Assembly: GCF_008831285.2 (NCBI RefSeq)
Contig: NC_045140.1
Coordinates: forward strand, 23,144,131 to 23,208,130
Length of the DNA: 64,000 bases
Direction: 5' to 3'
From: Nymphaea colorata
Taxonomy: Eukaryota > Streptophyta > Magnoliopsida > Nymphaeales > Nymphaeaceae
Shown: positions 1 through 64,000 of the stretch, in pieces
Numbering within the stretch: the first letter of the stretch is position 1
Layout: each line of letters opens with the position of its first letter
Notes under the pieces: model-generated
Told to the model about the DNA's origin: nothing
What the model saw: only the letters and a program-made list of their open reading frames with translations
Database searches by the model: none
Position numbers and translations under genes: made by a program

Positions 1-123
1 ACCAAATAGATGTCACGAGCAAGAAGAAAGGCAAGTCCGGTTCGCTTCTTATTCATAAAATCATACTACATGATCACAACCAAACTCATCAATGCCAAGG
101 AGCATACCGAAAACAGAAGAGAA

Positions 124-1173
124 CTATTTCGCATCTTCTCCTAATTTCATGTTGTTGAGCCTCTCAAGCACCAAAATCAGAGACTGGGTACCCAAATCCC
201 CTTCTCCATGGGCCTTTAACGACAAGTAGAGCTGGTGAGCGAGAGCCAGGCCAGGCAGAGAAAGTCCCATCCTCTCACATTCTCTCAGACAGATTCCCAA
301 GTCCTTCACGAAATGGTTCACGAAGAACCCCGCCTCGAAATCCCTCTTCAGGATCCTCTTCGCATAGAGATCCAGGCTCTTCGAGCCCGCTGCCCCGCCA
401 GCAATCGCATCAAGGTAGAGGGCAACGTCTAACCCAGCCTTGTGGGCGTACAGCATCCCCTCCACCAGCCCCACCATCGTCGTTGCAATGGTAATCTGAT
501 TCCCCAATTTGGCGAACTGCCCCAATCCCGGCCCACCCATGTAGTTCACCTTCCCCATGCAGCTCCAGAGCGGCGTCATTCGTCGCACCACCGCCTCATC
601 CCCGCCGGCGAATATGGCCAGCGTCCCCGATCTCGCTCCCCGGTCGCCGCCGGACACCGGAGCGTCAACCGAAGAGCAGCCGATGGCGGAGGCTGCGGAG
701 GCCACTTCACGGGCCAGGGATGGGTCGCTGGTGGTCATGTCGACGACAACGCCCCCGGGGCGGAGGGAGCGGAGGACGCCAGAGGCGCCAAGAATGACCT
801 CGCGGACGTCGGCGGGATAGCCGACGATGGTGAAGACGACGTCGGAGCGGGCGGCGACGGCTAGCGGGGAGTCGGCAAGGGAGGCCCCGGCGTCGACGAG
901 GGACTGGGCCTTTGAGGGGGTGCGGTTGAAGACGGTGACGGAGAAGCCAGCGGACAAAAGGTGGCCGCACATGGAGCGGCCCATGACACCCGTGCCTATC
1001 CAACCGATCTTGGTGGTCGACGGGTTGATTGGGGTCGGCTCGGCCATGGTGGCAGAGGAGGAGGTGGAGGAGGAGCAGAGGCGAGCAACAGCGGGCAGAA
1101 GAAGGGCTGACGAGAAGAAGGACTTCCTGCAATGGTTGAGTAGCAAACAGGTGGAGAGCCCGCTAGGGCGCAT
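124..1173 (-). CDS. 3-hydroxyisobutyrate dehydrogenase-like protein, probably mitochondrial
   Basis: Intronless ORF of 349 aa. It belongs to the beta-hydroxyacid dehydrogenase family, NAD(P)-dependent enzymes that oxidise 3-hydroxy acids or reduce the semialdehydes. The Rossmann glycine motif GWIGTGVMG lies at residues 57-65, followed by FNRT (82-85), an Arg/Thr pattern usual for NADP binding. The substrate loop DAPVSGG is at 170-176 and the catalytic Lys is K222 in AKLGNQ. The all-helical C-terminal domain follows. Length fits the plant HIBADH-like 1/2/3 group rather than the true valine-pathway enzyme; the motif FTIVGYP (114-120) also points there (established family knowledge, not a search). 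The first ~42 residues are rich in Ser, Leu, Arg and Cys and look like a mitochondrial transit peptide. An in-frame Met43 (MAEPTPIN) could give a shorter, cytosolic form. The exact substrate is not determinable. Confidence 0.9.
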   Translation of the reverse strand: MRPSGLSTCLLLNHCRKSFFSSALLLPAVARLCSSSTSSSATMAEPTPINPSTTKIGWIGTGVMGRSMCGHLLSAGFSVTVFNRTPSKAQSLVDAGASLADSPLAVAARSDVVFTIVGYPADVREVILGASGVLRSLRPGGVVVDMTTSDPSLAREVASAASAIGCSSVDAPVSGGDRGARSGTLAIFAGGDEAVVRRMTPLWSCMGKVNYMGGPGLGQFAKLGNQITIATTMVGLVEGMLYAHKAGLDVALYLDAIAGGAAGSKSLDLYAKRILKRDFEAGFFVNHFVKDLGICLRECERMGLSLPGLALAHQLYLSLKAHGEGDLGTQSLILVLERLNNMKLGEDAK

Positions 1174-1928
1174 CAGCGGGACAAGGCAGGTGATGAGGAC
1201 GAGGATGAGCCTTGAGCGCTGAACCTCAGGTGTTTATGGTCCACAAATGGATGCTTTGTCCGGATCGACTTTGTCCAGGCCAAGTCCGTCTTCGTCCAAC
1301 ACCCTCTCCAACTCGGTGGCTGACAACGTCATACGAAAATTCCAGGGCCTTTGTCACGTTACAACGTCTATGGAAAAACGGTGTGAAACAACATTAAAGT
1401 TGAGAATCTGACTGATACTGGCATTCAGATTGCTGCCTGCAATCCTGCATCAGATCTGGATCTGAGCCCCAAACGAAATCAGGAATCTGGTAAGAATCAG
1501 AATCCCGGCGCATGCAAGTTAAACACTAAACAAGTTGTGTTGAGTTCCAATTTTGGAACTAGTCAGGTCAGAACACAACTACGTCAAACTTGGTACATCA
1601 CAGATTCTACATGAAGCCGGCCGGATGTCTGGAACAGCATTTCTTTGCTAATCGTAACTCTCAATTAGAAATTTCAAAGAAACTTGAAGCGAACAGACCT
1701 GCGGACCTGTGATCTACCTTAACATTTACAACTTCAGAGCTAAAGATAATGCATGTGCTATCCTGTAGAACCACTTGAACTCCTCATGCCTCGTCAGCCG
1801 TTTGAAGTGGAGCCTAAACAGGCATATTGGACTTCCAGGCACCCTCCCTTGAATTGGTAACACAGCCCGGCACCATCTTCCCGAAAGTACATGCATAGAT
1901 GAAATTGCGGGAAACATGATAGAATGAG
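1174..1928. other. Intergenic, no gene seen
   Basis: Holds the promoter side of the dehydrogenase gene and the 3' side of the PPR gene. Open frames here are short and show no recognisable domain. Confidence 0.6.
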
Positions 1929-4418
1929 CTATGATGCAGATAAGCTTCCTCTAGATAGCATATCTAAGTCTTCCATATGCTCTGATAAAGTTTTAAGGAC
2001 AGCAGATATTGACACATACTGCAAATGAGACGCATCTCCCACAAAGAAGACAGTGGTTTCACCAAAAACCTCCACTGAGCTCCATCCGGGTCTCTTTCTC
2101 AGTCTTCTGTTCTTCATCATCTCCCTAACTTGCAGTTCTTCTTCAATTCTTCCAGCGGAACCATACAAGTTTGACATCAAAACGTAATAGCCATCATTCT
2201 CGGGGTCTAACTTTAGAATTTCCTCCGCCACTCGCTCTGCTAAATCAATGTTGTTGTGAAGTTTACATGCACCCAGTAAAGATCCCCATACAGCACCATC
2301 AGGAGCACACTTCATGGACTGGATAAGATCAAAAGCTTCACAAAGGTTCCCAGCACGACCAAGTAAGTCGACCATACAAGCATAGTGTTTAACAGTTGGC
2401 AAAACAGATAAACTTTCCATCAATCTAAAATAGTACTTCCCTTCCGAGATCATGCCAGCATGACCGCATGCAGATAAAATTGCAAGGAAAGTGACACTGT
2501 TTGGCTTAATGCCAAGATCCCACATTTCAGATAATAATAGAAATGCACTTTCAGCATACCCATGCATTCCATACCCAGAAATCATGACATTCCAGGAGAT
2601 AACATCTTTACAAGGCGTCAGATCAAACAGCTCCCTGGCAGTCTTGAGCTTGCCACACTTTGCATACATATCGATCAGAGCAGTCTGCAGAGGTTCATGA
2701 AATTCAAATCCCATTTTCTTTAGTAGACCATGTATCCATTCTCCAAGATCTAGCGCTGCAATCTCCGAACAAGCTGGAAACACGCTCATGAAGGTTATCA
2801 AATTTGGCTTCAGATTTTCAAATTGCATCAATGCAAACATATTGATTGCATACATACTGTCTCCAAGGCCAGAGTAAGCAGAAATCATGATATTCCACGA
2901 GACTATGTCCTTATCCATCATCTGGAAAAACTGATAAGCAGTGTTTAGATCACCACACTTCGAATACATGTCAACAAGCATGTTCCCCAGCCTAGTTGCT
3001 TCAACCATATATCTTTTGATTGCATAGCAATGAATGCACCTGCCTTCACTCAAAGCTTCTATTTGTGAACATGCAGAAAGCAGAACAACTAAACAATCTG
3101 AGTCAGGTTTCAGTCCTACATACTGCATTTCTCTAAACAACTCCATCGACTCCAAATGCAAGCCTTTTGAGACATACCCACGAATCATACATTTCCAAGA
3201 TTCATGATTTTGCTGAGGTGCTTTTCTGAAAATTTGATATGCAGCTTCCAAATTATCAAACTCACAATACATGGACACCAAGGAATTACAAAGCAAAGTT
3301 TCACCTTCGACGCCTAGTCTGATAATCAGTCCATGCAAGGCCATGCCCTGGCATATGCTTTGACAACGGACTATCAAACAACTGATGACAATTCCATCTG
3401 GCCTGATACCTGAAATCTGCATTTCCTGGAAAAGCTGCATGCATCCGGCCTCATACTCGTTCCTTGAATAACTTCCAACAATTGCAGTCCAAGAAAAGAG
3501 ATCCTTTTCGGCCAACTCATCAAAGGCATACTTTGCCTCCTCCATAGTTCCACACTTAGAGTACATTGACAAAAGAGAAGACTGAACAGAAGAGAGACAA
3601 CCAATTCCACTCTTCACCAGAAAACCATGCAAGCACTTCCCACTGGGAACTGCCTCCAAATTCGTGCATGCCAGGAGACCTCCCTCGACGGTTCTGACAT
3701 TAGGCTTCGCTCCGTCAGATAGCATCAGTCTGAAACAGTCCAAACCCATTATATCATCTCCATTCTCAACATAACCCACAATCAACACGGTCCAAGCAAC
3801 AACATCTCTAGCAGACATTTCGTCGAACAAATGTCGGGTACAGTACGTTGTTCCGCATTTCGCATACGAGTACATGAAAGAAGAGCAAATTGCAAGATTA
3901 TTACCCATAACTCCCAATCTGAAGGCAATACCATGCAAAATTTTGGCCTCCTGCAAAGCACATAGCTCTGCACAGGAGGTAACGACCATGGGGAAAGTGA
4001 AATGGTCCAAAGAGACACCAGAAAGGCGCATCTCGTAATAGTATTGGAGGGCTTTCTCAAACAGGCCACTAGAGAAATAGGCCTTAATGATGGAGTTCCA
4101 TAAGAAGGTATCTCGTTCAGGTATTCCGTCGAACAGTTTGGTAGCAACATCTGTGCCATTGAAGTCGGAGTAGACAGCGATGAGCTTGGCCGTCAAGAAG
4201 GCATTGCTCGAATGGCCGGTGGCGACGATTCTGCAGTGAGCCCGAAGGAGAGAAGGAAGGTCGTGGACGGTGTTCAAGAGGGCGAAGAGGCCTGTGGATG
4301 GAGGGGTCGTTGGTGTGGTGCAGCGACGCAATTGTTGCAGAGAGGAGAATATCCGTTGGTAAGTGCTGGTTCGCGGAGAGTGCATGTGGCTCTCATGCTC
4401 GGAAAATTGGTTTGCCAA
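1929..4418 (-). CDS. Pentatricopeptide repeat protein, PLS class with E-type C-terminus
   Basis: Intronless ORF of 829 aa, typical of plant PPR genes. From about residue 65 to 690 it is a run of 31-36 residue P, L and S repeats, with hallmark strings such as SLLSMYSKCG, ALIDMYAKCGKL and KDVISWNVMISGYGMHG. It ends with an E/E+-like region (PGWSSVEVFGETTVFFVGDASH) and has no DYW domain. Family members bind organellar RNA sequence-specifically and act in C-to-U editing or RNA maturation; E-class members need a DYW partner in trans. The N-terminus (MANQFSEHESHMHSPRTS) has a second Met at residue 12 that would start a more basic leader, so the start is uncertain. It resembles the At4g39952 type from memory only. 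The frame is fully intact, unlike the PPR gene at 57.6-59.4 kb. Confidence 0.92.
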   Translation of the reverse strand: MANQFSEHESHMHSPRTSTYQRIFSSLQQLRRCTTPTTPPSTGLFALLNTVHDLPSLLRAHCRIVATGHSSNAFLTAKLIAVYSDFNGTDVATKLFDGIPERDTFLWNSIIKAYFSSGLFEKALQYYYEMRLSGVSLDHFTFPMVVTSCAELCALQEAKILHGIAFRLGVMGNNLAICSSFMYSYAKCGTTYCTRHLFDEMSARDVVAWTVLIVGYVENGDDIMGLDCFRLMLSDGAKPNVRTVEGGLLACTNLEAVPSGKCLHGFLVKSGIGCLSSVQSSLLSMYSKCGTMEEAKYAFDELAEKDLFSWTAIVGSYSRNEYEAGCMQLFQEMQISGIRPDGIVISCLIVRCQSICQGMALHGLIIRLGVEGETLLCNSLVSMYCEFDNLEAAYQIFRKAPQQNHESWKCMIRGYVSKGLHLESMELFREMQYVGLKPDSDCLVVLLSACSQIEALSEGRCIHCYAIKRYMVEATRLGNMLVDMYSKCGDLNTAYQFFQMMDKDIVSWNIMISAYSGLGDSMYAINMFALMQFENLKPNLITFMSVFPACSEIAALDLGEWIHGLLKKMGFEFHEPLQTALIDMYAKCGKLKTARELFDLTPCKDVISWNVMISGYGMHGYAESAFLLLSEMWDLGIKPNSVTFLAILSACGHAGMISEGKYYFRLMESLSVLPTVKHYACMVDLLGRAGNLCEAFDLIQSMKCAPDGAVWGSLLGACKLHNNIDLAERVAEEILKLDPENDGYYVLMSNLYGSAGRIEEELQVREMMKNRRLRKRPGWSSVEVFGETTVFFVGDASHLQYVSISAVLKTLSEHMEDLDMLSRGSLSAS

Positions 4419-5697
4419 ACACGCACAACCTTATGGACGAGTGACCACCCTTTCCCACGTTCGGTTAAGTGGGAAAATATGATAGGAAAACTCGCGCACA
4501 CCAAGTGCCAAACCTATGCGATTCCAAACGCCACTAGGAAAACGTAACCTTTCACCTTTCAGAAAGGCATGAAAATTGCAATTCTCCAAAAGAATATTAT
4601 TAAAGCGATTCAATCCCTGTAGATCTTCACTAGTTGTGAGGCAAAACGAAGAAGAAATCTCATGCTCACATTATCCCAAAAAAAGAAAACTTTTCGAGTA
4701 AAAACTATATACATGAAGGCTGAATATTCAATAGCAATAGCCGTGGATCAATTATTAGCTGCCTGAACGACTCCGGAGACCCCAAAATTTTATGGAAAAA
4801 ATCTCATATTTTTGGTGTCTGGATGCCCAAGTAGTACCTTTCTCATGTATATTTGTCTTTTCGATTGAGATTTCATCAGGTGCATGTCCAAGACAAAAGG
4901 GTCCCGGATGCATCAATGACTTGATAGGCTGAATCACCCCGGCAATTCTTTACTTGATCATTTGCATGCTCTTGTGTTGCTTCAAGAAGTTGAGTCGTCA
5001 AGCTACTGAGCATTTTTGAATGAGAACTTGGTTGCAGGACTACAAGATTATCTTCTCAAAAGAAAAAAAAAAAACTGTTTATCCATCTTGTTTGGAGTCT
5101 TTTCACTTTTTTTTTTTTTTGTCTATACAAAAAAAATTCTTTTTCCTATCCAAATGAAAGCATTTTTGTCCTTAACCGTAATAGCGCATAAAATTTTGGT
5201 GCACCAGAACAACGTATATAACCAAGTTAGGACATTTATGTGTACATAGTGGAGCTTGCTAGTTATCAGGCCAAGATTAATATATATGCTCACAGTGGTA
5301 AGCAGCCACCGATGTTATCTGGTTGGCGTTACACAAACAAACTTTTCAATATGTAACTTTAGCAAACATTACTAATGCTGTATTTCCTATCGCTAAATCA
5401 GGTGGTTCATCTCAAAACCGTTCTCAAAGCAAGTAGCTGAATCCAAATTAGGCTCCAGTGAGTAGTTAATACATCATTCATATTGATATCTAGAAATGTG
5501 GACGGAGATCATACCAAAGGGTTATAGCTATGTGATTTGGAAGACAACATAATCTAATGGCGATAATTTTCTTAGTTTGTCTGCTTTAATTAAGGAGACG
5601 AGCTTATGAATTGCATTGTCACCGCCCACTAGATGCATGAGATCATATCGTGAATGATCAAACGTCCCACATCTAGACCACACTGCAAAACTTGCAC

Positions 5698-5862
5698 AAC
5701 ACTTCTGCGCTGCCACAGCTACACCGACACTTGATGCAGTATAAGTGCCATCTTATCCCGGATTCTCAACACTTCTGCGCTGGCACAACTACACCGACAC
5801 TTGATGCAATATAAGTGCCATCTTATCCCGGATTCTCAACACTTCTGCGCTTCCACAACTAA
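5698..5862. repeat. Tandem duplication, 70-bp unit, about 2.4 copies
   Basis: The string acttctgcgct recurs at 5701, 5771 and 5841. The first two units are almost identical, both containing ataagtgccatcttatcccg. The third is cut off after about 25 bp. Confidence 0.9.
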
Positions 5863-6340
5863 AATTTGATGCCATTCTCTTCCACTTGAATTGTGAAGTG
5901 ATGTCAGCCACTAACGATAAGCTGGCAAAGTATTTTTTTTTTCTCTCTCTCTCTCTTCTGAGATTTCAGTGGGTCTCTAGCTAGTTGAGGCTTAGGCCTG
6001 TAGTTGGCCATGTTCGGCGCACTGAATTGAGGCAGGTTTTGGGACCCAAGCTGCAGGTTGCACATAGTAAGCAGATTTCTGGTATGACTACTGAGAGAAC
6101 CCGAGGGGAAAGAAAATCTTCCTGCCGGTTTATATGGTGCAATTCTGATCAGGCTTGAAACTCAATCAGTATGAATGCTTGGTGATGTTTCACGTGATCA
6201 CTAAAACTAAGAGAGTGATATCCCTACAGACTTTGGTAGCTCCTGATCAATTATATTGGTGATCATTATACTGCTCGCTGCTGCCTGAGGAATCCATCAA
6301 CTAAAATGATTTCTAGAAATCGGATCCTGCAATTATCATA

Positions 6341-6392
6341 GAGACAGAGAGAGGGAGAGAGATCTAGAGAGAGGAGAGCGAGAGAGAGAGAG
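6341..6392. repeat. GA-rich microsatellite
   Basis: Imperfect (GA)n with GAGG and GATCTA interruptions, on the downstream side of the DUF3511 gene. Confidence 0.8.
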
Positions 6393-6547
6393 TATTTACA
6401 TAGATGTTAATGTCTGTACTGAATACATATTGGATTAACAGCTTTCTTGGCAAGCCATATAAGAAAGAAGGACCTCTAGCTTTGGCAACCCTTGTAGCTA
6501 AGATAGGACCCAGAAAAGAAAAAAAGGAAAGAAAAGAAAGAAGAAAC

Positions 6548-6993
6548 TCAAAATCCGTATCTGATCTCCGAGTACTTGCCCTTGATCCACCTCAAACTGC
6601 TCTTCACAGAAGACTTGATCTTACCTTCCACTGCATAAGCCTTATAGGAAGCAACCCTCCTCTTCCTCTTCATCTCGGGGTCGCCGGCCGCCGAGAACTG
6701 GTCCTTGTTGTCGGGCCCGTTGAAGCTGTAAGAGTTTGATCTGTTTTCGTAGCCAAAACTCCCCGAGAAGGAAGAGTACTCAGGGAATGACTGCACTTCT
6801 CCATCACTGTAATCTGCCAACTTCAAGCCCAAAGCAAACCCCTCGTGTAGAGATGAAGAAACTTGTTATCACAGCATGCTTTTAAATGAAGCATTCATGG
6901 CTTTGGAAAATGACTACCACTCACAGACAGCACCACTGAAGACCCACATGCGATGTTGGGGACATCTCCACTGATACTGTAATCTGGGCCCAT
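6548..6993 (-). CDS. DUF3511 domain protein, proposed two-exon model
   Basis: The conserved part (6548-6841) encodes a C-terminal DUF3511 domain: DPEMKRKRRVASYKAYAVEG, then KIKSSVKSSLRWIKGKYSEIRYGF up to the stop. This plant-specific family is about 100-120 aa and has no established biochemical role. The 3' frame has no ATG before an upstream TAA, so a first exon is needed. I propose exon 1 at 6925-6993 (ATG at 6993, beginning MGPDYSISGDVP), an 83-bp intron 6842-6924 with donor GTGAGT and acceptor CACGAG, both phase 0, giving 120 aa. The domain assignment is secure; the first exon is inference. The domain is rich in Lys and Arg near the end, and the N-terminal half is Ser/Tyr/Gly-rich low-complexity sequence. 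Confidence 0.75.
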
Positions 6994-9480
6994 GTCTAGT
7001 GGAAAAAATGTCACAGCCACGTGAATATGGGCCCCCGTTTCATTATAATATTGTGAAACCCACACTGCCTATGGTTTGGCTCGTGATGGGCCTATGACAA
7101 GAAGCTGTAGGCGACTTGCTGATCCGCACCTAACTACCCATCTCCAAGTATGGTGTATTTTTACTACAAATCAACGAAGAAATTCGATGTTTCCAGACAA
7201 CAAGTGACTATCAAACAATAAACACAGTCGAGACACTCTTTATGATCATAAATTGACATTATTTAGCCGTTTATGCTAGTGGTACTTGTGAACATGTCAT
7301 ATCCTGCTAACAAGTCTTCTCCATTAGTCGGGGGAGTTCTTATAATCCATGCAGGTCTTCTTACGATCAATGAGGACTGAAACCGGGTTTATCTAGAGAG
7401 CTCACTTGGAACAAGCTGGGGCCGGAGTCCGGAAAGATTGAGTATAATACTTGGCATCTAGACATTAATGCCTACTGTTGGAGTAAATAATTTGCGTCAC
7501 CAGTGGGTAGGCCACCAAGGTTAGGAGCCGACATATCCCCCCTTTTCATGATGCTCTGAACAGGCTAATGGGCACCATCCATTGCTAGACCCTACTAGTT
7601 GAGATGATGGGAATCCCACTTTCAGCAGATGATCATGCGTTTCTGCACAAGATTTCAAGATTAAAAGCGTGAATGCATTAGGTGGGGGCCGTGAAATTGG
7701 CTTTTGTCTCTTCACATGACTCGACTGCCAAATTTTCCGCAGTAACCGCGTGGTTGGTGATGCTGAAAATTTGGATTAACGAGTCAGCAGCTTGCTTTCT
7801 GTGCAGAGAAGCCCCAACACCATGTGGAAAAAGCATGGAGCCAAAGCGAATGTCGTCGGCCTTTCATCATTGGACATGGAGCTCATTGATCACTGATAGG
7901 TTTTTTATTCTGCTTAATGGTGGAAGGAAGGCTGATGCCAAGTGATTGAGCAAGAATTTATCTATCCCGATGTGTGTGTGAGAGGGAGAGAGAGAGAATA
8001 TTAACACCCTGAATGTCTGCTCTCAACCAGACAATTTACGGCAGTTGGCAAATGAAAGGCATGGCGTGCTCCTCTTGATGGTGGCCGGAAAGAGGCATGA
8101 CATGCACATGTAACCGGCATCAATCAAGGGGAGAATGAAAGGTGGACAAAGGAAAGCAGCACATATATCAAGGCACATGGGTTTCCATTAACGCTCTCGA
8201 TCGAGATTAAAACAGGGAGGAGAACTAGCTTCCTGATCGCTAATTTCTCTCAAAACACTGGAAAAATATGAACATATTATGAGATCTTTGCGTTTTCGCC
8301 AAGCATAACAAGGAATATAACTCCGTAAAGAACGCATTGGAAAGGAGCCATGGCTGCCTTGATGGGTCATCGTTCGATTTTCATCATCAGAACTACTTTT
8401 TTTGGATGACAAAGTTGAGCTTTTTCCCTTCAAAATGGAAATGGCCCATAAAGTTTGCTACTCCAGTCAAAGTTTGGTAGTTTCTTTCTCAGCCTAATTT
8501 CTAGAAAAACTTCTTCCCTTCAAATATAAGTGAGGCCTAAAGGATCAAGCCATCTTTAGCCATGATGAATTGATATGTGATTGTGGTAATGATTTAGGAG
8601 ACATATATCTACACTACCATAAGTATCATCATTAAATTAGTAATATTTGGTAGGGACACATGCCACCCATGGCTTCTCTCTCTCTTTCTCTTCAAAACTA
8701 GCAGTAAGGTCGATCGGCTACTTTTGAAGACGACAGAAATTCAGCAATGTCAGGAGCCCTTCTTGTTCATTAACAGGATCTACAGCCACTGCTCTTGTTT
8801 TGCTATGAAAAGGAATCTTTAGCAGAAGCACCGCTCATGGGGTTTCCTTTCGGATTGGTGAGCTCCCTGCACCATACCTTCCAAGTATGACAATCTAAAA
8901 AGAAATTTGTCCAGAATGGTAGGGCATATGAGGATTGAGTACTGATTTGAAAGCTAAAAGTTAACCAAAAATTTACAAATCCATGCAGTCAGCTTCATAA
9001 TTCGCTACCAAGATGTGGTAATCAAGTGCATATCTAAGGGAAAATTTTTAAATTAATAAAAAAAAACAAAAAGGAAGACAAGACTTATCACTAGATGTGT
9101 TGTAAAGCTGCCTCAGTGTACTCCATGAAAGGACCGATCGAAAAAGAAAAAGGATAGATTTGAAAAAGCAAGACGCTCCGCAAAGTGGAGCGCCCACAGA
9201 GACCCTCATGACGCTTAACCGCTTACTTTCCACATTATGCACATTAAAATGAATATTTCAAATAGCAGGTGTCACTTCAGGCATTTAACATATAGCGTCT
9301 CCTTACACAGAAAGCAATATACTTTGGTCATTCGCTTTCTAATTAATTAATTCATACGATTCTTGGGCATCCTTTGTCATCCTTTGTCATGAACCATAGT
9401 ATCTGGACACGCAAGGGCAAGACCAAAAAGGACACCATTAAAAAAAAAAGTTAGATGGTCTACGGAAAATGGCTTTACGG
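6994..9480. other. Intergenic, no gene seen
   Basis: AT-rich with short GA runs (near 7975) and CT runs (near 8675). Open frames are all under 90 codons and show no domain. Confidence 0.55.
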
Positions 9481-10810
9481 CTCAAGCTTGGTTGGATGAC
9501 CGGGGGAAGGGCATCTTGTTGTTCAAAGTCCCTTTTTCTAAGTTCTATATCTTAGAGGCCATGTACAAATTTAAAGACTGCCATTCAACATGACTTTGAT
9601 GCTAACCGCTTGGCTATGGTATTCTACCCCATCTCAACCTTATCCTCCTTTCTCAATCTCTCAAGACTCCTGGTAATGAAAGGACTTAGATTAAAAAAAC
9701 TTACCTTGGCAGCTTGTTTGGGAGGACGTCAGAAAGAAAGGAAACTATCTTATTGGAAAAAGGCTATTTGGAATGTTGTTCTTCCCCCAAGGGCCCAGTG
9801 GTACTCCTACATCACCAGCAAAGAAAAGTTGAGCACTATGGACAACCTCCATGAGGGTTTCATTTGCCGAATAGAGGCACTCTCTGCTTGTCTCATGAAA
9901 AGTCTATCAATCACCTGTTCTTTGTTTGTCCGGTCACTAATGGCCTTTGGCAGCTCATCCTCACTAAATTTCCCAAATCATATCGGGCTTTCAGGTCATT
10001 CCCACAAGGTATCCAGTTGTGGATAGCCTCATCTTTCAAGAGGGGATGGCTGAGCCGGTGCTGGCAACTAACGATCTGGAAAGTTTGGGCATAGAGAAAC
10101 TTAATAGTCTTTGAAGACCGCCCTATTTGTCCACAACAGAATATTGACAAAATCTGGAAAGAATGCTGCTTGATTTACCAATCCTTCAATTGGCCACCAG
10201 ATCAGAGAAGTGATATATCTCTTTAAGTGAAAACAAATTTCCTTTTCGGTTTAAATCTCCTCAAAGTAGATTATGAGATTCTAATCCAAATAGCTACTTT
10301 AAAAGTGGATGACTCCGTTAAGGTTGGGGGCGTTGATATCTATCAAAAGGCAGATTCAACACAAGGAAGCACTTCCAAGTTTCATGTTCACGTTCTACTC
10401 CCAACCTCTATTCCATGAAACTTGTTGCTTGGAACATGTACTGCCCATGTTGCTGATGGAGGGGCAGAGTTTGCAGGTTCTTTCTAAGAACATGCAGTGG
10501 ATTAAAGTCATTTGACAGGTGATTCACGATCAAACCCAACTACAACTGGGTTTCCAAAACATACGCAGGCTGAAGTCACGCCTCAAGTTTTGCTGTCGTA
10601 ACCCATCTAAGGAGTTGGGTATCATTTTGTCTAACTCCTTGCAATCTAATGTTCTCCTTCATTTGGACCCCTCCTCTAGTGGATGAAATTGAACTCGTCA
10701 CTTAGCCCTTTTCTATAAGTGACACTTTTGTGTTCTTTTTGTGTGCATTTCTTCCACTCTTTTGTATATTTTCTTCATAGTTCTTCAATAAAAAGGTCGG
10801 GGGTCTTCCC
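9480..10810 (+). mobile_element. Decayed LINE (non-LTR retrotransposon) 3' fragment
   Basis: Translation of 9740-10110 gives the C-terminal zinc-binding region of a plant LINE reverse transcriptase (zf-RVT type): YWKKAIWNVVLPPRAQW, then after one frameshift near 9866 PNRGTLCLSHEKS and INHLFFVCPVTNGLW, then IWKVWA, a stop, and RNLIVFED. Spacing of Cys and His and the trailing W..RN..F motif fit the family. Downstream, MKLVAWN at about 10418 resembles the start of a LINE endonuclease domain, so the region may be a patchwork of fragments. It is interrupted by stops and not functional. The 3' boundary near 10810 is a guess from a polyadenylation-like aataaaa followed by a GC-rich hairpin. Confidence 0.65.
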
Positions 10811-13800
10811 CCAACAGGATTGCATTGTTGAGTCTAACAAACTTGTTAAAATTAGTGGTAGCTAGTGGCATGACCACATATAAGCTTTAGGGCGTATCCT
10901 AAGTAATTATGTGTATTTCCATATCACTGCTGTTCACCCTCACCAAAATTTGTGGCTCCACCAATAATATGTGGCCTTTGAGCTTCGTATATAACAAATC
11001 TTTAGATTAAATTTTCAAGGAACGGGTATATATCCTAAAGTTATCTTAATAGAGGCAAATATCAGTTTAATTATGATTTAATGGTGGAATATATAGCTTA
11101 TGAAATTGTAAATAATGCATGTACAGAAGGTGAAATCCACCAGAGAAAGTGCCTCTGCCCGATATGGAGTCGCTTTGACAATTTGCATTGAAGGAGCGCA
11201 TGTCCTCTTCTGCTATGAGGTCCTCATTTTTACTCTTGTACAATGGAAAGAACTGTATAATGAGAGACGAGAGGGTCGAATTCTAAAACCAAGATCTCAA
11301 ATCCTAAGGATATGAAATCAGCCCAAATCTGAGGTAAACAAATACAGCATCGCTTCTGTATAGTGATATGATATTTCTACCAACTGCATATTAACTATAG
11401 GAAAGAACTAAAATATGTTTTCGTTTCTGGTATTAAATGAATATATGATCCTCATATATAATCAAGGAATTTAATTACTTCTTTTCTTTTGTGTTTGATC
11501 ACCATTCAAATTTAATCGCTTTCTCTCCAGATTTTTTTTTCAGTGATTTGGTTAGGTAGAGATGGGAGAGGCAAAACTTTCTAGGAACGCGATTTTGGTT
11601 GCATTGTATCCAATTGTCATAGGCAATATCGAATGGAAATTATGATTTATAAGAGTCACTAAGATAAAGAATAAATTGGTAACTCCTCAATAATAACAAA
11701 ACAGTAAAACGATTAAAAAAAAGATCAAATTGTAGCAACTGAACCAATTGAGTGGAACGCTGTTTAGTTTTCTACCAATAGATTCGACCTGGCGGATTTG
11801 AATAAATTTTGATAACAAGGATTTTGCGTTCCGGCGAGGAACCAATACTGTTTGTTTCTTGGGGAGGTTGGAAGTTTCATCTAGGTGATGTCGACTTCCT
11901 CCTGTACTAGTGGAGGAATAAAATGCACAAACCTTGGAGTGCTCCATGGCTGCCAGTTCACATTTTCATGGATCTTTGTTCATACCTTCCTTCCCCGTCG
12001 TTCGTTACCGTCGTGAAGAACTTCTCCGTCATTGAGTCACAGACTAAGCCTAGATAAGCCGGTGATACTCCGCCGTCCGGCAAGACGAGGGAGAAACAGA
12101 GTCAACAGCAGTTTCAAGCTTTTCTAGATGGCAATAGTTTTTGACACATTTAGTCCTGTATCGAAAGTTTGAAGAAATTTTTTATCACATAAAAGTCTGG
12201 CTTAAGATATCTCGATCGCCGAGCTTCGTAGCGGAAGCTTGTAACTCGAGCGAGGGCACAAAAGGTTGCGGGACCGCATGCTGGACATGGATCGGTGAGG
12301 GAATGGAGCATCGATCGGCTCGCCCTGATCCAAGCCTGGAGTTTGGCGCTGCGCGTCCGGCCGAAGGGCTGGGCGGGCTGTGCTCTAGGGTGGAGGAAAC
12401 CGCGTGAGGCTGGCTTCACAGAGCAGCGAGCACCTCCCGCTCTCGGCGGTGGAAGGATAACGAGCCGTTGCTTCCCTCCCTCGCTTGCCGAGCCTGACCT
12501 TCCATGCAAGGACCGCAACCTTTTTCCTTCTTTTTACCAGGCGAAAAGAAGGGTTTGGAACCAAAGTGAAATATGCCTGTTCAAACTCAAACCAGATCTC
12601 AAGAAAATCTCGAAACCGAAATTAAAGGCACGAGGAATTCAGTTATGTATCGGTGATTGTCGCGTTGGAGGTATATAATCCATCTCCACAAACTCGAATC
12701 CTCCTCCTCCTCTTCTTCTCTATTCAGCTTGGAGCCATAATTCTTTGTGATCACCATCTTCGGAGCCCAACCAACGTTTGCATTGCTGAACGTCACTTCT
12801 TCCTGCATGCAAAGAGAAATATAAAACGTCACTTTTTCACATGCAAATTGAATGGAATGAATGAGAACTGGGAAAACCTTTTCCTAGGAAAAGAAAACGA
12901 GATCGAACACGAAAACGAGTGACACAGAGTTGCATGGTTACCATGAACCGTGAAAGCCAAAAGAACCAGGGGAAGTAGTAGCCATCAGGGGAAGTAGTAG
13001 CCATCAAGGTGAAAGGATGGGGAGATTCGGATGCCCTATTTATGGCTCAAACAAGAAAATGATGAATAAAAATAAGACTACGCTTCGTGAAGAAGAACTC
13101 TTCTTGAAAGGCTCTAATAACTCCGTCCACGAGAGTACTTTTGAGTCAAAAACATTATGAGTAAAATATTTCGCTTCGATCCGAATTGCAAGGCATCGTG
13201 GTGCGTTCAAGTTGGTTGGTGGTTCGACTGCAACTGGTCCGAGTTGCTCGAGCCCTAGCAGGCCCCGTTTTGGTCAGGAAGTGCTTTTGAAGGATCGGAT
13301 CCTAGACGGGTCAGCTTTGACTCGTTACTGTATCCGTTCAATGCCATGATCTTCTATTCTTCCCCGAGCAACGCAATTGTCGCAACAAAATGCTCATCTC
13401 TTCGACTCCAAAAACACTTTGATCTCAAGAGGCAGCAAGCATATGGGTGGGCTCCTTGATGACTACCATGTTCCTATAAGAACGACACCGAATCGGAGAA
13501 TGAATGTAGAAATGGACTTCTAGGGTCTCACCCTCGCATAGTTACAGACTTTACAGGTAATTATTCACAGGAATAGCACTTGGAATAAATTCTTGAAAAG
13601 CTACGTGATCCGGCTTTTGATGTAGACACTGTGCGAAGAATATATCCACCGTTTAAACGATGTGATGAGTAGTGTAGAAGGGAAGTAAGATGCTTTATAC
13701 AATAAAATCTACAAAGAGACGACGCATTATCATAAATTAAGCTCAATACTTAAGTATATTAGGCAAATATTTGGCTTTATCGCTAAAATGAATAGGGCTG

Positions 13801-13847
13801 TACATGAGCCGAGTTGAGAGCTCCATTCAACTTCATATCTTGCTCAG

Positions 13848-14105
13848 ATCGAGTTGCAGTTACTCATTTAAGCTCATTTACCAACTCCCCTTTTGATCTT
13901 ACCTCTTCTATTTCCTTTGTTTTAAGTTTAGAAATTCAAAAAAAAAAAACTGATCAAACGAGCTTACTTGAGTTTAATCAGGTCAAGTGTTACTTGTTTA
14001 AGCTCATCTACCAACTCCCCATTTGACCTTGTCTCTTCTATTTCCTTTGTTTTAAGTTTAGAAAAAAGAAAAAAAAAAAACTGATTAAAAGAGAATACTC
14101 GAGTT
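13848..14105. repeat. Tandem duplication, about 129-bp unit, two copies
   Basis: The string taagctcat.taccaactccc followed by tatttcctttgttttaag and a poly-A run occurs twice in direct orientation. A third partial start (atcagatcaagtt) follows. Confidence 0.85.
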
Positions 14106-15898
14106 TAATCAGATCAAGTTCATGTAACTCAAACTCAACTAGTTTATAAGCTCGAGTTTTCACGTCGGCAGTCATGGCAAAACAGTGTCGCTATCAAATC
14201 ACATGACATTTTCAAAAGAATCAAATTAATTGTAAACATTAATCAGAAGAATCAGATTGTATCAGCCATTAAAACCCTAAAGATAGTTCAAAATGATTCA
14301 AAAGCTTGGACATGCATTCGATAAGGTGGATTGTCAACGGATTGGATTCAAATGAGTTGTATCTTTACAATATACAATCCATTAATGTTCACATGTTCAG
14401 ATTTGCATTCAGATTCAAATGCAAATGAAAAAAGCTATACCATATCCAAAACAAACTTTTAAATTCAAATCCAAATCTGATCCACCACTTTTGAACCAAC
14501 TTTCAAAATGTGTATCTAACGGATACATAAAATTTTATTTGTAATCCAAACGGAAAATACATTAATACAAAGAAGCCAAGGAAGCTGTTTGGTGGTTCCA
14601 AATCAAACAAAAAAGGCTGCCTATAGAATTGTGACTGTCCTGGTAAGACACGATCATCAAGAAAATCTGTGCTCACCACAAGTTCTGCTCATACATAAGA
14701 TGCATTCGACCGGAGTCTCTTATAATCAATCCGAACAAGGCATGTATCTCGGTAGAGAATCTAGAGATCATGACAAAGCAGAAAGATGGAAATCTATAGG
14801 AACGTTGAATATGGTTCCAATGTAAGGAGGCGAATACGAATCACATTCTCAGAAGGGAACAAAAATTAAAGGCCCTGTTTCAATCCCAGATGTGAATTTA
14901 ATGTGCTTCATGCACCGAAATTTAACTTTTTTGGCTTCAAAACAGGAAGATGAAAGTGGTGATGAACTATTGTTAATTGTCTGCATCTTTCTGTGTTCCT
15001 GACAAGATCACATATATATCCATGCTTAATTTCTCATATATACACTGTAGAGTGAACAGATATAGAGATTAAGTAGACAAATTATGAGTGTGGTCGTCTT
15101 AATTGACAGATTAGGAGTCATTTGACTTTAAAAAAATAGTTTCACGCAGAAGAACGCAAAACGAGAAAATACATAGAGTTATGAGCACGAGTCATGTGAT
15201 CAACGTAACAGGTAGCCTACCATGAGGAGCCAAATGCTCGCAGTGCTATTAAATTTTGCTGAATAAGCATTTCTGCTGTTTAGTTTTATAACAGGGAAGG
15301 GAACACGTAAAGCACGTAAGGAATCATGAAGGCCACCACCCTGTAGTTTTGAAAGAGAAGTGGTATATGGGCGTTCATGGGGAAAAAGAAAATGAAATGA
15401 GAATAAAATTTTGTAGCTGCAAATGGACCGGATCCATAGTTGAGTCTTTGCCAATTTAGGCAACTCCAAACCCAGCTTACCATCGATCCAAATCCAAATC
15501 AGTCACATCTTCTAGTGCTTACATGGGCTAATTTGTTGGCATACATTTAATTTGCTTTAAACGAATCGAATTAACCAGCTTCCACATTGAGTCGAGTACC
15601 TGACATTTGCTTTTACCGAGTTGCTTCACCTCGGTGGCCATTGATCAAAGTCACGCACCGAGTTGACAAGATCTTGTGAGTTTGAACCCAAGAAATGAAT
15701 TTCAGTTGTAAGGTTTAAGTTTACTTGGAATGTCAACAAGTCAGACTCGAAGGTTTTGGTGTGTTCCAATCCAACATAATCGGATATCTTTTGGGCAGAG
15801 AGGTCTCCTTGTTTTCCAAATGAAGATTCTGCCACAGTTCAGGTCACGCCTACAAACCATGGATTTTACTTCAGTCCAAGTTAGACAACATGACCTTA

Positions 15899-15900
<2 letters not shown>

Positions 15901-15954
<54 letters not shown>
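15901..15954. repeat. (AT)n microsatellite
   Basis: Uninterrupted AT dinucleotides for 54 bp. Confidence 0.95.
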
Positions 15955-15962
<8 letters not shown>

Positions 15963-18158
15963 AACTCTGGCTTTTCAGAGTTACCTTACCATTTCATAAC
16001 GCAGTGGCAGTTTGATCTATCATGGTGAACCAGAAGAAAAAAAAGATGATGGATATTTTGATCATTTGTATTATTTCATTTTTTTTTTTCTTGTTTTTCT
16101 TGGGTTGGCATCTCTATGCACACATCAGGGCAACCATGTAAAAGGAAGCCCCCCGCTCACCGGCTTTGTTCTTTGCCGAACATTTATTGAGTTCAAACAT
16201 GTTATATAAAGTCAAGTACGATTGGTCATCTGTGAGGCAACACCATCCCTTTCTGGTTGCTCACTGCGAGCAGCATGGTGGTCCAATTTTCACATGACTA
16301 TGCCTCCCCTGTTTTCAATGCGTTCTGCTCAAATTGACGAGCAGCTCAACACGATCCCGCTCTTGGTTGGTGCCATGGTGTTCCTGTAATCTCAAAACTA
16401 ATGGTGCATTCATGGTTTGTAATTAAGAACTGAGACAGGTTGTTTAGGATGATGGCCAAACAAAGGCAGGCTGCACCTTAGCATGTCCGCCATTGGACAA
16501 CACTTGACCCACTCGGTTCAATCACGCCTGACATATATGGGGTCAGATGTTGTGTTGCAGAAACTGCTAGAGTGGTTTGAGGCGAGTTCGGTTCAAACAA
16601 AAGACAGCCAAGCACATCTCCAGGCGGCCCGGAGGAAGCCGGATTCCGACATAAACTCGGATCTTCTCCAGGCATGGCCGCGTTGCTGGTGGACTGAACC
16701 TCGCCTGCCTGCCGCTCAGGATTTTGTCAAGAGAAACAAATGGTGTGACTCTTTTATAAGTTCAAAATTGAAACCAACTCAGATTGCTACCAAAACAATC
16801 ACAGCTGAATCCATATGTACGGTTAGAGTTCACATGAAAGCAAATAGCAATAAATAGTACTTATTAATTCAAGATGGGGATGCCAAGTTAATCATGCCAA
16901 CATAAGATCCTGCTTAGGTTAAGGGCCTCAATCTCTTTCTCAACGTAAATGAAGTAAGATATCTGAAATTAAAGCGCCCGTAGACCATCCAGGCTCTTGT
17001 TTGCTAATTGTAAAGAGTAACTTTGGCATCAATTCAATTGGTAATAGAGCAGCCTTACACCATGAAAAAGTGAAGTTCCTTTGTTTCATGAAGAGATCTG
17101 TCGCCATTGTCACCATACTACTTTTTGTCTTCTTCGCATAACCAGTTTGATCTTGTACCGCAGAGAGAGAGAGAGAGAGAGAGAGCAAACAATGTCTTAA
17201 CATTGCTGGGAAAACCCCCTACATGATGTTGGAAGGAAACAGACGGGAAAGAGCGAACAATGTCTTTGCTCGTTTACATAGAATTCAGGAGCATCAAATA
17301 CAATATCAGGCACAGTATAGAGAGAGAAAGAGAGGGGCGCCAAGAAGAGCAGCATTGTCATACAGCGACCTCACATACACAAACAAGTTATTCAGCCAAA
17401 CATTATGGCCTGCCATGTTAAGCCTTTAAGCGCTGGCTTGGCTCTGTTCAGGTCATCAAAAAACAAAGGTGACGGCCCTTCTTGGAAAAGTACTTCACAT
17501 TTAAAAGTGACATCTGCAAGCAGTGGGACTTCCAGTTTCATATATGACAAAATGGCAATGCAAATAGCTGCGTTACAATGACACGTAGAATCGAGGCATG
17601 TGATGTGGGTTCCACTTGCCTGTTCAATATTTTGGAATTAATTCACATGCATTGTAAACAAAGAAAAAGAAATAAAATGATGTTGATGTGGATCGATATT
17701 AGAAAATGTTGTCAAAATGCAAAGTTGATGGCGTCAACTTTTTTAATTACTTTTAAATTTCTGAAATGAAATTCAAAGTTAGAATTAGTGATTCATCACT
17801 TTGGATTTTGGAGGCCTCCATTTTGGAAGCTGCATGCTGAGATGTTTACATTTCAAATTGCAGAAAGAAAGGACTCGTTCACTGGATCGTATTGGGCTCA
17901 TAGATAACGGTTGCAGAGCATAAGCTGCAGCGGAAAAGGTGATATGCGTGAAAAGTTTATGTGCGAGCAATGGGGTAATGAAGCTAAACGAGATCAACCC
18001 TCAAATGGCCTGAAAAAAAAAGAAAACCCCGTGGATGTTTGTACAGGATTCGGAGTTCTGAAACCAAGCATCTACAGGCAGGTCCATCTGAGGCGGCAAA
18101 GCTCGGTCACCTGACCTGCTTTAGACAATCGGTTCATATTTCTCTTCTGCATCCGACG

Positions 18159-18167
18159 TCTCTCTCT

Positions 18168-18206
<39 letters not shown>
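18159..18206. repeat. Compound (TC)n(TG)n microsatellite
   Basis: Short TC tract running directly into about 18 TG units. Confidence 0.95.
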
Positions 18207-18208
<2 letters not shown>

Positions 18209-18624
18209 AGCCACCTTAGATGTATAACGCTGACAGTTGATAATAAACTGTTCATTCATGAGCATATGAGACACATTGCAGATCAAACGCTTTTTTTTTT
18301 CCTTCTGTCGTAGTTATGTATTCTTTAATCTGATGGTTGCAAATCCTTCATCCATGTCGCATGAAGAATAAGTGAATCAAAGATCGTTTTGGAGAATTGG
18401 GAGCATAAGGAGCCCATGTTAAGAGCATGTCAGGGGACAGGGGTGGAAATTAACCCCATCAACATGCGACAATAGTAACGCTATCATCACCACATATTTG
18501 TTCCCCAAACCTGAAGGATTCTGAACAACTAATCGACCCTGTGCTTTCTCCCAGGTTTCATCGTCATCGTCATCCTCACCAACAATCTTGATGCTGCCAT
18601 TATTTTACTTGTGGTACTGTAGAG

Positions 18625-18649
18625 CTCTCTCTCTCTCTCTCTCTCTCTC
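18625..18649. repeat. (CT)n microsatellite
   Basis: CT tract 3' of the first RGF-like gene, followed by a short C run. Confidence 0.9.
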
Positions 18650-18771
18650 CCCCCGACATGGGAACAGCAATAGGCAATAACTTGTGGAGCATAAGATATT
18701 ATTTCCTATAAAACTCAATTTACAGAAGGTTGGTAGCTGTGATTTGTATTTGCAACTATTGAATAAACCCA

Positions 18772-19128
18772 TTAATTATGAATAGGAGAATTTTTTGCTG
18801 CAGCTGAATAGTCCATAGATGTGAAGTCAACGACCTCCGAGTAACCCTTTTCTTTCTCCTTTTCTGCAGTCGACAACGTCTTCACCACCTTCTCTGCAGT
18901 GATACGACCACCATTTTTGATGTGGTCCGGGGTTAATCTTATACCTGTCAGCAAAACAAAAGGTTTAATTTAGTCATTCGTTTCACCAAAGGAAACCAAC
19001 GAGCTGCCCAACATGTATAGGATTCAATGCCGAAAATTGCTTAACAGCCGCACACCTTGAGTTGTTGTGGCACTTAACAGCAAAACAGCGACTAGGAGAA
19101 CTTGAAACTTGAATTGTACAACCGCCAT
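18772..19128 (-). CDS. RGF/GOLVEN/CLEL-type peptide hormone precursor 1 (subfamily A)
   Basis: Two exons, 19056-19128 and 18772-18944, with a 111-bp intron (donor GTGTGC, acceptor GACAG), joined in phase 1 to give 81 aa. Exon 1 encodes a signal peptide (MAVVQFKFQVLLVAVLLLSA, then TTTQG). Exon 2 starts IRLTPDHIKNGG, has a basic KVVKTLS segment and an acidic/Lys stretch, then FTSM and the C-terminal peptide DYSAAAKNSPIHN. The last 13 residues fit the RGF/GLV/CLEL consensus: DY for TPST tyrosine sulfation, Pro at 10 (hydroxylation site in RGF1), and terminal HN. Family members are secreted, released by subtilases and perceived by RGFR/RGI receptor kinases, controlling root meristem size and gravitropism. 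Length (about 80 aa) is normal to short for the family. Secretion and receptor are inferred from family membership. Confidence 0.9.
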
Positions 19129-19256
19129 TGGAGAAGACAATTAGAAGAAAGAAATGAGCAGCAGAAACGTGAAAAGAGAAAGCAGCAGAGGAAGGCAGGA
19201 AGCAGAGGAGAGGAAGATGATGGGATTTGTGCATTTTCTTTCACTATACATCTTAC

Positions 19257-19296
19257 CTATATATAGTAGCTACGAGAAGAAAGCAACTGTACCACC
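19257..19296 (-). promoter_or_regulatory. Core promoter of RGF-like gene 1
   Basis: TATA box CTATATATAG at 19257-19266, about 130 bp before the ATG. Just upstream, at 19282-19296, is the box GGTGGTACAGTTGCT (coding strand). It contains CAGTTG, a MYB-type core, and recurs in the same place in sister genes. Confidence 0.75.
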
Positions 19297-19510
19297 ACGC
19301 AACCAAATGAAAGCATGGTTCGAGGTGGCCCTCGGTTCCAAACCCAGGAAAAGCGAATGAAAAAAAACAGAAGAAATTGGATTTGATTTCAATATTTTGA
19401 CCTTCAGTTGTGATTCTATCTAAAATTGCGTGTAAAGAGAACTGTAAATTTCAGATTGAAAGCAGAAGCAGGTTCCTGCAGAAACCAGAGTTATCTAGAA
19501 TTGAGTGAAT

Positions 19511-19666
19511 GGTCTCACTGGTCTGAAGATTTGAGGACATGCATATGTTGTTATCGTTTTCTTTCTCCGGATAAATGGGACACGAAATCGTGGATTCATG
19601 TGCTCCCTCAAGATTTTCAGAGACATATGCATGCACATGCTGCCCTTCATGCTTCTTCCTGAAATG
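19511..19666 (-). promoter_or_regulatory. Conserved upstream block of RGF-like gene 1
   Basis: Plus-strand text runs tctcactggtctga, then gggacacgaaatcgtgg, attcatgtgctc, and cagagacatatgcatgcac. The same ordered pieces occur upstream of nine sister genes. It contains CATGCATG-like and CACATG sites. Confidence 0.75.
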
Positions 19667-20019
19667 TTCATATTAAGCAAATGAAGAAAGATATTTCATC
19701 CATCTCTATAATCCACCAAAAGGCTCACCTAACACCCATGCTTTTCTTTGGTTAGTACATATGAGGCAAGGTGGAGACATGGACCCTACTTGGGGTTTAC
19801 CTTCCAAAACTTGGGTCCATTAATTGATTCAATCCTTGCGAGGTGTCATACTTACGAAATAGCAAAAAGAGAGACGAAAGAAATAAAAGAAATTAAGAAG
19901 AAGAAAGGAAGGAGTAGGGACTTGGGATACCTCTGGTTTTCAATCTTGTCTGAATAAGTGGGTGCAGGCAACAGACACTCAGATGGAAGGAAGAAGTTGG
20001 GGGATCACATACATGACCC

Positions 20020-20160
20020 TCTTCTTGGACCTTGTGAGGCAGAGTCTGACCCAGTTCCAGAATTGTCTTAGATGGGTCTGGTCATCCCTGGTCCACCGTT
20101 TGGGTCCTTGCAAAGACATGTCCACAGATCCAACAATCTTCTCCATGTAAAATTTCATGG
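20020..20160 (-). repeat. Distal duplicated block, gene 1 unit
   Basis: Plus-strand pieces ttggaccttgtgaggcagag, tctgacccagttccagaatt and ccctggtccacc match blocks upstream of genes 2, 6, 7 and 9, showing that about 1 kb of upstream DNA was duplicated with the gene. Confidence 0.65.
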
Positions 20161-21400
20161 GACATTCTAACTTTGATTTCACTGTGCCTGACCCCAAGTA
20201 AACATGTAATATAATCCAAGGGGCAAATAAAAGTCCTAGTGATAATAGGCCCGTTTGCTGTCATCTATTCTTTATGATGTTCACTGAACTTGAATTGCTA
20301 GAGAAGTTGGTCCCTATCCCCCGATCTAGACACCAACCCAGCTATTTCTTAATCACCAAATCTCAATGAATGGGTTTCTGGATCTGGTCCCCTGACAGCA
20401 TCTGCCCAATTTAAATCCCTGAAAGCAGCAGTTTCACCTAGCAGTATATCTCCTACTTGATTTGAATCGATGCTTACTTAAATGGTCTGGGCAATGATAT
20501 TTCTACTTGGCTAATGGGCATAAGAACGGGATCGGTAAAGGCATCAGGATATCTGTAGATATCGCAGAGAATGTTGTCCTTGAAGATTGTCCATTTGTTG
20601 GAAGCACCATTGGGTGAAATGCCATTATTTTGCGAAAACAATGGTTGGTAACAGTACCCTTACATCGTTTTAAGCTGCAATATTCTCATCAAGAAGACTC
20701 GAAATCAACTCTTCGATTGCTATCTGAGAAGGAACCATGGTCAACCATAAGGATCTAAGAAGCAAATCCCATGTAAGCCCCACGCACCAATCACTTACTG
20801 GACAATGCACCATCATTTTGAGACCAATTCATTTTACTGGTAGCTTTATAGTTTGTTTTATTTTGGCGGTGAGCAAATTGTATATGGTTGAGACATCATA
20901 GTACAATGATGTAAACAAATTAACATCAGACTAAGCGTTAATTTCTTTATTTATCTCTTACTGTTCTTATCCACCTCAAAAAAGCAAAAAAGTGATATGT
21001 TGACAACTTATCCCAAGAGAACGACTTAAACCAAAGGTCCTTGATACCCCATTTGGGCATTGCAAACACTCCCTACATAAAAAGGATGATTAATTGCTCT
21101 GAGTATGTTCGAAGAAAATGTGATCTTTATGCTTCGCATCTTACCAAAGATAAGAGTTAAATGTTTCACCAGTTTCTTTTTCTCATGGGGACAAAATGAA
21201 TACTGAAAAGACATGCAATTCCAGTCCTTATCTCGCAAAACTTTGCCTACTGCAAAGATGAAAAAACAAGATGTTAACTAGAATAGCCAAAAAACTTGGT
21301 AGAGAGGTAAACTGATGGAAATCTGTTCTGACTTCTTTTAATATAACCATTTAAAACCTGTCCCCTCCAAGAGACCTAAGGCCTCTAGCAAAGTAGGAAC

Positions 21401-21665
21401 ATGCACATGAATGTGGGGCTTCATGCCCACGCAGAGTTTGCGCAATAAATAGTGGTGAAAGTTGCAGTTCATGGCATCAGGGTACCTCTGATCTCATAGG
21501 CCATGTAGGTCAGTACCATTAATTGCAGCGCACCAGTTTGAGAAGCCATCGTAGGGGCGTGGCACTAGTGCTGCAAAGCAAAACAGAGCAATGTGATGTG
21601 TTTGCACATAGTATTGACATCAAGCTTTGCAACTTCCCAGTTCCCACCCCCCATCTCTGCTTCAT
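21401..21665 (-). repeat. Far-distal duplicated block, gene 1 unit
   Basis: Begins gcacatgaatgtggggc and later has caatgtgatgtgtt. The same series in the same order lies at 26486-26700 in the gene 2 unit. The gcacatgaatgtgggg core also recurs near 33618, 37936, 48391 and 53068. Confidence 0.7.
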
Positions 21666-24519
21666 GTCAACTTGTGATAGTGATTGTACCAATATCATGA
21701 ATATCGGATTCCCTCTCGTATTGGTATTTGCCCATTTATGCAACAATTCTATACTAGAATTTGCTTCTCACAGGAGGTGTTGGTAGGAGAGATTCACTTG
21801 TTACAGACGTTGAAAGGGAGACTTCAGCTTATTTCTCTTCCACCAAAGATCGCCGATTGATGTGGAAAATTCGGCTTTTTACAACATGGCGTATTTATGG
21901 CAGCAAGGAATGATGCCATTTGTAAAGGGCTCAACATTGACATCATAATCATATTTATGCAGGTGCTTTGTGATGTATTTCCTTCGTGAATTTGCATCGT
22001 CCTTCGGGACAGACATTGCCACTATGACTTGTAAATTGTAATTGTTGTTTATAGGTGGCTATTAATCTTATTAGAGTGATCTTTCTCCCTGTCAAGCCCA
22101 AAAACATAAACAAGGAAATCTAATAGTTGCAAACTGAAACTTGAAAGGCTGAGGTGTTGAACACCAAGAAGCAGTTTGTAAGGATGCAAACAGGTTAGAT
22201 CCCGTACTATTAAATATATTATAGTTCAGATAAAGAATCCAATATTCAAGTATAGCCGAACTGATGGAAACCAGACAGCAAAATTCGACCTCCAAAAACT
22301 GTTTGTATTGGAGTATTTGCCGTTTTGTTCCTGGGTGAGACACCGAACATATGATTGAGTGAATTACACAAGCTGGGAGAGGAGGTGACTTAAAGGCGAT
22401 CCATTAGGGCTCGAGTTCGACCTGCAAATTATTTAATAATTTCATCGCAATTACGTCTGACTCGCTACCACCTTTTTTTCTTCCATTGTGTGTGTTAAGT
22501 TTTGACTGCAGATTTAGTAAAACTCGAGTTATTTTTGAAAGCAAAGACATGGATTTGTTGTCAATTTCTCTATCCTTATTTGGACTTAAAAATTCTCTGG
22601 CCTCTCACGGCAAACTTCTCAATGCATTGAATCCGGCAGCATGTTCAATCAATACATCGGGTGGTGGTGATTGGAGGGAGCTGAAGATGGCTGGAGGATT
22701 CTAGCTCATCGTTAAACACAAACTGCAATTTGTTGCCACTTTCATCTGGGCATTAAAGGGTGACATATATGCTGCTTAATTACTCAAAAAACGTCGCTTT
22801 GTTTCCAATCCAACTTAACGTCTCCCCTGTTCTCCCCGCTTCATTTAATATGACAATATGAAAGGGGAGAGGAAAGGAGATAGAGAAATATGAGAATTCG
22901 AGAGTTAGTTCAAATTGGTTAAGACAGTGTTTCATGAATTTGTCTGAAAAAATGAAGTAGATTCATGGAAAATTGTATTTCTTTGCCTGAATCACTGGGC
23001 AAACACCCCTGCTGTCCGTTGTGTAAATGGCTCGAGTTAGATGGAAGAGATTTCAGACTCAAAATCGGGGGTGTACAAATGACATCCCTCAAGTTCAACA
23101 CCATAACCCGTTTGTTCTAATGATCGCAGTGGGCTCTAGAAGAAGCGGATAAACAGGAGCAATGGGGTTCATGTCAATCTGAAGTGAGGTGCAGATCCAA
23201 GTTAATTAATCTTGGGAGAGGCACACAGGCTTCTGGAAGATGACGACCAGCTTATACAAGACACAGAAGTGGGCGTCCGCCGGCGTCACCATCGGAGCTG
23301 CCGTCGATCGTGCAGACGGCGGGGGCCCCCTGCGTAATGGGCTGCCGCTGATGTCACCATCGTTGGGCACTTTTGTTGTGGAGGATCTGAAATAAGGGAC
23401 GGTCATCGGCGATGGCCATTAATTTCCCAGTATCCCGTTGTCTTCTCCGCGAAACAGTGAGCGAAACGTATGTGAACCCCATAAAAGGAAAAATTAAAGG
23501 AATAGAATTGCCAAAATACGTTCGACCAAAAAATGTATCGATTGCTAGACGGTTTGACAAATTTAGGCAGTTACTCTGGTTCCCTTTGTACAGTGCCGTG
23601 CTTCCCCCTAAGTTGCAAACCAATCCACTTCTCTTTATTATTTTTTAAAATATTATATTATTCTATATGTTTCGATTATGTTCCTGATCATGATTCATAA
23701 TGAGCTACATCATTTCCCATAATGGAGTGAGGCCTGCCAATTTGGCAAATGAGATTCAGGCGCAGTCTGAAACTTAAAACTTTAAAAAAGCGCTGTTCTT
23801 CAAAAAAAAATTGTTAAAAATGAAAAACTAAAAAAACGTGTTTTTTTAATGTCAAACTATTTTTTTCACTTTTTAACTTTTATTTGTTGCAAATCTACTC
23901 ACTTTTTTACGTTTGTATTATTAGTTTCTCATTTATTATATTATTTTTTATTTTTAAATTTTAAAAAAATTATTGTACTTTTCTCTGTTTTTTTATTAAG
24001 ATTGCCGCACTATACCAAAAGGTTTTTTTATGACTAGGAAGTCTCAAACATTCATGAAGCACTCCAATGTGCCCCCACTCTATCATGAACAACAAAATTC
24101 ACTGCACATCAAAACTCATATTTTTGCATGGTTCATGTATGTCCATTTGTCATGGTGCATCTAAAGACTGCTTGATGATAGACAAAGTTTCTTACTATTT
24201 TATAAATCTGTAAATGTTAGTAAAACAATATAACACAATGTTTGATGAATTTGCTCTAATCTTTTAGAATAGATTACTAACCTCTGAGCTCCAAATGTCT
24301 TAACAAAATGTCCAAATTGAATGGATTGATGCATCAATTGTAGTGAAAATGAATTAAGGAGATCGATTTTTATTTCAAAACCAAGGAGGACGTTTGTACA
24401 TATTGATCGAGCTCTTCTGTCCAAATTTACGGGAACAACATGCCCCAATGAACTCATGAAGACAAAGAATGGGATGTGTAAGGCTCCAGGTTAAAGTGGG
24501 CTGAAACTAATTAATCTCT

Positions 24520-24590
24520 TTCTCTCTCTCTCTCTCTCTCTCGATATATATATATATATATATTATATATATACACACACACACACACAC
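24520..24590. repeat. Compound (TC)n(AT)n(AC)n microsatellite
   Basis: Three adjoining dinucleotide tracts downstream of RGF-like gene 2. Confidence 0.95.
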
Positions 24591-24687
24591 AAAAAAACTA
24601 CCACTTCAGGAAGAGTATGGTATTTTCATTTCTATAAAAGAGACTTCACATAAGGAAATCCATTTGATTACAGCGATAAGACCAAAA

Positions 24688-25046
24688 TTAGTTATGAATT
24701 GGAGAATTGTTTGCTGCAGCTGAATAGTCCATAGATGTGAAGTGAACGAGTTCCAAGTTACCCTTTTCCCTTTCCTCTTCTACTGGAGACAACTTCTTCA
24801 CCACCTTCTTCCCACTCCCACGTCCGCCATCCTCCACTTCCTTCGGGGTCAATCTTATACCTACAAGAAACCACAAAGTTTTAGTAATTTGCTTCATTGA
24901 AGGAAACCGAACCTCCTAAGTTTCAACACATAAGATCAAACACTCAACAAAACTATAACTACTCCTTGCTCGCCTTGAATTGTTGTCGTGCTTATTAACA
25001 AAACTATGACCAGGAGAACTTGAAACTTGAATTGTACACTCGCCAT
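24688..25046 (-). CDS. RGF/GOLVEN/CLEL-type peptide precursor 2 (subfamily A, GC-AG intron)
   Basis: Exons 24974-25046 and 24688-24860, 81 aa, the same exon lengths as gene 1. Signal peptide MASVQFKFQVLLVIVLLIST with TTIQG at its end; exon 2 starts IRLTPKEVEDGG, carries KKVVKKLSPVEEE and ends FTSM plus DYSAAANNSPIHN. The 113-bp intron begins GCGAGC where nine sister genes have GTGAxx (gene 1 has GTGTGC). This is a GC-AG intron if spliced at the conserved place. If it is not spliced, translation stops soon after QGEQGVVIVLLSV and no peptide is made. Position 7 is Asn where most sisters have Lys. Confidence 0.87.
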
Positions 25047-25150
25047 TAGAGGTGCGGGACAAGAAGAAACGAGCAGAAAGGAGGAAGAGGCGAAAGGAGA
25101 AGAAGGGGAAAGTGATGATCGATGCATGCATTCTTTGCCTCTGCCTCTCG

Positions 25151-25195
25151 CTTATATATAGCATTCAAGCAAGAGCAGACAGCAACTGTACCACC
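25151..25195 (-). promoter_or_regulatory. Core promoter of RGF-like gene 2
   Basis: TATA element (ttatatata, plus-strand text) near 25152-25160 and a perfect GGTGGTACAGTTGCT box at 25181-25195 on the coding strand. Confidence 0.75.
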
Positions 25196-25351
25196 TCTCA
25201 ATCAAATGAAAACATAATTCGGATGAGCCCCTTGTTCGGAGGGAAGAGAGAAAGAGAGGGAGAATTCCAGATATTGATTAGAAACCGACTACTGCAAAAG
25301 CATTCATGTACTGTTCTCGTAAGAATTTATGTAAAAAGCTGAGTGCAGCAT

Positions 25352-25516
25352 GATCTCACTGGTCCGACGATTCGATGAGATTCTTTTGTTGTTGATCGGT
25401 TTTCATTTCCTTCCCCATGTTCAGGAGACACAAACTCGTGGATTCATGTGATGGCCGGCCCTCATCTGCAAAGGGACATGCATATACGCTTTGCTTAATT
25501 TCCATACTTCTTCCTA
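25352..25516 (-). promoter_or_regulatory. Conserved upstream block of RGF-like gene 2
   Basis: Plus-strand pieces tctcactggtccga, ggagacacaaactcgtgg, attcatgtg, gggacatgcatatac. About 310-470 bp before the ATG. Confidence 0.7.
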
Positions 25517-25837
25517 TGCCATTGCTCCCAGGAATCAAATCAAAATAAATATTCAACATTTATAGTTCATATTGAAAAGTAATTCTCCATATCTACAATT
25601 GCATGTGCAGCTTTTCCATGCATGGTTTACCACGAAATGTCGGCCGCATATCTAGAAATGAATGAATAAAATAAGTAAATGATAAATGAATAACTTAATG
25701 AAAAGTAACACGGATGGTCCCACTTACTGAGAACGTGGAACAAGTTGAGATCCCTACCTTCCCTCTTGTCCTGATGAATGGGCTCATCCACCACCCTTGT
25801 AGGTGACAAGCAGTTGGGTGTTACACATGATACTTTT

Positions 25838-25992
25838 CTGGGATCTTATGAGCCCAGTGGCCCAAATCTTGAAATTGTCACAGGAAGGTCTGTCTTGCCC
25901 AGACAATCTTCTGGGTTTTCTTGGATCTTATGAGCCAAATGACCCAACTCTTGAAATTGTCACAGGTAGGTCTGGTCTTGCCCAGACAATCA
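25838..25992 (-). repeat. Distal block of gene 2 unit, itself tandemly doubled
   Basis: Two 82-bp units: ggatcttatgagcc at 25841 and again at 25923, each followed by cttgaaattgtcacagg and tgcccagacaatc. This is the gene 2 version of the block at 20020, duplicated once more locally. Confidence 0.8.
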
Positions 25993-26485
25993 TCTGAGTC
26001 CGGATGCAAAACATGCATGTTTCCGCTGGTAAAACTTCAGAAACTGTACTAACTGATAGCTTTAATTTCCTGCAGTATTGTTCTGTGATCCTTAATTACT
26101 GAGTCACATTTCTTGTCAGGGAAGCAATGGCGGTCTCGGCTTACTCACGGTTCGCATCTTTTCTGGTGGGTGTATTAGATCTTTAGTTTGTTCGAGGTTT
26201 TCTTTGGTTACAAATGTTAATAGCAATAGTAATAATAATAATGCCTTCATCATCATTATTCTTGAGCTTATTTAGTGTAGAACCGTCCATCTTAGCATGT
26301 AATTCTCCGGTATAATTTACTGGAAGCAGCATGTTAAACAAATAGAGTGACCGCATTTTCATTAATATTAATTGATACCAATCACCGGAAATTACAATAT
26401 TTTGGCTCTATTTCTTCTTTAGTTTGGGAAGAGTTAATTTAACTTGGATGCCGGACTTCGAGAATCTGAGTCAGTGAAGGAGCGG

Positions 26486-26700
26486 TGCACATGAATGTGG
26501 GGTCTGATGCACTGAAAGCTTGTGCATTAAGTAGTAACGAAAAGAAGCAGTTCAGAGCATCTGGGGATCTTATTTGTGTGTCAGTAGCAGTAATTGTGGT
26601 GAACCGGCCGGCATGGAGTTAGTGCTGCAGAACAATGTGATGTGTTCCACATATTGGCATCAAGGGGTGCACAGTTACCCGGCACCACGGCCCACACCCG
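26486..26700 (-). repeat. Far-distal duplicated block, gene 2 unit
   Basis: gcacatgaatgtggggtc, then caatgtgatgtgttcc and cacggcccacaccc, collinear with 21401-21665. Confidence 0.7.
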
Positions 26701-28948
26701 TTCTATTTGTGCTCTGGAAAGTGATACCAAGCTTGGGTGGGTCATCTTTTCGGGTTTGTAAATGGACCGGATCTGGTTTTTTTTTTTTGTCATTTTCTAC
26801 TGCAACCATGTGTTTATATGTGTTTAAGTCGGATGTGGACATATCTGATTTGAATTGGATATCCAATCGATTTGTTCTGACAATAACTCAGATATGAAAA
26901 AAAAAAGATTAATATCTGAGTCAGATTTATGAAATGACATCTGTTTGGATTCTGATTCGGATTTGGACCGAATTTAGGAACTGGATGGAGTCTTGGTTGA
27001 AGAACCTTCAGTGGTATAACTCTATGTTAGTTGCTTATGATCCTTCATTAGAAGGAAAATGGAATTGTTTTTTTTTTTTTAATAGCAGTACTAATAACAT
27101 ACAATTTGTTGTATAGTGAGTACTAATGACATCTTTTTAGAAGAATAGATAGTTGGAACATGTTACAAATTGATTCGAATATCTATACATTTTTTCTAGT
27201 TCTACTCCTAAAATCGCATTCATTATATAGATCTCATACGGTAGACGATGAACACTGATTGATTCATGCGGAACAAATAAACATCCTCCTAATGTTCCTT
27301 CATGTTTGTTTAGCTGTCCGCCAAATATATGTGACTCTTTAGAGATCCACAAACATTTGAACGCCGGCAAGCATTTTGTGGGGTTCCGAGGTCACCCACG
27401 GAAGGGCGCCACGGAGTGATTAGTGAATACTTGCGGAGCGCCCATTCCGATCTTGTGTCCAAATTTATTTATAACGTCTCCCTACTAAGTACTATCGAGA
27501 TATGAAAATTTATTTATTGACGTTTCAGCGACGGGTTGATAAAGAAAATTTACACATACGAATTAGATGACATGAACCAACAAATAGGCATAAGAGAGTA
27601 GCAGAGCTCTATAATAAAATGAAGAAGAAATCAACCTTATACATGAGAAAACATCAGCATTTACCATTAAAAGTTCGAACCCTGACCAATTCTCAGTACC
27701 AACAATTTCTTTTACCCGATTTAACCCATTTACCACCTATTTTATGTGAAAAATTAGTTCCGAATTTGGAGGATTGAGCCATTAACAAATCCCTGGAAAA
27801 AAACAGCTAATCAACACAGACTAATAAAATCACAGGTAAAGATAGAGAGAGAGAGAGAGAGAGAGGTTACATATAAAAATATGCCTCCTACATGCCTGAC
27901 CCAAGATTGTAAGTCGTTTTCATAGATTTACGGGTTTTAAGCAAATTAAAGCGTATAAAAATGTGGGCATGAAAATGTGAAAATTTTAATGTTCAGATTG
28001 AATTTTATGAACCAGGAAAGCCAATTAGACCACTAGCTTTTGATTAAAATTTTGCCAAAAAACTTTTATACATCGAATGTAAACCATGCGCCACTGAGTG
28101 TTCCGCTGAAAGCGCTCTTAAGAGAGGGCAGCCAGTAAACCACCAACAGTGCTTGTAAGATATCATACATCATACATGTGGTCGACTTTGACTCATTTAT
28201 GAAACTATGTTTGGATTTTAGCCCAAAATCAAGTCACGACTTAATAAATGAGTGTAGCTCGTGTCAAGCTCAACTATTTGTGCATTACTATATATCTGGA
28301 TACATGGCATGTGTTCATGGTTCATGGCAGGCGAAACTGTAATTGCCTTCTTTTAAATGGAAGTAACAGTATGGCTATGATTCCATATCAAAAGAATCGG
28401 AGCATTCAACCAAGCTAGCCTTGTTAAATTGCTAGAGTAGAGGCAACGAGCAATTAAAGCAGTTTTATGGATCACTTGGCTCTTCACCGCTTGGTATATA
28501 TAAGACATGCATCTTTTACTCTCTCTCCCACAGGCGCGCATAAGTCTTAGACATTTGATCTAACTTAATTGTACAGTTGACAAGCTAACTTTAGCTTTAC
28601 AAGTTAAATATTTGATTAAGATTTCTTGGAAAGTGACTTCTGCACATGGTAACCTGTGAGCTTTTAGGAAGGTATCTAGTCTAGTCTTAGATGTATGCTC
28701 ATACTGATACTGGTCTTTTCCAACATTTTTTTTATCTCTCCTTCTTTGACTTGCCTTTCTTCCTTAATTTTCCTTTTGCTTTTCTGTTTCACGACCATCT
28801 TCCCCACTCTAGGATTGGTGAATCTTAAGAAGGAAATGAGGCTTGTTTTACTCATTCTTGGTGCGACCAGATGAGAATCTCCAGGTATAGCTTCTCTTTT
28901 ACGACATTGAAACAACAAAACTTGAAACGAGTTTGCAACATCGAAGCT

Positions 28949-28949
<1 letters not shown>

Positions 28950-29034
<85 letters not shown>
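28950..29034. repeat. Compound (CT)n(CA)n microsatellite
   Basis: About 50 bp of CT followed by about 32 bp of CA, roughly 120 bp 3' of RGF-like gene 3. Confidence 0.95.
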
Positions 29035-29035
<1 letters not shown>

Positions 29036-29156
29036 CAGCGATGCCCACTTCTAGTAATTAAAAGAGTTGGTGGTTTATGTACATGTGGCCTTTATTCATA
29101 TAGCTCTTAAATTATACAGGACCATATTGTTTTACTATAAGTGTTCATAGAAATTT

Positions 29157-29510
29157 CTAGTTGTGAATAGGAGGTTTCTTGGCCACAGGTGAATAATCCA
29201 TTTCTGTGAAATGAGCCATCCCAGAACCATGTGGAGCTGTTTCCGTTGGCTTCATACCCTTCTCGTCTTCCCAATCTCCACCGGCATCTCTCCCAAATTT
29301 GTTCAATGGTACCCTTAGCCCTACAACAAGAAAAGTAGAATCCTTTAAATTCTTTCTTGCCACTAAAAGAAACTGGCTGAACACTTTCAGCTGTGAGATA
29401 TGCAACACTGAAGAATTAATCAATTTATGCTCACCTTCAACCGACGTTGCTCCGCTGATAAGTAGAACCGTGAGTATGATAGCTTCTAAGCTTAATTGCA
29501 ACTCGGCCAT
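29157..29510 (-). CDS. RGF/GOLVEN/CLEL-type peptide precursor 3 (subfamily B, stop-free intron)
   Basis: Exons 29435-29510 and 29157-29320 give 79 aa. Signal peptide MAELQLSLEAIILTVLLIS, ending VEG; exon 2 starts LRVPLNKFGRDAGGDWEDEKG and ends MAHFTEM plus DYSPVAKKPPIHN. The 114-bp intron (donor GTGAGC, acceptor TTGTAG) is a multiple of three and has no stop, so the unspliced frame is also open (117 aa from this ATG). Splicing is preferred because every sister has an intron at exactly this place. An in-frame ATG ten codons upstream (29540) was not chosen because the sisters start at MA. TATA-like ctatttatagg lies near 29603. Confidence 0.87.
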   Translation of the reverse strand: MAELQLSLEAIILTVLLISGATSVEGEHKLINSSVLHISQLKVFSQFLLVARKNLKDSTFLVVGLRVPLNKFGRDAGGDWEDEKGMKPTETAPHGSGMAHFTEMDYSPVAKKPPIHN

Positions 29511-29849
29511 GTATATATGGCAAGAAAGAACAAGTGACACAAGGGATTTATATGCCAGAAAAGAACGAGGATATTAACTGGTGAGTTACCTCTTCCTTCC
29601 ATCTATTTATAGGCTTCAAGCAGGTGCCTCCCGAGATGATACATGGAGTACTCAAGAAAACAGTAATAATAGATATTCACATTTCACTTTCATGTTGATG
29701 TTCATCGTCTTTCTATTTTCAACTGTAACTTACAAAAATTAATCGTACGCGACTTGGAATTAGATCGATAACAGAGTCCTACTGTAAGTAGTCTTGCAGA
29801 AAAAATCTCAAGTTGCGAACAGAAAAAAAAAAAAAAAAAACTAACGGTG

Positions 29850-29963
29850 GCAGTTGGCTGACAGTTTGAACCATTAATGGGGCAGTTTCTGGTCTCTTTC
29901 CCTACATTAAATGAGGCACGTACAAGGTTGTGGTCTCTTGTGCTCATATGCTTGCACATGGTG
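29850..29963 (-). promoter_or_regulatory. Conserved upstream block of RGF-like gene 3 (divergent)
   Basis: Plus-strand pieces ggcagttggctgacagttt, aaatgaggcacgtacaagg and cttgtgctcatatgcttgc keep the order of the block in sister genes but with more substitutions. Confidence 0.55.
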
Positions 29964-31878
29964 ACACTGTTCTCCAAAAGTACTGATACGAAAGACAAAT
30001 GAAGGCCTTCAACAGTGACAATGTCGCGCCATTCTGCTATAATGTCGGCAGAAATAAACAGGTAACCGTTTATAGATTGAGTAAATCACAGCACCAATTG
30101 TCCAGAAAAAACGAGATATCTGTCAATATTTCAGACCATGCTGCTTCTGCAAAAGTAGAAGTCCGAACCAATCCTGTCTCTTTGCAGATAAGAGCATGCT
30201 TCATCTCCATTCCCCCGCTAATTAGTCAGATGTTCAAATTAAGATCGATCCCTATAGCATCAAACTTTGAGCTCTTTAGGAGTCTTAATCGACTTCCTTT
30301 CTTCTTTTCGTAAAGTTGGAGCAACATCAAAGACAAGGTATGTCTGCGGAAAAGCAAGCACATAAATGTAAGGTTTTGATGCTGATACAAGGTTGGTGCA
30401 TTCGACAGGGGCGTCTCTGTGACCGTTTAACTCGGCAGCGCCATTAATTGCTCTTGCCTAATGGTTTGGGAAGCCACTTGTAAGTGACATGGGGCGAGCA
30501 AAATTTGTGCAGGAATCATGTGAACTTAATTTCTGCATGCAATATGGAGAAGTTTCTCTCCATCCCTTGCCCATGTGAGCTATTGAGCGGGACGGCAATG
30601 GAGAAGCCGGAGATTAAAAGTTGGATAAGGGCCAAAGGGAGGCACTTGGGCACTGGTAGGACCAGCATTGTCAGTATCGGAGTGTTGCCTTAATTGCATG
30701 TTCATGGTGTCTCGGTCGATACGTATCGGCTATTTTTTCATTAAATTAGCTAATAACCGTCTTAAAATGTTTAACAAAACAAACTAACAAAGTTATGGGT
30801 GCGACAGGGTTTTCATTTTTGTTTTTCTTACTTTTTTGGAGAATGTTGGGTAGAGAGAGGGACTTGGCGCAAACACATCCCACTGATCAAACAGATACTC
30901 TTATAAGATGACAAAGAAAAAAAAAAAAACATGTCCCATCAAAAAACAGTAATGGAATTAAATCATCTTTGGGAAGGCTTGTAGATAGGAATGACAATAA
31001 ATTTGATTTGGGTCATATATGTATTTAACCAACTGCTTTCAAAAAAATCAGATTTTATTTTATTAAAAAATTGAATTGGATTTGCATTTAAAAAATGCAT
31101 CGGATTGCATTTGACTTTGAATGAATATCTGATCACATTTAGATTTAGATCGGATCTAGTTTTAAATATATGTCATTATATCTAATGTCTATATAAAGTC
31201 GGTTCTAAACGACGATTTGGAAGTCAGATTTGGATCTTTTTGTTTGTATTTCAGCCCAAATTCAAATTTGAATATATAAATATCCCATCAAGTAGATACA
31301 GATAAGAGTACATCTAATTCAAACTTGATCACTTAATATCCCTACTCGTAGAACACGAAGAGGCCTGAACACACCTTAAGGTCCCAATGTATGTCCATAT
31401 GATATATGTGGCTCTTTTATTCTTCTTTTTGTCTTTTTCATTATAACGCATGTAAATGATATTAAGTGTACTCTAGCTCTTACGCTGTTTGTGCATTAAA
31501 GAGATCAGGGTTGTGCCCATGAAGCTGGAGCTTATGATAGGACAAAAAATTTCATGAAATCAAACAAATTAGGTAAATGAAAGATAAAAACAAAAATTCC
31601 ACAAAAAAAAAATACCGAGCAATTTAATCCCAAGTGTTTTGTCTCGAATTGGTATGCTACTTTCATAGAGTTTTGATTGATGGGATTGAACGGCTTTTTC
31701 CTCTCTCTCTCCCTCTCCCCACTCTTTTTTTTTTGTTGTTGTTTTATTGTTACGTTGTCTCAATTGAAAGAAGAAAAAAAAGTCATGAAACAAAGTATAA
31801 TGTTTGAGTCTATAATTCCTGTAAAGCTTCCCCAATTTACATCAGATCGTCACTGTATTCACAACTATTACACAATGA
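29964..31878. other. Intergenic, no gene seen
   Basis: No coding gene. About 31000-31340 is a dispersed repeat rich in GGATTTGNATTT-like words, also seen at 14.3, 26.8, 48.8, 54.0 and 63.3 kb. Confidence 0.5.
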
Positions 31879-32260
31879 TCAGTTATGGATGGGAGTGCTT
31901 TTCGCAGCAGCCGAGTAGTCCATAGAATTGAAGTCAGCCAATTCCGAGTAACCCTTCTCTTTTTCCTTTTCTCTGATCGGTGGACTCGGCAACTCCTTCG
32001 CCACCTTCTTCAGACTCCGGCGTCCAGCACCATTCCCGAACTCATTCGGGGTTAATCTTATTCCTACAACAAACCAAACAGTTTTAGTAAACCAGGTCAT
32101 GAGTTTGCACTTCTTGGGAACAAGGAAAGAATTCGATAGTTTCAGTATGTATATGGTTGAAGAACACCCGCTGCGCTATCTCACCTTGAATTGTTCTCGC
32201 ACTCATGATCAGCAAAAGCGCGACTAGCAACACTTGAAACTTGAACTGTGCACTCGCCAT
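31879..32260 (-). CDS. RGF/GOLVEN/CLEL-type peptide precursor 4 (subfamily A)
   Basis: Exons 32185-32260 and 31879-32063 with a 121-bp intron (donor GTGAGA, acceptor TTGTAG) give 86 aa, the longest of the array. Signal peptide MASAQFKFQVLLVALLLIMS, then ARTIQG; exon 2 starts IRLTPNEFGNG and has a longer basic segment GRRSLKKVAKELPSPPIREKE before FNSM and DYSAAAKSTPIHN. The RRSL and KKVAKEL strings are the most likely processing sites, by analogy with the basic subtilase sites in known GLV precursors (inference). TATA box near 32403-32414. Confidence 0.9.
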
Positions 32261-32653
32261 GAGGTAGAAAAAGACGAAACGAATGGAAAGGAGAGCAGTA
32301 ACAACCAAAAGAAGTCGACTTTAGGAGCAGCCCAAGGAAGAAGATGAGGAAGAAGTGGAAGATCAGCTCGATTTATCTCTTTCTCGTCCTCTCAATACGT
32401 ACATATATATATAGCTTTATACCACTATACTATCATATAAAACCTGGTTCGAGATTACCTTGGTTTCAAAATTTTTTTTTTTAAAAAAAAGGAAAACACA
32501 TTGTATCCTGATATTGTTATTATTACTGTTTGAGTTCATCTGCGAATCCCGTTAAGTGAATTCATCCAGGAATCAGATCGGAACAACTCTCGCAGAAGTC
32601 ATCATCTAGTGTGTCCCGGAAGAATTTAAGTGAATCAGAAAGGATTGGACAAC

Positions 32654-32811
32654 CTGGTCTGATGCTTTCGAGACATTTGTTTGTTGGTTGTGCATGTTGG
32701 TTTCCCTCCTGCAAGTAAATGAGAAACAAAGATCGTGCAGTCATGTGCCGACTCTGGTGTTTCGAGGGACACATACATGTAACATGATGGTTCCCGTGCT
32801 TCTTCCAGAAA
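32654..32811 (-). promoter_or_regulatory. Conserved upstream block of RGF-like gene 4
   Basis: Plus-strand pieces ctggtctgatg, cgagacatttgtttgttgg, aaatgagaaacaaagatcgt and gagggacacatacatg in the shared order. Confidence 0.7.
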
Positions 32812-35800
32812 TTAATGTCATGTTCAAGGAATGTATGTTTCTCGATGTGCTCAACCCAATCGACTGTAAGCAGTGATGCGGGTATGTCCAAGATAATCAA
32901 ATTTTAGTTAATTAATGGGACATATAGGTTGCTGGATTCATCCGCTCACTATTGCATCAAGTCGTTCTGCATTCCATCAAACACGAAGCTGCAAGTTGCT
33001 TTCTCGAATTTGATCTTAGGCCAAACTCTGGATACTTGTGAACTTTTGGAGACAACAGTAGAATTACCAGTGTCCATAATAGGGACAAAACCATGGCTTC
33101 GTGTTGTCATTATGCTGCCTAAATTATGGAAAACACATCATTAGGTCACACGGTGGGTGGGTGGGTGAGCCTCTTGTGGAAGGCCTGACAGGACGCGAAA
33201 CGCGTTGTACAGGACTTGCTTTCAGCCGGCGGAGCCCGCCGGAGAAGGCAAGCCACGGCATGTACGTGTCGCATCTTGGCAGCCGCTTCAGGGCGACCTA
33301 ACTTATAATTCCCCTGTTAGGACTTGATTCTCTCTCTAAATTTTCATGAGAAAGTAGAATTGAACAGTCGCCTGCGTATGAAATCAATTCGAATACTTCA
33401 AATTAAACAATTACGACACCCAGATATAGATTTACCACCAAATTAATCACTCTGGGTGTTGTAAAGAAGTACTAAAACATGTTTTCATGAAGCAAAATGT
33501 GGTAAATGACAAGGGGCATGTATCTGTTTACGTAGACCGTTCGTTCCTTGGTCTAATCTTAAGTAATCCTTTGGAAATATGTTCCCGCTCAATCGCTGAA
33601 GTCTATTAATTGGGAAACACGCACATGATTGTGGGGTTTCATTGCCGATAAAGAATGCATTCAGATCAAAGCGATCCGTTTTCACATCACATTGTTTTGT
33701 AAAGAAATTGCTTTGTTTTATTCCGATTTACTTGTTTGCTTCTAAACCTTCGCCTACGGTTTACGTCTTCGCGTTCAGCTGTTTGAAGCCGTCTCTTATA
33801 TGAAGAAAAGAAGAAGAAGAACCAACGTCCACCGGTTGTAACCGCAGCAACTGGGCGGCCCACCGGCCCCGGCCACCCCATGTGGGTTCATCCTCTCCGA
33901 GCCGTTCTTGGCCGTCCGGCCGGGACCAGGGCAACCAGACTCATTTATTAATGGGCTAGGTTCTGGTATGGCTCTTTCGTGGGTGGGCGGCAAATGCCCA
34001 TCAATTCCGGACCCACCGAGTGAGGTGACATAACATTTCGGCCCCCAGTCCGGTTCGGGAGGGCGGCGGTCAGGAACAGGGGCCTGGTCCACGGGTCCAG
34101 CGGTCGGCTTGGACCTGCCCTACTCATAAATAGGTCAACCTTCTGTCCATTCCGGACCTACCTGCTCTAAATGGATCGGATGTATTTGAATTCTGGATCC
34201 AATCACGAGTCCGTTTAATTTTAATCGTAAAGAAACCTGGAACTCATAACTAGTTGGCTCCGTTTTATAATTCAACATGGATTCGAGTTTGATGTCCGAG
34301 AAGGTGATTTGGGGGAAAAGACCATGCGACCCAGGTATGAGTTTTTGCAAACAAGCCCATCTAGTTATATGATGCCATGTGTAAACGTTGGACGTTCTTT
34401 TCTTTTCCCGTGTATGGACCATATACATGCAATTGAAAAAAAAATTGTTAGATCTTTCGAAAATTATACACCATCGTCACCAGATGCTTTCTAAATTTGA
34501 TCATAGAATGCCAAGAGCAATATACTATATTCGAAAAAGATTTCATATTTTTATATCGGCTCGTTTTTTATGAACGTATTGATATAAAATGAAATTGCTT
34601 TCTATTTAATTCTTTCATATTTCTCAATTTTAATTTTTACATTTCCACTTAGCATGAGTAATGGAACATGCACGAACAAAAGGAATACTGATGACTCGCG
34701 GGGCCGGGTCTTTTCCAACTTATTTTGTCTGCTAAATAATAAAAATCATTTTTTACATCTTTTTATTTCAAAAATATATTGAAAAATAAATAAATGAAAG
34801 CAAATTAATTAATGACTAGCTAGTCTTAGTGTGTGTTATATATATATATATAAATACTAAAGATGACAAAGTCCTATACACATGGAAGTTCGGTGATTCA
34901 AACGTTGAGTACACGTTGGAAATAGGAAGCAGATGATCATTTATATGTGAGTGAGGCCGATAAAAACCCCTGAAAATAACGTCGAAATTTGAGAATTTTG
35001 AGGTCAGCTAAAACGGCATTCATGCAAGGGTGGGACAATTTTCACTTCAGCAAAAGTCGTTCCTGAAGTGCAGTGCAAGACTCCATCAAACACTGGTAAA
35101 ATTCACGGAGAAATTCACTTGCCAGCTACGTACGCAACTGTCAAAGAGCATTCGATACGCCTGAAATATTTTCAGAAATGTATTCGGCGCCGGAAGATTC
35201 ATGTGGGCTGCACACTCCTAAATCAAACACAGTACTGAAACGTTTCACCAAATGTTTTCAATCATGGGACACTCTTCTTCCGGAAGAAAACGTCTCATGA
35301 GCTAGAAACCTCTGCAGGTTTGTCTTCCGAAATCTTTAATAAGCTGTAGATGTACGGGAATTTTTTTTTTTTTCATCCTATCAAACGCCAGGTTAGTGTT
35401 AAAACGAAGAAAGAGATGGTCAGCCCAAGGAAAGCAAAAACCATCATTAATTCCCACGTACCATTTATAGCTCCGTCTAGCGTCCCACTACATATATGAT
35501 AACGATAAATTTTAAGACGATAATGTTCTCATAATCTGAAAAATCATTATATCTTGACATTTTAGCACATAAAATATGTATAAGTTCAACAATATTAAAT
35601 GTGAAAATAATAAGGACGGGGAATAACGCGTTGTTTTGTCATATCACTGGGGCCTAGCATAATATTGAATCAATGCATTATTTCCACCGCAAATGTATCC
35701 ACATGATGGAACATGCATCTCTACGACGATGGAAATTCACGACGTAATAATAATATGCCGCGCTGCGTGGTACTTTGAGCTCACAAGGACTGTCCGGTAT

Positions 35801-36138
35801 ATCATCTGCATGGTTTGATTCACAAAAGACAAACAGTAAACAGCATCGATCGGCCATTACCAGTTAGAAGGAACATGAACGCCATGCATAAATTAAACTA
35901 AGACCAACACAAGGTTTAAGTATTCAATATAAGCTCATGATCAGAAGATCATGATTTTTATTTTGCAGAAACACGCATGACATAAGGCGTGATTTTTGCA
36001 TACAAGTGTGTTGAGTTCATACAGAAGGAAAGGTAACAGTATGTAGCTTTCACACTATTCACATGTAAGTTACACGTAACCAGGCATTTACACATCTCTA
36101 ACGGCTCCCATTAGGATGATTTCGTGTACAGAAGAGCT
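32812..36138. other. Intergenic, no gene seen
   Basis: Includes a far-distal core (gcacatgattgtggggt, about 33618-33647) belonging to gene 4, and a GC-rich stretch at 33830-34130 whose open frame shows no domain. The rest is AT-rich. Confidence 0.5.
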
Positions 36139-36482
36139 CTAGTTGTGAATGGGAGCTTTGTTGGATGCAGCAGAGTAGTCCATGTCGGTGAAATCAGCCA
36201 TGACTGAGTCGTCAGGAGCTGAAGCACCTTCCTCCTTCATACCCTTCTTTCCTTTCATGTATCCATGACCAGCCTTATTGCCGTCCTCCACGGGAAGCAC
36301 CCTTATCCCTGCAACAAACCAAAAAAGAGTAGTGAGTACAAACTAACTATGTGTAGACCTTGAGCAGTTTCGGCCTCGAATTTGACAACTGAAAGAAGCG
36401 TTTGTTCACCTTGGATCGAAGTAGCAGTTATCAGCAGAAGAGCAAAGAAGAAAACTTCCAATTTTATTTGCAGCTTCGCCAT
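36139..36482 (-). CDS. RGF/GOLVEN/CLEL-type peptide precursor 5 (subfamily B)
   Basis: Exons 36410-36482 and 36139-36308 with a 101-bp intron (donor GTGAAC, acceptor TTGCAG) give 80 aa. Signal peptide MAKLQIKLEVFFFALLLITA, then TSIQG; exon 2 starts IRVLPVEDGNKAGHG, has a basic stretch YMKGKKGMKEEG, then DSVMADFTDM and DYSAASNKAPIHN. The propeptide is of B type (VMADFT) but the peptide is closer to A (SAAS), so it looks intermediate between subfamilies. Confidence 0.9.
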
Positions 36483-36589
36483 TGCTCAGTACAACAACTA
36501 GTAAAGCAAAGAAGAAGAAGAAGAAGAAGACAGTTGAACTTCAAGGAAGCAGTGGAGGTTGGTGTTTTTGCACTTTGGCACCCACCCAT

Positions 36590-36633
36590 GTATATATAGG
36601 TTTCTTTGGGCAGCGAAAAGCAACTGTACCACC
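36590..36633 (-). promoter_or_regulatory. Core promoter of RGF-like gene 5
   Basis: TATA element tatatatagg (plus-strand text) at 36591-36600 and a perfect GGTGGTACAGTTGCT box (coding strand) at 36619-36633. Confidence 0.75.
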
Positions 36634-37411
36634 GAAAACTCACATTCTATATAATATAAAAAACATAAAAGAAAAACGTAATTGTCTCATGCCGTCATAT
36701 ATATATATATATATATATAGGACAAATCTATTCTTGAGGTCAGAGGTAGTTGAAGGGAAGATGAAGGATCGTTTGAACGTTGGGAAGCTAAACCAATACA
36801 ATGTCATGAACGGTTTTCATAAAACTAACTGAAAAGCTTTGCATCTGTATTGGAAAACTTAATAGTCAAATTATAAAAAAGAATGTGATCTATATCATCT
36901 ATATCATCCTATTTTTTTATTTTTGAATTTAAAAAATAACTGAAATTATTTCAAAGTTACTTAGAAATTGTACATAAAATCCACCGATACCTATCAATAT
37001 CATATCCGCCGATAGCATCCCACGCATGTTAATAACACTGGTTAATGGACATAAGTACAACTTATTTAGCTTACAATAATTCTCCTTTACACACTAAAAA
37101 GAATAATTTGATACGTAGATTGAATTTCCATCATATATAGTCATGTGCTAAAAAATTACATCCGTAGAGCTAATATTTCATCCTACTGCCCGGTTGAAAG
37201 CTAGAACTCTTTGTTTCCATGTACAATGTATAGCACGAGTGAGGGACCAACCCAAGTTCGTATAATGTTAGCTTCAAACAAAGAACTGATCACAATGTAG
37301 AGACTAAGAATGGGAAAAAAGGGAATCGATTCGTAAGTCAACCTCATGAATAAACCAACCATCTCATTCCGTAGCAAAAATCTTGTTACTAATCAGAATC
37401 AGAAGCCGTAC

Positions 37412-37535
37412 CTACGGTTTGAGACATTCATCAGGCTCTTTCCGGTCGCCTTCCCACCGCAAACGGGACAGAAGATCGTGGAATCCATGTGCTTCCTCTC
37501 CTTTCCGGGGGACACACGCTGATACTGCTTGGCCA
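37412..37535 (-). promoter_or_regulatory. Conserved upstream block of RGF-like gene 5, displaced
   Basis: ggtttgagacattcat, gggacagaagatcgtgg and aatccatgtgcttcc in order, but about 930-1050 bp before the ATG instead of about 400. AT-rich DNA at 36650-37380 appears to have been inserted between it and the core promoter. Confidence 0.65.
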
Positions 37536-40500
37536 GCGGCTGCCATTCTTTCGGCTCCATGGAAAACAAATGAAGTTGGCCTTCTGCAGTAACACTGTCT
37601 CATGATCCATATGTCACTAAACGATTGGCGACATGGATTTAAGTACTGTTAAGTCTCTTCATAGAAGCTCGACAAAGCCATGGAAAATGATTTGAACTAT
37701 CTCGGTCATATGTACTCCGAATTATTCATCCAAACGTACTGATCTCGTCGCTACATCTTCTTGTTTCGGTTGCTGCAACTGCAGACCATTAATGGCTCCT
37801 TACACAACCTTCATACATATCTGGGCAGTATTTTGTCTCTATTTTTTAGAAAATATATGAAACATGTTCATAACGGCCGAATGAATCCTTGCGAATCCAT
37901 TTATTTTCTGATTTTGACCTCACAAGCGGAAGAAACGGATGAATGTGGGGTTATTATTCACACGGTAAGAGGGTAGGTGCATTCTGGGACGTCTAATGGG
38001 GCAGATAATTCAGGTGGCGCGTACACTAATTGAGCTTCCTTCAGTACGGCTGACATGAAGCTAATTTTGCGGTACATTGTTGAATTCCTTCCACATACTT
38101 GAGAGCAATCTTTGAATGGCTCTGCATGCATGCCATGCGTGAGTAACTTCTACTGTACGTAAGAAGTACTGAAGTAGCTCGAGCTGTAGATTTCTCTCTT
38201 GCTCTGAAAGAAAATGAAGGAACCCCATTGCAATTGGTAAGGCCCCAGGACAAAGCGGACCCCCATTGGCCGCCCCACCGCCACTCCCATGTGGTCTGTT
38301 GCCACCGACTCCTCAACTCTTCTTCTTCTTCTTCTTCTTCTTCTTCTTCTTTACATTGGCCAGTTCTTTACAGAAAGCAGTTTTTCTGTGGGTTCATCTG
38401 AGAATTTCTCTGAAACATTAAGCGATTTATTCGCTAACTTCTAAAAGTTGAGTGGTAACTACTCGAAGCATTTTCTAATTCTCTCAATACTTTTTCGGTG
38501 CTTGATTAAAACAAACAAGGCAAGATTCACTCGATTTCCTGGGTTCATTACGAATGACATTTATTTCCAGTCACCAACCCTCATGTGGTTTCACTTTTCT
38601 CAAAAAGATTAACATGCATATTTTCTACACTACTCGTTTTCCATAGTGGATCAAACCAAGCTTTAGAATCTTATATACAGAAGAAAATCAGGAACCCTTA
38701 CTCCGTTGAAAAAGAAAAAGTGTTGATGGGTGTAAGCGACCCACTGAAATAGAAAATACACCCAAGTGAACGCCACGGCTAAAGAACAAACTTTTATTGG
38801 AATTAGTGAATAAGGGCATGACTCCCAAGTCTCATCCCTTGTGCTCAGGACTACTTATGAGCCGAGTCTTGAGCTTGAGTCCTGCATGAACTCAAGTCCG
38901 AACAAGTTTGAGTTCAATTAAGAAAAATTTAACAACAAAAGTCTCTCCTTCACGACATATTTATGTAGTCAAGGCCGAGTTAAGTTCTTTCAACTCGAAC
39001 TTGACTTATTTAACATTCCGAGTATAAATCTAAACTCATTCATTTATAATCGAGTTATGCTCCAAGTCAAATTTTTACGAGCGACTTCAAGTTAAATGAG
39101 CTCAAGTTGAACCGAAGCGTTGTGCAAAGCTACTTTTAAGGATCAAGAGAAACAAACAAGTTGAGAAAATAATATCGGGTTGTACTCTGCCGTGACGGCC
39201 CACCCTGAGGGCCAGCCATGTGCGGTAGACGAAAGGGTCCATTCGAGAAAATAATGGGAAGTTGGAGGGCAATCGGATAAAAGGCTGCCGCGTTTAATTA
39301 GCACGGTAGAAGGAAGTTGTGGGACCTTTTATTTCTCTCGGCAACATTAAAAAATAATATCGTCCAAAAAAGTTCCCAACGGCCTGCTGACATACGCGGA
39401 TAAGGCGAGGCGACATGTCACACGGAATTTTGTTTCCTAACAAAAAAAGATTATTTAATTCTAAAAATATTTGTAAGCTTTCCATCACCGTCTATTAAGA
39501 TGCCTGAAAATCAGAGCACCGATCGTTAGGACGCTTCCAAAATCGCATATCTCAGTGACCTACACGGTGCATCTGATCTAATTTGTCAAAATTTTCTATA
39601 GTTTTTTTTCTCAATTTTGTAGATTTCATTCTGATCTTTGTAATTCCAAAATTTCATGCTGTTAATTCTTATGAACGTCTTCTGAGTAATAAATATCCAC
39701 ACCAATAGTTTCACTTTTCAGACTTCACTTTTCAGCTCAGTTTTGCTTGTTTAGCTTCTCGAATAGTATTAAAGCAACAGTTCAATTAATTTCCTCTCCT
39801 GAATTTTTGTTTTTCTCGTCAAGTTTATGTACCCACTACTTAGATAAAATTTCGCTTTTCTTCCAACAATTTTTCTTTTATCCTCGGCAAATATCCTTTC
39901 AAAGTTAGACTCCAATCTAGGTCTTTGGTGTTAAAGAAGTCCCTTATTTTCACCCTCATTAAGTATGATGCTTTGATAAATAAAATGTGAATTACTTACA
40001 AATAAATGTAATGCTTATGCTAAAAGACCCAATAGTTTGATATAAAGATCAGTCGGAAAATTTTGAATCTTTTACTTCTCAATGCTCATGACAAAATCTT
40101 CATAAGAAGATGTTCTTATGCTAAGCGTGAGGTTGTCCCCTTAAATTAGAAAATGCTTAGCCGTTAATTAAGGTGGGGACGAGTTAGATTGTTTTCCAAC
40201 TTTATTTGCTGCTGAAAAGACTGCTTGATTGAAGGTTCTGAAAAACCTTGATATCTCAATTGCCGCCGGTTGATTGAAGGTTCTGAAAGTTGAGCTTCGC
40301 ATGTTCTGAAAGATTCAAATGAACAAGCTTCCTCTGATACAGGGAGGTGGAATTAAGCAAAGATAACAAGGTGAAGATCGATGCATGGCGCTCGGATGCC
40401 TTAAACTTGTGAGGGAAATTGTTACCAGCCTCCGACTATTCATTCGAATTTATCATTAAGCTATACTGGTCAATATCTTTAGATGAAGTTACACCATGGA

Positions 40501-40775
40501 GAAGCTTTCTGGGAGAAGTTCGATCTCTCTCCCCCACTATTTTGTCTGGTTATTTCTCAACTTCACATACGAGTAATTAATTTTCGGATTGGCTTGCTGC
40601 TCGCCCTCGAATTCTAAGGTACGTTACGCTTTCCTCCCTCTCATGCGTGAGCACGCACACACAGACAACACAACAACAAGAAGAGAACTTCTTAAAGATC
40701 AGTATTGCTTTCGTATTTCACATGAAGGACGATTTACATGGTGTGGTCTTTCTGATCACTTCTATTGAACAGTAT
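37536..40775. other. Intergenic, no gene seen
   Basis: Contains a gaatgtgggg far-distal core near 37941, a (CTT)n tract at 38317-38350 and AT-rich sequence. No domain in any open frame. Confidence 0.5.
38317..38350. repeat. (CTT)n microsatellite
   Basis: About 11 uninterrupted CTT units. Confidence 0.95.
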
Positions 40776-41122
40776 TTAGTTATGAATTGGATCATTCTTA
40801 GATGCAGCCGAGTAATCCATAGACGTGAAGCCCATCAGATCCGAGGCACTCTTTTCTTTTTCTTTTTCTTTGTCTATTGCAGATAACTCTCGCACCACGT
40901 CCTCGCCCTTGAGCTCGTTGGGGGTCAATCTTATACCTGCGACAAATGAAATAATTTTGGTCTTTTCAAAGAAGCACTTAAAGTAAGAGTATCATCAGCA
41001 GCACAAGAATCAGCAGAATTGAAGAACAGTTGTACAACTGCTTTCTCACCATGAACTGCTGTTGCACTCAGTATCAGAAGTGCAAGCAGGAAAACTTGAA
41101 GCTTGAAGTGTGTATTCGCCAT
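40776..41122 (-). CDS. RGF/GOLVEN/CLEL-type peptide precursor 6 (subfamily A)
   Basis: Exons 41050-41122 and 40776-40936 with a 113-bp intron (donor GTGAGA, acceptor TCGCAG) give 77 aa. Signal peptide MANTHFKLQVFLLALLILSA, then TAVHG; exon 2 starts IRLTPNELKGEDVV, has VRELSAIDKEKEKEKS and DLMGFTSM, then DYSAASKNDPIHN. VRELS matches the conserved basic site KVVKxLS of sisters and contains an RxL pattern. Position 9 of the peptide is Asp, unlike Ser, Pro, Thr or Ala in the others, which makes it the only acidic variant at that site. Confidence 0.9.
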
Positions 41123-41238
41123 TAGACAGGGGAAGCAAAGAGATAAGTAGATCAGGCAGACAACAAAGAAAGAAGAAAGAAGAAGAAGACTATGGTGTCG
41201 ACTGACGATCGATGCTTTTCCTTCTCCCCATCTCCCAC

Positions 41239-41268
41239 GTATATATAGCCGAAAGCAACAGTAACACC
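41239..41268 (-). promoter_or_regulatory. Core promoter of RGF-like gene 6
   Basis: TATA element gtatatatag (plus-strand text) at 41239-41248. The upstream box reads GGTGTTACTGTTGCT on the coding strand, two changes from the array consensus, and still holds a CTGTTG MYB-type core. Confidence 0.65.
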
Positions 41269-41504
41269 GACTAATCAAACGAAAAACGTGTTTTCGCATG
41301 GCCCCTCGTTTTGGAAACCGAAAAGAAAGTGGGAATTGATATCGACCTTTGGCATTCGGTCATGAATCTGTCGCTCAAAAACAAAGCGAATTCGACACTC
41401 TATAGTCCCATTAGGACCACTCTTACAGGAGCTTCTCCAAAAAATATTTATTGGACGTTGAAATTCTGACTGAATGTATCGATCGGTCCGGGAACTTGGA
41501 GCAC

Positions 41505-41630
41505 TAGTCATTTTGTTGATTATTGGTTCTTTTCTTGAACAAATACAGATGAGACAGGAAATCGTGGGCTCATGTGCTTCCATTCTTTCGCAGAGACACA
41601 TGAATGCCCATGCTGGTCTCCATGCTTCTC
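41505..41630 (-). promoter_or_regulatory. Conserved upstream block of RGF-like gene 6
   Basis: gatgagacaggaaatcgtgg, gctcatgtgcttcc, cagagacacatgaatgccca in the shared order, about 400-510 bp before the ATG. Confidence 0.72.
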
Positions 41631-44218
41631 TCTACACGTTCGAATGAACCAGAAGAGCAGAGACCTTCAGCTTTGAATAAAAACTCGCCAACATCCCCTG
41701 TTGATAAGGTGCAGAAATGTGCCTACAGGTTTTTGGACGGTTGAGCCACATGACAAAGACGATGTGGGGCCCAGGAGAAGGGAACATGGGCGGAGCCCAC
41801 ATGCGCAAGAGGTTTTGATTTTGCTGCTCGGCTCCAGTACTCAACTTATTTCTCTCCCCCCTATAAAACCCCGCCCCACTTTACAAAGTAAAAAAGCCCA
41901 AGTGGTCGTGTTTGCAAGAGGAAGTCCGAACACATCAAGCAGGGGACAGGCAGTACTAGTCATTTGCACTACTTATTTACTTACTTACTTACTTTGAGAG
42001 GCAGTTATGTGCACCACTAATAGCCCCGATGCATTACATGTGTTTTCTTGATCCACTTTTAAGGAATATGTGTTCTCTACATCGATTGTGTATCGTATAC
42101 AGGCCTGTGTGTATAACCAGTTTCGATCGATTGTGTATCCAGTTTCGATTTACTTTTCTCCTGCATTGTATTGACGTTAAGAACTTGTTAAAGTCGGATT
42201 GAATGACAACCAAAGTAGAACTTAATCCACACCCTTAAAACAGAACCTTGAGGCAGATTTTTTAGTGTTAGAAATCTTGTCATCCAACGGATATGGATAT
42301 CTCATCTTGCCAAGTTTGTCTGGGAAAATGGATGCAGGGAGACAGTCCCAGGTGAGAGTCGGTTCGGGGTCGGAGTCCTTGGATCCAGTGAGGCAAACTC
42401 TGGTCCGTTTCTGGAAACTGTCTTAGCCGCGTCTAGGCAGACCTGGACCACCAACTTGGATCCATATTCACAACCGGACAGGGATGTGCATGTAAAACTT
42501 GAGAATGTATGGGACCACACCTTTGTCTTGTCAACAGATCCGGTACTAAGTCAGATTTGAACAGTAGTAACTGTCCTAACGGAGCCGAGGCCACATTAAT
42601 TACTTCTATCCAAGTAGTATTCGGGTCTGTTCCCGTGACCAGTTGTGAAAATTTTCTAAAAAAACCGGGTCAGTTCCTGCCAGGACACTGCCAGCTTATC
42701 GATTGGAGCCGAATCGGTGTAGCTGCCGGCACAGATTTTCGGCTGACTCGGTTGGGAACTCGTAAAAACGATCAAATGAAAGCATAGCTTGAAAAGAATT
42801 AAGTTATTTGAGAAGTACCAGTTTCTCTTGATCTTATTCATCGTCTTCTTCCTCGCTTGCAAGACCTGAAGAGTAGTCAAAAAGCAGCAGCTGTGCGATT
42901 AGAGTGACCTCTCATGCAAATCCGGCCAGCAGTGTGGGCAGCCATGTTTGGGGATGTCCTTAATTATGTAAGTTTTGGATCCTTATTAATCGTGGCAGCA
43001 GGCGATTGGGGACCTTCATTACTACCCAGTCCCCTGACCACCGGATGTAGACATCATGTTATCCGGCTTATATACAGATTCGATACGCGTGTTCAATTAT
43101 GTGAATATATGGAGATTTTCATCGGATGACTTTCTCCATTAGTGAAGAAAGAAATATTTTTCCAACTAATTTAGATATTGACAAAATGTTAACTAATTCG
43201 AAGCTGGCTAACCATTTATTAGTATGTATGATAGTTCGCAATGCTAGGCAAATTATTGAAGTTAAAATCGGCTCATGGGTTATTATAACATAGCTGGTCA
43301 AGTTAGGAGTTGCATGGAAAAATATGTCTCTAGTTCAATTTTTATAGGCTCTATACTTCTTTATACAAAGTGATAGTATATGATACCAACGTTGAAAAAT
43401 ACATTGCTACCATCGGCAACAATGTATTTAATTTTTTTATTATATTAACTGAAACTTATAGACTTAGTGATTAAGGAGGCCGGCTAATTAAAATAATTGA
43501 AAATAAGGTCATTTTTTATTGATAGTGCAACACCAAAGTGAAAGTATCAAAACTTAGAGACTCCCGCTATTTATTAGAAGGTCAGATCAATGCATGCATG
43601 CATGCCTATGCGCAGTATCGCACGTCCAATTGCATCCCTTTAAATTGGCAAGAAAAATGTACACTTTTACACCTTTTAGCAAAATGCTTTATATTTCATT
43701 CTCACGTTGTTGACTTGTTGCAGAATTCATCAAGTTCTTGACGTACCTACTAAATCCTGAAATCTCTTATTGGAAGAGAAGCCAGTATTGTGTGGTTTGG
43801 CTGTCAATGAATTTTCTTACCAGGGAATCTTCAGTTTTTCGGTTTTCTTTGGACGAACTTAATGACCTTGCTTTCCGTTTTTCTCTTTTTCGCTTGAGAG
43901 TCGCAATATTAATCTCACCACTCAGAATCAAAGCCGTGCAAATTATGGAATTATTTTCCTTACTTCTTGAAACTCTTTCTTGACTTCTCTTTCACAGTTG
44001 GAAGCTCGACTTGAGATGGAGAAACGATGCACATTAACAGAACATCTTCCATCTTGAGTTTTGATGATACTCATGGAAGACATACACACACACGCACAAA
44101 GCCACAAACAACAGCAACAACCTGTGGAAGATCGTATAAGTTTCGATTTCCTGTATAACTCAATTTACATCAGGTGGTCGTTTTGATTACATTGTTGCAA
44201 CTATTCTAAGGAAGACAA
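41631..44218. other. Intergenic, no gene seen
   Basis: Contains a distal duplicated block at 42377-42507 and a short (TTAC)n tract near 41970. A TATA-like ctataaaacc at 41870 has no gene after it. Confidence 0.5.
42377..42507 (-). repeat. Distal duplicated block, gene 6 unit
   Basis: ttggatccagtgaggcaaac, ctggaaactgtcttagc, cctggaccaccaac; same series as at 20020 and 52557. Confidence 0.65.
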
Positions 44219-44586
44219 TTAGTTGTGAACGGGAGAATTCTTGGCCGCAGCTGAGTAATCCATAGATGTGAAGTGAACCAGGTCCGAGTCACCATTTTCC
44301 TTTTGGCTTTCTTTTCCCGGCGACTCCTTCACCACCTTCTTCTCTGAACTGCTGCCACCATTCTTCGAATCGTTTGGCGTTAATCTTATACCTAACCTCA
44401 AGATAACCAACAACAATTTCAGTATACTTCGGTTTCAATACGGAAAGAAACGGAACTACTGGAATTCAAACATAAAGGCCGAGACACTGAGAAATATAGA
44501 ACTGCTGGCTCACCTTGGATAGTCGTTGCACTTATGAGCAGAACCGCGACTAGGATAACTTGAAACTTAAATTGCATGGTCGTCAT
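44219..44586 (-). CDS. RGF/GOLVEN/CLEL-type peptide precursor 7 (subfamily A)
   Basis: Exons 44514-44586 and 44219-44391 with a 122-bp intron (donor GTGAGC, acceptor GGTTAG) give 81 aa. Exon 1 reads MTTMQFKFQVILVAVLLISA, then TTIQG. A second Met at residue 4 lines up less well with sisters, so the first is used. Exon 2 starts IRLTPNDSKNGG, carries KKVVKESPGKESQKE and FTSM, then DYSAAAKNSPVHN. This peptide equals that of gene 1 except Val for Ile at position 11, the only Val in the array. Confidence 0.9.
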
Positions 44587-44708
44587 GGCGCAGAAGAAGA
44601 CGATGATGATGGACAATAGCAGGAAAGGAATAAGAAGCTATGGTTAAGAAGATGGAGAAGAATGAAGATGCTGATGGTTGATGATTCTTTTGCCCTCGGC
44701 CTTTCTCC

Positions 44709-44750
44709 TATATATAGCTTCCAAAGAGGAGCAAAAGCCAATTCACCACC
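44709..44750 (-). promoter_or_regulatory. Core promoter of RGF-like gene 7
   Basis: TATA element tatatatagc (plus-strand text) at 44709-44718. The upstream box is degraded (GGTGGTGAATTGGCT on the coding strand), losing the CAGTTG core. Confidence 0.6.
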
Positions 44751-44897
44751 GCTCTATCAAACAAAAACAAGGTTCGAGACGGCCCTCGGTTACAATCGAA
44801 AAGATTGTCGACCTTTTTGCAGTGAATCTGCTACAGGAACTTAAAACCGATGCTGAATCTCACATTGAATCAACCGTTAAAGAAGCCACGATCAATG

Positions 44898-45035
44898 GCC
44901 TCAGTGGTCTGACAATTTAAGACATTCATTTGTTGGTGTGGGACAGAAGCTCGTGGATTCATGTGCTCCTGTGCTCCCCATCCATCTGCAGAGACATATG
45001 AATGCACATGCTGGTTTCTAGTCTTCTTTGATGGG
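44898..45035 (-). promoter_or_regulatory. Conserved upstream block of RGF-like gene 7
   Basis: cctcagtggtctgacaattt, gggacagaagctcgtgg, attcatgtgctcc, cagagacatatgaatgcaca; one of the best preserved copies. Confidence 0.75.
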
Positions 45036-45326
45036 GAATAGGCCACATGACCTTAGATCAAACACAACCATGTATTTACGCCTCATGTAACTCGATGGTT
45101 AAGCGTTCTTTATCGGGCAACAGGTGAGAAATGAGATATTAGACGTCGAAACAGAGGAAAATCGTTGCAGCGGCGCCGCTGCCTAATGAATCCCATCAAT
45201 TCAGAGGCGCAGGTAAGTTGGTATGGACGGGTCCTACTTATCCCGAAAGGTGGAACAAGGTGGGACACTCTTGCCTTCTCGAGCGGGTGTGCTTCCAAAC
45301 AACCCTCGGGTGATCACATGACCCAC

Positions 45327-45426
45327 TTGTTAGATCTCATGAGACAAAACACTGAACCAATTCAAGAAACTGTCTTAACTAGTTCTGCTCAGGCCTGGTC
45401 CACCATCAACTGCGCCTTTACAGAGC
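45327..45426 (-). repeat. Distal duplicated block, gene 7 unit
   Basis: ttagatctcatgagacaaaa, cactgaaccaattcaagaaa, ctgtcttaact and gcctggtccacc. Confidence 0.6.
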
Positions 45427-46925
45427 CATGTTCTTTCTCTTTTAGTAAGCAGACTCTGGAAATCTGAAATCAAGGAAGAAAGCAAATTGAGAGGGGCAAG
45501 AACACCAAGGTTTAGCGGTTGAAGAGACTAAGTTTTCCTATATATCCACGGCCAACACTGAGTTTCCATTAGTTCGAACCAGACAAATACAAGAGATGCT
45601 CACCCCACTAAGAGTAACATGGTTCCGAACTCAATGCGCGTCTTTGTATCAAATAGTTGCTCATGTTTAATCGTCAAAAAGGTCATAAATTTATTAAATT
45701 TTAAATTTTAGTCATCCAACAACATCGAAATAGCACTTGAACTCCCGTCCCATGTATGAATAGAAGAGTGACACATGAGATTTTGTTTCATTTCTAATCA
45801 ATGTACAAAATGTTAACGAGTAGGTTTGGATCTGGGTATTGCACTCTAGAAAAGGATGGGTGGCTCAGATGCGACAATAATAGACCGGATCACCTGATCT
45901 GCTTGTGGACCTGCGCCTGTCTAGGCCGACAGGAATGATGAATAGGTCGGTCCTACCTTTCAGAGGTATCGCCAATTTTATTGCATCAGCATTTTTAAAA
46001 TCTTTATAAGCTCAACATTTATGGCATGAAATCACCGGACCAAAATATTTTCCAGTTGAAAGAAAGGGAGATCATCAGAACCAGGGCCAAACCCGGCCAC
46101 GTTATTAAATGAAACTGGCCGTCACTAGGCTCGGTCGCCATAAATGGGCGTGGCAGGTCCGAGCCTACATGGGCCAGGGCCTACCTCTATGTTTACGTTA
46201 CGTAGATCCACTTCTTGAAAGGAACTAGAGGACGGTGTGGACCATTGTTATTGTTTTGACATTAGCTTTTCGGGTGAGCGAAAGGCTAATCTCATAAGAG
46301 GGCCAAGCCTCTCCTTCCTCCGTTAAGGTCGGGGGCTATTTAAGAAATTTTATTTGATATATAAATAATTTTGCATATAACCATATTCAATTATAAACGT
46401 ACTTTTACCATTAACGAAACAACAGCCAATAGTCCATATTATGCAGAGGCGCTGCGGGTTTATATTCCTTTTTACTTTTTAATTCAATTTAAAATATTTT
46501 ACATTATTTTGAATTCAAAAAAAATAAATAAATAATGGGGGAACATAAGCTACTACAAAACTAAATTTCCAATATCAAATATGAATCCCATTCAAAGTGA
46601 GTTTCAGTTGTATTCAAATTAATGCAGAAGCGGCTTAAAATACATTTGCGGGTTTAGGGCATGCTCTCTGTCCTATAATAGTCTAATACTCGTTTAACTT
46701 ATACAAGGTTGGCTGGAACAAGTTTCGGGAAATTAACTTGATTAACTTATATATTAACTGTGCACTGCAGGGCTCACACACGAACATGTCTAAATATAGC
46801 TTTTCAAAATTTTTAATTGTTTGATTGAGAATCAGAAAGATTAAATGATTCACCAATCAAGGAGCTCACCAACATACATTTATTTAATTTAGTGCTAAAA
46901 TTTGGTCAAACTTGAGTCTAGTTAT

Positions 46926-47215
46926 GTGGGATAGTTTTACTAGATCTGAGTTATTGTCTTATGGTCAATTGAAAATTTGTTAACCAAAAGAAAAGCTCTA
47001 AACCGTCATGGACCTAGTTTGATATGACAAATATTGTATGAACTCAGTTAAACATATGGTTGATAGTTTCACTGGATCTTAGTTACTGTTTTATGGTCAA
47101 TTGAAAATTTGTTAACCATATATTAAGTGTTCTATGAAGAAAAAAAATATCTAGCTCTAAACCCTGATCGACCTATGACAAATATTGCATGATCTCGGTT
47201 AACCATATGGTTGAG
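46926..47215. repeat. Imperfect tandem duplication, about 130-bp unit
   Basis: atggtcaattgaaaatttgt, then taacca, agctctaaacc and atgacaaatattg occur twice in the same order, with extra sequence in the second unit. Confidence 0.85.
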
Positions 47216-47555
47216 CTCGTCCTAGCCTGCTATGATTGTGAAACTTCGTAAAGCATGAGTTGGTGCAGGCACGGGAGAAGCTCTTGTAACCCTGTCCTGT
47301 CTATACGAATACGACAAACCAGGAGCATGCTTTCTTGTCAATTAATTAAGACGAGTCGATGATATCGAAAGACAGAGCTGCAATATTTCGTTGAAATTTA
47401 AGAGGTGGGAACAAGCCCATATTGATAACTAGAAAAAAAAAAAAGTCGTGTTTGTTGATTTACATATACATCTCTCTCTTTTCAATTCATGTAAAACCTG
47501 GAATTTACAAAACCATATTGACTATTATCGTTACGATCCTGTGAGCAAAAACTTT

Positions 47556-47878
47556 CTAGTTGTGAATGGGAGGTTTCTTGGCTGCTGGTGCGTAGTCCAT
47601 CTCTGTAAAGTCAGCCATCACGGAGTCATGAGGATCTGAACCAGTTGCCTTCATACTGTTCTGTTCCTTTCTGTATCCACCAGCCTTACTGCCTTCATCC
47701 ATCGCTGCCACCCTTATGCCTACGCTTAAAAGTATGAAACTGAGCTTAATAAAATGTTTTAGCTGTCAAATTTAACTTAAGACCAATGACTTTGCTCACC
47801 GTGAACAGATGGCACGCCAAAGATTAGCACAAGTACTGCAACCAAGAAAACCTTCCTTTTGAGCTGTAAGATCGCCAT
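47556..47878 (-). CDS. RGF/GOLVEN/CLEL-type peptide precursor 8 (subfamily B)
   Basis: Exons 47800-47878 and 47556-47719 with a short 80-bp intron (donor GTGAGC, acceptor GCGTAG) give 80 aa. Signal peptide MAILQLKRKVFLVAVLVLIF, then GVPSVHG; exon 2 starts IRVAAMDEGSKAGGYRKEQ, then DSVMADFTEM and DYAPAAKKPPIHN. Ala replaces Ser at position 3, unique in the array. The long match of its propeptide with gene 5 (EGSKAGGY against DGNKAGHGY, DSVMADFT in both) groups these two. TATA-like tatttatag is at 48001. The block found about 400 bp upstream of the other genes is not recognisable here. Confidence 0.9.
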
Positions 47879-49240
47879 GAAAAATTATATAATTCGAACG
47901 ATAAGTCCAATCAGAGAAAGCAGAAAAGACTGAAAAAGGATGACGAAGGAAGAAGGTATACTATAGGCGATGATGTGTTTACTTTTCTCTGCCTTCCTCC
48001 TATTTATAGAGCTCTTGCATGAAGCCATACTACCGAAAAGTTAACCAGTATCAACCATGGAATTTCATTGTTCTTTCCTGAAAGATAAGAAGCAATGCTG
48101 ATATCCAAGTTAACACAAGATAAAATATATCCAGAACACTAATCCAGATGGCAACCAATTAGAGGGAAATACCCCGAAGAGGCCGAAGCACTTTCCTCTT
48201 TCTCCCTGCTTCTACGGTAGGTTGACGACTGCTTGGGGACCCAGATGGCAACCAATTAAGAAACTCAGCGGCTTAGATCGGCCCAAGTTACTTAATGTTG
48301 AATAAGAACATGGGAATCATGAGTTTTATTAGATGCCCTGTTTCCAGAATTGGTCCAGCATCAGATACAAGGCGTTCCCATGAAGGACCACGCACATGAA
48401 TGTGGGGTTTTGTGCTGATACAGTCTTGGTTTTTGCATTCGACAGACAAACATAGAGTCTTTTCATATGGTAGCACCGTTAACATCTGAGAATCACTTGG
48501 TAAGCCATTGTGGCGACATGAATTTAATCATCGTATGAAACCATGTGAAATTCTTCCCAGCAAACTAAGGATGACATGAAATTTGTCTTCTTAGTCAATG
48601 TATAATACCACAGTTAGGGTGATGCATCGTATTATTTCAAGGCGTCTGCTTAGCTAAAGTATGTCAAAGCCTTGTGCTTAATTATATGCACGGCAGGCTG
48701 TAAATAAGTATAGAAATGACAGTGTCTCTATACTTGGTAGGGGTTTCAATAGATCAGATTCAAACCTTAATTGCCATCTCCAATTCATAGTCCAAATTTG
48801 ATTCAAGTAGGACATTTACATTTGCATCCACATCCAAACCCGAATATTTTAGATAGACGACTGAACTTGAACCATATTATGATATGTTAAAGATCGACCG
48901 ACTATCAAAACGTATGGGTATTGGACATGGGTTACTTATTTGAAACTAAATCTTCATCAAATATGATGTTTATTTAAAACGGAATCTGAATAATCCCAAG
49001 GGATGTCATTTTTAGATAAAAAACTAATCTGATTTCTTAATTAAATTTTTTTTCTACATCTGATCTTTTTAAAATATTTTAGTCAAATATATAACTGATC
49101 CGAATCCAAGACACTAACGTCTCTAATGCTTGGAAAGTGGAAGAGGGAGAAAAAAAAAGTAGCTTCAAAATGTTTCAATGCTTCCTCAAGGTCTGAGAAA
49201 ATTTTGCTGCTAAGAACGACACTCTTCAAATGTTTCTCTT

Positions 49241-49527
49241 TTGAGGGTGTTTGGGTGACACTCCAAAACCAAGTGTTGGAGGCAAAACCAGGTTTTTGGA
49301 GCATTTGGGTGCCACCAAAACTGGGTTTGAAGAAGACCTCAGTTTTGACAAAACCTGGCTTTGTAAAATGGAGTGAAAAGTATGATTTCTTTTAGGCTAT
49401 TTAAAAACCAGGTTTTGGATGTGCCACCTAAACGAAAAAACAAAAGTTTATAAATCATTAAAAACAATTGTTTTTTATAAAACCTAGTTTCTACAAAACT
49501 GGGGTAGAGGAGGGAAACGCCCCCTTA
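49241..49527. mobile_element. Possible MITE-like element
   Basis: Ends are roughly inverted (left ttgagggtgtttgg, right complement ttaagggggcgtttc), and the inside is built from AAACCAGGTTTT words in both orientations. No open frame and no clear target duplication, so this is tentative. Confidence 0.35.
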
Positions 49528-50558
49528 ATGTTTTTTTTTTCTATCATCACTTAGGCGTGTGGGTTCACGTGAATTAAAGGTATATGTTGTTCCCGTCATC
49601 GGAAGATGTTTCCGGTACAAGGAACCCAACTTTACCATGGAACCTCTAGCTTCCGAGATATGCAACTTCAACATCATTTTGTCTTAACTGAAAGCTACCT
49701 TTGGTTTCATATACACCGATAAGGAGGTTGCGCATATATACATATATAAAATAGACTGAATGATGATTGTAATCATACATCAAATTAGCTAGTTGAAAGC
49801 AAATATTGGATGGCTCTGGATAATTTTTCTTTTCATCTGCCTCCACTACGGGTGGCAACTCTGCCCACCACCGCCGATGGTGACCATAGAGTTCCAGCGA
49901 TTGGAGGGTCAGTTTGGTTTCATTCAAATTTAAAGGTTGAATTGTTTAGCCTGTCCCAAAAAAACATCCTGGTTCCGCCTCTAAGTGGGCATTCCACCCA
50001 TTGTAGGGTTGTTCAGGACCCATCCGATGGTGGGTGGCAACGGCCATCCTACTACCTGCCGTCGGCAAGAGAGAGAGATAAAAAATGAGGATGAATTCCA
50101 ACCGTTTGACCACATTCACATAGAGAAATATTTTACCTAATGCATTGTATGAGGTGGTATGTTTCATCACATCCACAGTGGAAATGATTGGATGGAGCTC
50201 AACTGCTCAAAAATATATATATATATAAACATGGATTCCTCAAGATAACCAACCATAAGGTCAGGACGGATGGCCGGTAGAATATATGTGCGTGAGAGAA
50301 AGAGAGAGAAACATGTCACGTGTTTGTCACTTGTCATTTGTCTCCTGCTGCCCGACGTAACAGGTGAAAGGGCAGAAGGGACGTCAGTGGATGGAAGTAT
50401 GAACCGAGAGTCTGCTTTGGATGATTGAATCTCAAGGCGGTTCAGGATCACATGAACTAGAGCTCATGTATGAGATGCATATAGAATCCTTGTCTTATTC
50501 ATAGACCAGAGCGCTTTTCCCGGGATTGTCGGGATGAAGAGAAGCTCCTCCTCCTCCT

Positions 50559-50560
<2 letters not shown>

Positions 50561-50609
<49 letters not shown>
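50561..50609. repeat. (CT)n microsatellite
   Basis: About 23 CT units preceded by CTC triplets. Confidence 0.95.
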
Positions 50610-50611
<2 letters not shown>

Positions 50612-51171
50612 GTTGAAATAATGGATGCTAGCAGCTGTTTATTAATTCGGGGGGCATCTAGATGACATCTCATTTAACCCACTTTTAAGAAATTGTGGTT
50701 TTACGAAAAAAGTTTTGACTGTTTGTTTTGGTAGTACATCCAATGCCCTTTTCTTTTTTACTATAGGGGTCCGCCCGGTTTTTTACTTTCTGTTACTGCA
50801 AAAAAACAAAACAGGTTTTAACCTGATTTGCATTGCTATTCAAATGCCCCCTTAAAGACCGTAATATCAATTTTCAATCACACAAATTGCTAAAGTTGAT
50901 ATGAAAGCTGCTCCTCCTGCTGATCACATTCATGCGATCGCTTTTTGACAGAAACCGCTTACAGCTAGCCATGATTCATGAAGATAGTATCTCAGGGTAT
51001 GACAGCCGCGGGAGATGATTGAATATAAACGAGAGAGAGAGAGAGAAAGAGAGAGAGTGACAGGGGTCGGGGGGGAAGAGGTTATTGTGGTTGTAAATAT
51101 TTCTTATTCACATGGAACTCAAGGTTTACAAAACATACGCATTCAGGTTGGTACCAGCTGTAAATGGACAA

Positions 51172-51514
51172 TTAGTTGTGGATGGGAGATTTTTTGTTTG
51201 CAGACGAGTAGTCCATGTATGTGAAGTCAGCCATGACGGAGCCATTTTGAGCTAGACCGGTTGCATGCAGAACCTTCTCTTCTTTCCAATGTTCACCAGA
51301 CTCAGTCCTTTCCTCCAACAGAACCCTTATCCCTGCAACACAAAAACACAGAAAGATATGGTTTCACTCCTTTGCTTCATAAAAAGAAGCAGCATTCCTC
51401 AGATGTTTCAGTTGTGAGCTCCCTAGTTAATACTGGGCAATCACCTTGGATTGGTGCTGCGTTACTGATCAACAGAAATGCAAGTAAAAAGATTTCCAAC
51501 TTCAACTTAGCCAT
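51172..51514 (-). CDS. RGF/GOLVEN/CLEL-type peptide precursor 9 (subfamily B)
   Basis: Exons 51445-51514 and 51172-51332 with a 112-bp intron (donor GTGATT, acceptor TTGCAG) give 76 aa, the shortest copy. Signal peptide MAKLKLEIFLLAFLLIS, then NAAPIQG; exon 2 starts IRVLLEERTESGEHWKEEK, then GSVMADFTYM and DYSSANKKSPIHN. The SANKK core resembles the Arabidopsis GLV2/RGF9 peptide as I recall it. The Trp in EHWKEEK is shared with genes 3, 10 and 11. Confidence 0.9.
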
Positions 51515-51601
51515 TGCTGATCAAGAGAAATTCGAGCAAAAAAGAAGAAAATGAAAAACTCAATATGGTACTACTATATCAGTTTCCTCTACTTCCCGAC
51601 C

Positions 51602-51656
51602 TCTATATATACGCAGAAATCTTACATCAAAACCAAAAGCAACTGTACGTAGCACC
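51602..51656 (-). promoter_or_regulatory. Core promoter of RGF-like gene 9
   Basis: TATA element tctatatatac (plus-strand text) at 51602-51612. The upstream box is split by a 4-bp insertion (GGTGCTACGTACAGTTGCT on the coding strand); ACAGTTGCT is intact. Confidence 0.7.
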
Positions 51657-51830
51657 GAACAATCACATCAAAACAACCATTGGTTCCAAATGATTCATGG
51701 ATGAAACAAAAATAATGGCGTTAATTCATAATCCAGTCAACCTGATAAATGATAAACAGAAGTCGTATACAGTAGTAACTCATGCAATGAGGTTATAATA
51801 AGATTCTTTCAAGTGAGAAATTGGCGCAAG

Positions 51831-51990
51831 ATCTCAGTGGGTAGTGTCAGTTGCCTGACGGTTTGGGACATGTATGGGTAGTTACTTGTCCCCTTCCCTA
51901 AGTAAAATGAGACACAAGATCATGGATTCATGTGCTCATTCTTGTCTTTAAGAGGACATACAAGTTTGCCTTGCTGCTACTTCCTCAGCA
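51831..51990 (-). promoter_or_regulatory. Conserved upstream block of RGF-like gene 9
   Basis: atctcagtggg, ctgacggtttgggacatgta, aaatgagacacaagatcatg and gattcatgtgctc in the shared order. Confidence 0.75.
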
Positions 51991-52027
51991 ACGGGGGCCA
52001 CTAGAATAGGCAAACCCCCACCTCACA

Positions 52028-52051
52028 AATATATATATATATATATATATA

Positions 52052-52114
<63 letters not shown>
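52028..52114. repeat. Compound (AT)n A(n) (AT)n (AG)n microsatellite
   Basis: Two AT tracts separated by an A run, followed by about 16 AG units. Confidence 0.95.
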
Positions 52115-52115
<1 letters not shown>

Positions 52116-52556
52116 CTTTCAAATTTATAACATGTACAATCAACAAATACTTAAACATCTAATAACCATACCATTTTTTTGGACCTTAATCTAATTAAAT
52201 TCTTTTAGGTGCATTTTTCAGCCTATCATAGATGGAGTGACCATTCTTTAGGGGTCGTTTATCAAAGTATTTCATGAATCTGTCTAAAGATTGAACAGAT
52301 TCGTAGACAATTATAGTTTCTATATCTTTTAACTTTAATAAAACACTTACATTCAACTATCAAACTATCCTTAAAGGTAAAGCTATTGATTTATTCCAAA
52401 TTGTAAGTAAAGGAGTCCGTTTCAACTGGGCTGAGATCTGACGGGATGGATGCAGAGTCAGTATTGTATGTCCCCACCTTGACCGTTCCAAGTGGGCTGA
52501 GACCTGAGTGGATGCAGAATCGGTATTTTATGTCCCACCTTGACTTGTGGACGCTT

Positions 52557-52655
52557 CTCTTGGATCTAGCGAGGCAGTCTCTGAACCACCCAGAATTGCC
52601 TTGGCTGCATTAATCAGGTTCTGGCCCAGTCCCCAAAGATCCAGTCAAACACATA
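52557..52655 (-). repeat. Distal duplicated block, gene 9 unit
   Basis: cttggatctagcgaggcagt, ctctgaaccacccagaattg, ccttggctgcat; collinear with 20020 and 42377. Confidence 0.65.
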
Positions 52656-54508
52656 CATGTTTGACCCAATCTCATTCCCCGTAAAATACATATATCATCG
52701 CCATCAAGTAAAGTCGCATATATACATCCTCGGATTTGTTGATGTGATTCTTTTCCAAGTCAAAGATCCCAAGAGCTAAAAAGTACAAACTTGGGACATT
52801 GTGATCCTTTTTGATCCATGGTATTGTTTAAGATGGCTCAACTGCATTTTTGATAAAATATCAAATAAAGTGCATTAATGATGAAAAGGTTATTCTACCA
52901 GGTGAGAAAATAATTCCCACATACGTCTCTGAACAAACAAGGAATAGGGAATTCAGGGAGGTGGAATGAGAAAGTGATTAGAAAGAAATCGATGTAAGTT
53001 TTATTTTAAAAAATTTAACTTCTTGTTCAGGGAGGTGGAATCTCAAGCATGTGACTACCCTGGGATACATGCACATGAAGTGGGGCTTCATGCTGCTGCA
53101 ATAGTGATGCCATCATTAGCAGCATTTGAACCGGGATATTGTAAGCAACAGTTCGAGCTCGGTTTGGATCCAAGGAGTCGGAATCGGGTTTGGATTTGGA
53201 TTTTTGTATCTGAAAGGTTATGTGAGATCCACTTTTACGTGCAATCGGGTCGGATTCTTATTGAAATTTGAACTCGGATTCTGTATCAGATGCCTAATTG
53301 AAGGGTTTTGCTATGCACGAAGTTGATGGCACATCACGAGTTCAAATCCCACGATTGTGCATCCCAAACAAAAAAATAAATGTGCATCTAACCTTTCATC
53401 ACCTTCTCTCCCCTCTTCACCTAAGAAAGTAAAATAAAACCGAAAATAAAAAAAAAAAATCAGAAAACCGCCTATAACATAAAACCCTTATATCTTGGTT
53501 TGTTTCGCTTCAACCGGGTCTCACTTGCTACCATTTGCAGCAGCAAGCATAACAATTATTATGGGATTCGAACCTCAAATCCCTTTAAGTATGAAAAAAT
53601 AAAAATTACATGAGAATAAAGGGCCAATCTAAACATTTAATTAATTGGATCAACGGGCTTGGATTCGATATGTCTATGTGGTAACGTTTAGTGGTGGATG
53701 GTTAAAAATAATAATATGGGGCTTAAACTTGCCTTCTCTCAAATAATTAGTCAGGACGTTTAGATCCAGATCTGGCAGACTTTAGAATGTGATCCAACCC
53801 AAATATCCTTTTGATGACATAGAGGCGCTTTTGCTTTTTTACCTTAAGTACAAGCAGCTTTTTGTTTTTTTTTTTTTTTTTTTTTTAATTCGCAAGCTAG
53901 GGTTAAGCACGTCTACCATATAACCTTAAAAGATGTATTTCTATATAGGAATGTAATTGCGTCGGATTTATCCAACTACTCATTCGATATCTATTCGTTA
54001 AGTCGGATCTGGTAAAGAGATTTGAATTGGATTATTAGTTCGATCTCGAATTTGCATGCAACTTCATAACTGGACATCATATCTGACTGGGATCCAATAA
54101 AAATCCAACCTTGTTACCTATAAACGTCAAACTTATGTTAGTTTGATCTGAATTCTGTTTCAAAAATTGTGTTTAAATTTGAGTATGGATCTGAATACTA
54201 TTGCATAGATTCTAAGCAGGCCAAATTCCACAAGAGCTGGATTAGCTAGAGACACTCGGCTCACTTATGAGGGTTGTCTGATGGTTGAGAAAAAAAAAAA
54301 AAAAAAGGAGAACAGTGACTAACCTTTTCATCATCTAATATTAGCTCACACATTTTCCTCATTGTTTTTCTTTCAACCGTCTATCACAATAGATCAAATG
54401 GCCCTTATAAGTGAGGGGCATGACTCTAAATAGCCTAAGTCACTATTTACCGTCCATAATATTGGAACAGACGATTAGATGGCTGACTGAATCTGAAACT
54501 CTAGAGTC

Positions 54509-54617
54509 AAACCATTCTTGGATTCAGTTAGGGTTCATGAACCTGATTAATACAAGTTTTTTTTCAGAGGCAAAAACCATTCTTGGATTCAGTTAGGGTT
54601 CATGAACCTGATTAATA
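54509..54617. repeat. Direct duplication of about 44 bp, spaced 65 bp
   Basis: aaaccattcttggattcagt followed by tagggttcatgaacctgatt occurs at 54509 and 54574 without mismatch, so the event is recent. Confidence 0.92.
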
Positions 54618-55091
54618 TGGACAGCTGAAGGGCCCGTCCAGCCATCCTTGGATGTCTTTCGGAAATTCAACTTTATGAATGAGATCAGAATGTGTAGATT
54701 TACATGTCTGAAACAAAATCAACCAAATCCGATGTGCTTATATGGTTTTATAAACCCCTGTTTTTGAAGAATATAACGCTGTTGTCTTTTGTTCCTTACA
54801 AAATTTGATCTACCTACCATCTGTCTTTTACTACCTTTTTATGCAGACAGATTTGGAGATTTTCCATTCATGATTTCAAAAAGCTGGCGGAAAGATCGCC
54901 AAACCGGTAGAAAGCCAGAGGATGGCTGATAAAGTCGAAAGGCATAAACATCTATACAACCCAAGGCCTGAGGGTGTAATATGCACAGCATTTCCTTTAT
55001 TCAAGATAGCACTCAAGGCCAACTACAGTGATTACAAAGTATTAGGAGCACTCGAAGCTAAACCACAGTGGTTGCAAAGTAGTGAAGAACA

Positions 55092-55405
55092 TTAGTTGTG
55101 AATGGGAGATTTCTTTGCTTCAGGTGAATAGTCCATGTCTGTGAGGTAAGGTAACTCTGAGTGTGAAAGGCGATTTTCTCGAGCTGCTTTCCGACAGTTC
55201 ATTTGCTTCCAACACAGGTCGGCCTTAACTTCATGCACGGGTACCCTTATCCCTACAGTAAACAAAAATGTTTTACTTTTCGCACCATGAAACGAAGTGA
55301 ATTTCAGTACTGAATAACAGTTGCTTGCTCACCTTGGATTGATGTTGCATACATCAGCAGAAGTGCAAGTAAGAAAATGTCCATCTTCAACTTCCTGTCT
55401 GCCAT
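55092..55405 (-). CDS. RGF/GOLVEN/CLEL-type peptide precursor 10 (subfamily B, divergent propeptide)
   Basis: Exons 55333-55405 and 55092-55252 with an 80-bp intron (donor GTGAGC, acceptor CTGTAG) give 77 aa. Signal peptide MADRKLKMDIFLLALLLMYA, then TSIQG; exon 2 starts IRVPVHEVKADLCWKQMNCR, then KAARENRLSHSELPYLTDM and DYSPEAKKSPIHN. It lacks the MADFT segment of other B members, has two Cys (CWKQMNC), and carries a basic ARENRLS run that could be a subtilase site. Position 5 is Glu, the only acidic residue there in the array. Confidence 0.88.
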
Positions 55406-55510
55406 TTCAAAGAAGAGTAAGAGTAAGGAAGAGCCAAACAGTAAGAGGAAGAGGGAGGAGAAAGGAGAAGAAAAGTTGGGATGATATGTTTCCTTGCCCC
55501 AGCAACCCAC

Positions 55511-55541
55511 TTATATACAAGAGCAGGGAGCAACTGTACCC
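55511..55541 (-). promoter_or_regulatory. Core promoter of RGF-like gene 10
   Basis: TATA element ttatatac (plus-strand text) at 55511-55518 and box GGGTACAGTTGCT (coding strand) at 55529-55541, with the CAGTTG core intact. Confidence 0.7.
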
Positions 55542-55711
55542 ACTGAAAGTGCCCATTACTGTTCCAAGGAGACTTTGATAATCAGCACCAACACTTCATT
55601 TTCATTCACCTGACAGCATCAAAATGGATCAACTTTGCTACTTGATCAAGTTAACACAATGCAGAAACGATTTCTTTTGCATTGCAAGTGAATTTATGTA
55701 AAAGCAGGCGA

Positions 55712-55868
55712 ATGGTTTCGGTCGTTTTTAGTTCGAGACATTTACGTGGCAGTTATTGGTTTCCTTTCACCGTAAAATGAGACACAAGGTCATGGAACCA
55801 TGTGCTTCTTTTTGCTTTCAGAGACACATTTGCCTGCACATGCTGGTACTACCAGAGAAATGGGGGCC
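55712..55868 (-). promoter_or_regulatory. Conserved upstream block of RGF-like gene 10
   Basis: gttcgagacatttacgtggc, aaatgagacacaaggtcatg, aaccatgtgcttc, cagagacacat, gcacatgctggtactacc. It is nearly the mirror match of the block of gene 11, placing these two as close relatives. Confidence 0.78.
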
Positions 55869-57561
55869 ATGCTTGTGTAAATGTAAGCTATCAATAATAA
55901 CATCGTTGCATTATGATTCTAGTAGAAATTTGGTTACGAGCCAACTTCTACAGCCAACATGAACCCCTGTCAAACAACCAAGGGTTTCTGCGAAACATAA
56001 TAAAATGTTTGAAAGATGATTGACAATTATACATTTAGCTTTGGATTACCTAGGAAAGCAGAGAAAAAAGAAAAAAGAATGTTCGAGTACGCTGTAAGAT
56101 TAAACTTCTATCAGTTTTCCAGTATAAGGGAGTGTGCCTGAAAAGCTCTTGTTGAGAAGAGGTCAAGAGCCTAAGCAAGAACATTCAAATGGGCCTCGAC
56201 ACAAAAATCATGCTTTGGTTGTGACCTTGGTCTAACCTTTCTCTTATATTTAGTCATGCGGTTCCCTTGACGAAGACTAAAAACCACCTTAGCCTCAGTC
56301 CAATCACACCTCAACCCGAGTCCGCAGAAATTGCAGATAATTAAGGCAAGTATGTCCTAGACATATACCCAACAAGGATCAACATGTGAAAGTACTGAAA
56401 TTATGCGACTACACCACATGGTTCGCCAGATCTGGTCCTTGCCAAGGTCAGATTCACGGTGCATACAATACAAAGCCAAGAGGAGGCCTATTTACGCCCC
56501 CTGGTCCTAGTGCAGTGATACTCCCAAGTGTTTCAATTTGTTCGAACACCAACCTGCACCACAATTTCCTTGAAAGTGGTTAGAAGCTTTTTATAAAGAA
56601 TAAAACAAATTATACAATATATGCCCAATTGGCATAGGTACACGCACTCTGCTTGGTCCCTTCACTAGGGCTTTCGACACAACTTTTTTGAGGATATGAT
56701 ATACAGCAAATACATGCCCAATTGGCGTAGATACTACTCACTCTGCTTGGTCCCTTTTCTAGGGCTCTTGACACAACTTTCTTGGTAATATGATATACAG
56801 AAAATATACGACCAATTGGCATAGAAACTACTCTCTCTGCTTGGTCCATTCACTACGGCTTTCGACACAACTTTCTTGAGGATAATATACAGAAAATTGT
56901 GGTAATCTCTTGAAGTAGTTTTGAGTGCTCTGGCGAAGGCCTTACATTGTCCAGATGGAACATGGACCATGTGAATAAAGAAGGTTATATATGTACATGT
57001 TCTCTAATAAGGAGAAACAGCGGACATTTCATGCAAAGTATATTACATTTTTGTGCCACAATTAGTGAGCCATTTGTGATGACATGGAAGCGAATCTGAT
57101 AAATGAAGCAAACGACACGTAAAGTAGGTCAAAAGTTCCTCTCCATCCTTAGCCACATAAGCATAGACCTGATGGTAGACCTTCTATGGGTGTCCGTGTG
57201 TGCTTTGTAATAAGGAGAAACTGCACATACTCTTGTGAGATCAGCCTTGGATTTTAAAAAAGCGTGTGCTGATAGATAACACGCAGAGATGTGCTTCTGT
57301 GCATATCTAGTTGCCAGATTTGAAATTGAGTATTAGTTGAAGATTTCATTGGAACTTACAGGTGATGATCATATATAAATACCTAGATCGTATTCTTCTA
57401 GCAACTCCTCCATATTTGGGAGATACTTTGGCTAATTTAAATAAAGAACAAACCTCTTCCAATTATTTGCTTTCACATGCCTGATGATCCAACTCATAGA
57501 GATGTTTAATGCTGAAACAATTTTCATAAGCTGCTACCAAACTTAAATGGACACTGGTACC
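55869..57561. other. Intergenic, no gene seen
   Basis: Holds the 94-bp triple repeat described separately; otherwise no recognisable content. Confidence 0.55.
56621..56897. repeat. Tandem repeat, three copies of a 93-94 bp unit
   Basis: Units begin at about 56621 (atgcccaattgg), 56714 and 56808. Each contains ctctgcttggtcc, ggct.t.gacacaactt and a tatacag motif. Divergence between copies is moderate, and the period close to 31 codons keeps a frame open on the minus strand. Confidence 0.92.
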
Positions 57562-59448
57562 TCACCAGTAATCGTTACAAGAACAAGTGCCTTCTCTGAA
57601 CAAATGGAATCGACTGCGGTCCCGCACTATGATATCACGCTTTACAATTTTTGAGATCAACTTTGTAGCAACATGGCAGTCATTACAGACACGAAGATTC
57701 TTAACAATTCGAATAGGAGTGCCTTCACTGGTACTAATGAGCGCAAAAGCAATTGCCAACTTCTCACTATGTGTGGAAAGAGCGTTTCTTTTTCTTCTTC
57801 GTCTATGCTATGTGTCACTAAATCTGTGTTGGGAGTATAACCAGCAAGTTTCAGCTTCACACGTAACTCGGCAACCATAGAGTATATCTTCTCAGACTCA
57901 GGATGGGACTTGTCCCCCATTAAGAATTCATAGACAGTATTATCTATTTCAATCCAACTGCATCCTGGGGTTTTCACTACTCTTTTCTCCTTCATCATCA
58001 ACCTACATCTAGCAGCATCATCGAGTCTACCCACAGAAGCATACACATTTGCAAGGTAAACATAGCTACCTGAGTGTTCCGAGTCCAACTCAAGTATTTT
58101 CTGCACAACCCACTGTCCCCGATGGATATCCTTATGAATGCGGCAGCCCCCTAAAACTGCACCCCATATGATAACATTTGGTGCTATTGGCATAGAATCG
58201 ATCAAGTCTACAGCCTCATCTAGACGCCCTGCTCTGCTTAGAAGATCAACTACGCAACCATAATGTTCTATCTTGGGCGTAATCTGGTACTCCCTGCTCA
58301 TAAGGTTAAAGAAGTGCATTCCTTCATCAACCAATCCAGCATGGGTGCATGCGACAGTACGCCCATGAAAGTTATGTCATTGGGCCTCATGCCACACCTG
58401 CTCATTTCCCAGAAATACTTGAAAGCTTCATCAGCATGACCGTGCATTGCCAGCCCAGCAATTATAATGCTCCATGAGATTACATCTCTCTCTACCATCT
58501 CACTGAACACTCTGCATGAACTTTAATGCATCCACATTTGGCATACATGTCTGCAAGTGCATTACCAAGAAACAAGCTCAGTTGCATTCGAACTTTGTTG
58601 ATGTAGCGATCAATCCACTTCCCCAAGTCCAGAGCTCCAAGATGAGCACACGCTGATAAAACACTTACAAAAGTAACTTCATCAGGCTTCACTCTCTCCA
58701 CCTGCATTTGGCGAAACAGCGCAATGGCATCCACAAACTTCTCATTTTGGCATACCCTGCAATGATCGTATTCCAAGCAACAACATTCCTCTCCGGCATG
58801 TCATCAAAGAACCTCCGTGCAGTCACAGTATCACCTACCCTAGTGTAACCAGCAATCATGGCCGACCAAGAGACCATATTCTTCTCCGGCATCCGATCGA
58901 ACATTTCCCTCGCCCTATCGACATCCCCACACAGCGAAAACCCAGCAACCGTGGTATTCCAAGAAACGACATCCCTACCGTCATTTCATCGAACAATTGC
59001 CCTGCGGTCTTCGGATCACCAAACTTGAAGTACATGTCGACCAGAGAATTGCGAACAAAAAGATTAGACTTGAACCCTTTCTTGAGAACGAACCCATGAA
59101 CTCTTTGCCCTCCACGACTGCGACGAGCCCCGCGCACGCCTTGAGAACGGAAGTGAAGGTGTACTCATCGGCTTCGGCCGCACCCAGCTCGTTAAAGTAG
59201 CGGACCACATCTCCCCAGCAATGATTCTGTGCGCAGGACTTGAGGATGGTGTTCCAGGCGAAGATGTTAGGAGCAGGAAGACCACCGAAGACGAAGGCGG
59301 CGTGCGGGAGCCTGGAGAAAGCGGCATAGAGGCCGATAAGCTTGACGGCGATAAAGTTGGTGGTGGTGGGGTTGGAGAGTGTGTGGTTTGTGAGGAGATG
59401 GGCGTGAAGCTGCTGGAGATGGACTAAGGAGGAGCACCGAAGGAGCAT
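57562..59448 (-). pseudogene. DYW-type PPR protein gene with six frameshifts (pseudogene or assembly errors)
   Basis: Reading the minus strand across frames gives one coherent PLS-class PPR protein of about 625 aa. It runs from MLLRCSSLVHLQQLHAHLL through repeats such as NSLVDMYFKFGDPKTAGQLF and ALADMYAKCGCIK, the E region (PGCSWIEIDNTVYEFLMGDK), and a DYW deaminase end with CNDCH and GTCSCNDYW. Frames change near 59100, 58978, 58749, 58523, 58350 and 57770. Each is repaired by adding one base, for instance CACAT for CACCAT inside the HSE zinc/catalytic motif near 57770. No in-frame stop from a substitution is seen. Six 1-nt losses without other decay could be recent pseudogenisation or uncorrected long-read deletions. 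A functional copy would do C-to-U RNA editing in organelles. Start taken at 59448. Confidence 0.85.
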
Positions 59449-59560
59449 GGAGATGACCCATTGCTTCTTGCCCGTGATGGTGGCATTGTGCGGAGAGTGT
59501 GCCAGAGTTCAAATTTTCAAAATTTTGGTGGGATTCTTGGCTTGGTGCCGCTTGCCACAA

Positions 59561-62085
59561 TCAATGGCTGCCCCTGGAGGAGTCGTCCGGGCTCGGAGGA
59601 AATTTCGACGCTAGACAAACTTACTGAACAAGCAGCTTCAGGCCGTCACGTTTGTAACATAAAAAGTTCCTCAAAAGGAAGAACAGAGTAAAAGAACGAG
59701 CAATTCCGCACCTTGTCGTCAAGCGTTCAAACCAGGGATATAAATGCTTCAAATCAGTCAAGCCAGAGGCCCAACTCAACCAAAAAATCTGTTTAATCGA
59801 AGCATGTGACAAATAAAATCAATGATCAGATTAAGATTTTGGTCTCCACTCTCAGCTTCTGATCGTGCTCACCATAGTCGACCACAGTCGGCATTTTGAA
59901 AAGCAAAGCAGCGGAAGCCTTCCTAAATGGAAATGTCGATACTTTCAAAACATTGTCATCATGTATTTCTCTTTTTCATGAAAACTACTCTTTGTATTAT
60001 TTTTCATTTTTTCATTATTTTTAAAATTGAAAACCATTCTTAATTTCATATCTTTATTATTTCATACATTTTTTAGCTTTTCTAAATAAACTCCCATGAT
60101 TTCCCAGAAAAAACTCAAAAAATCTTGCCGATAAACATCCAATGCCATATTTAAGCGCGCACACACACACACAATCTGCGTCGGTTCTTATCATACTTGA
60201 AAAACCATAACTACAAAGCGCCAAATTGCCAATGTTTGTGCTACAATCTTTACCCATGAAACAGAACGATCATGCATCATTCACAGTGGCATGATTGAAA
60301 TTGCTCTTCTACAAATGCCTTGTAGTTCCGTGGCGCTACAAATATTTGCCTTTAACAAAACTGTTATATATATATATATCAAAGCAACTATTGATAATGC
60401 CATCTAAGAAAGTGCCCTGCTCCTCTACTGAATGCACCAACCTTCTATCAGCATCAAGCGATTCAAGCACTTTCTTCATTAACATATCCATGGAACCTAG
60501 AGATCCGTGTCATTGAAAAGCCTTATTTAAAATGTTTGTGGCATAGATGCTAATTGCCCAGTTAGTTTGGTGTAAATCAGCAATGAAATATGTAGAACTT
60601 GCATGTATGCAGATTTTATCAACCTTCAAAGATTCAATAAACATGAAAATGCAACACTTCTATGATGCGGGGGCCATATTGTTCATCAGAAATATTGGTG
60701 CTTATATGGGTCGATTCTTATCAAACCAACAGTGTTGGTGCACCCACATCTGCATAATTGAAATTTGTTTAAGACATAGAATACAGAGATTCTGAGGCAC
60801 ACCTGTTTCATACGATTATGTTCAAAAGATATGTAAACTCAGCTTCCTCTTTCTTCAGAATATCCACAGTTCATATCATTTAAGCTTTCATGGAGGGACC
60901 AACCATGTACATCAGTTGAATACAGATTGCATTGACTCGATACTTGCACTTTCGTCAAGTCGTTTGTGAAATGCTTTTAAGTCCCCTTGAAGAGAATGCA
61001 GATTACAAACGAACTCAACCGCACTGAACTCTAGTTAAATAAAGCTTGAAACTTTTTGCTTTTTTGACAAGATAAAGGAGAAAATGGATCTCTGAATGCA
61101 CATTTCCATGTTTCTGGATTGTAAAAAACTCAGTTCCTCCTTACTAACTTTGAATATGCTTGGATTTAACAGCGCAGCAAGAGATGTTTACCATGGCTCA
61201 AACTTTGTGACGTCCGAAATCTTGGTCACTTCCATGGACCTGGTTATGAAAGTAAAGTGCTGAATTGGCCCTTCAGCATCTCTCTAGTAATCTGATTTTA
61301 GTAAAAGCAGATGTGATGAACCGTAAGGTGCAATCTCATAATTTCAGCACTTTCTAGTAATGAGATCTCTCTCTCTCTTTCTCTCATTTCCTGCACCAGT
61401 TGGGGTTATAAAAGGCTTCGCTCTCGACCAGCAGTGCATGTAAGAGCAAAAAAAATGTTCACGGATAACCATGAAATCATTCTTTCAGTTATTCATAAAT
61501 TTTATCAGAAAGTTATGCAAACCATATAAAATCACCAACAAAACAAACTAACAATGATCATACAACCTTATGGTCTCCTCTTTTTTCAAAAGGATCCAGT
61601 GTTATTTAGGAAGCTTCTGGCAGAATGTGTAAGATGTCCATGTGAAGATTCTTCATGGATTAAGACTGCAACACGTCACTTTTGGATGCGCCCATTGTCA
61701 GTACCCTATGAACAAATTTGAAGCAAGCATGGTCCTCGTTACTCTGGTAGTACCAGCATGTGCAACCATGTATAAATTTATATGCCTCTGAAAACAAGAA
61801 AATGCACATGATTCCACGGCCTTGTGTCTCATATTTTACGGGGGGCAAGAAACCAACAACTGCCACATACATGTCTGACACGCATTCATTGATCAGATTT
61901 TACATTAAATCTTTACCATCGTCGGATTTGAATGAGATCATTTATCGCAACCTTCAGCTTGGCTCTCTCTTTTTTTTCTTTTGAGAAAATCCGAGCAAGC
62001 GACGATGATGATGATTAGCATCCATATACTTTTCCTGCAGTGGACTTCATTGAAAACCATGTATGCACGTTCTTATGCGGCTATT
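59561..62085. other. Intergenic, upstream of RGF-like gene 11
   Basis: No coding gene seen. Includes the conserved upstream block at 61735-61875. A TATA-like ttataaaagg at about 61408 is followed by no recognisable gene. Confidence 0.5.
61735..61875 (+). promoter_or_regulatory. Conserved upstream block of RGF-like gene 11
   Basis: In inverted orientation relative to the other ten, matching the plus-strand gene. Its complement reads acatgtatgtggcagttgtt, gagacacaaggccgtgg, aatcatgtgca, ttttcagaggc, gcacatgctggtactac. It ends about 400 bp before the ATG. Confidence 0.78.
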
Positions 62086-62145
62086 CGGTGGTAAAGTTGC
62101 TTTCGGTTCTTGTATGCAATTTGTAAGCATATATATTATATATGT
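62086..62145 (+). promoter_or_regulatory. Core promoter of RGF-like gene 11
   Basis: GGTGGTAAAGTTGCT at about 62087-62101 (one change from the array box, C to A) and an AT-rich TATA element atatatattatatat at about 62130-62144. Confidence 0.7.
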
Positions 62146-62274
62146 AGTACGTGGTACAGAAGAAAATCGAATGCATTATCAGAAACTTTTCTTCTCCTTA
62201 ATTCCTCTTCGTTCTTCTTAGGCCATCTTCTTCATCTATTTCTTCTTCCTTGCTAGCTCTTACCTTTCTTCTCA

Positions 62275-62625
62275 ATGGCGAAGTTGCAATTCAAGTTGGA
62301 ATTCATCCTACTCGTGCTTCTGTTGATCATTCATGCATCAATATCTGTCCAAGGTGAGCAGAGAATAACCCTTGATCAGTTCCGAAATTTTTTAAACCTG
62401 AATCCATTATTATTTCGGTACCACGATTGCAAAAGGGTAAAACCACCTGTTTGTGCTTATGAAGGGATAAGGGTACCACTGGATAAAGACATTAGTGCTG
62501 TTGGCCATTGGAGAGAAAGGAAGGTCACGAAGGCAACCGATGCCGCTCCACATGACTTGGAGATGGCCGACTTCATGGGCATGGACTATTCACCTGCAGC
62601 CAAGAAACCTCCCATTCACAACTAA
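62275..62625 (+). CDS. RGF/GOLVEN/CLEL-type peptide precursor 11 (subfamily B, plus strand, stop-free intron)
   Basis: Exons 62275-62353 and 62465-62625 give 79 aa. Signal peptide MAKLQFKLEFILLVLLLIIH, then ASISVQG; exon 2 starts IRVPLDKDISAVGHWRERK and ends EMADFMGM plus DYSPAAKKPPIHN. The 111-bp intron (donor GTGAGC, acceptor ATGAAG with a weak pyrimidine tract) is a multiple of three and stop-free, so the unspliced frame is a continuous 116-aa ORF ending in the same peptide. The spliced model is preferred by comparison with sisters. It is the only copy on this strand and is separated from gene 10 by the broken PPR gene. Confidence 0.88.
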   Translation: MAKLQFKLEFILLVLLLIIHASISVQGEQRITLDQFRNFLNLNPLLFRYHDCKRVKPPVCAYEGIRVPLDKDISAVGHWRERKVTKATDAAPHDLEMADFMGMDYSPAAKKPPIHN

Positions 62626-64000
62626 CTGTTTCCCCACCAGCTAAGTTGTATCTTCTGTAAATTTCAGGTGCTATGTGTGAAAAGTTTTAGCTCTGCATGG
62701 AATAACATCATGAGTTCTGTTCATGTCTGTATATTTATAAGAGAGTGAGCTCTGAGCTTTTGTTTACGATGATGTTATAACTAAGAAAAGAGCGGTAGCG
62801 TTATTAATAGCCAGAATTCCCGGCAATGCCAATATCCGTTGAGGAGAAGACATACTTGAATTGGTTATTTTATGCAGTATCTGCCCACGAGAATTCATTG
62901 ATTTCTTACAGGAGGACGGCGCATTCAGGAAGGATTTGATACGGTTCAAACCAATCCAACTCTGACATCTTAATCAGAGAGATTTGACGTTTCAGGATTC
63001 AAAGTGATTTGATTACTCGGAGACAGAACATTTTCGGATTCGGAGGAAGTTGATCAGAAGAACTAAACGTTATATATTGATTGCTTTTAGCAAGATATAT
63101 TGAGCAGAAAACTTTTTTTTTCCCATTGTAATCATATCTATCCTTTTTATTAAACAACTCATACTAGAAACATAAATATACTGATCAGCAGAAAACTCGC
63201 AGCTATGATTTTAGCCTCATGAGTTTCATACATCTGCTCGTATCAAGACAATTAGTTTCATACAGTCATGGTCCGGATGTCAATGCTGGTTGGAATTCGG
63301 GTTGTCTCTGCCAAATCCGATTGTTTGAATAGTTGCATATTCAATTCGAATTTGAATCTGTCTAAAGAAGAAGTCAGTCTCCAAAATCTAATTACTTTGA
63401 TGGTAGCTTTGATACACCGGAATAGGATCCCAAGTTTGGATAATTGTGTAAAACCAAATAAGCATTAAAGTTTGATTAGATGTTCAAAACTGAATCTAAT
63501 CTGATTTTACATTTGGGTTTCAAAACTCCTCCCTTGCCTGAATTGATCTTATAACTTAAAACAGAAAATATCACAATGTTATAGGTAAAAATGCATATTT
63601 CATTTCTCTTTCCTTACTTTAATTGCATTCATAAAACATATTTCCTATTTTTTTTCATAATATCCCAAAAAAAAAACTATTTTATCTCTGATCTCAATGG
63701 TTCGGAAACGTGTTTTGGCTGACTTCTAGCGTCTAGTTTGGTTGTTGATAAATAGAAGAAAGCAAGAGCCAAACCATTAATTTAAACAACGATGCCTACT
63801 ACCGATTTATGGTTACGAAAAAAAAATAAAAATATGTTTAAACGAAAAAGTAAAATATATAAGAATTATATAATGTTAAAATATTTTAAAACTGACACAT
63901 GGCATCATTAGACTGGCCAGTAACTCGAATCGGTTTGCCAGTTTGACTCGGCCGATTCTGCCAAAAGAAAGTAGGCCACTCGGATCCATAAAGCAGAGAA
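62626..64000. other. 3' flank of gene 11, no further gene seen
   Basis: AT-rich, with a dispersed GGATTTGGATTTG-like repeat at about 63290-63510 and poly-A runs. The window ends without another coding signal. Confidence 0.5.

What the first reader, a model, noticed from the sequence alone, without database searches (positions are those of the whole stretch)
18772..62625. Array of eleven RGF/GOLVEN/CLEL-type peptide hormone genes in 44 kb
Eleven two-exon genes each encode a signal peptide, a short variable propeptide and a C-terminal 13-mer with invariant D1, Y2, P10, H12 and N13, always preceded by Met. Ten are on the minus strand at 2.7-5.9 kb spacing; one is on the plus strand. RGF/GLV/CLEL genes are known in all seed plants, but I know of no description of an array this large. 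It would amount to a locally expanded peptide-signalling system. Family assignment rests on the consensus D-Y-x(7)-P-x-H-N.
Basis: partly seen in the sequence, partly recalled or inferred. Interest (0 to 1): 0.9.

Follow-up and report, generated by a model that had tools for sequence, protein, structure and literature searches.

The report
Old eleven-gene plant peptide-hormone array
A water lily chromosome carries eleven side-by-side genes that each appear to make a slightly different version of a known plant peptide hormone, apparently kept intact over a long time and mostly sharing a control element, which offers a natural test of why a plant would keep so many near-copies of one signal.

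Summary
Eleven two-exon genes encode a hydrophobic N-terminus, a variable propeptide and a C-terminal M-D-Y-x7-P-x-H-N-stop. Ten precursors exceed Pfam's GLV1-2 cut-off (PF21529); G4 falls just below. All eleven 13-mers differ; Arabidopsis RGF9/GLV2/CLEL9 is best or joint-best match for each. The genome is very probably Nymphaea colorata (two published SSR primers match exactly and once, on the expected chromosomes). All twelve PF21529 hits on this chromosome (E up to 10) lie inside the window.

The array is old, not a recent burst: pairwise dS is about 0.5 to 2, spacers barely align, all eleven frames are open, and the 13-mer is strongly constrained (dN/dS 0.12, propeptide 0.56). Two sequence types interleave.

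New here: a conserved upstream module, clear in seven genes (held-out test), borderline or alignment-only in three, not found in one; eight copies contain TGTC(T/C)C. A genome search finds it only at the array, though it recovers only three of the array's own copies. RGI-like receptors number five or six, none on this chromosome.

Most likely this is a co-regulated bank of secreted, sulfated GLV2-type ligands read by a few shared receptors. Expression, processing and activity are untested.

The parts
18772..19128 (-). G1: exon 1 19056-19128, exon 2 18772-18944; 13-mer DYSAAAKNSPIHN; type A
   Evidence: PF21529 36.9 bits
24688..25046 (-). G2: exon 1 24974-25046, exon 2 24688-24860; GC-AG intron; DYSAAANNSPIHN; type A
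   Evidence: PF21529 28.7 bits
29157..29510 (-). G3: exon 1 29435-29510, exon 2 29157-29320; intron open in frame; DYSPVAKKPPIHN; type B
   Evidence: PF21529 33.1 bits
31879..32260 (-). G4: exon 1 32185-32260, exon 2 31879-32063; DYSAAAKSTPIHN; type A
   Evidence: PF21529 26.2 bits, below cut-off 28.1
36139..36482 (-). G5: exon 1 36410-36482, exon 2 36139-36308; DYSAASNKAPIHN; type B
   Evidence: PF21529 32.6 bits
40776..41122 (-). G6: exon 1 41050-41122, exon 2 40776-40936; DYSAASKNDPIHN; type A
   Evidence: PF21529 39.5 bits
44219..44586 (-). G7: exon 1 44514-44586, exon 2 44219-44391; DYSAAAKNSPVHN; type A
   Evidence: PF21529 33.1 bits
47556..47878 (-). G8: exon 1 47800-47878, exon 2 47556-47719; DYAPAAKKPPIHN; type B; no upstream module found
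   Evidence: PF21529 43.0 bits; module search
51172..51514 (-). G9: exon 1 51445-51514, exon 2 51172-51332; DYSSANKKSPIHN, 11 of 13 identical to Arabidopsis RGF9/GLV2; type B
   Evidence: PF21529 37.5 bits
55092..55405 (-). G10: exon 1 55333-55405, exon 2 55092-55252; DYSPEAKKSPIHN; type B
   Evidence: PF21529 33.3 bits
62275..62625 (+). G11: exon 1 62275-62353, exon 2 62465-62625; intron open in frame; DYSPAAKKPPIHN; type B; the only plus-strand copy
   Evidence: PF21529 41.8 bits
19574..19607 (-). Upstream module of G1 (34-nt core as scanned)
   Evidence: held-out matrix 43.8 bits, background max 15.4
25422..25455 (-). Upstream module of G2
   Evidence: held-out matrix 33.6 bits, background max 14.7
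29914..29947 (-). Upstream module of G3, diverged, with insertion
   Evidence: held-out matrix 15.0 bits, background max 14.0: borderline; alignment
32717..32752 (-). Upstream module of G4, one indel (approximate ends)
   Evidence: seen in alignment only; in the held-out test the best hit of G4 was elsewhere and no better than background
37462..37495 (-). Upstream module of G5, displaced to about 1 kb before the ATG
   Evidence: held-out matrix 14.5 bits, background max 14.2: borderline; reads as the module with one inserted base
41548..41581 (-). Upstream module of G6
   Evidence: held-out matrix 38.0 bits, background max 14.0
44937..44970 (-). Upstream module of G7
   Evidence: held-out matrix 38.1 bits, background max 14.4
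51906..51939 (-). Upstream module of G9
   Evidence: held-out matrix 42.1 bits, background max 15.5
55776..55809 (-). Upstream module of G10
   Evidence: held-out matrix 40.1 bits, background max 15.0
61800..61833 (+). Upstream module of G11
   Evidence: held-out matrix 32.4 bits, background max 13.7
12639..12680 (-). Twelfth motif MDYIPPTRQSPIHN-stop (coordinates from D to stop), no complete gene model, probably degenerate; not counted as an array gene
   Evidence: PF21529 22.0 bits

Best explanation
This is an old tandem array of eleven intact GLV2/RGF9/CLEL9-type peptide hormone genes (RGF/GLV/CLEL family, group R) in Nymphaea colorata. Each gene makes a 76-86 aa precursor that enters the secretory pathway. 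TPST would sulfate the Tyr after Asp, P10 would be hydroxylated, and an Asp-dependent subtilase would cut at or just upstream of the Asp-Tyr, releasing a ligand of 13 or slightly more residues that ends in free Asn13. The ligands would be read by the five or six RGI-like receptors found here. A related upstream module in most copies and a similar core promoter suggest common, possibly auxin-linked, control. Shown here: gene models, family membership, constraint on the 13-mer, the module, and no sign of receptor expansion. Inferred from Arabidopsis: secretion, sulfation, cleavage, receptor binding, auxin input.
For: All eleven motifs and gene models. PF21529 above cut-off in 10 of 11. RGF9/GLV2 best or joint best of ten Arabidopsis 13-mers for 11 of 11 (joint for G2 and G3; table from PMC11534595, section read). 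Hydrophobic N-terminus in 11 of 11 (best 12-residue mean 2.48-3.32 against -0.17 to 0.54 in the rest). dN/dS over all pairs: M+13-mer 0.12, signal peptide 0.29, propeptide 0.56. None of 10,000 random sets of 14 gap-free columns is as conserved as M+13. In a substitution-only neutral simulation treating the copies as independent, the chance that all eleven frames stay open is at most 3.7e-9 at 0.25 substitutions per site. Held-out detection of the module is clear in 7 of 11 genes (32-44 bits; 0 of 113,643 background sites as good, background maximum 15.5). The 145-bp module region of G10 has three matches in the whole genome at E up to 10, all upstream of array genes. Five receptor hits at 52-63% and a sixth at 47% identity to RGFR1, then 43% or less.
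Against: No transcript, proteomic or population data were available. No array precursor has the RR[LA]x SBT6.1 site reported for CLEL6 (0 of 11; PMC7162652 passages), so processing may differ; a relaxed R-x-hydrophobic-x match exists in 5 of 11 (G4, G5, G6, G9, G11). G4 falls below the Pfam cut-off. dN/dS uses a counting method on about 50 synonymous sites, with two pairs saturated; within type B the 13-mer (0.20) is no more constrained than the signal peptide (0.21) by this ratio. The module is clear in only 7 genes, borderline in G3 and G5, alignment-only in G4 and not found in G8; the seed k-mers were picked from all the upstreams. The genome search with the G10 module recovers only 3 of the array's own copies, so diverged copies elsewhere are not excluded. 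The auxin link rests on a 6-base motif. Receptors were identified by similarity alone.
Confidence: 0.8

Rival explanations
1. The array encodes secreted DY-peptides of RGF descent that have acquired a different role and are perceived by another LRR receptor kinase, for instance as lineage-specific immune or reproductive signals.
For: Eleven different 13-mers, two sequence types, variable positions 3-9 and 11, and a prodomain without the RR[LA]x site. RGI-like receptors are not expanded, while 150 LRRNT_2 domains were scored (of 452 candidates) in the genome. Arabidopsis GLV2 itself acts in immunity (PMC9066070 abstract).
Against: The residues shared by all eleven are those of the RGF family: D1, Y2, P10, H12, N13. 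The last Asn of RGF1 is contacted by the RXR motif of RGFR1 (PMC6749341 passage). Purifying, not diversifying, signal on the 13-mer.
Confidence: 0.12
2. Only a few of the eleven genes are active; the rest are unexpressed tandem leftovers on the way to loss.
For: No expression evidence here. G8 lacks a detectable upstream module, and those of G3, G4 and G5 are degraded or displaced. G4 is under the Pfam cut-off. A broken motif-bearing stretch lies at 12680.
Against: All eleven frames, starts and splice sites are intact at pairwise dS of about 0.5-2, which is very unlikely without constraint. Over all pairs the M+13 stretch has the lowest dN/dS and the lowest amino-acid difference (0.25, against 0.50 in the signal peptide and 0.62 in the propeptide).
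Confidence: 0.1
3. A recent tandem burst or an assembly artefact.
For: Ten copies in the same orientation.
Against: Exon-2 identity to G1 is 35-68%; between copies only genes and short flanking or promoter blocks align (E up to 1e-8); lowest pairwise dS is 0.46.
Confidence: 0.01
4. Another sulfated or CLE-like peptide family (PSY, CIF, CLE) that resembles RGF by chance.
For: PSY and CIF also start with D-Y (table in PMC11534595).
Against: P10-x-H12-N13-stop and the PF21529 matches; no other Pfam family over its cut-off.
Confidence: 0.02

Closest known systems
Arabidopsis RGF9/GLV2/CLEL9 (AT5G64770, 79 aa precursor; table in PMC11534595)
   Same: Precursor length 76-86 aa against 79; 13-mer 7-11 of 13 identical; M before D-Y; G5 and G10 even keep DMDY, where the mature GLV2 peptide starts: DMD(sY)NSANKKR(Hyp)IHN (PMC9066070 passage). 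The family model PF21529 is named for GLV1 and GLV2.
   Different: One gene in Arabidopsis, eleven distinct paralogues at one locus here, most with a related upstream module.
Tandem RGF duplicates in soybean (eight genes), poplar (four), Medicago and Arabidopsis (PMC8708909, sections read)
   Same: Local duplication of RGF genes.
   Different: Described as pairs or several tandem duplications; the sections that I read describe no single array of this size or age, nor a shared promoter module.
CLEL6/RGF6/GLV1 and its SBT6.1 then SBT3.8 maturation route (PMC7162652 passages)
   Same: Asp directly before the sulfated Tyr, needed for final cleavage, is kept in 11 of 11.
   Different: The dibasic RRLR/RRAL-type SBT6.1 sites are absent in 11 of 11.
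AtLURE1 cluster of species-specific peptide genes (recalled; only its title was seen, in a reference list)
   Same: Local cluster of secreted peptide signals.
   Different: LUREs are cysteine-rich defensin-like peptides, not sulfated short peptides (recalled).

Membership tests
RGF/GLV/CLEL | C-terminal 13-mer starting D-Y with conserved Pro in the second half | tested here: met
   11 of 11
RGF/GLV/CLEL | H12, N13 at the very C terminus | tested here: met
   11 of 11, stop codon follows N13
RGF/GLV/CLEL | N-terminal signal peptide | tested here: met
   Hydrophobic core in 11 of 11 by hydropathy; no dedicated signal-peptide predictor was available
RGF/GLV/CLEL | Variable propeptide, intron-bearing gene | tested here: met
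   Propeptide dN/dS 0.56 against 0.12 in M+13 over all pairs; one phase-1 intron modelled in 11 of 11, no transcripts
Pfam GLV1-2 (PF21529) | Score above the curated cut-off of 28.1 bits | tested here: met
   10 of 11; G4 26.2 bits, E 1.6e-5; G2 just above at 28.7
RGF/GLV/CLEL | Tyrosine sulfation and proline hydroxylation of the mature peptide | not testable with these tools
   D before Y and P10 present in 11 of 11; needs mass spectrometry
RGF/GLV/CLEL | Perception by RGI/RGFR receptor kinases | not testable with these tools
   Five to six RGI-like genes by similarity in this genome; binding not tested
CLEL6-type processing route (not a family-defining feature) | Dibasic SBT6.1 site RR[LA]x in the prodomain | tested here: not met
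   0 of 11; a relaxed R-x-hydrophobic-x match in 5 of 11; the relative on C4 has RRLL in its R-form
CLE peptides | Match to a CLE family model | tested here: not met
   No CLE family match in Pfam up to E 1

The most novel reading that the evidence does not exclude
The array works as a single co-regulated ligand bank: auxin, through the TGTC(T/C)C-bearing module, switches on a set of GLV2-type peptides that differ in the middle residues, so that a handful of shared RGI receptors receive a graded or mixed signal. The bank has been kept since about the time of the water-lily whole-genome duplication, and its precursors have left the usual SBT6.1 route.
Probability: 0.27. Interest if true: 0.75.

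Novelty: new variant of a known kind. Interest (0 to 1): 0.55.

Why it matters
Each gene is an ordinary family member; the arrangement is what is unusual. Several GLV genes can be expressed in one cell type and redundancy is suspected (PMC9066070 passage). Eleven ligands kept intact for so long, against five or six receptor-like genes, argue that the differences or the dosage matter. One locus, mostly with a related control module, makes this testable by deleting the whole array or single copies and by binding assays of eleven natural ligand variants on the same few receptors. It also places a large group-R expansion in a lineage that split off near the base of the flowering plants (PMC7015852 abstract passage).

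Tried and rejected
Twelfth motif at 12680(-): examined. In-frame stop 13 codons before the Met, no convincing exon model, and no high-scoring module site near it in the whole-window scan, so it is not counted.

Hidden group-H type exons inside the array: a looser motif [DE]Y-x6-10-P-x-[HN][HN] within three residues of a stop finds only the same twelve sites.

Module as a dispersed transposable element: not supported. The G10 module region has only three matches genome-wide, all upstream of array genes. That search missed the other array copies, so it rules out close dispersed copies, not diverged ones. The C4 relative shows no module in the stretch held (best matrix score -0.1).

Duplicated neighbourhood elsewhere: the DUF3511 neighbour has four other matches at 49-60% identity, none close to the C4 or C12 GLV loci; uninformative.

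Receptor co-expansion: looked for and not found (14 matches at E up to 1e-60, 98 of 1600 first-look candidates scored). No receptor tree was built.

Tree: the outgroup row joined exons that later showed cannot be joined in frame. Rebuilt: without an outgroup, types A and B are the two sides of one branch (100/100). With the corrected C4 row, which is a very long branch, no branch is starred and the root is unsure, so neither type is claimed as a clade.

Other PF21529 hits: 9 of the 21 listed lie outside the window. I read stretches of L036, L041, L039, L043 and L046; only the first two show an RGF peptide. L040, L042, L044 and L045 were not read. Group-H RGF genes of this genome were not surveyed.


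Full report
What is there. The window lies in a 407.8 Mb, 783-contig genome at C3:23,144,131-23,208,130. Two of the 13 SSR primer pairs published for Nymphaea colorata were tried, forward primers only: Ny-2.2F (chromosome 2) and Ny-3.2F (chromosome 3), from a table passage of PMC9601493. Each matches once and exactly, on C2 and C3. Published size (409 Mb, 804 scaffolds, 14 pseudo-chromosomes; PMC7015852 passage) fits. I take the species to be N. colorata or a very close relative.

Gene models. All eleven claimed genes are present. Exon 1 carries the signal peptide and ends in a phase-1 donor, one intron of 80-122 nt follows, and exon 2 carries propeptide and 13-mer. The G2 donor is GC. The introns of G3 and G11 are open in frame. 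Five genes have a second frame-compatible donor. All eleven 13-mers differ. Positions 3 to 9 and 11 vary; M, D1, Y2, P10, H12 and N13 do not.

Family. Pfam PF21529 (GLV1-2) matches ten of eleven precursors above the cut-off and G4 just below it. Against ten Arabidopsis 13-mers from the table in PMC11534595 (section read; RGF4, GLV8 and GLV9 of other lengths were left out), RGF9/GLV2/CLEL9 is best or joint best for every array peptide; G9 is identical at 11 of 13 positions.

Extent. A whole-genome PF21529 search lists 21 places at E up to 10 (only the best candidates are scored). Twelve are on C3, all inside the window: the eleven genes and the 12680 motif. Of the nine outside I read five, and two show an RGF peptide. 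One on C12 encodes ..VVMDYPQPHRKPPINN, 12 of 13 identical to RGF6/GLV1. One on C4 is described below.

Age and constraint. Pairwise dS (Nei-Gojobori, about 50 synonymous sites) runs from 0.46 to 2.33, with two pairs saturated. The published whole-genome duplication peak in this species is near Ks 0.9 (PMC7015852 passage), by a different method. Many of the duplications are therefore about as old as that event or older, with wide error. Self-BLAST at E up to 1e-8 shows homology between copies only in genes and short flanking or promoter blocks. dN/dS over all pairs is 0.12 in M+13, 0.29 in the signal peptide and 0.56 in the propeptide; within type B, M+13 (0.20) and signal peptide (0.21) are alike. 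A substitution-only neutral simulation makes eleven surviving frames very unlikely. Type B (G3, G5, G8-G11; exon 2 starts IRV or LRV) and type A (G1, G2, G4, G6, G7; IRLTP) are the two sides of one branch with 100/100 support; the root is unsure (mending). The two types interleave along the array.

Shared control region. A core element GGTACAGTTGCTTT lies 135-185 bp before the ATG with two or fewer mismatches in 7 of 11 genes; 0.14% of shuffled upstreams reach that (the motif was picked from the same sequences). A TATA[AT]A box lies between -200 and -60 in 11 of 11, in AT-rich DNA. Farther up lies a module, consensus AGCACATGAnTCCACGATCTTGTGTCTCATTT...GGAAnGAAACCAAnAAC. With each gene held out in turn, a 34-column matrix from the others finds it at 32-44 bits in G1, G2, G6, G7, G9, G10 and G11, where no background site exceeds 15.5 bits. 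G3 (15.0) and G5 (14.5, displaced to -1013) barely exceed the background. G4 is recognisable in the alignment, but its best held-out hit is elsewhere and three background sites score as high. G8 has none that I can find. Of the ten copies, eight contain TGTC(T/C)C. ARFs bind TGTC-containing elements (start of the abstract of PMC5853796 in the listing), and auxin induces GLV1 and GLV2 in Arabidopsis (PMC9066070 passage), so auxin control is a reasonable but untested inference. The G10 region of 145 bp has three matches in the genome at E up to 10, upstream of G9, G10 and G11; the search did not recover the other array copies, so it speaks only against close dispersed copies.

Receptors. The RGFR1 ectodomain (letters from PDB 5hyx) has five matches at 52-63% identity and one at 47%, then 43% or less (14 matches at E up to 1e-60, 98 of 1600 candidates scored). 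The six sit on C1 (two), C11, C12, C13 and C6. They are RGI-like by similarity; no tree was built. Arabidopsis has five RGIs (PMC9066070 passage). The published correlation of RGF and RGI numbers across species (PMC8708909) is not mirrored by this local expansion.

Mechanism. From Arabidopsis work: signal-peptide removal, SBT6.1 pre-processing (CLEL6), TPST sulfation, proline hydroxylation, and Asp-dependent cleavage by SBT3.8 or similar enzymes (PMC7162652 passages). The array keeps the Asp-Tyr pair in all copies but has no RR[LA]x site (0 of 11); a relaxed R-x-hydrophobic-x match is present in 5 of 11. The first step may be missing or use another site. G5 and G10 carry DMDY, where mature GLV2 begins.

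Known and new. Tandem RGF duplicates are known on a small scale (PMC8708909 sections). A review gives nine RGF-like sequences for N. colorata (PMC11756074 passage), citing a study that searched proteomes and transcriptomes by BLAST (PMC8329595, methods section) and whose main text contains no word beginning 'tandem', 'array' or 'Nymphaea'. Its figures and supplements were not available. The listings of five searches of the open-access library showed no paper describing such an array; most subscription papers are outside that library.

A side finding. The C4 relative (L036) has one signal-peptide exon (654-717) that can join in frame to either of two ends: exons 862-914 and 1005-1202, ending DYSGPRRNDPKHH (H-like), or exons 1347-1387 and 1483-1620, ending MDYSSARKSTPNHN (R-type, PF21529 40.1 bits); joining exons 1, 2, 3R and 4R hits a stop. 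The exon ends were chosen by eye, and the acceptor before 1005 is poor in pyrimidines. Conifer CLEL genes with alternative 3' exons encoding separate peptides were reported as not known in other plants (PMC4016512 passages), and a 2021 survey had recognised such pairs only in gymnosperms (PMC8329595 section 14). One further search listed no title or abstract start reporting them in a flowering plant (12 papers). If transcripts confirm it, this is the same architecture in an angiosperm.

Noticed in passing
L036 (G000:C4:13875301-13878417), positions 654-1620: One signal-peptide exon can splice to two alternative ends encoding different RGF-like peptides (DYSGPRRNDPKHH or DYSSARKSTPNHN), an architecture reported for conifers. 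Prediction from splice sites and frames only; no transcripts.
   Followed up: partly
window 12639-12680 (-): A twelfth RGF motif, MDYIPPTRQSPIHN-stop, left of the array, without a clean gene model; a GAA/GGA-rich run lies just before it, where another frame stays open.
   Followed up: partly
window 57657-59508 (-): A PPR gene of E/E+ type lies between G10 and G11, split over three open pieces in the ORF list; possibly a pseudogene, frameshifted or intron-bearing. It sits at the orientation switch of the array.
   Followed up: no
window 124-6865 (-): Left neighbours: a 3-hydroxyisobutyrate-dehydrogenase-like gene (124-1233), a PPR frame (1929-4430) and a DUF3511 frame (6548-6865).
   Followed up: partly
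window 24861-24973 (-): G2 intron has a GC donor (AAG|GCGAGC) while the other ten array introns use GT.
   Followed up: no
L041 (G000:C12, near 16900729): A GLV1/RGF6-like peptide DYPQPHRKPPINN (one such hit listed), with N instead of H at position 12, a feature that a survey notes for lycophyte group R (PMC8329595 section 16).
   Followed up: no
window 56616-56923, 13859-14119, 5697-5861: Short tandem duplications of about 94, 130 and 70 bp in the spacers and left flank.
   Followed up: no
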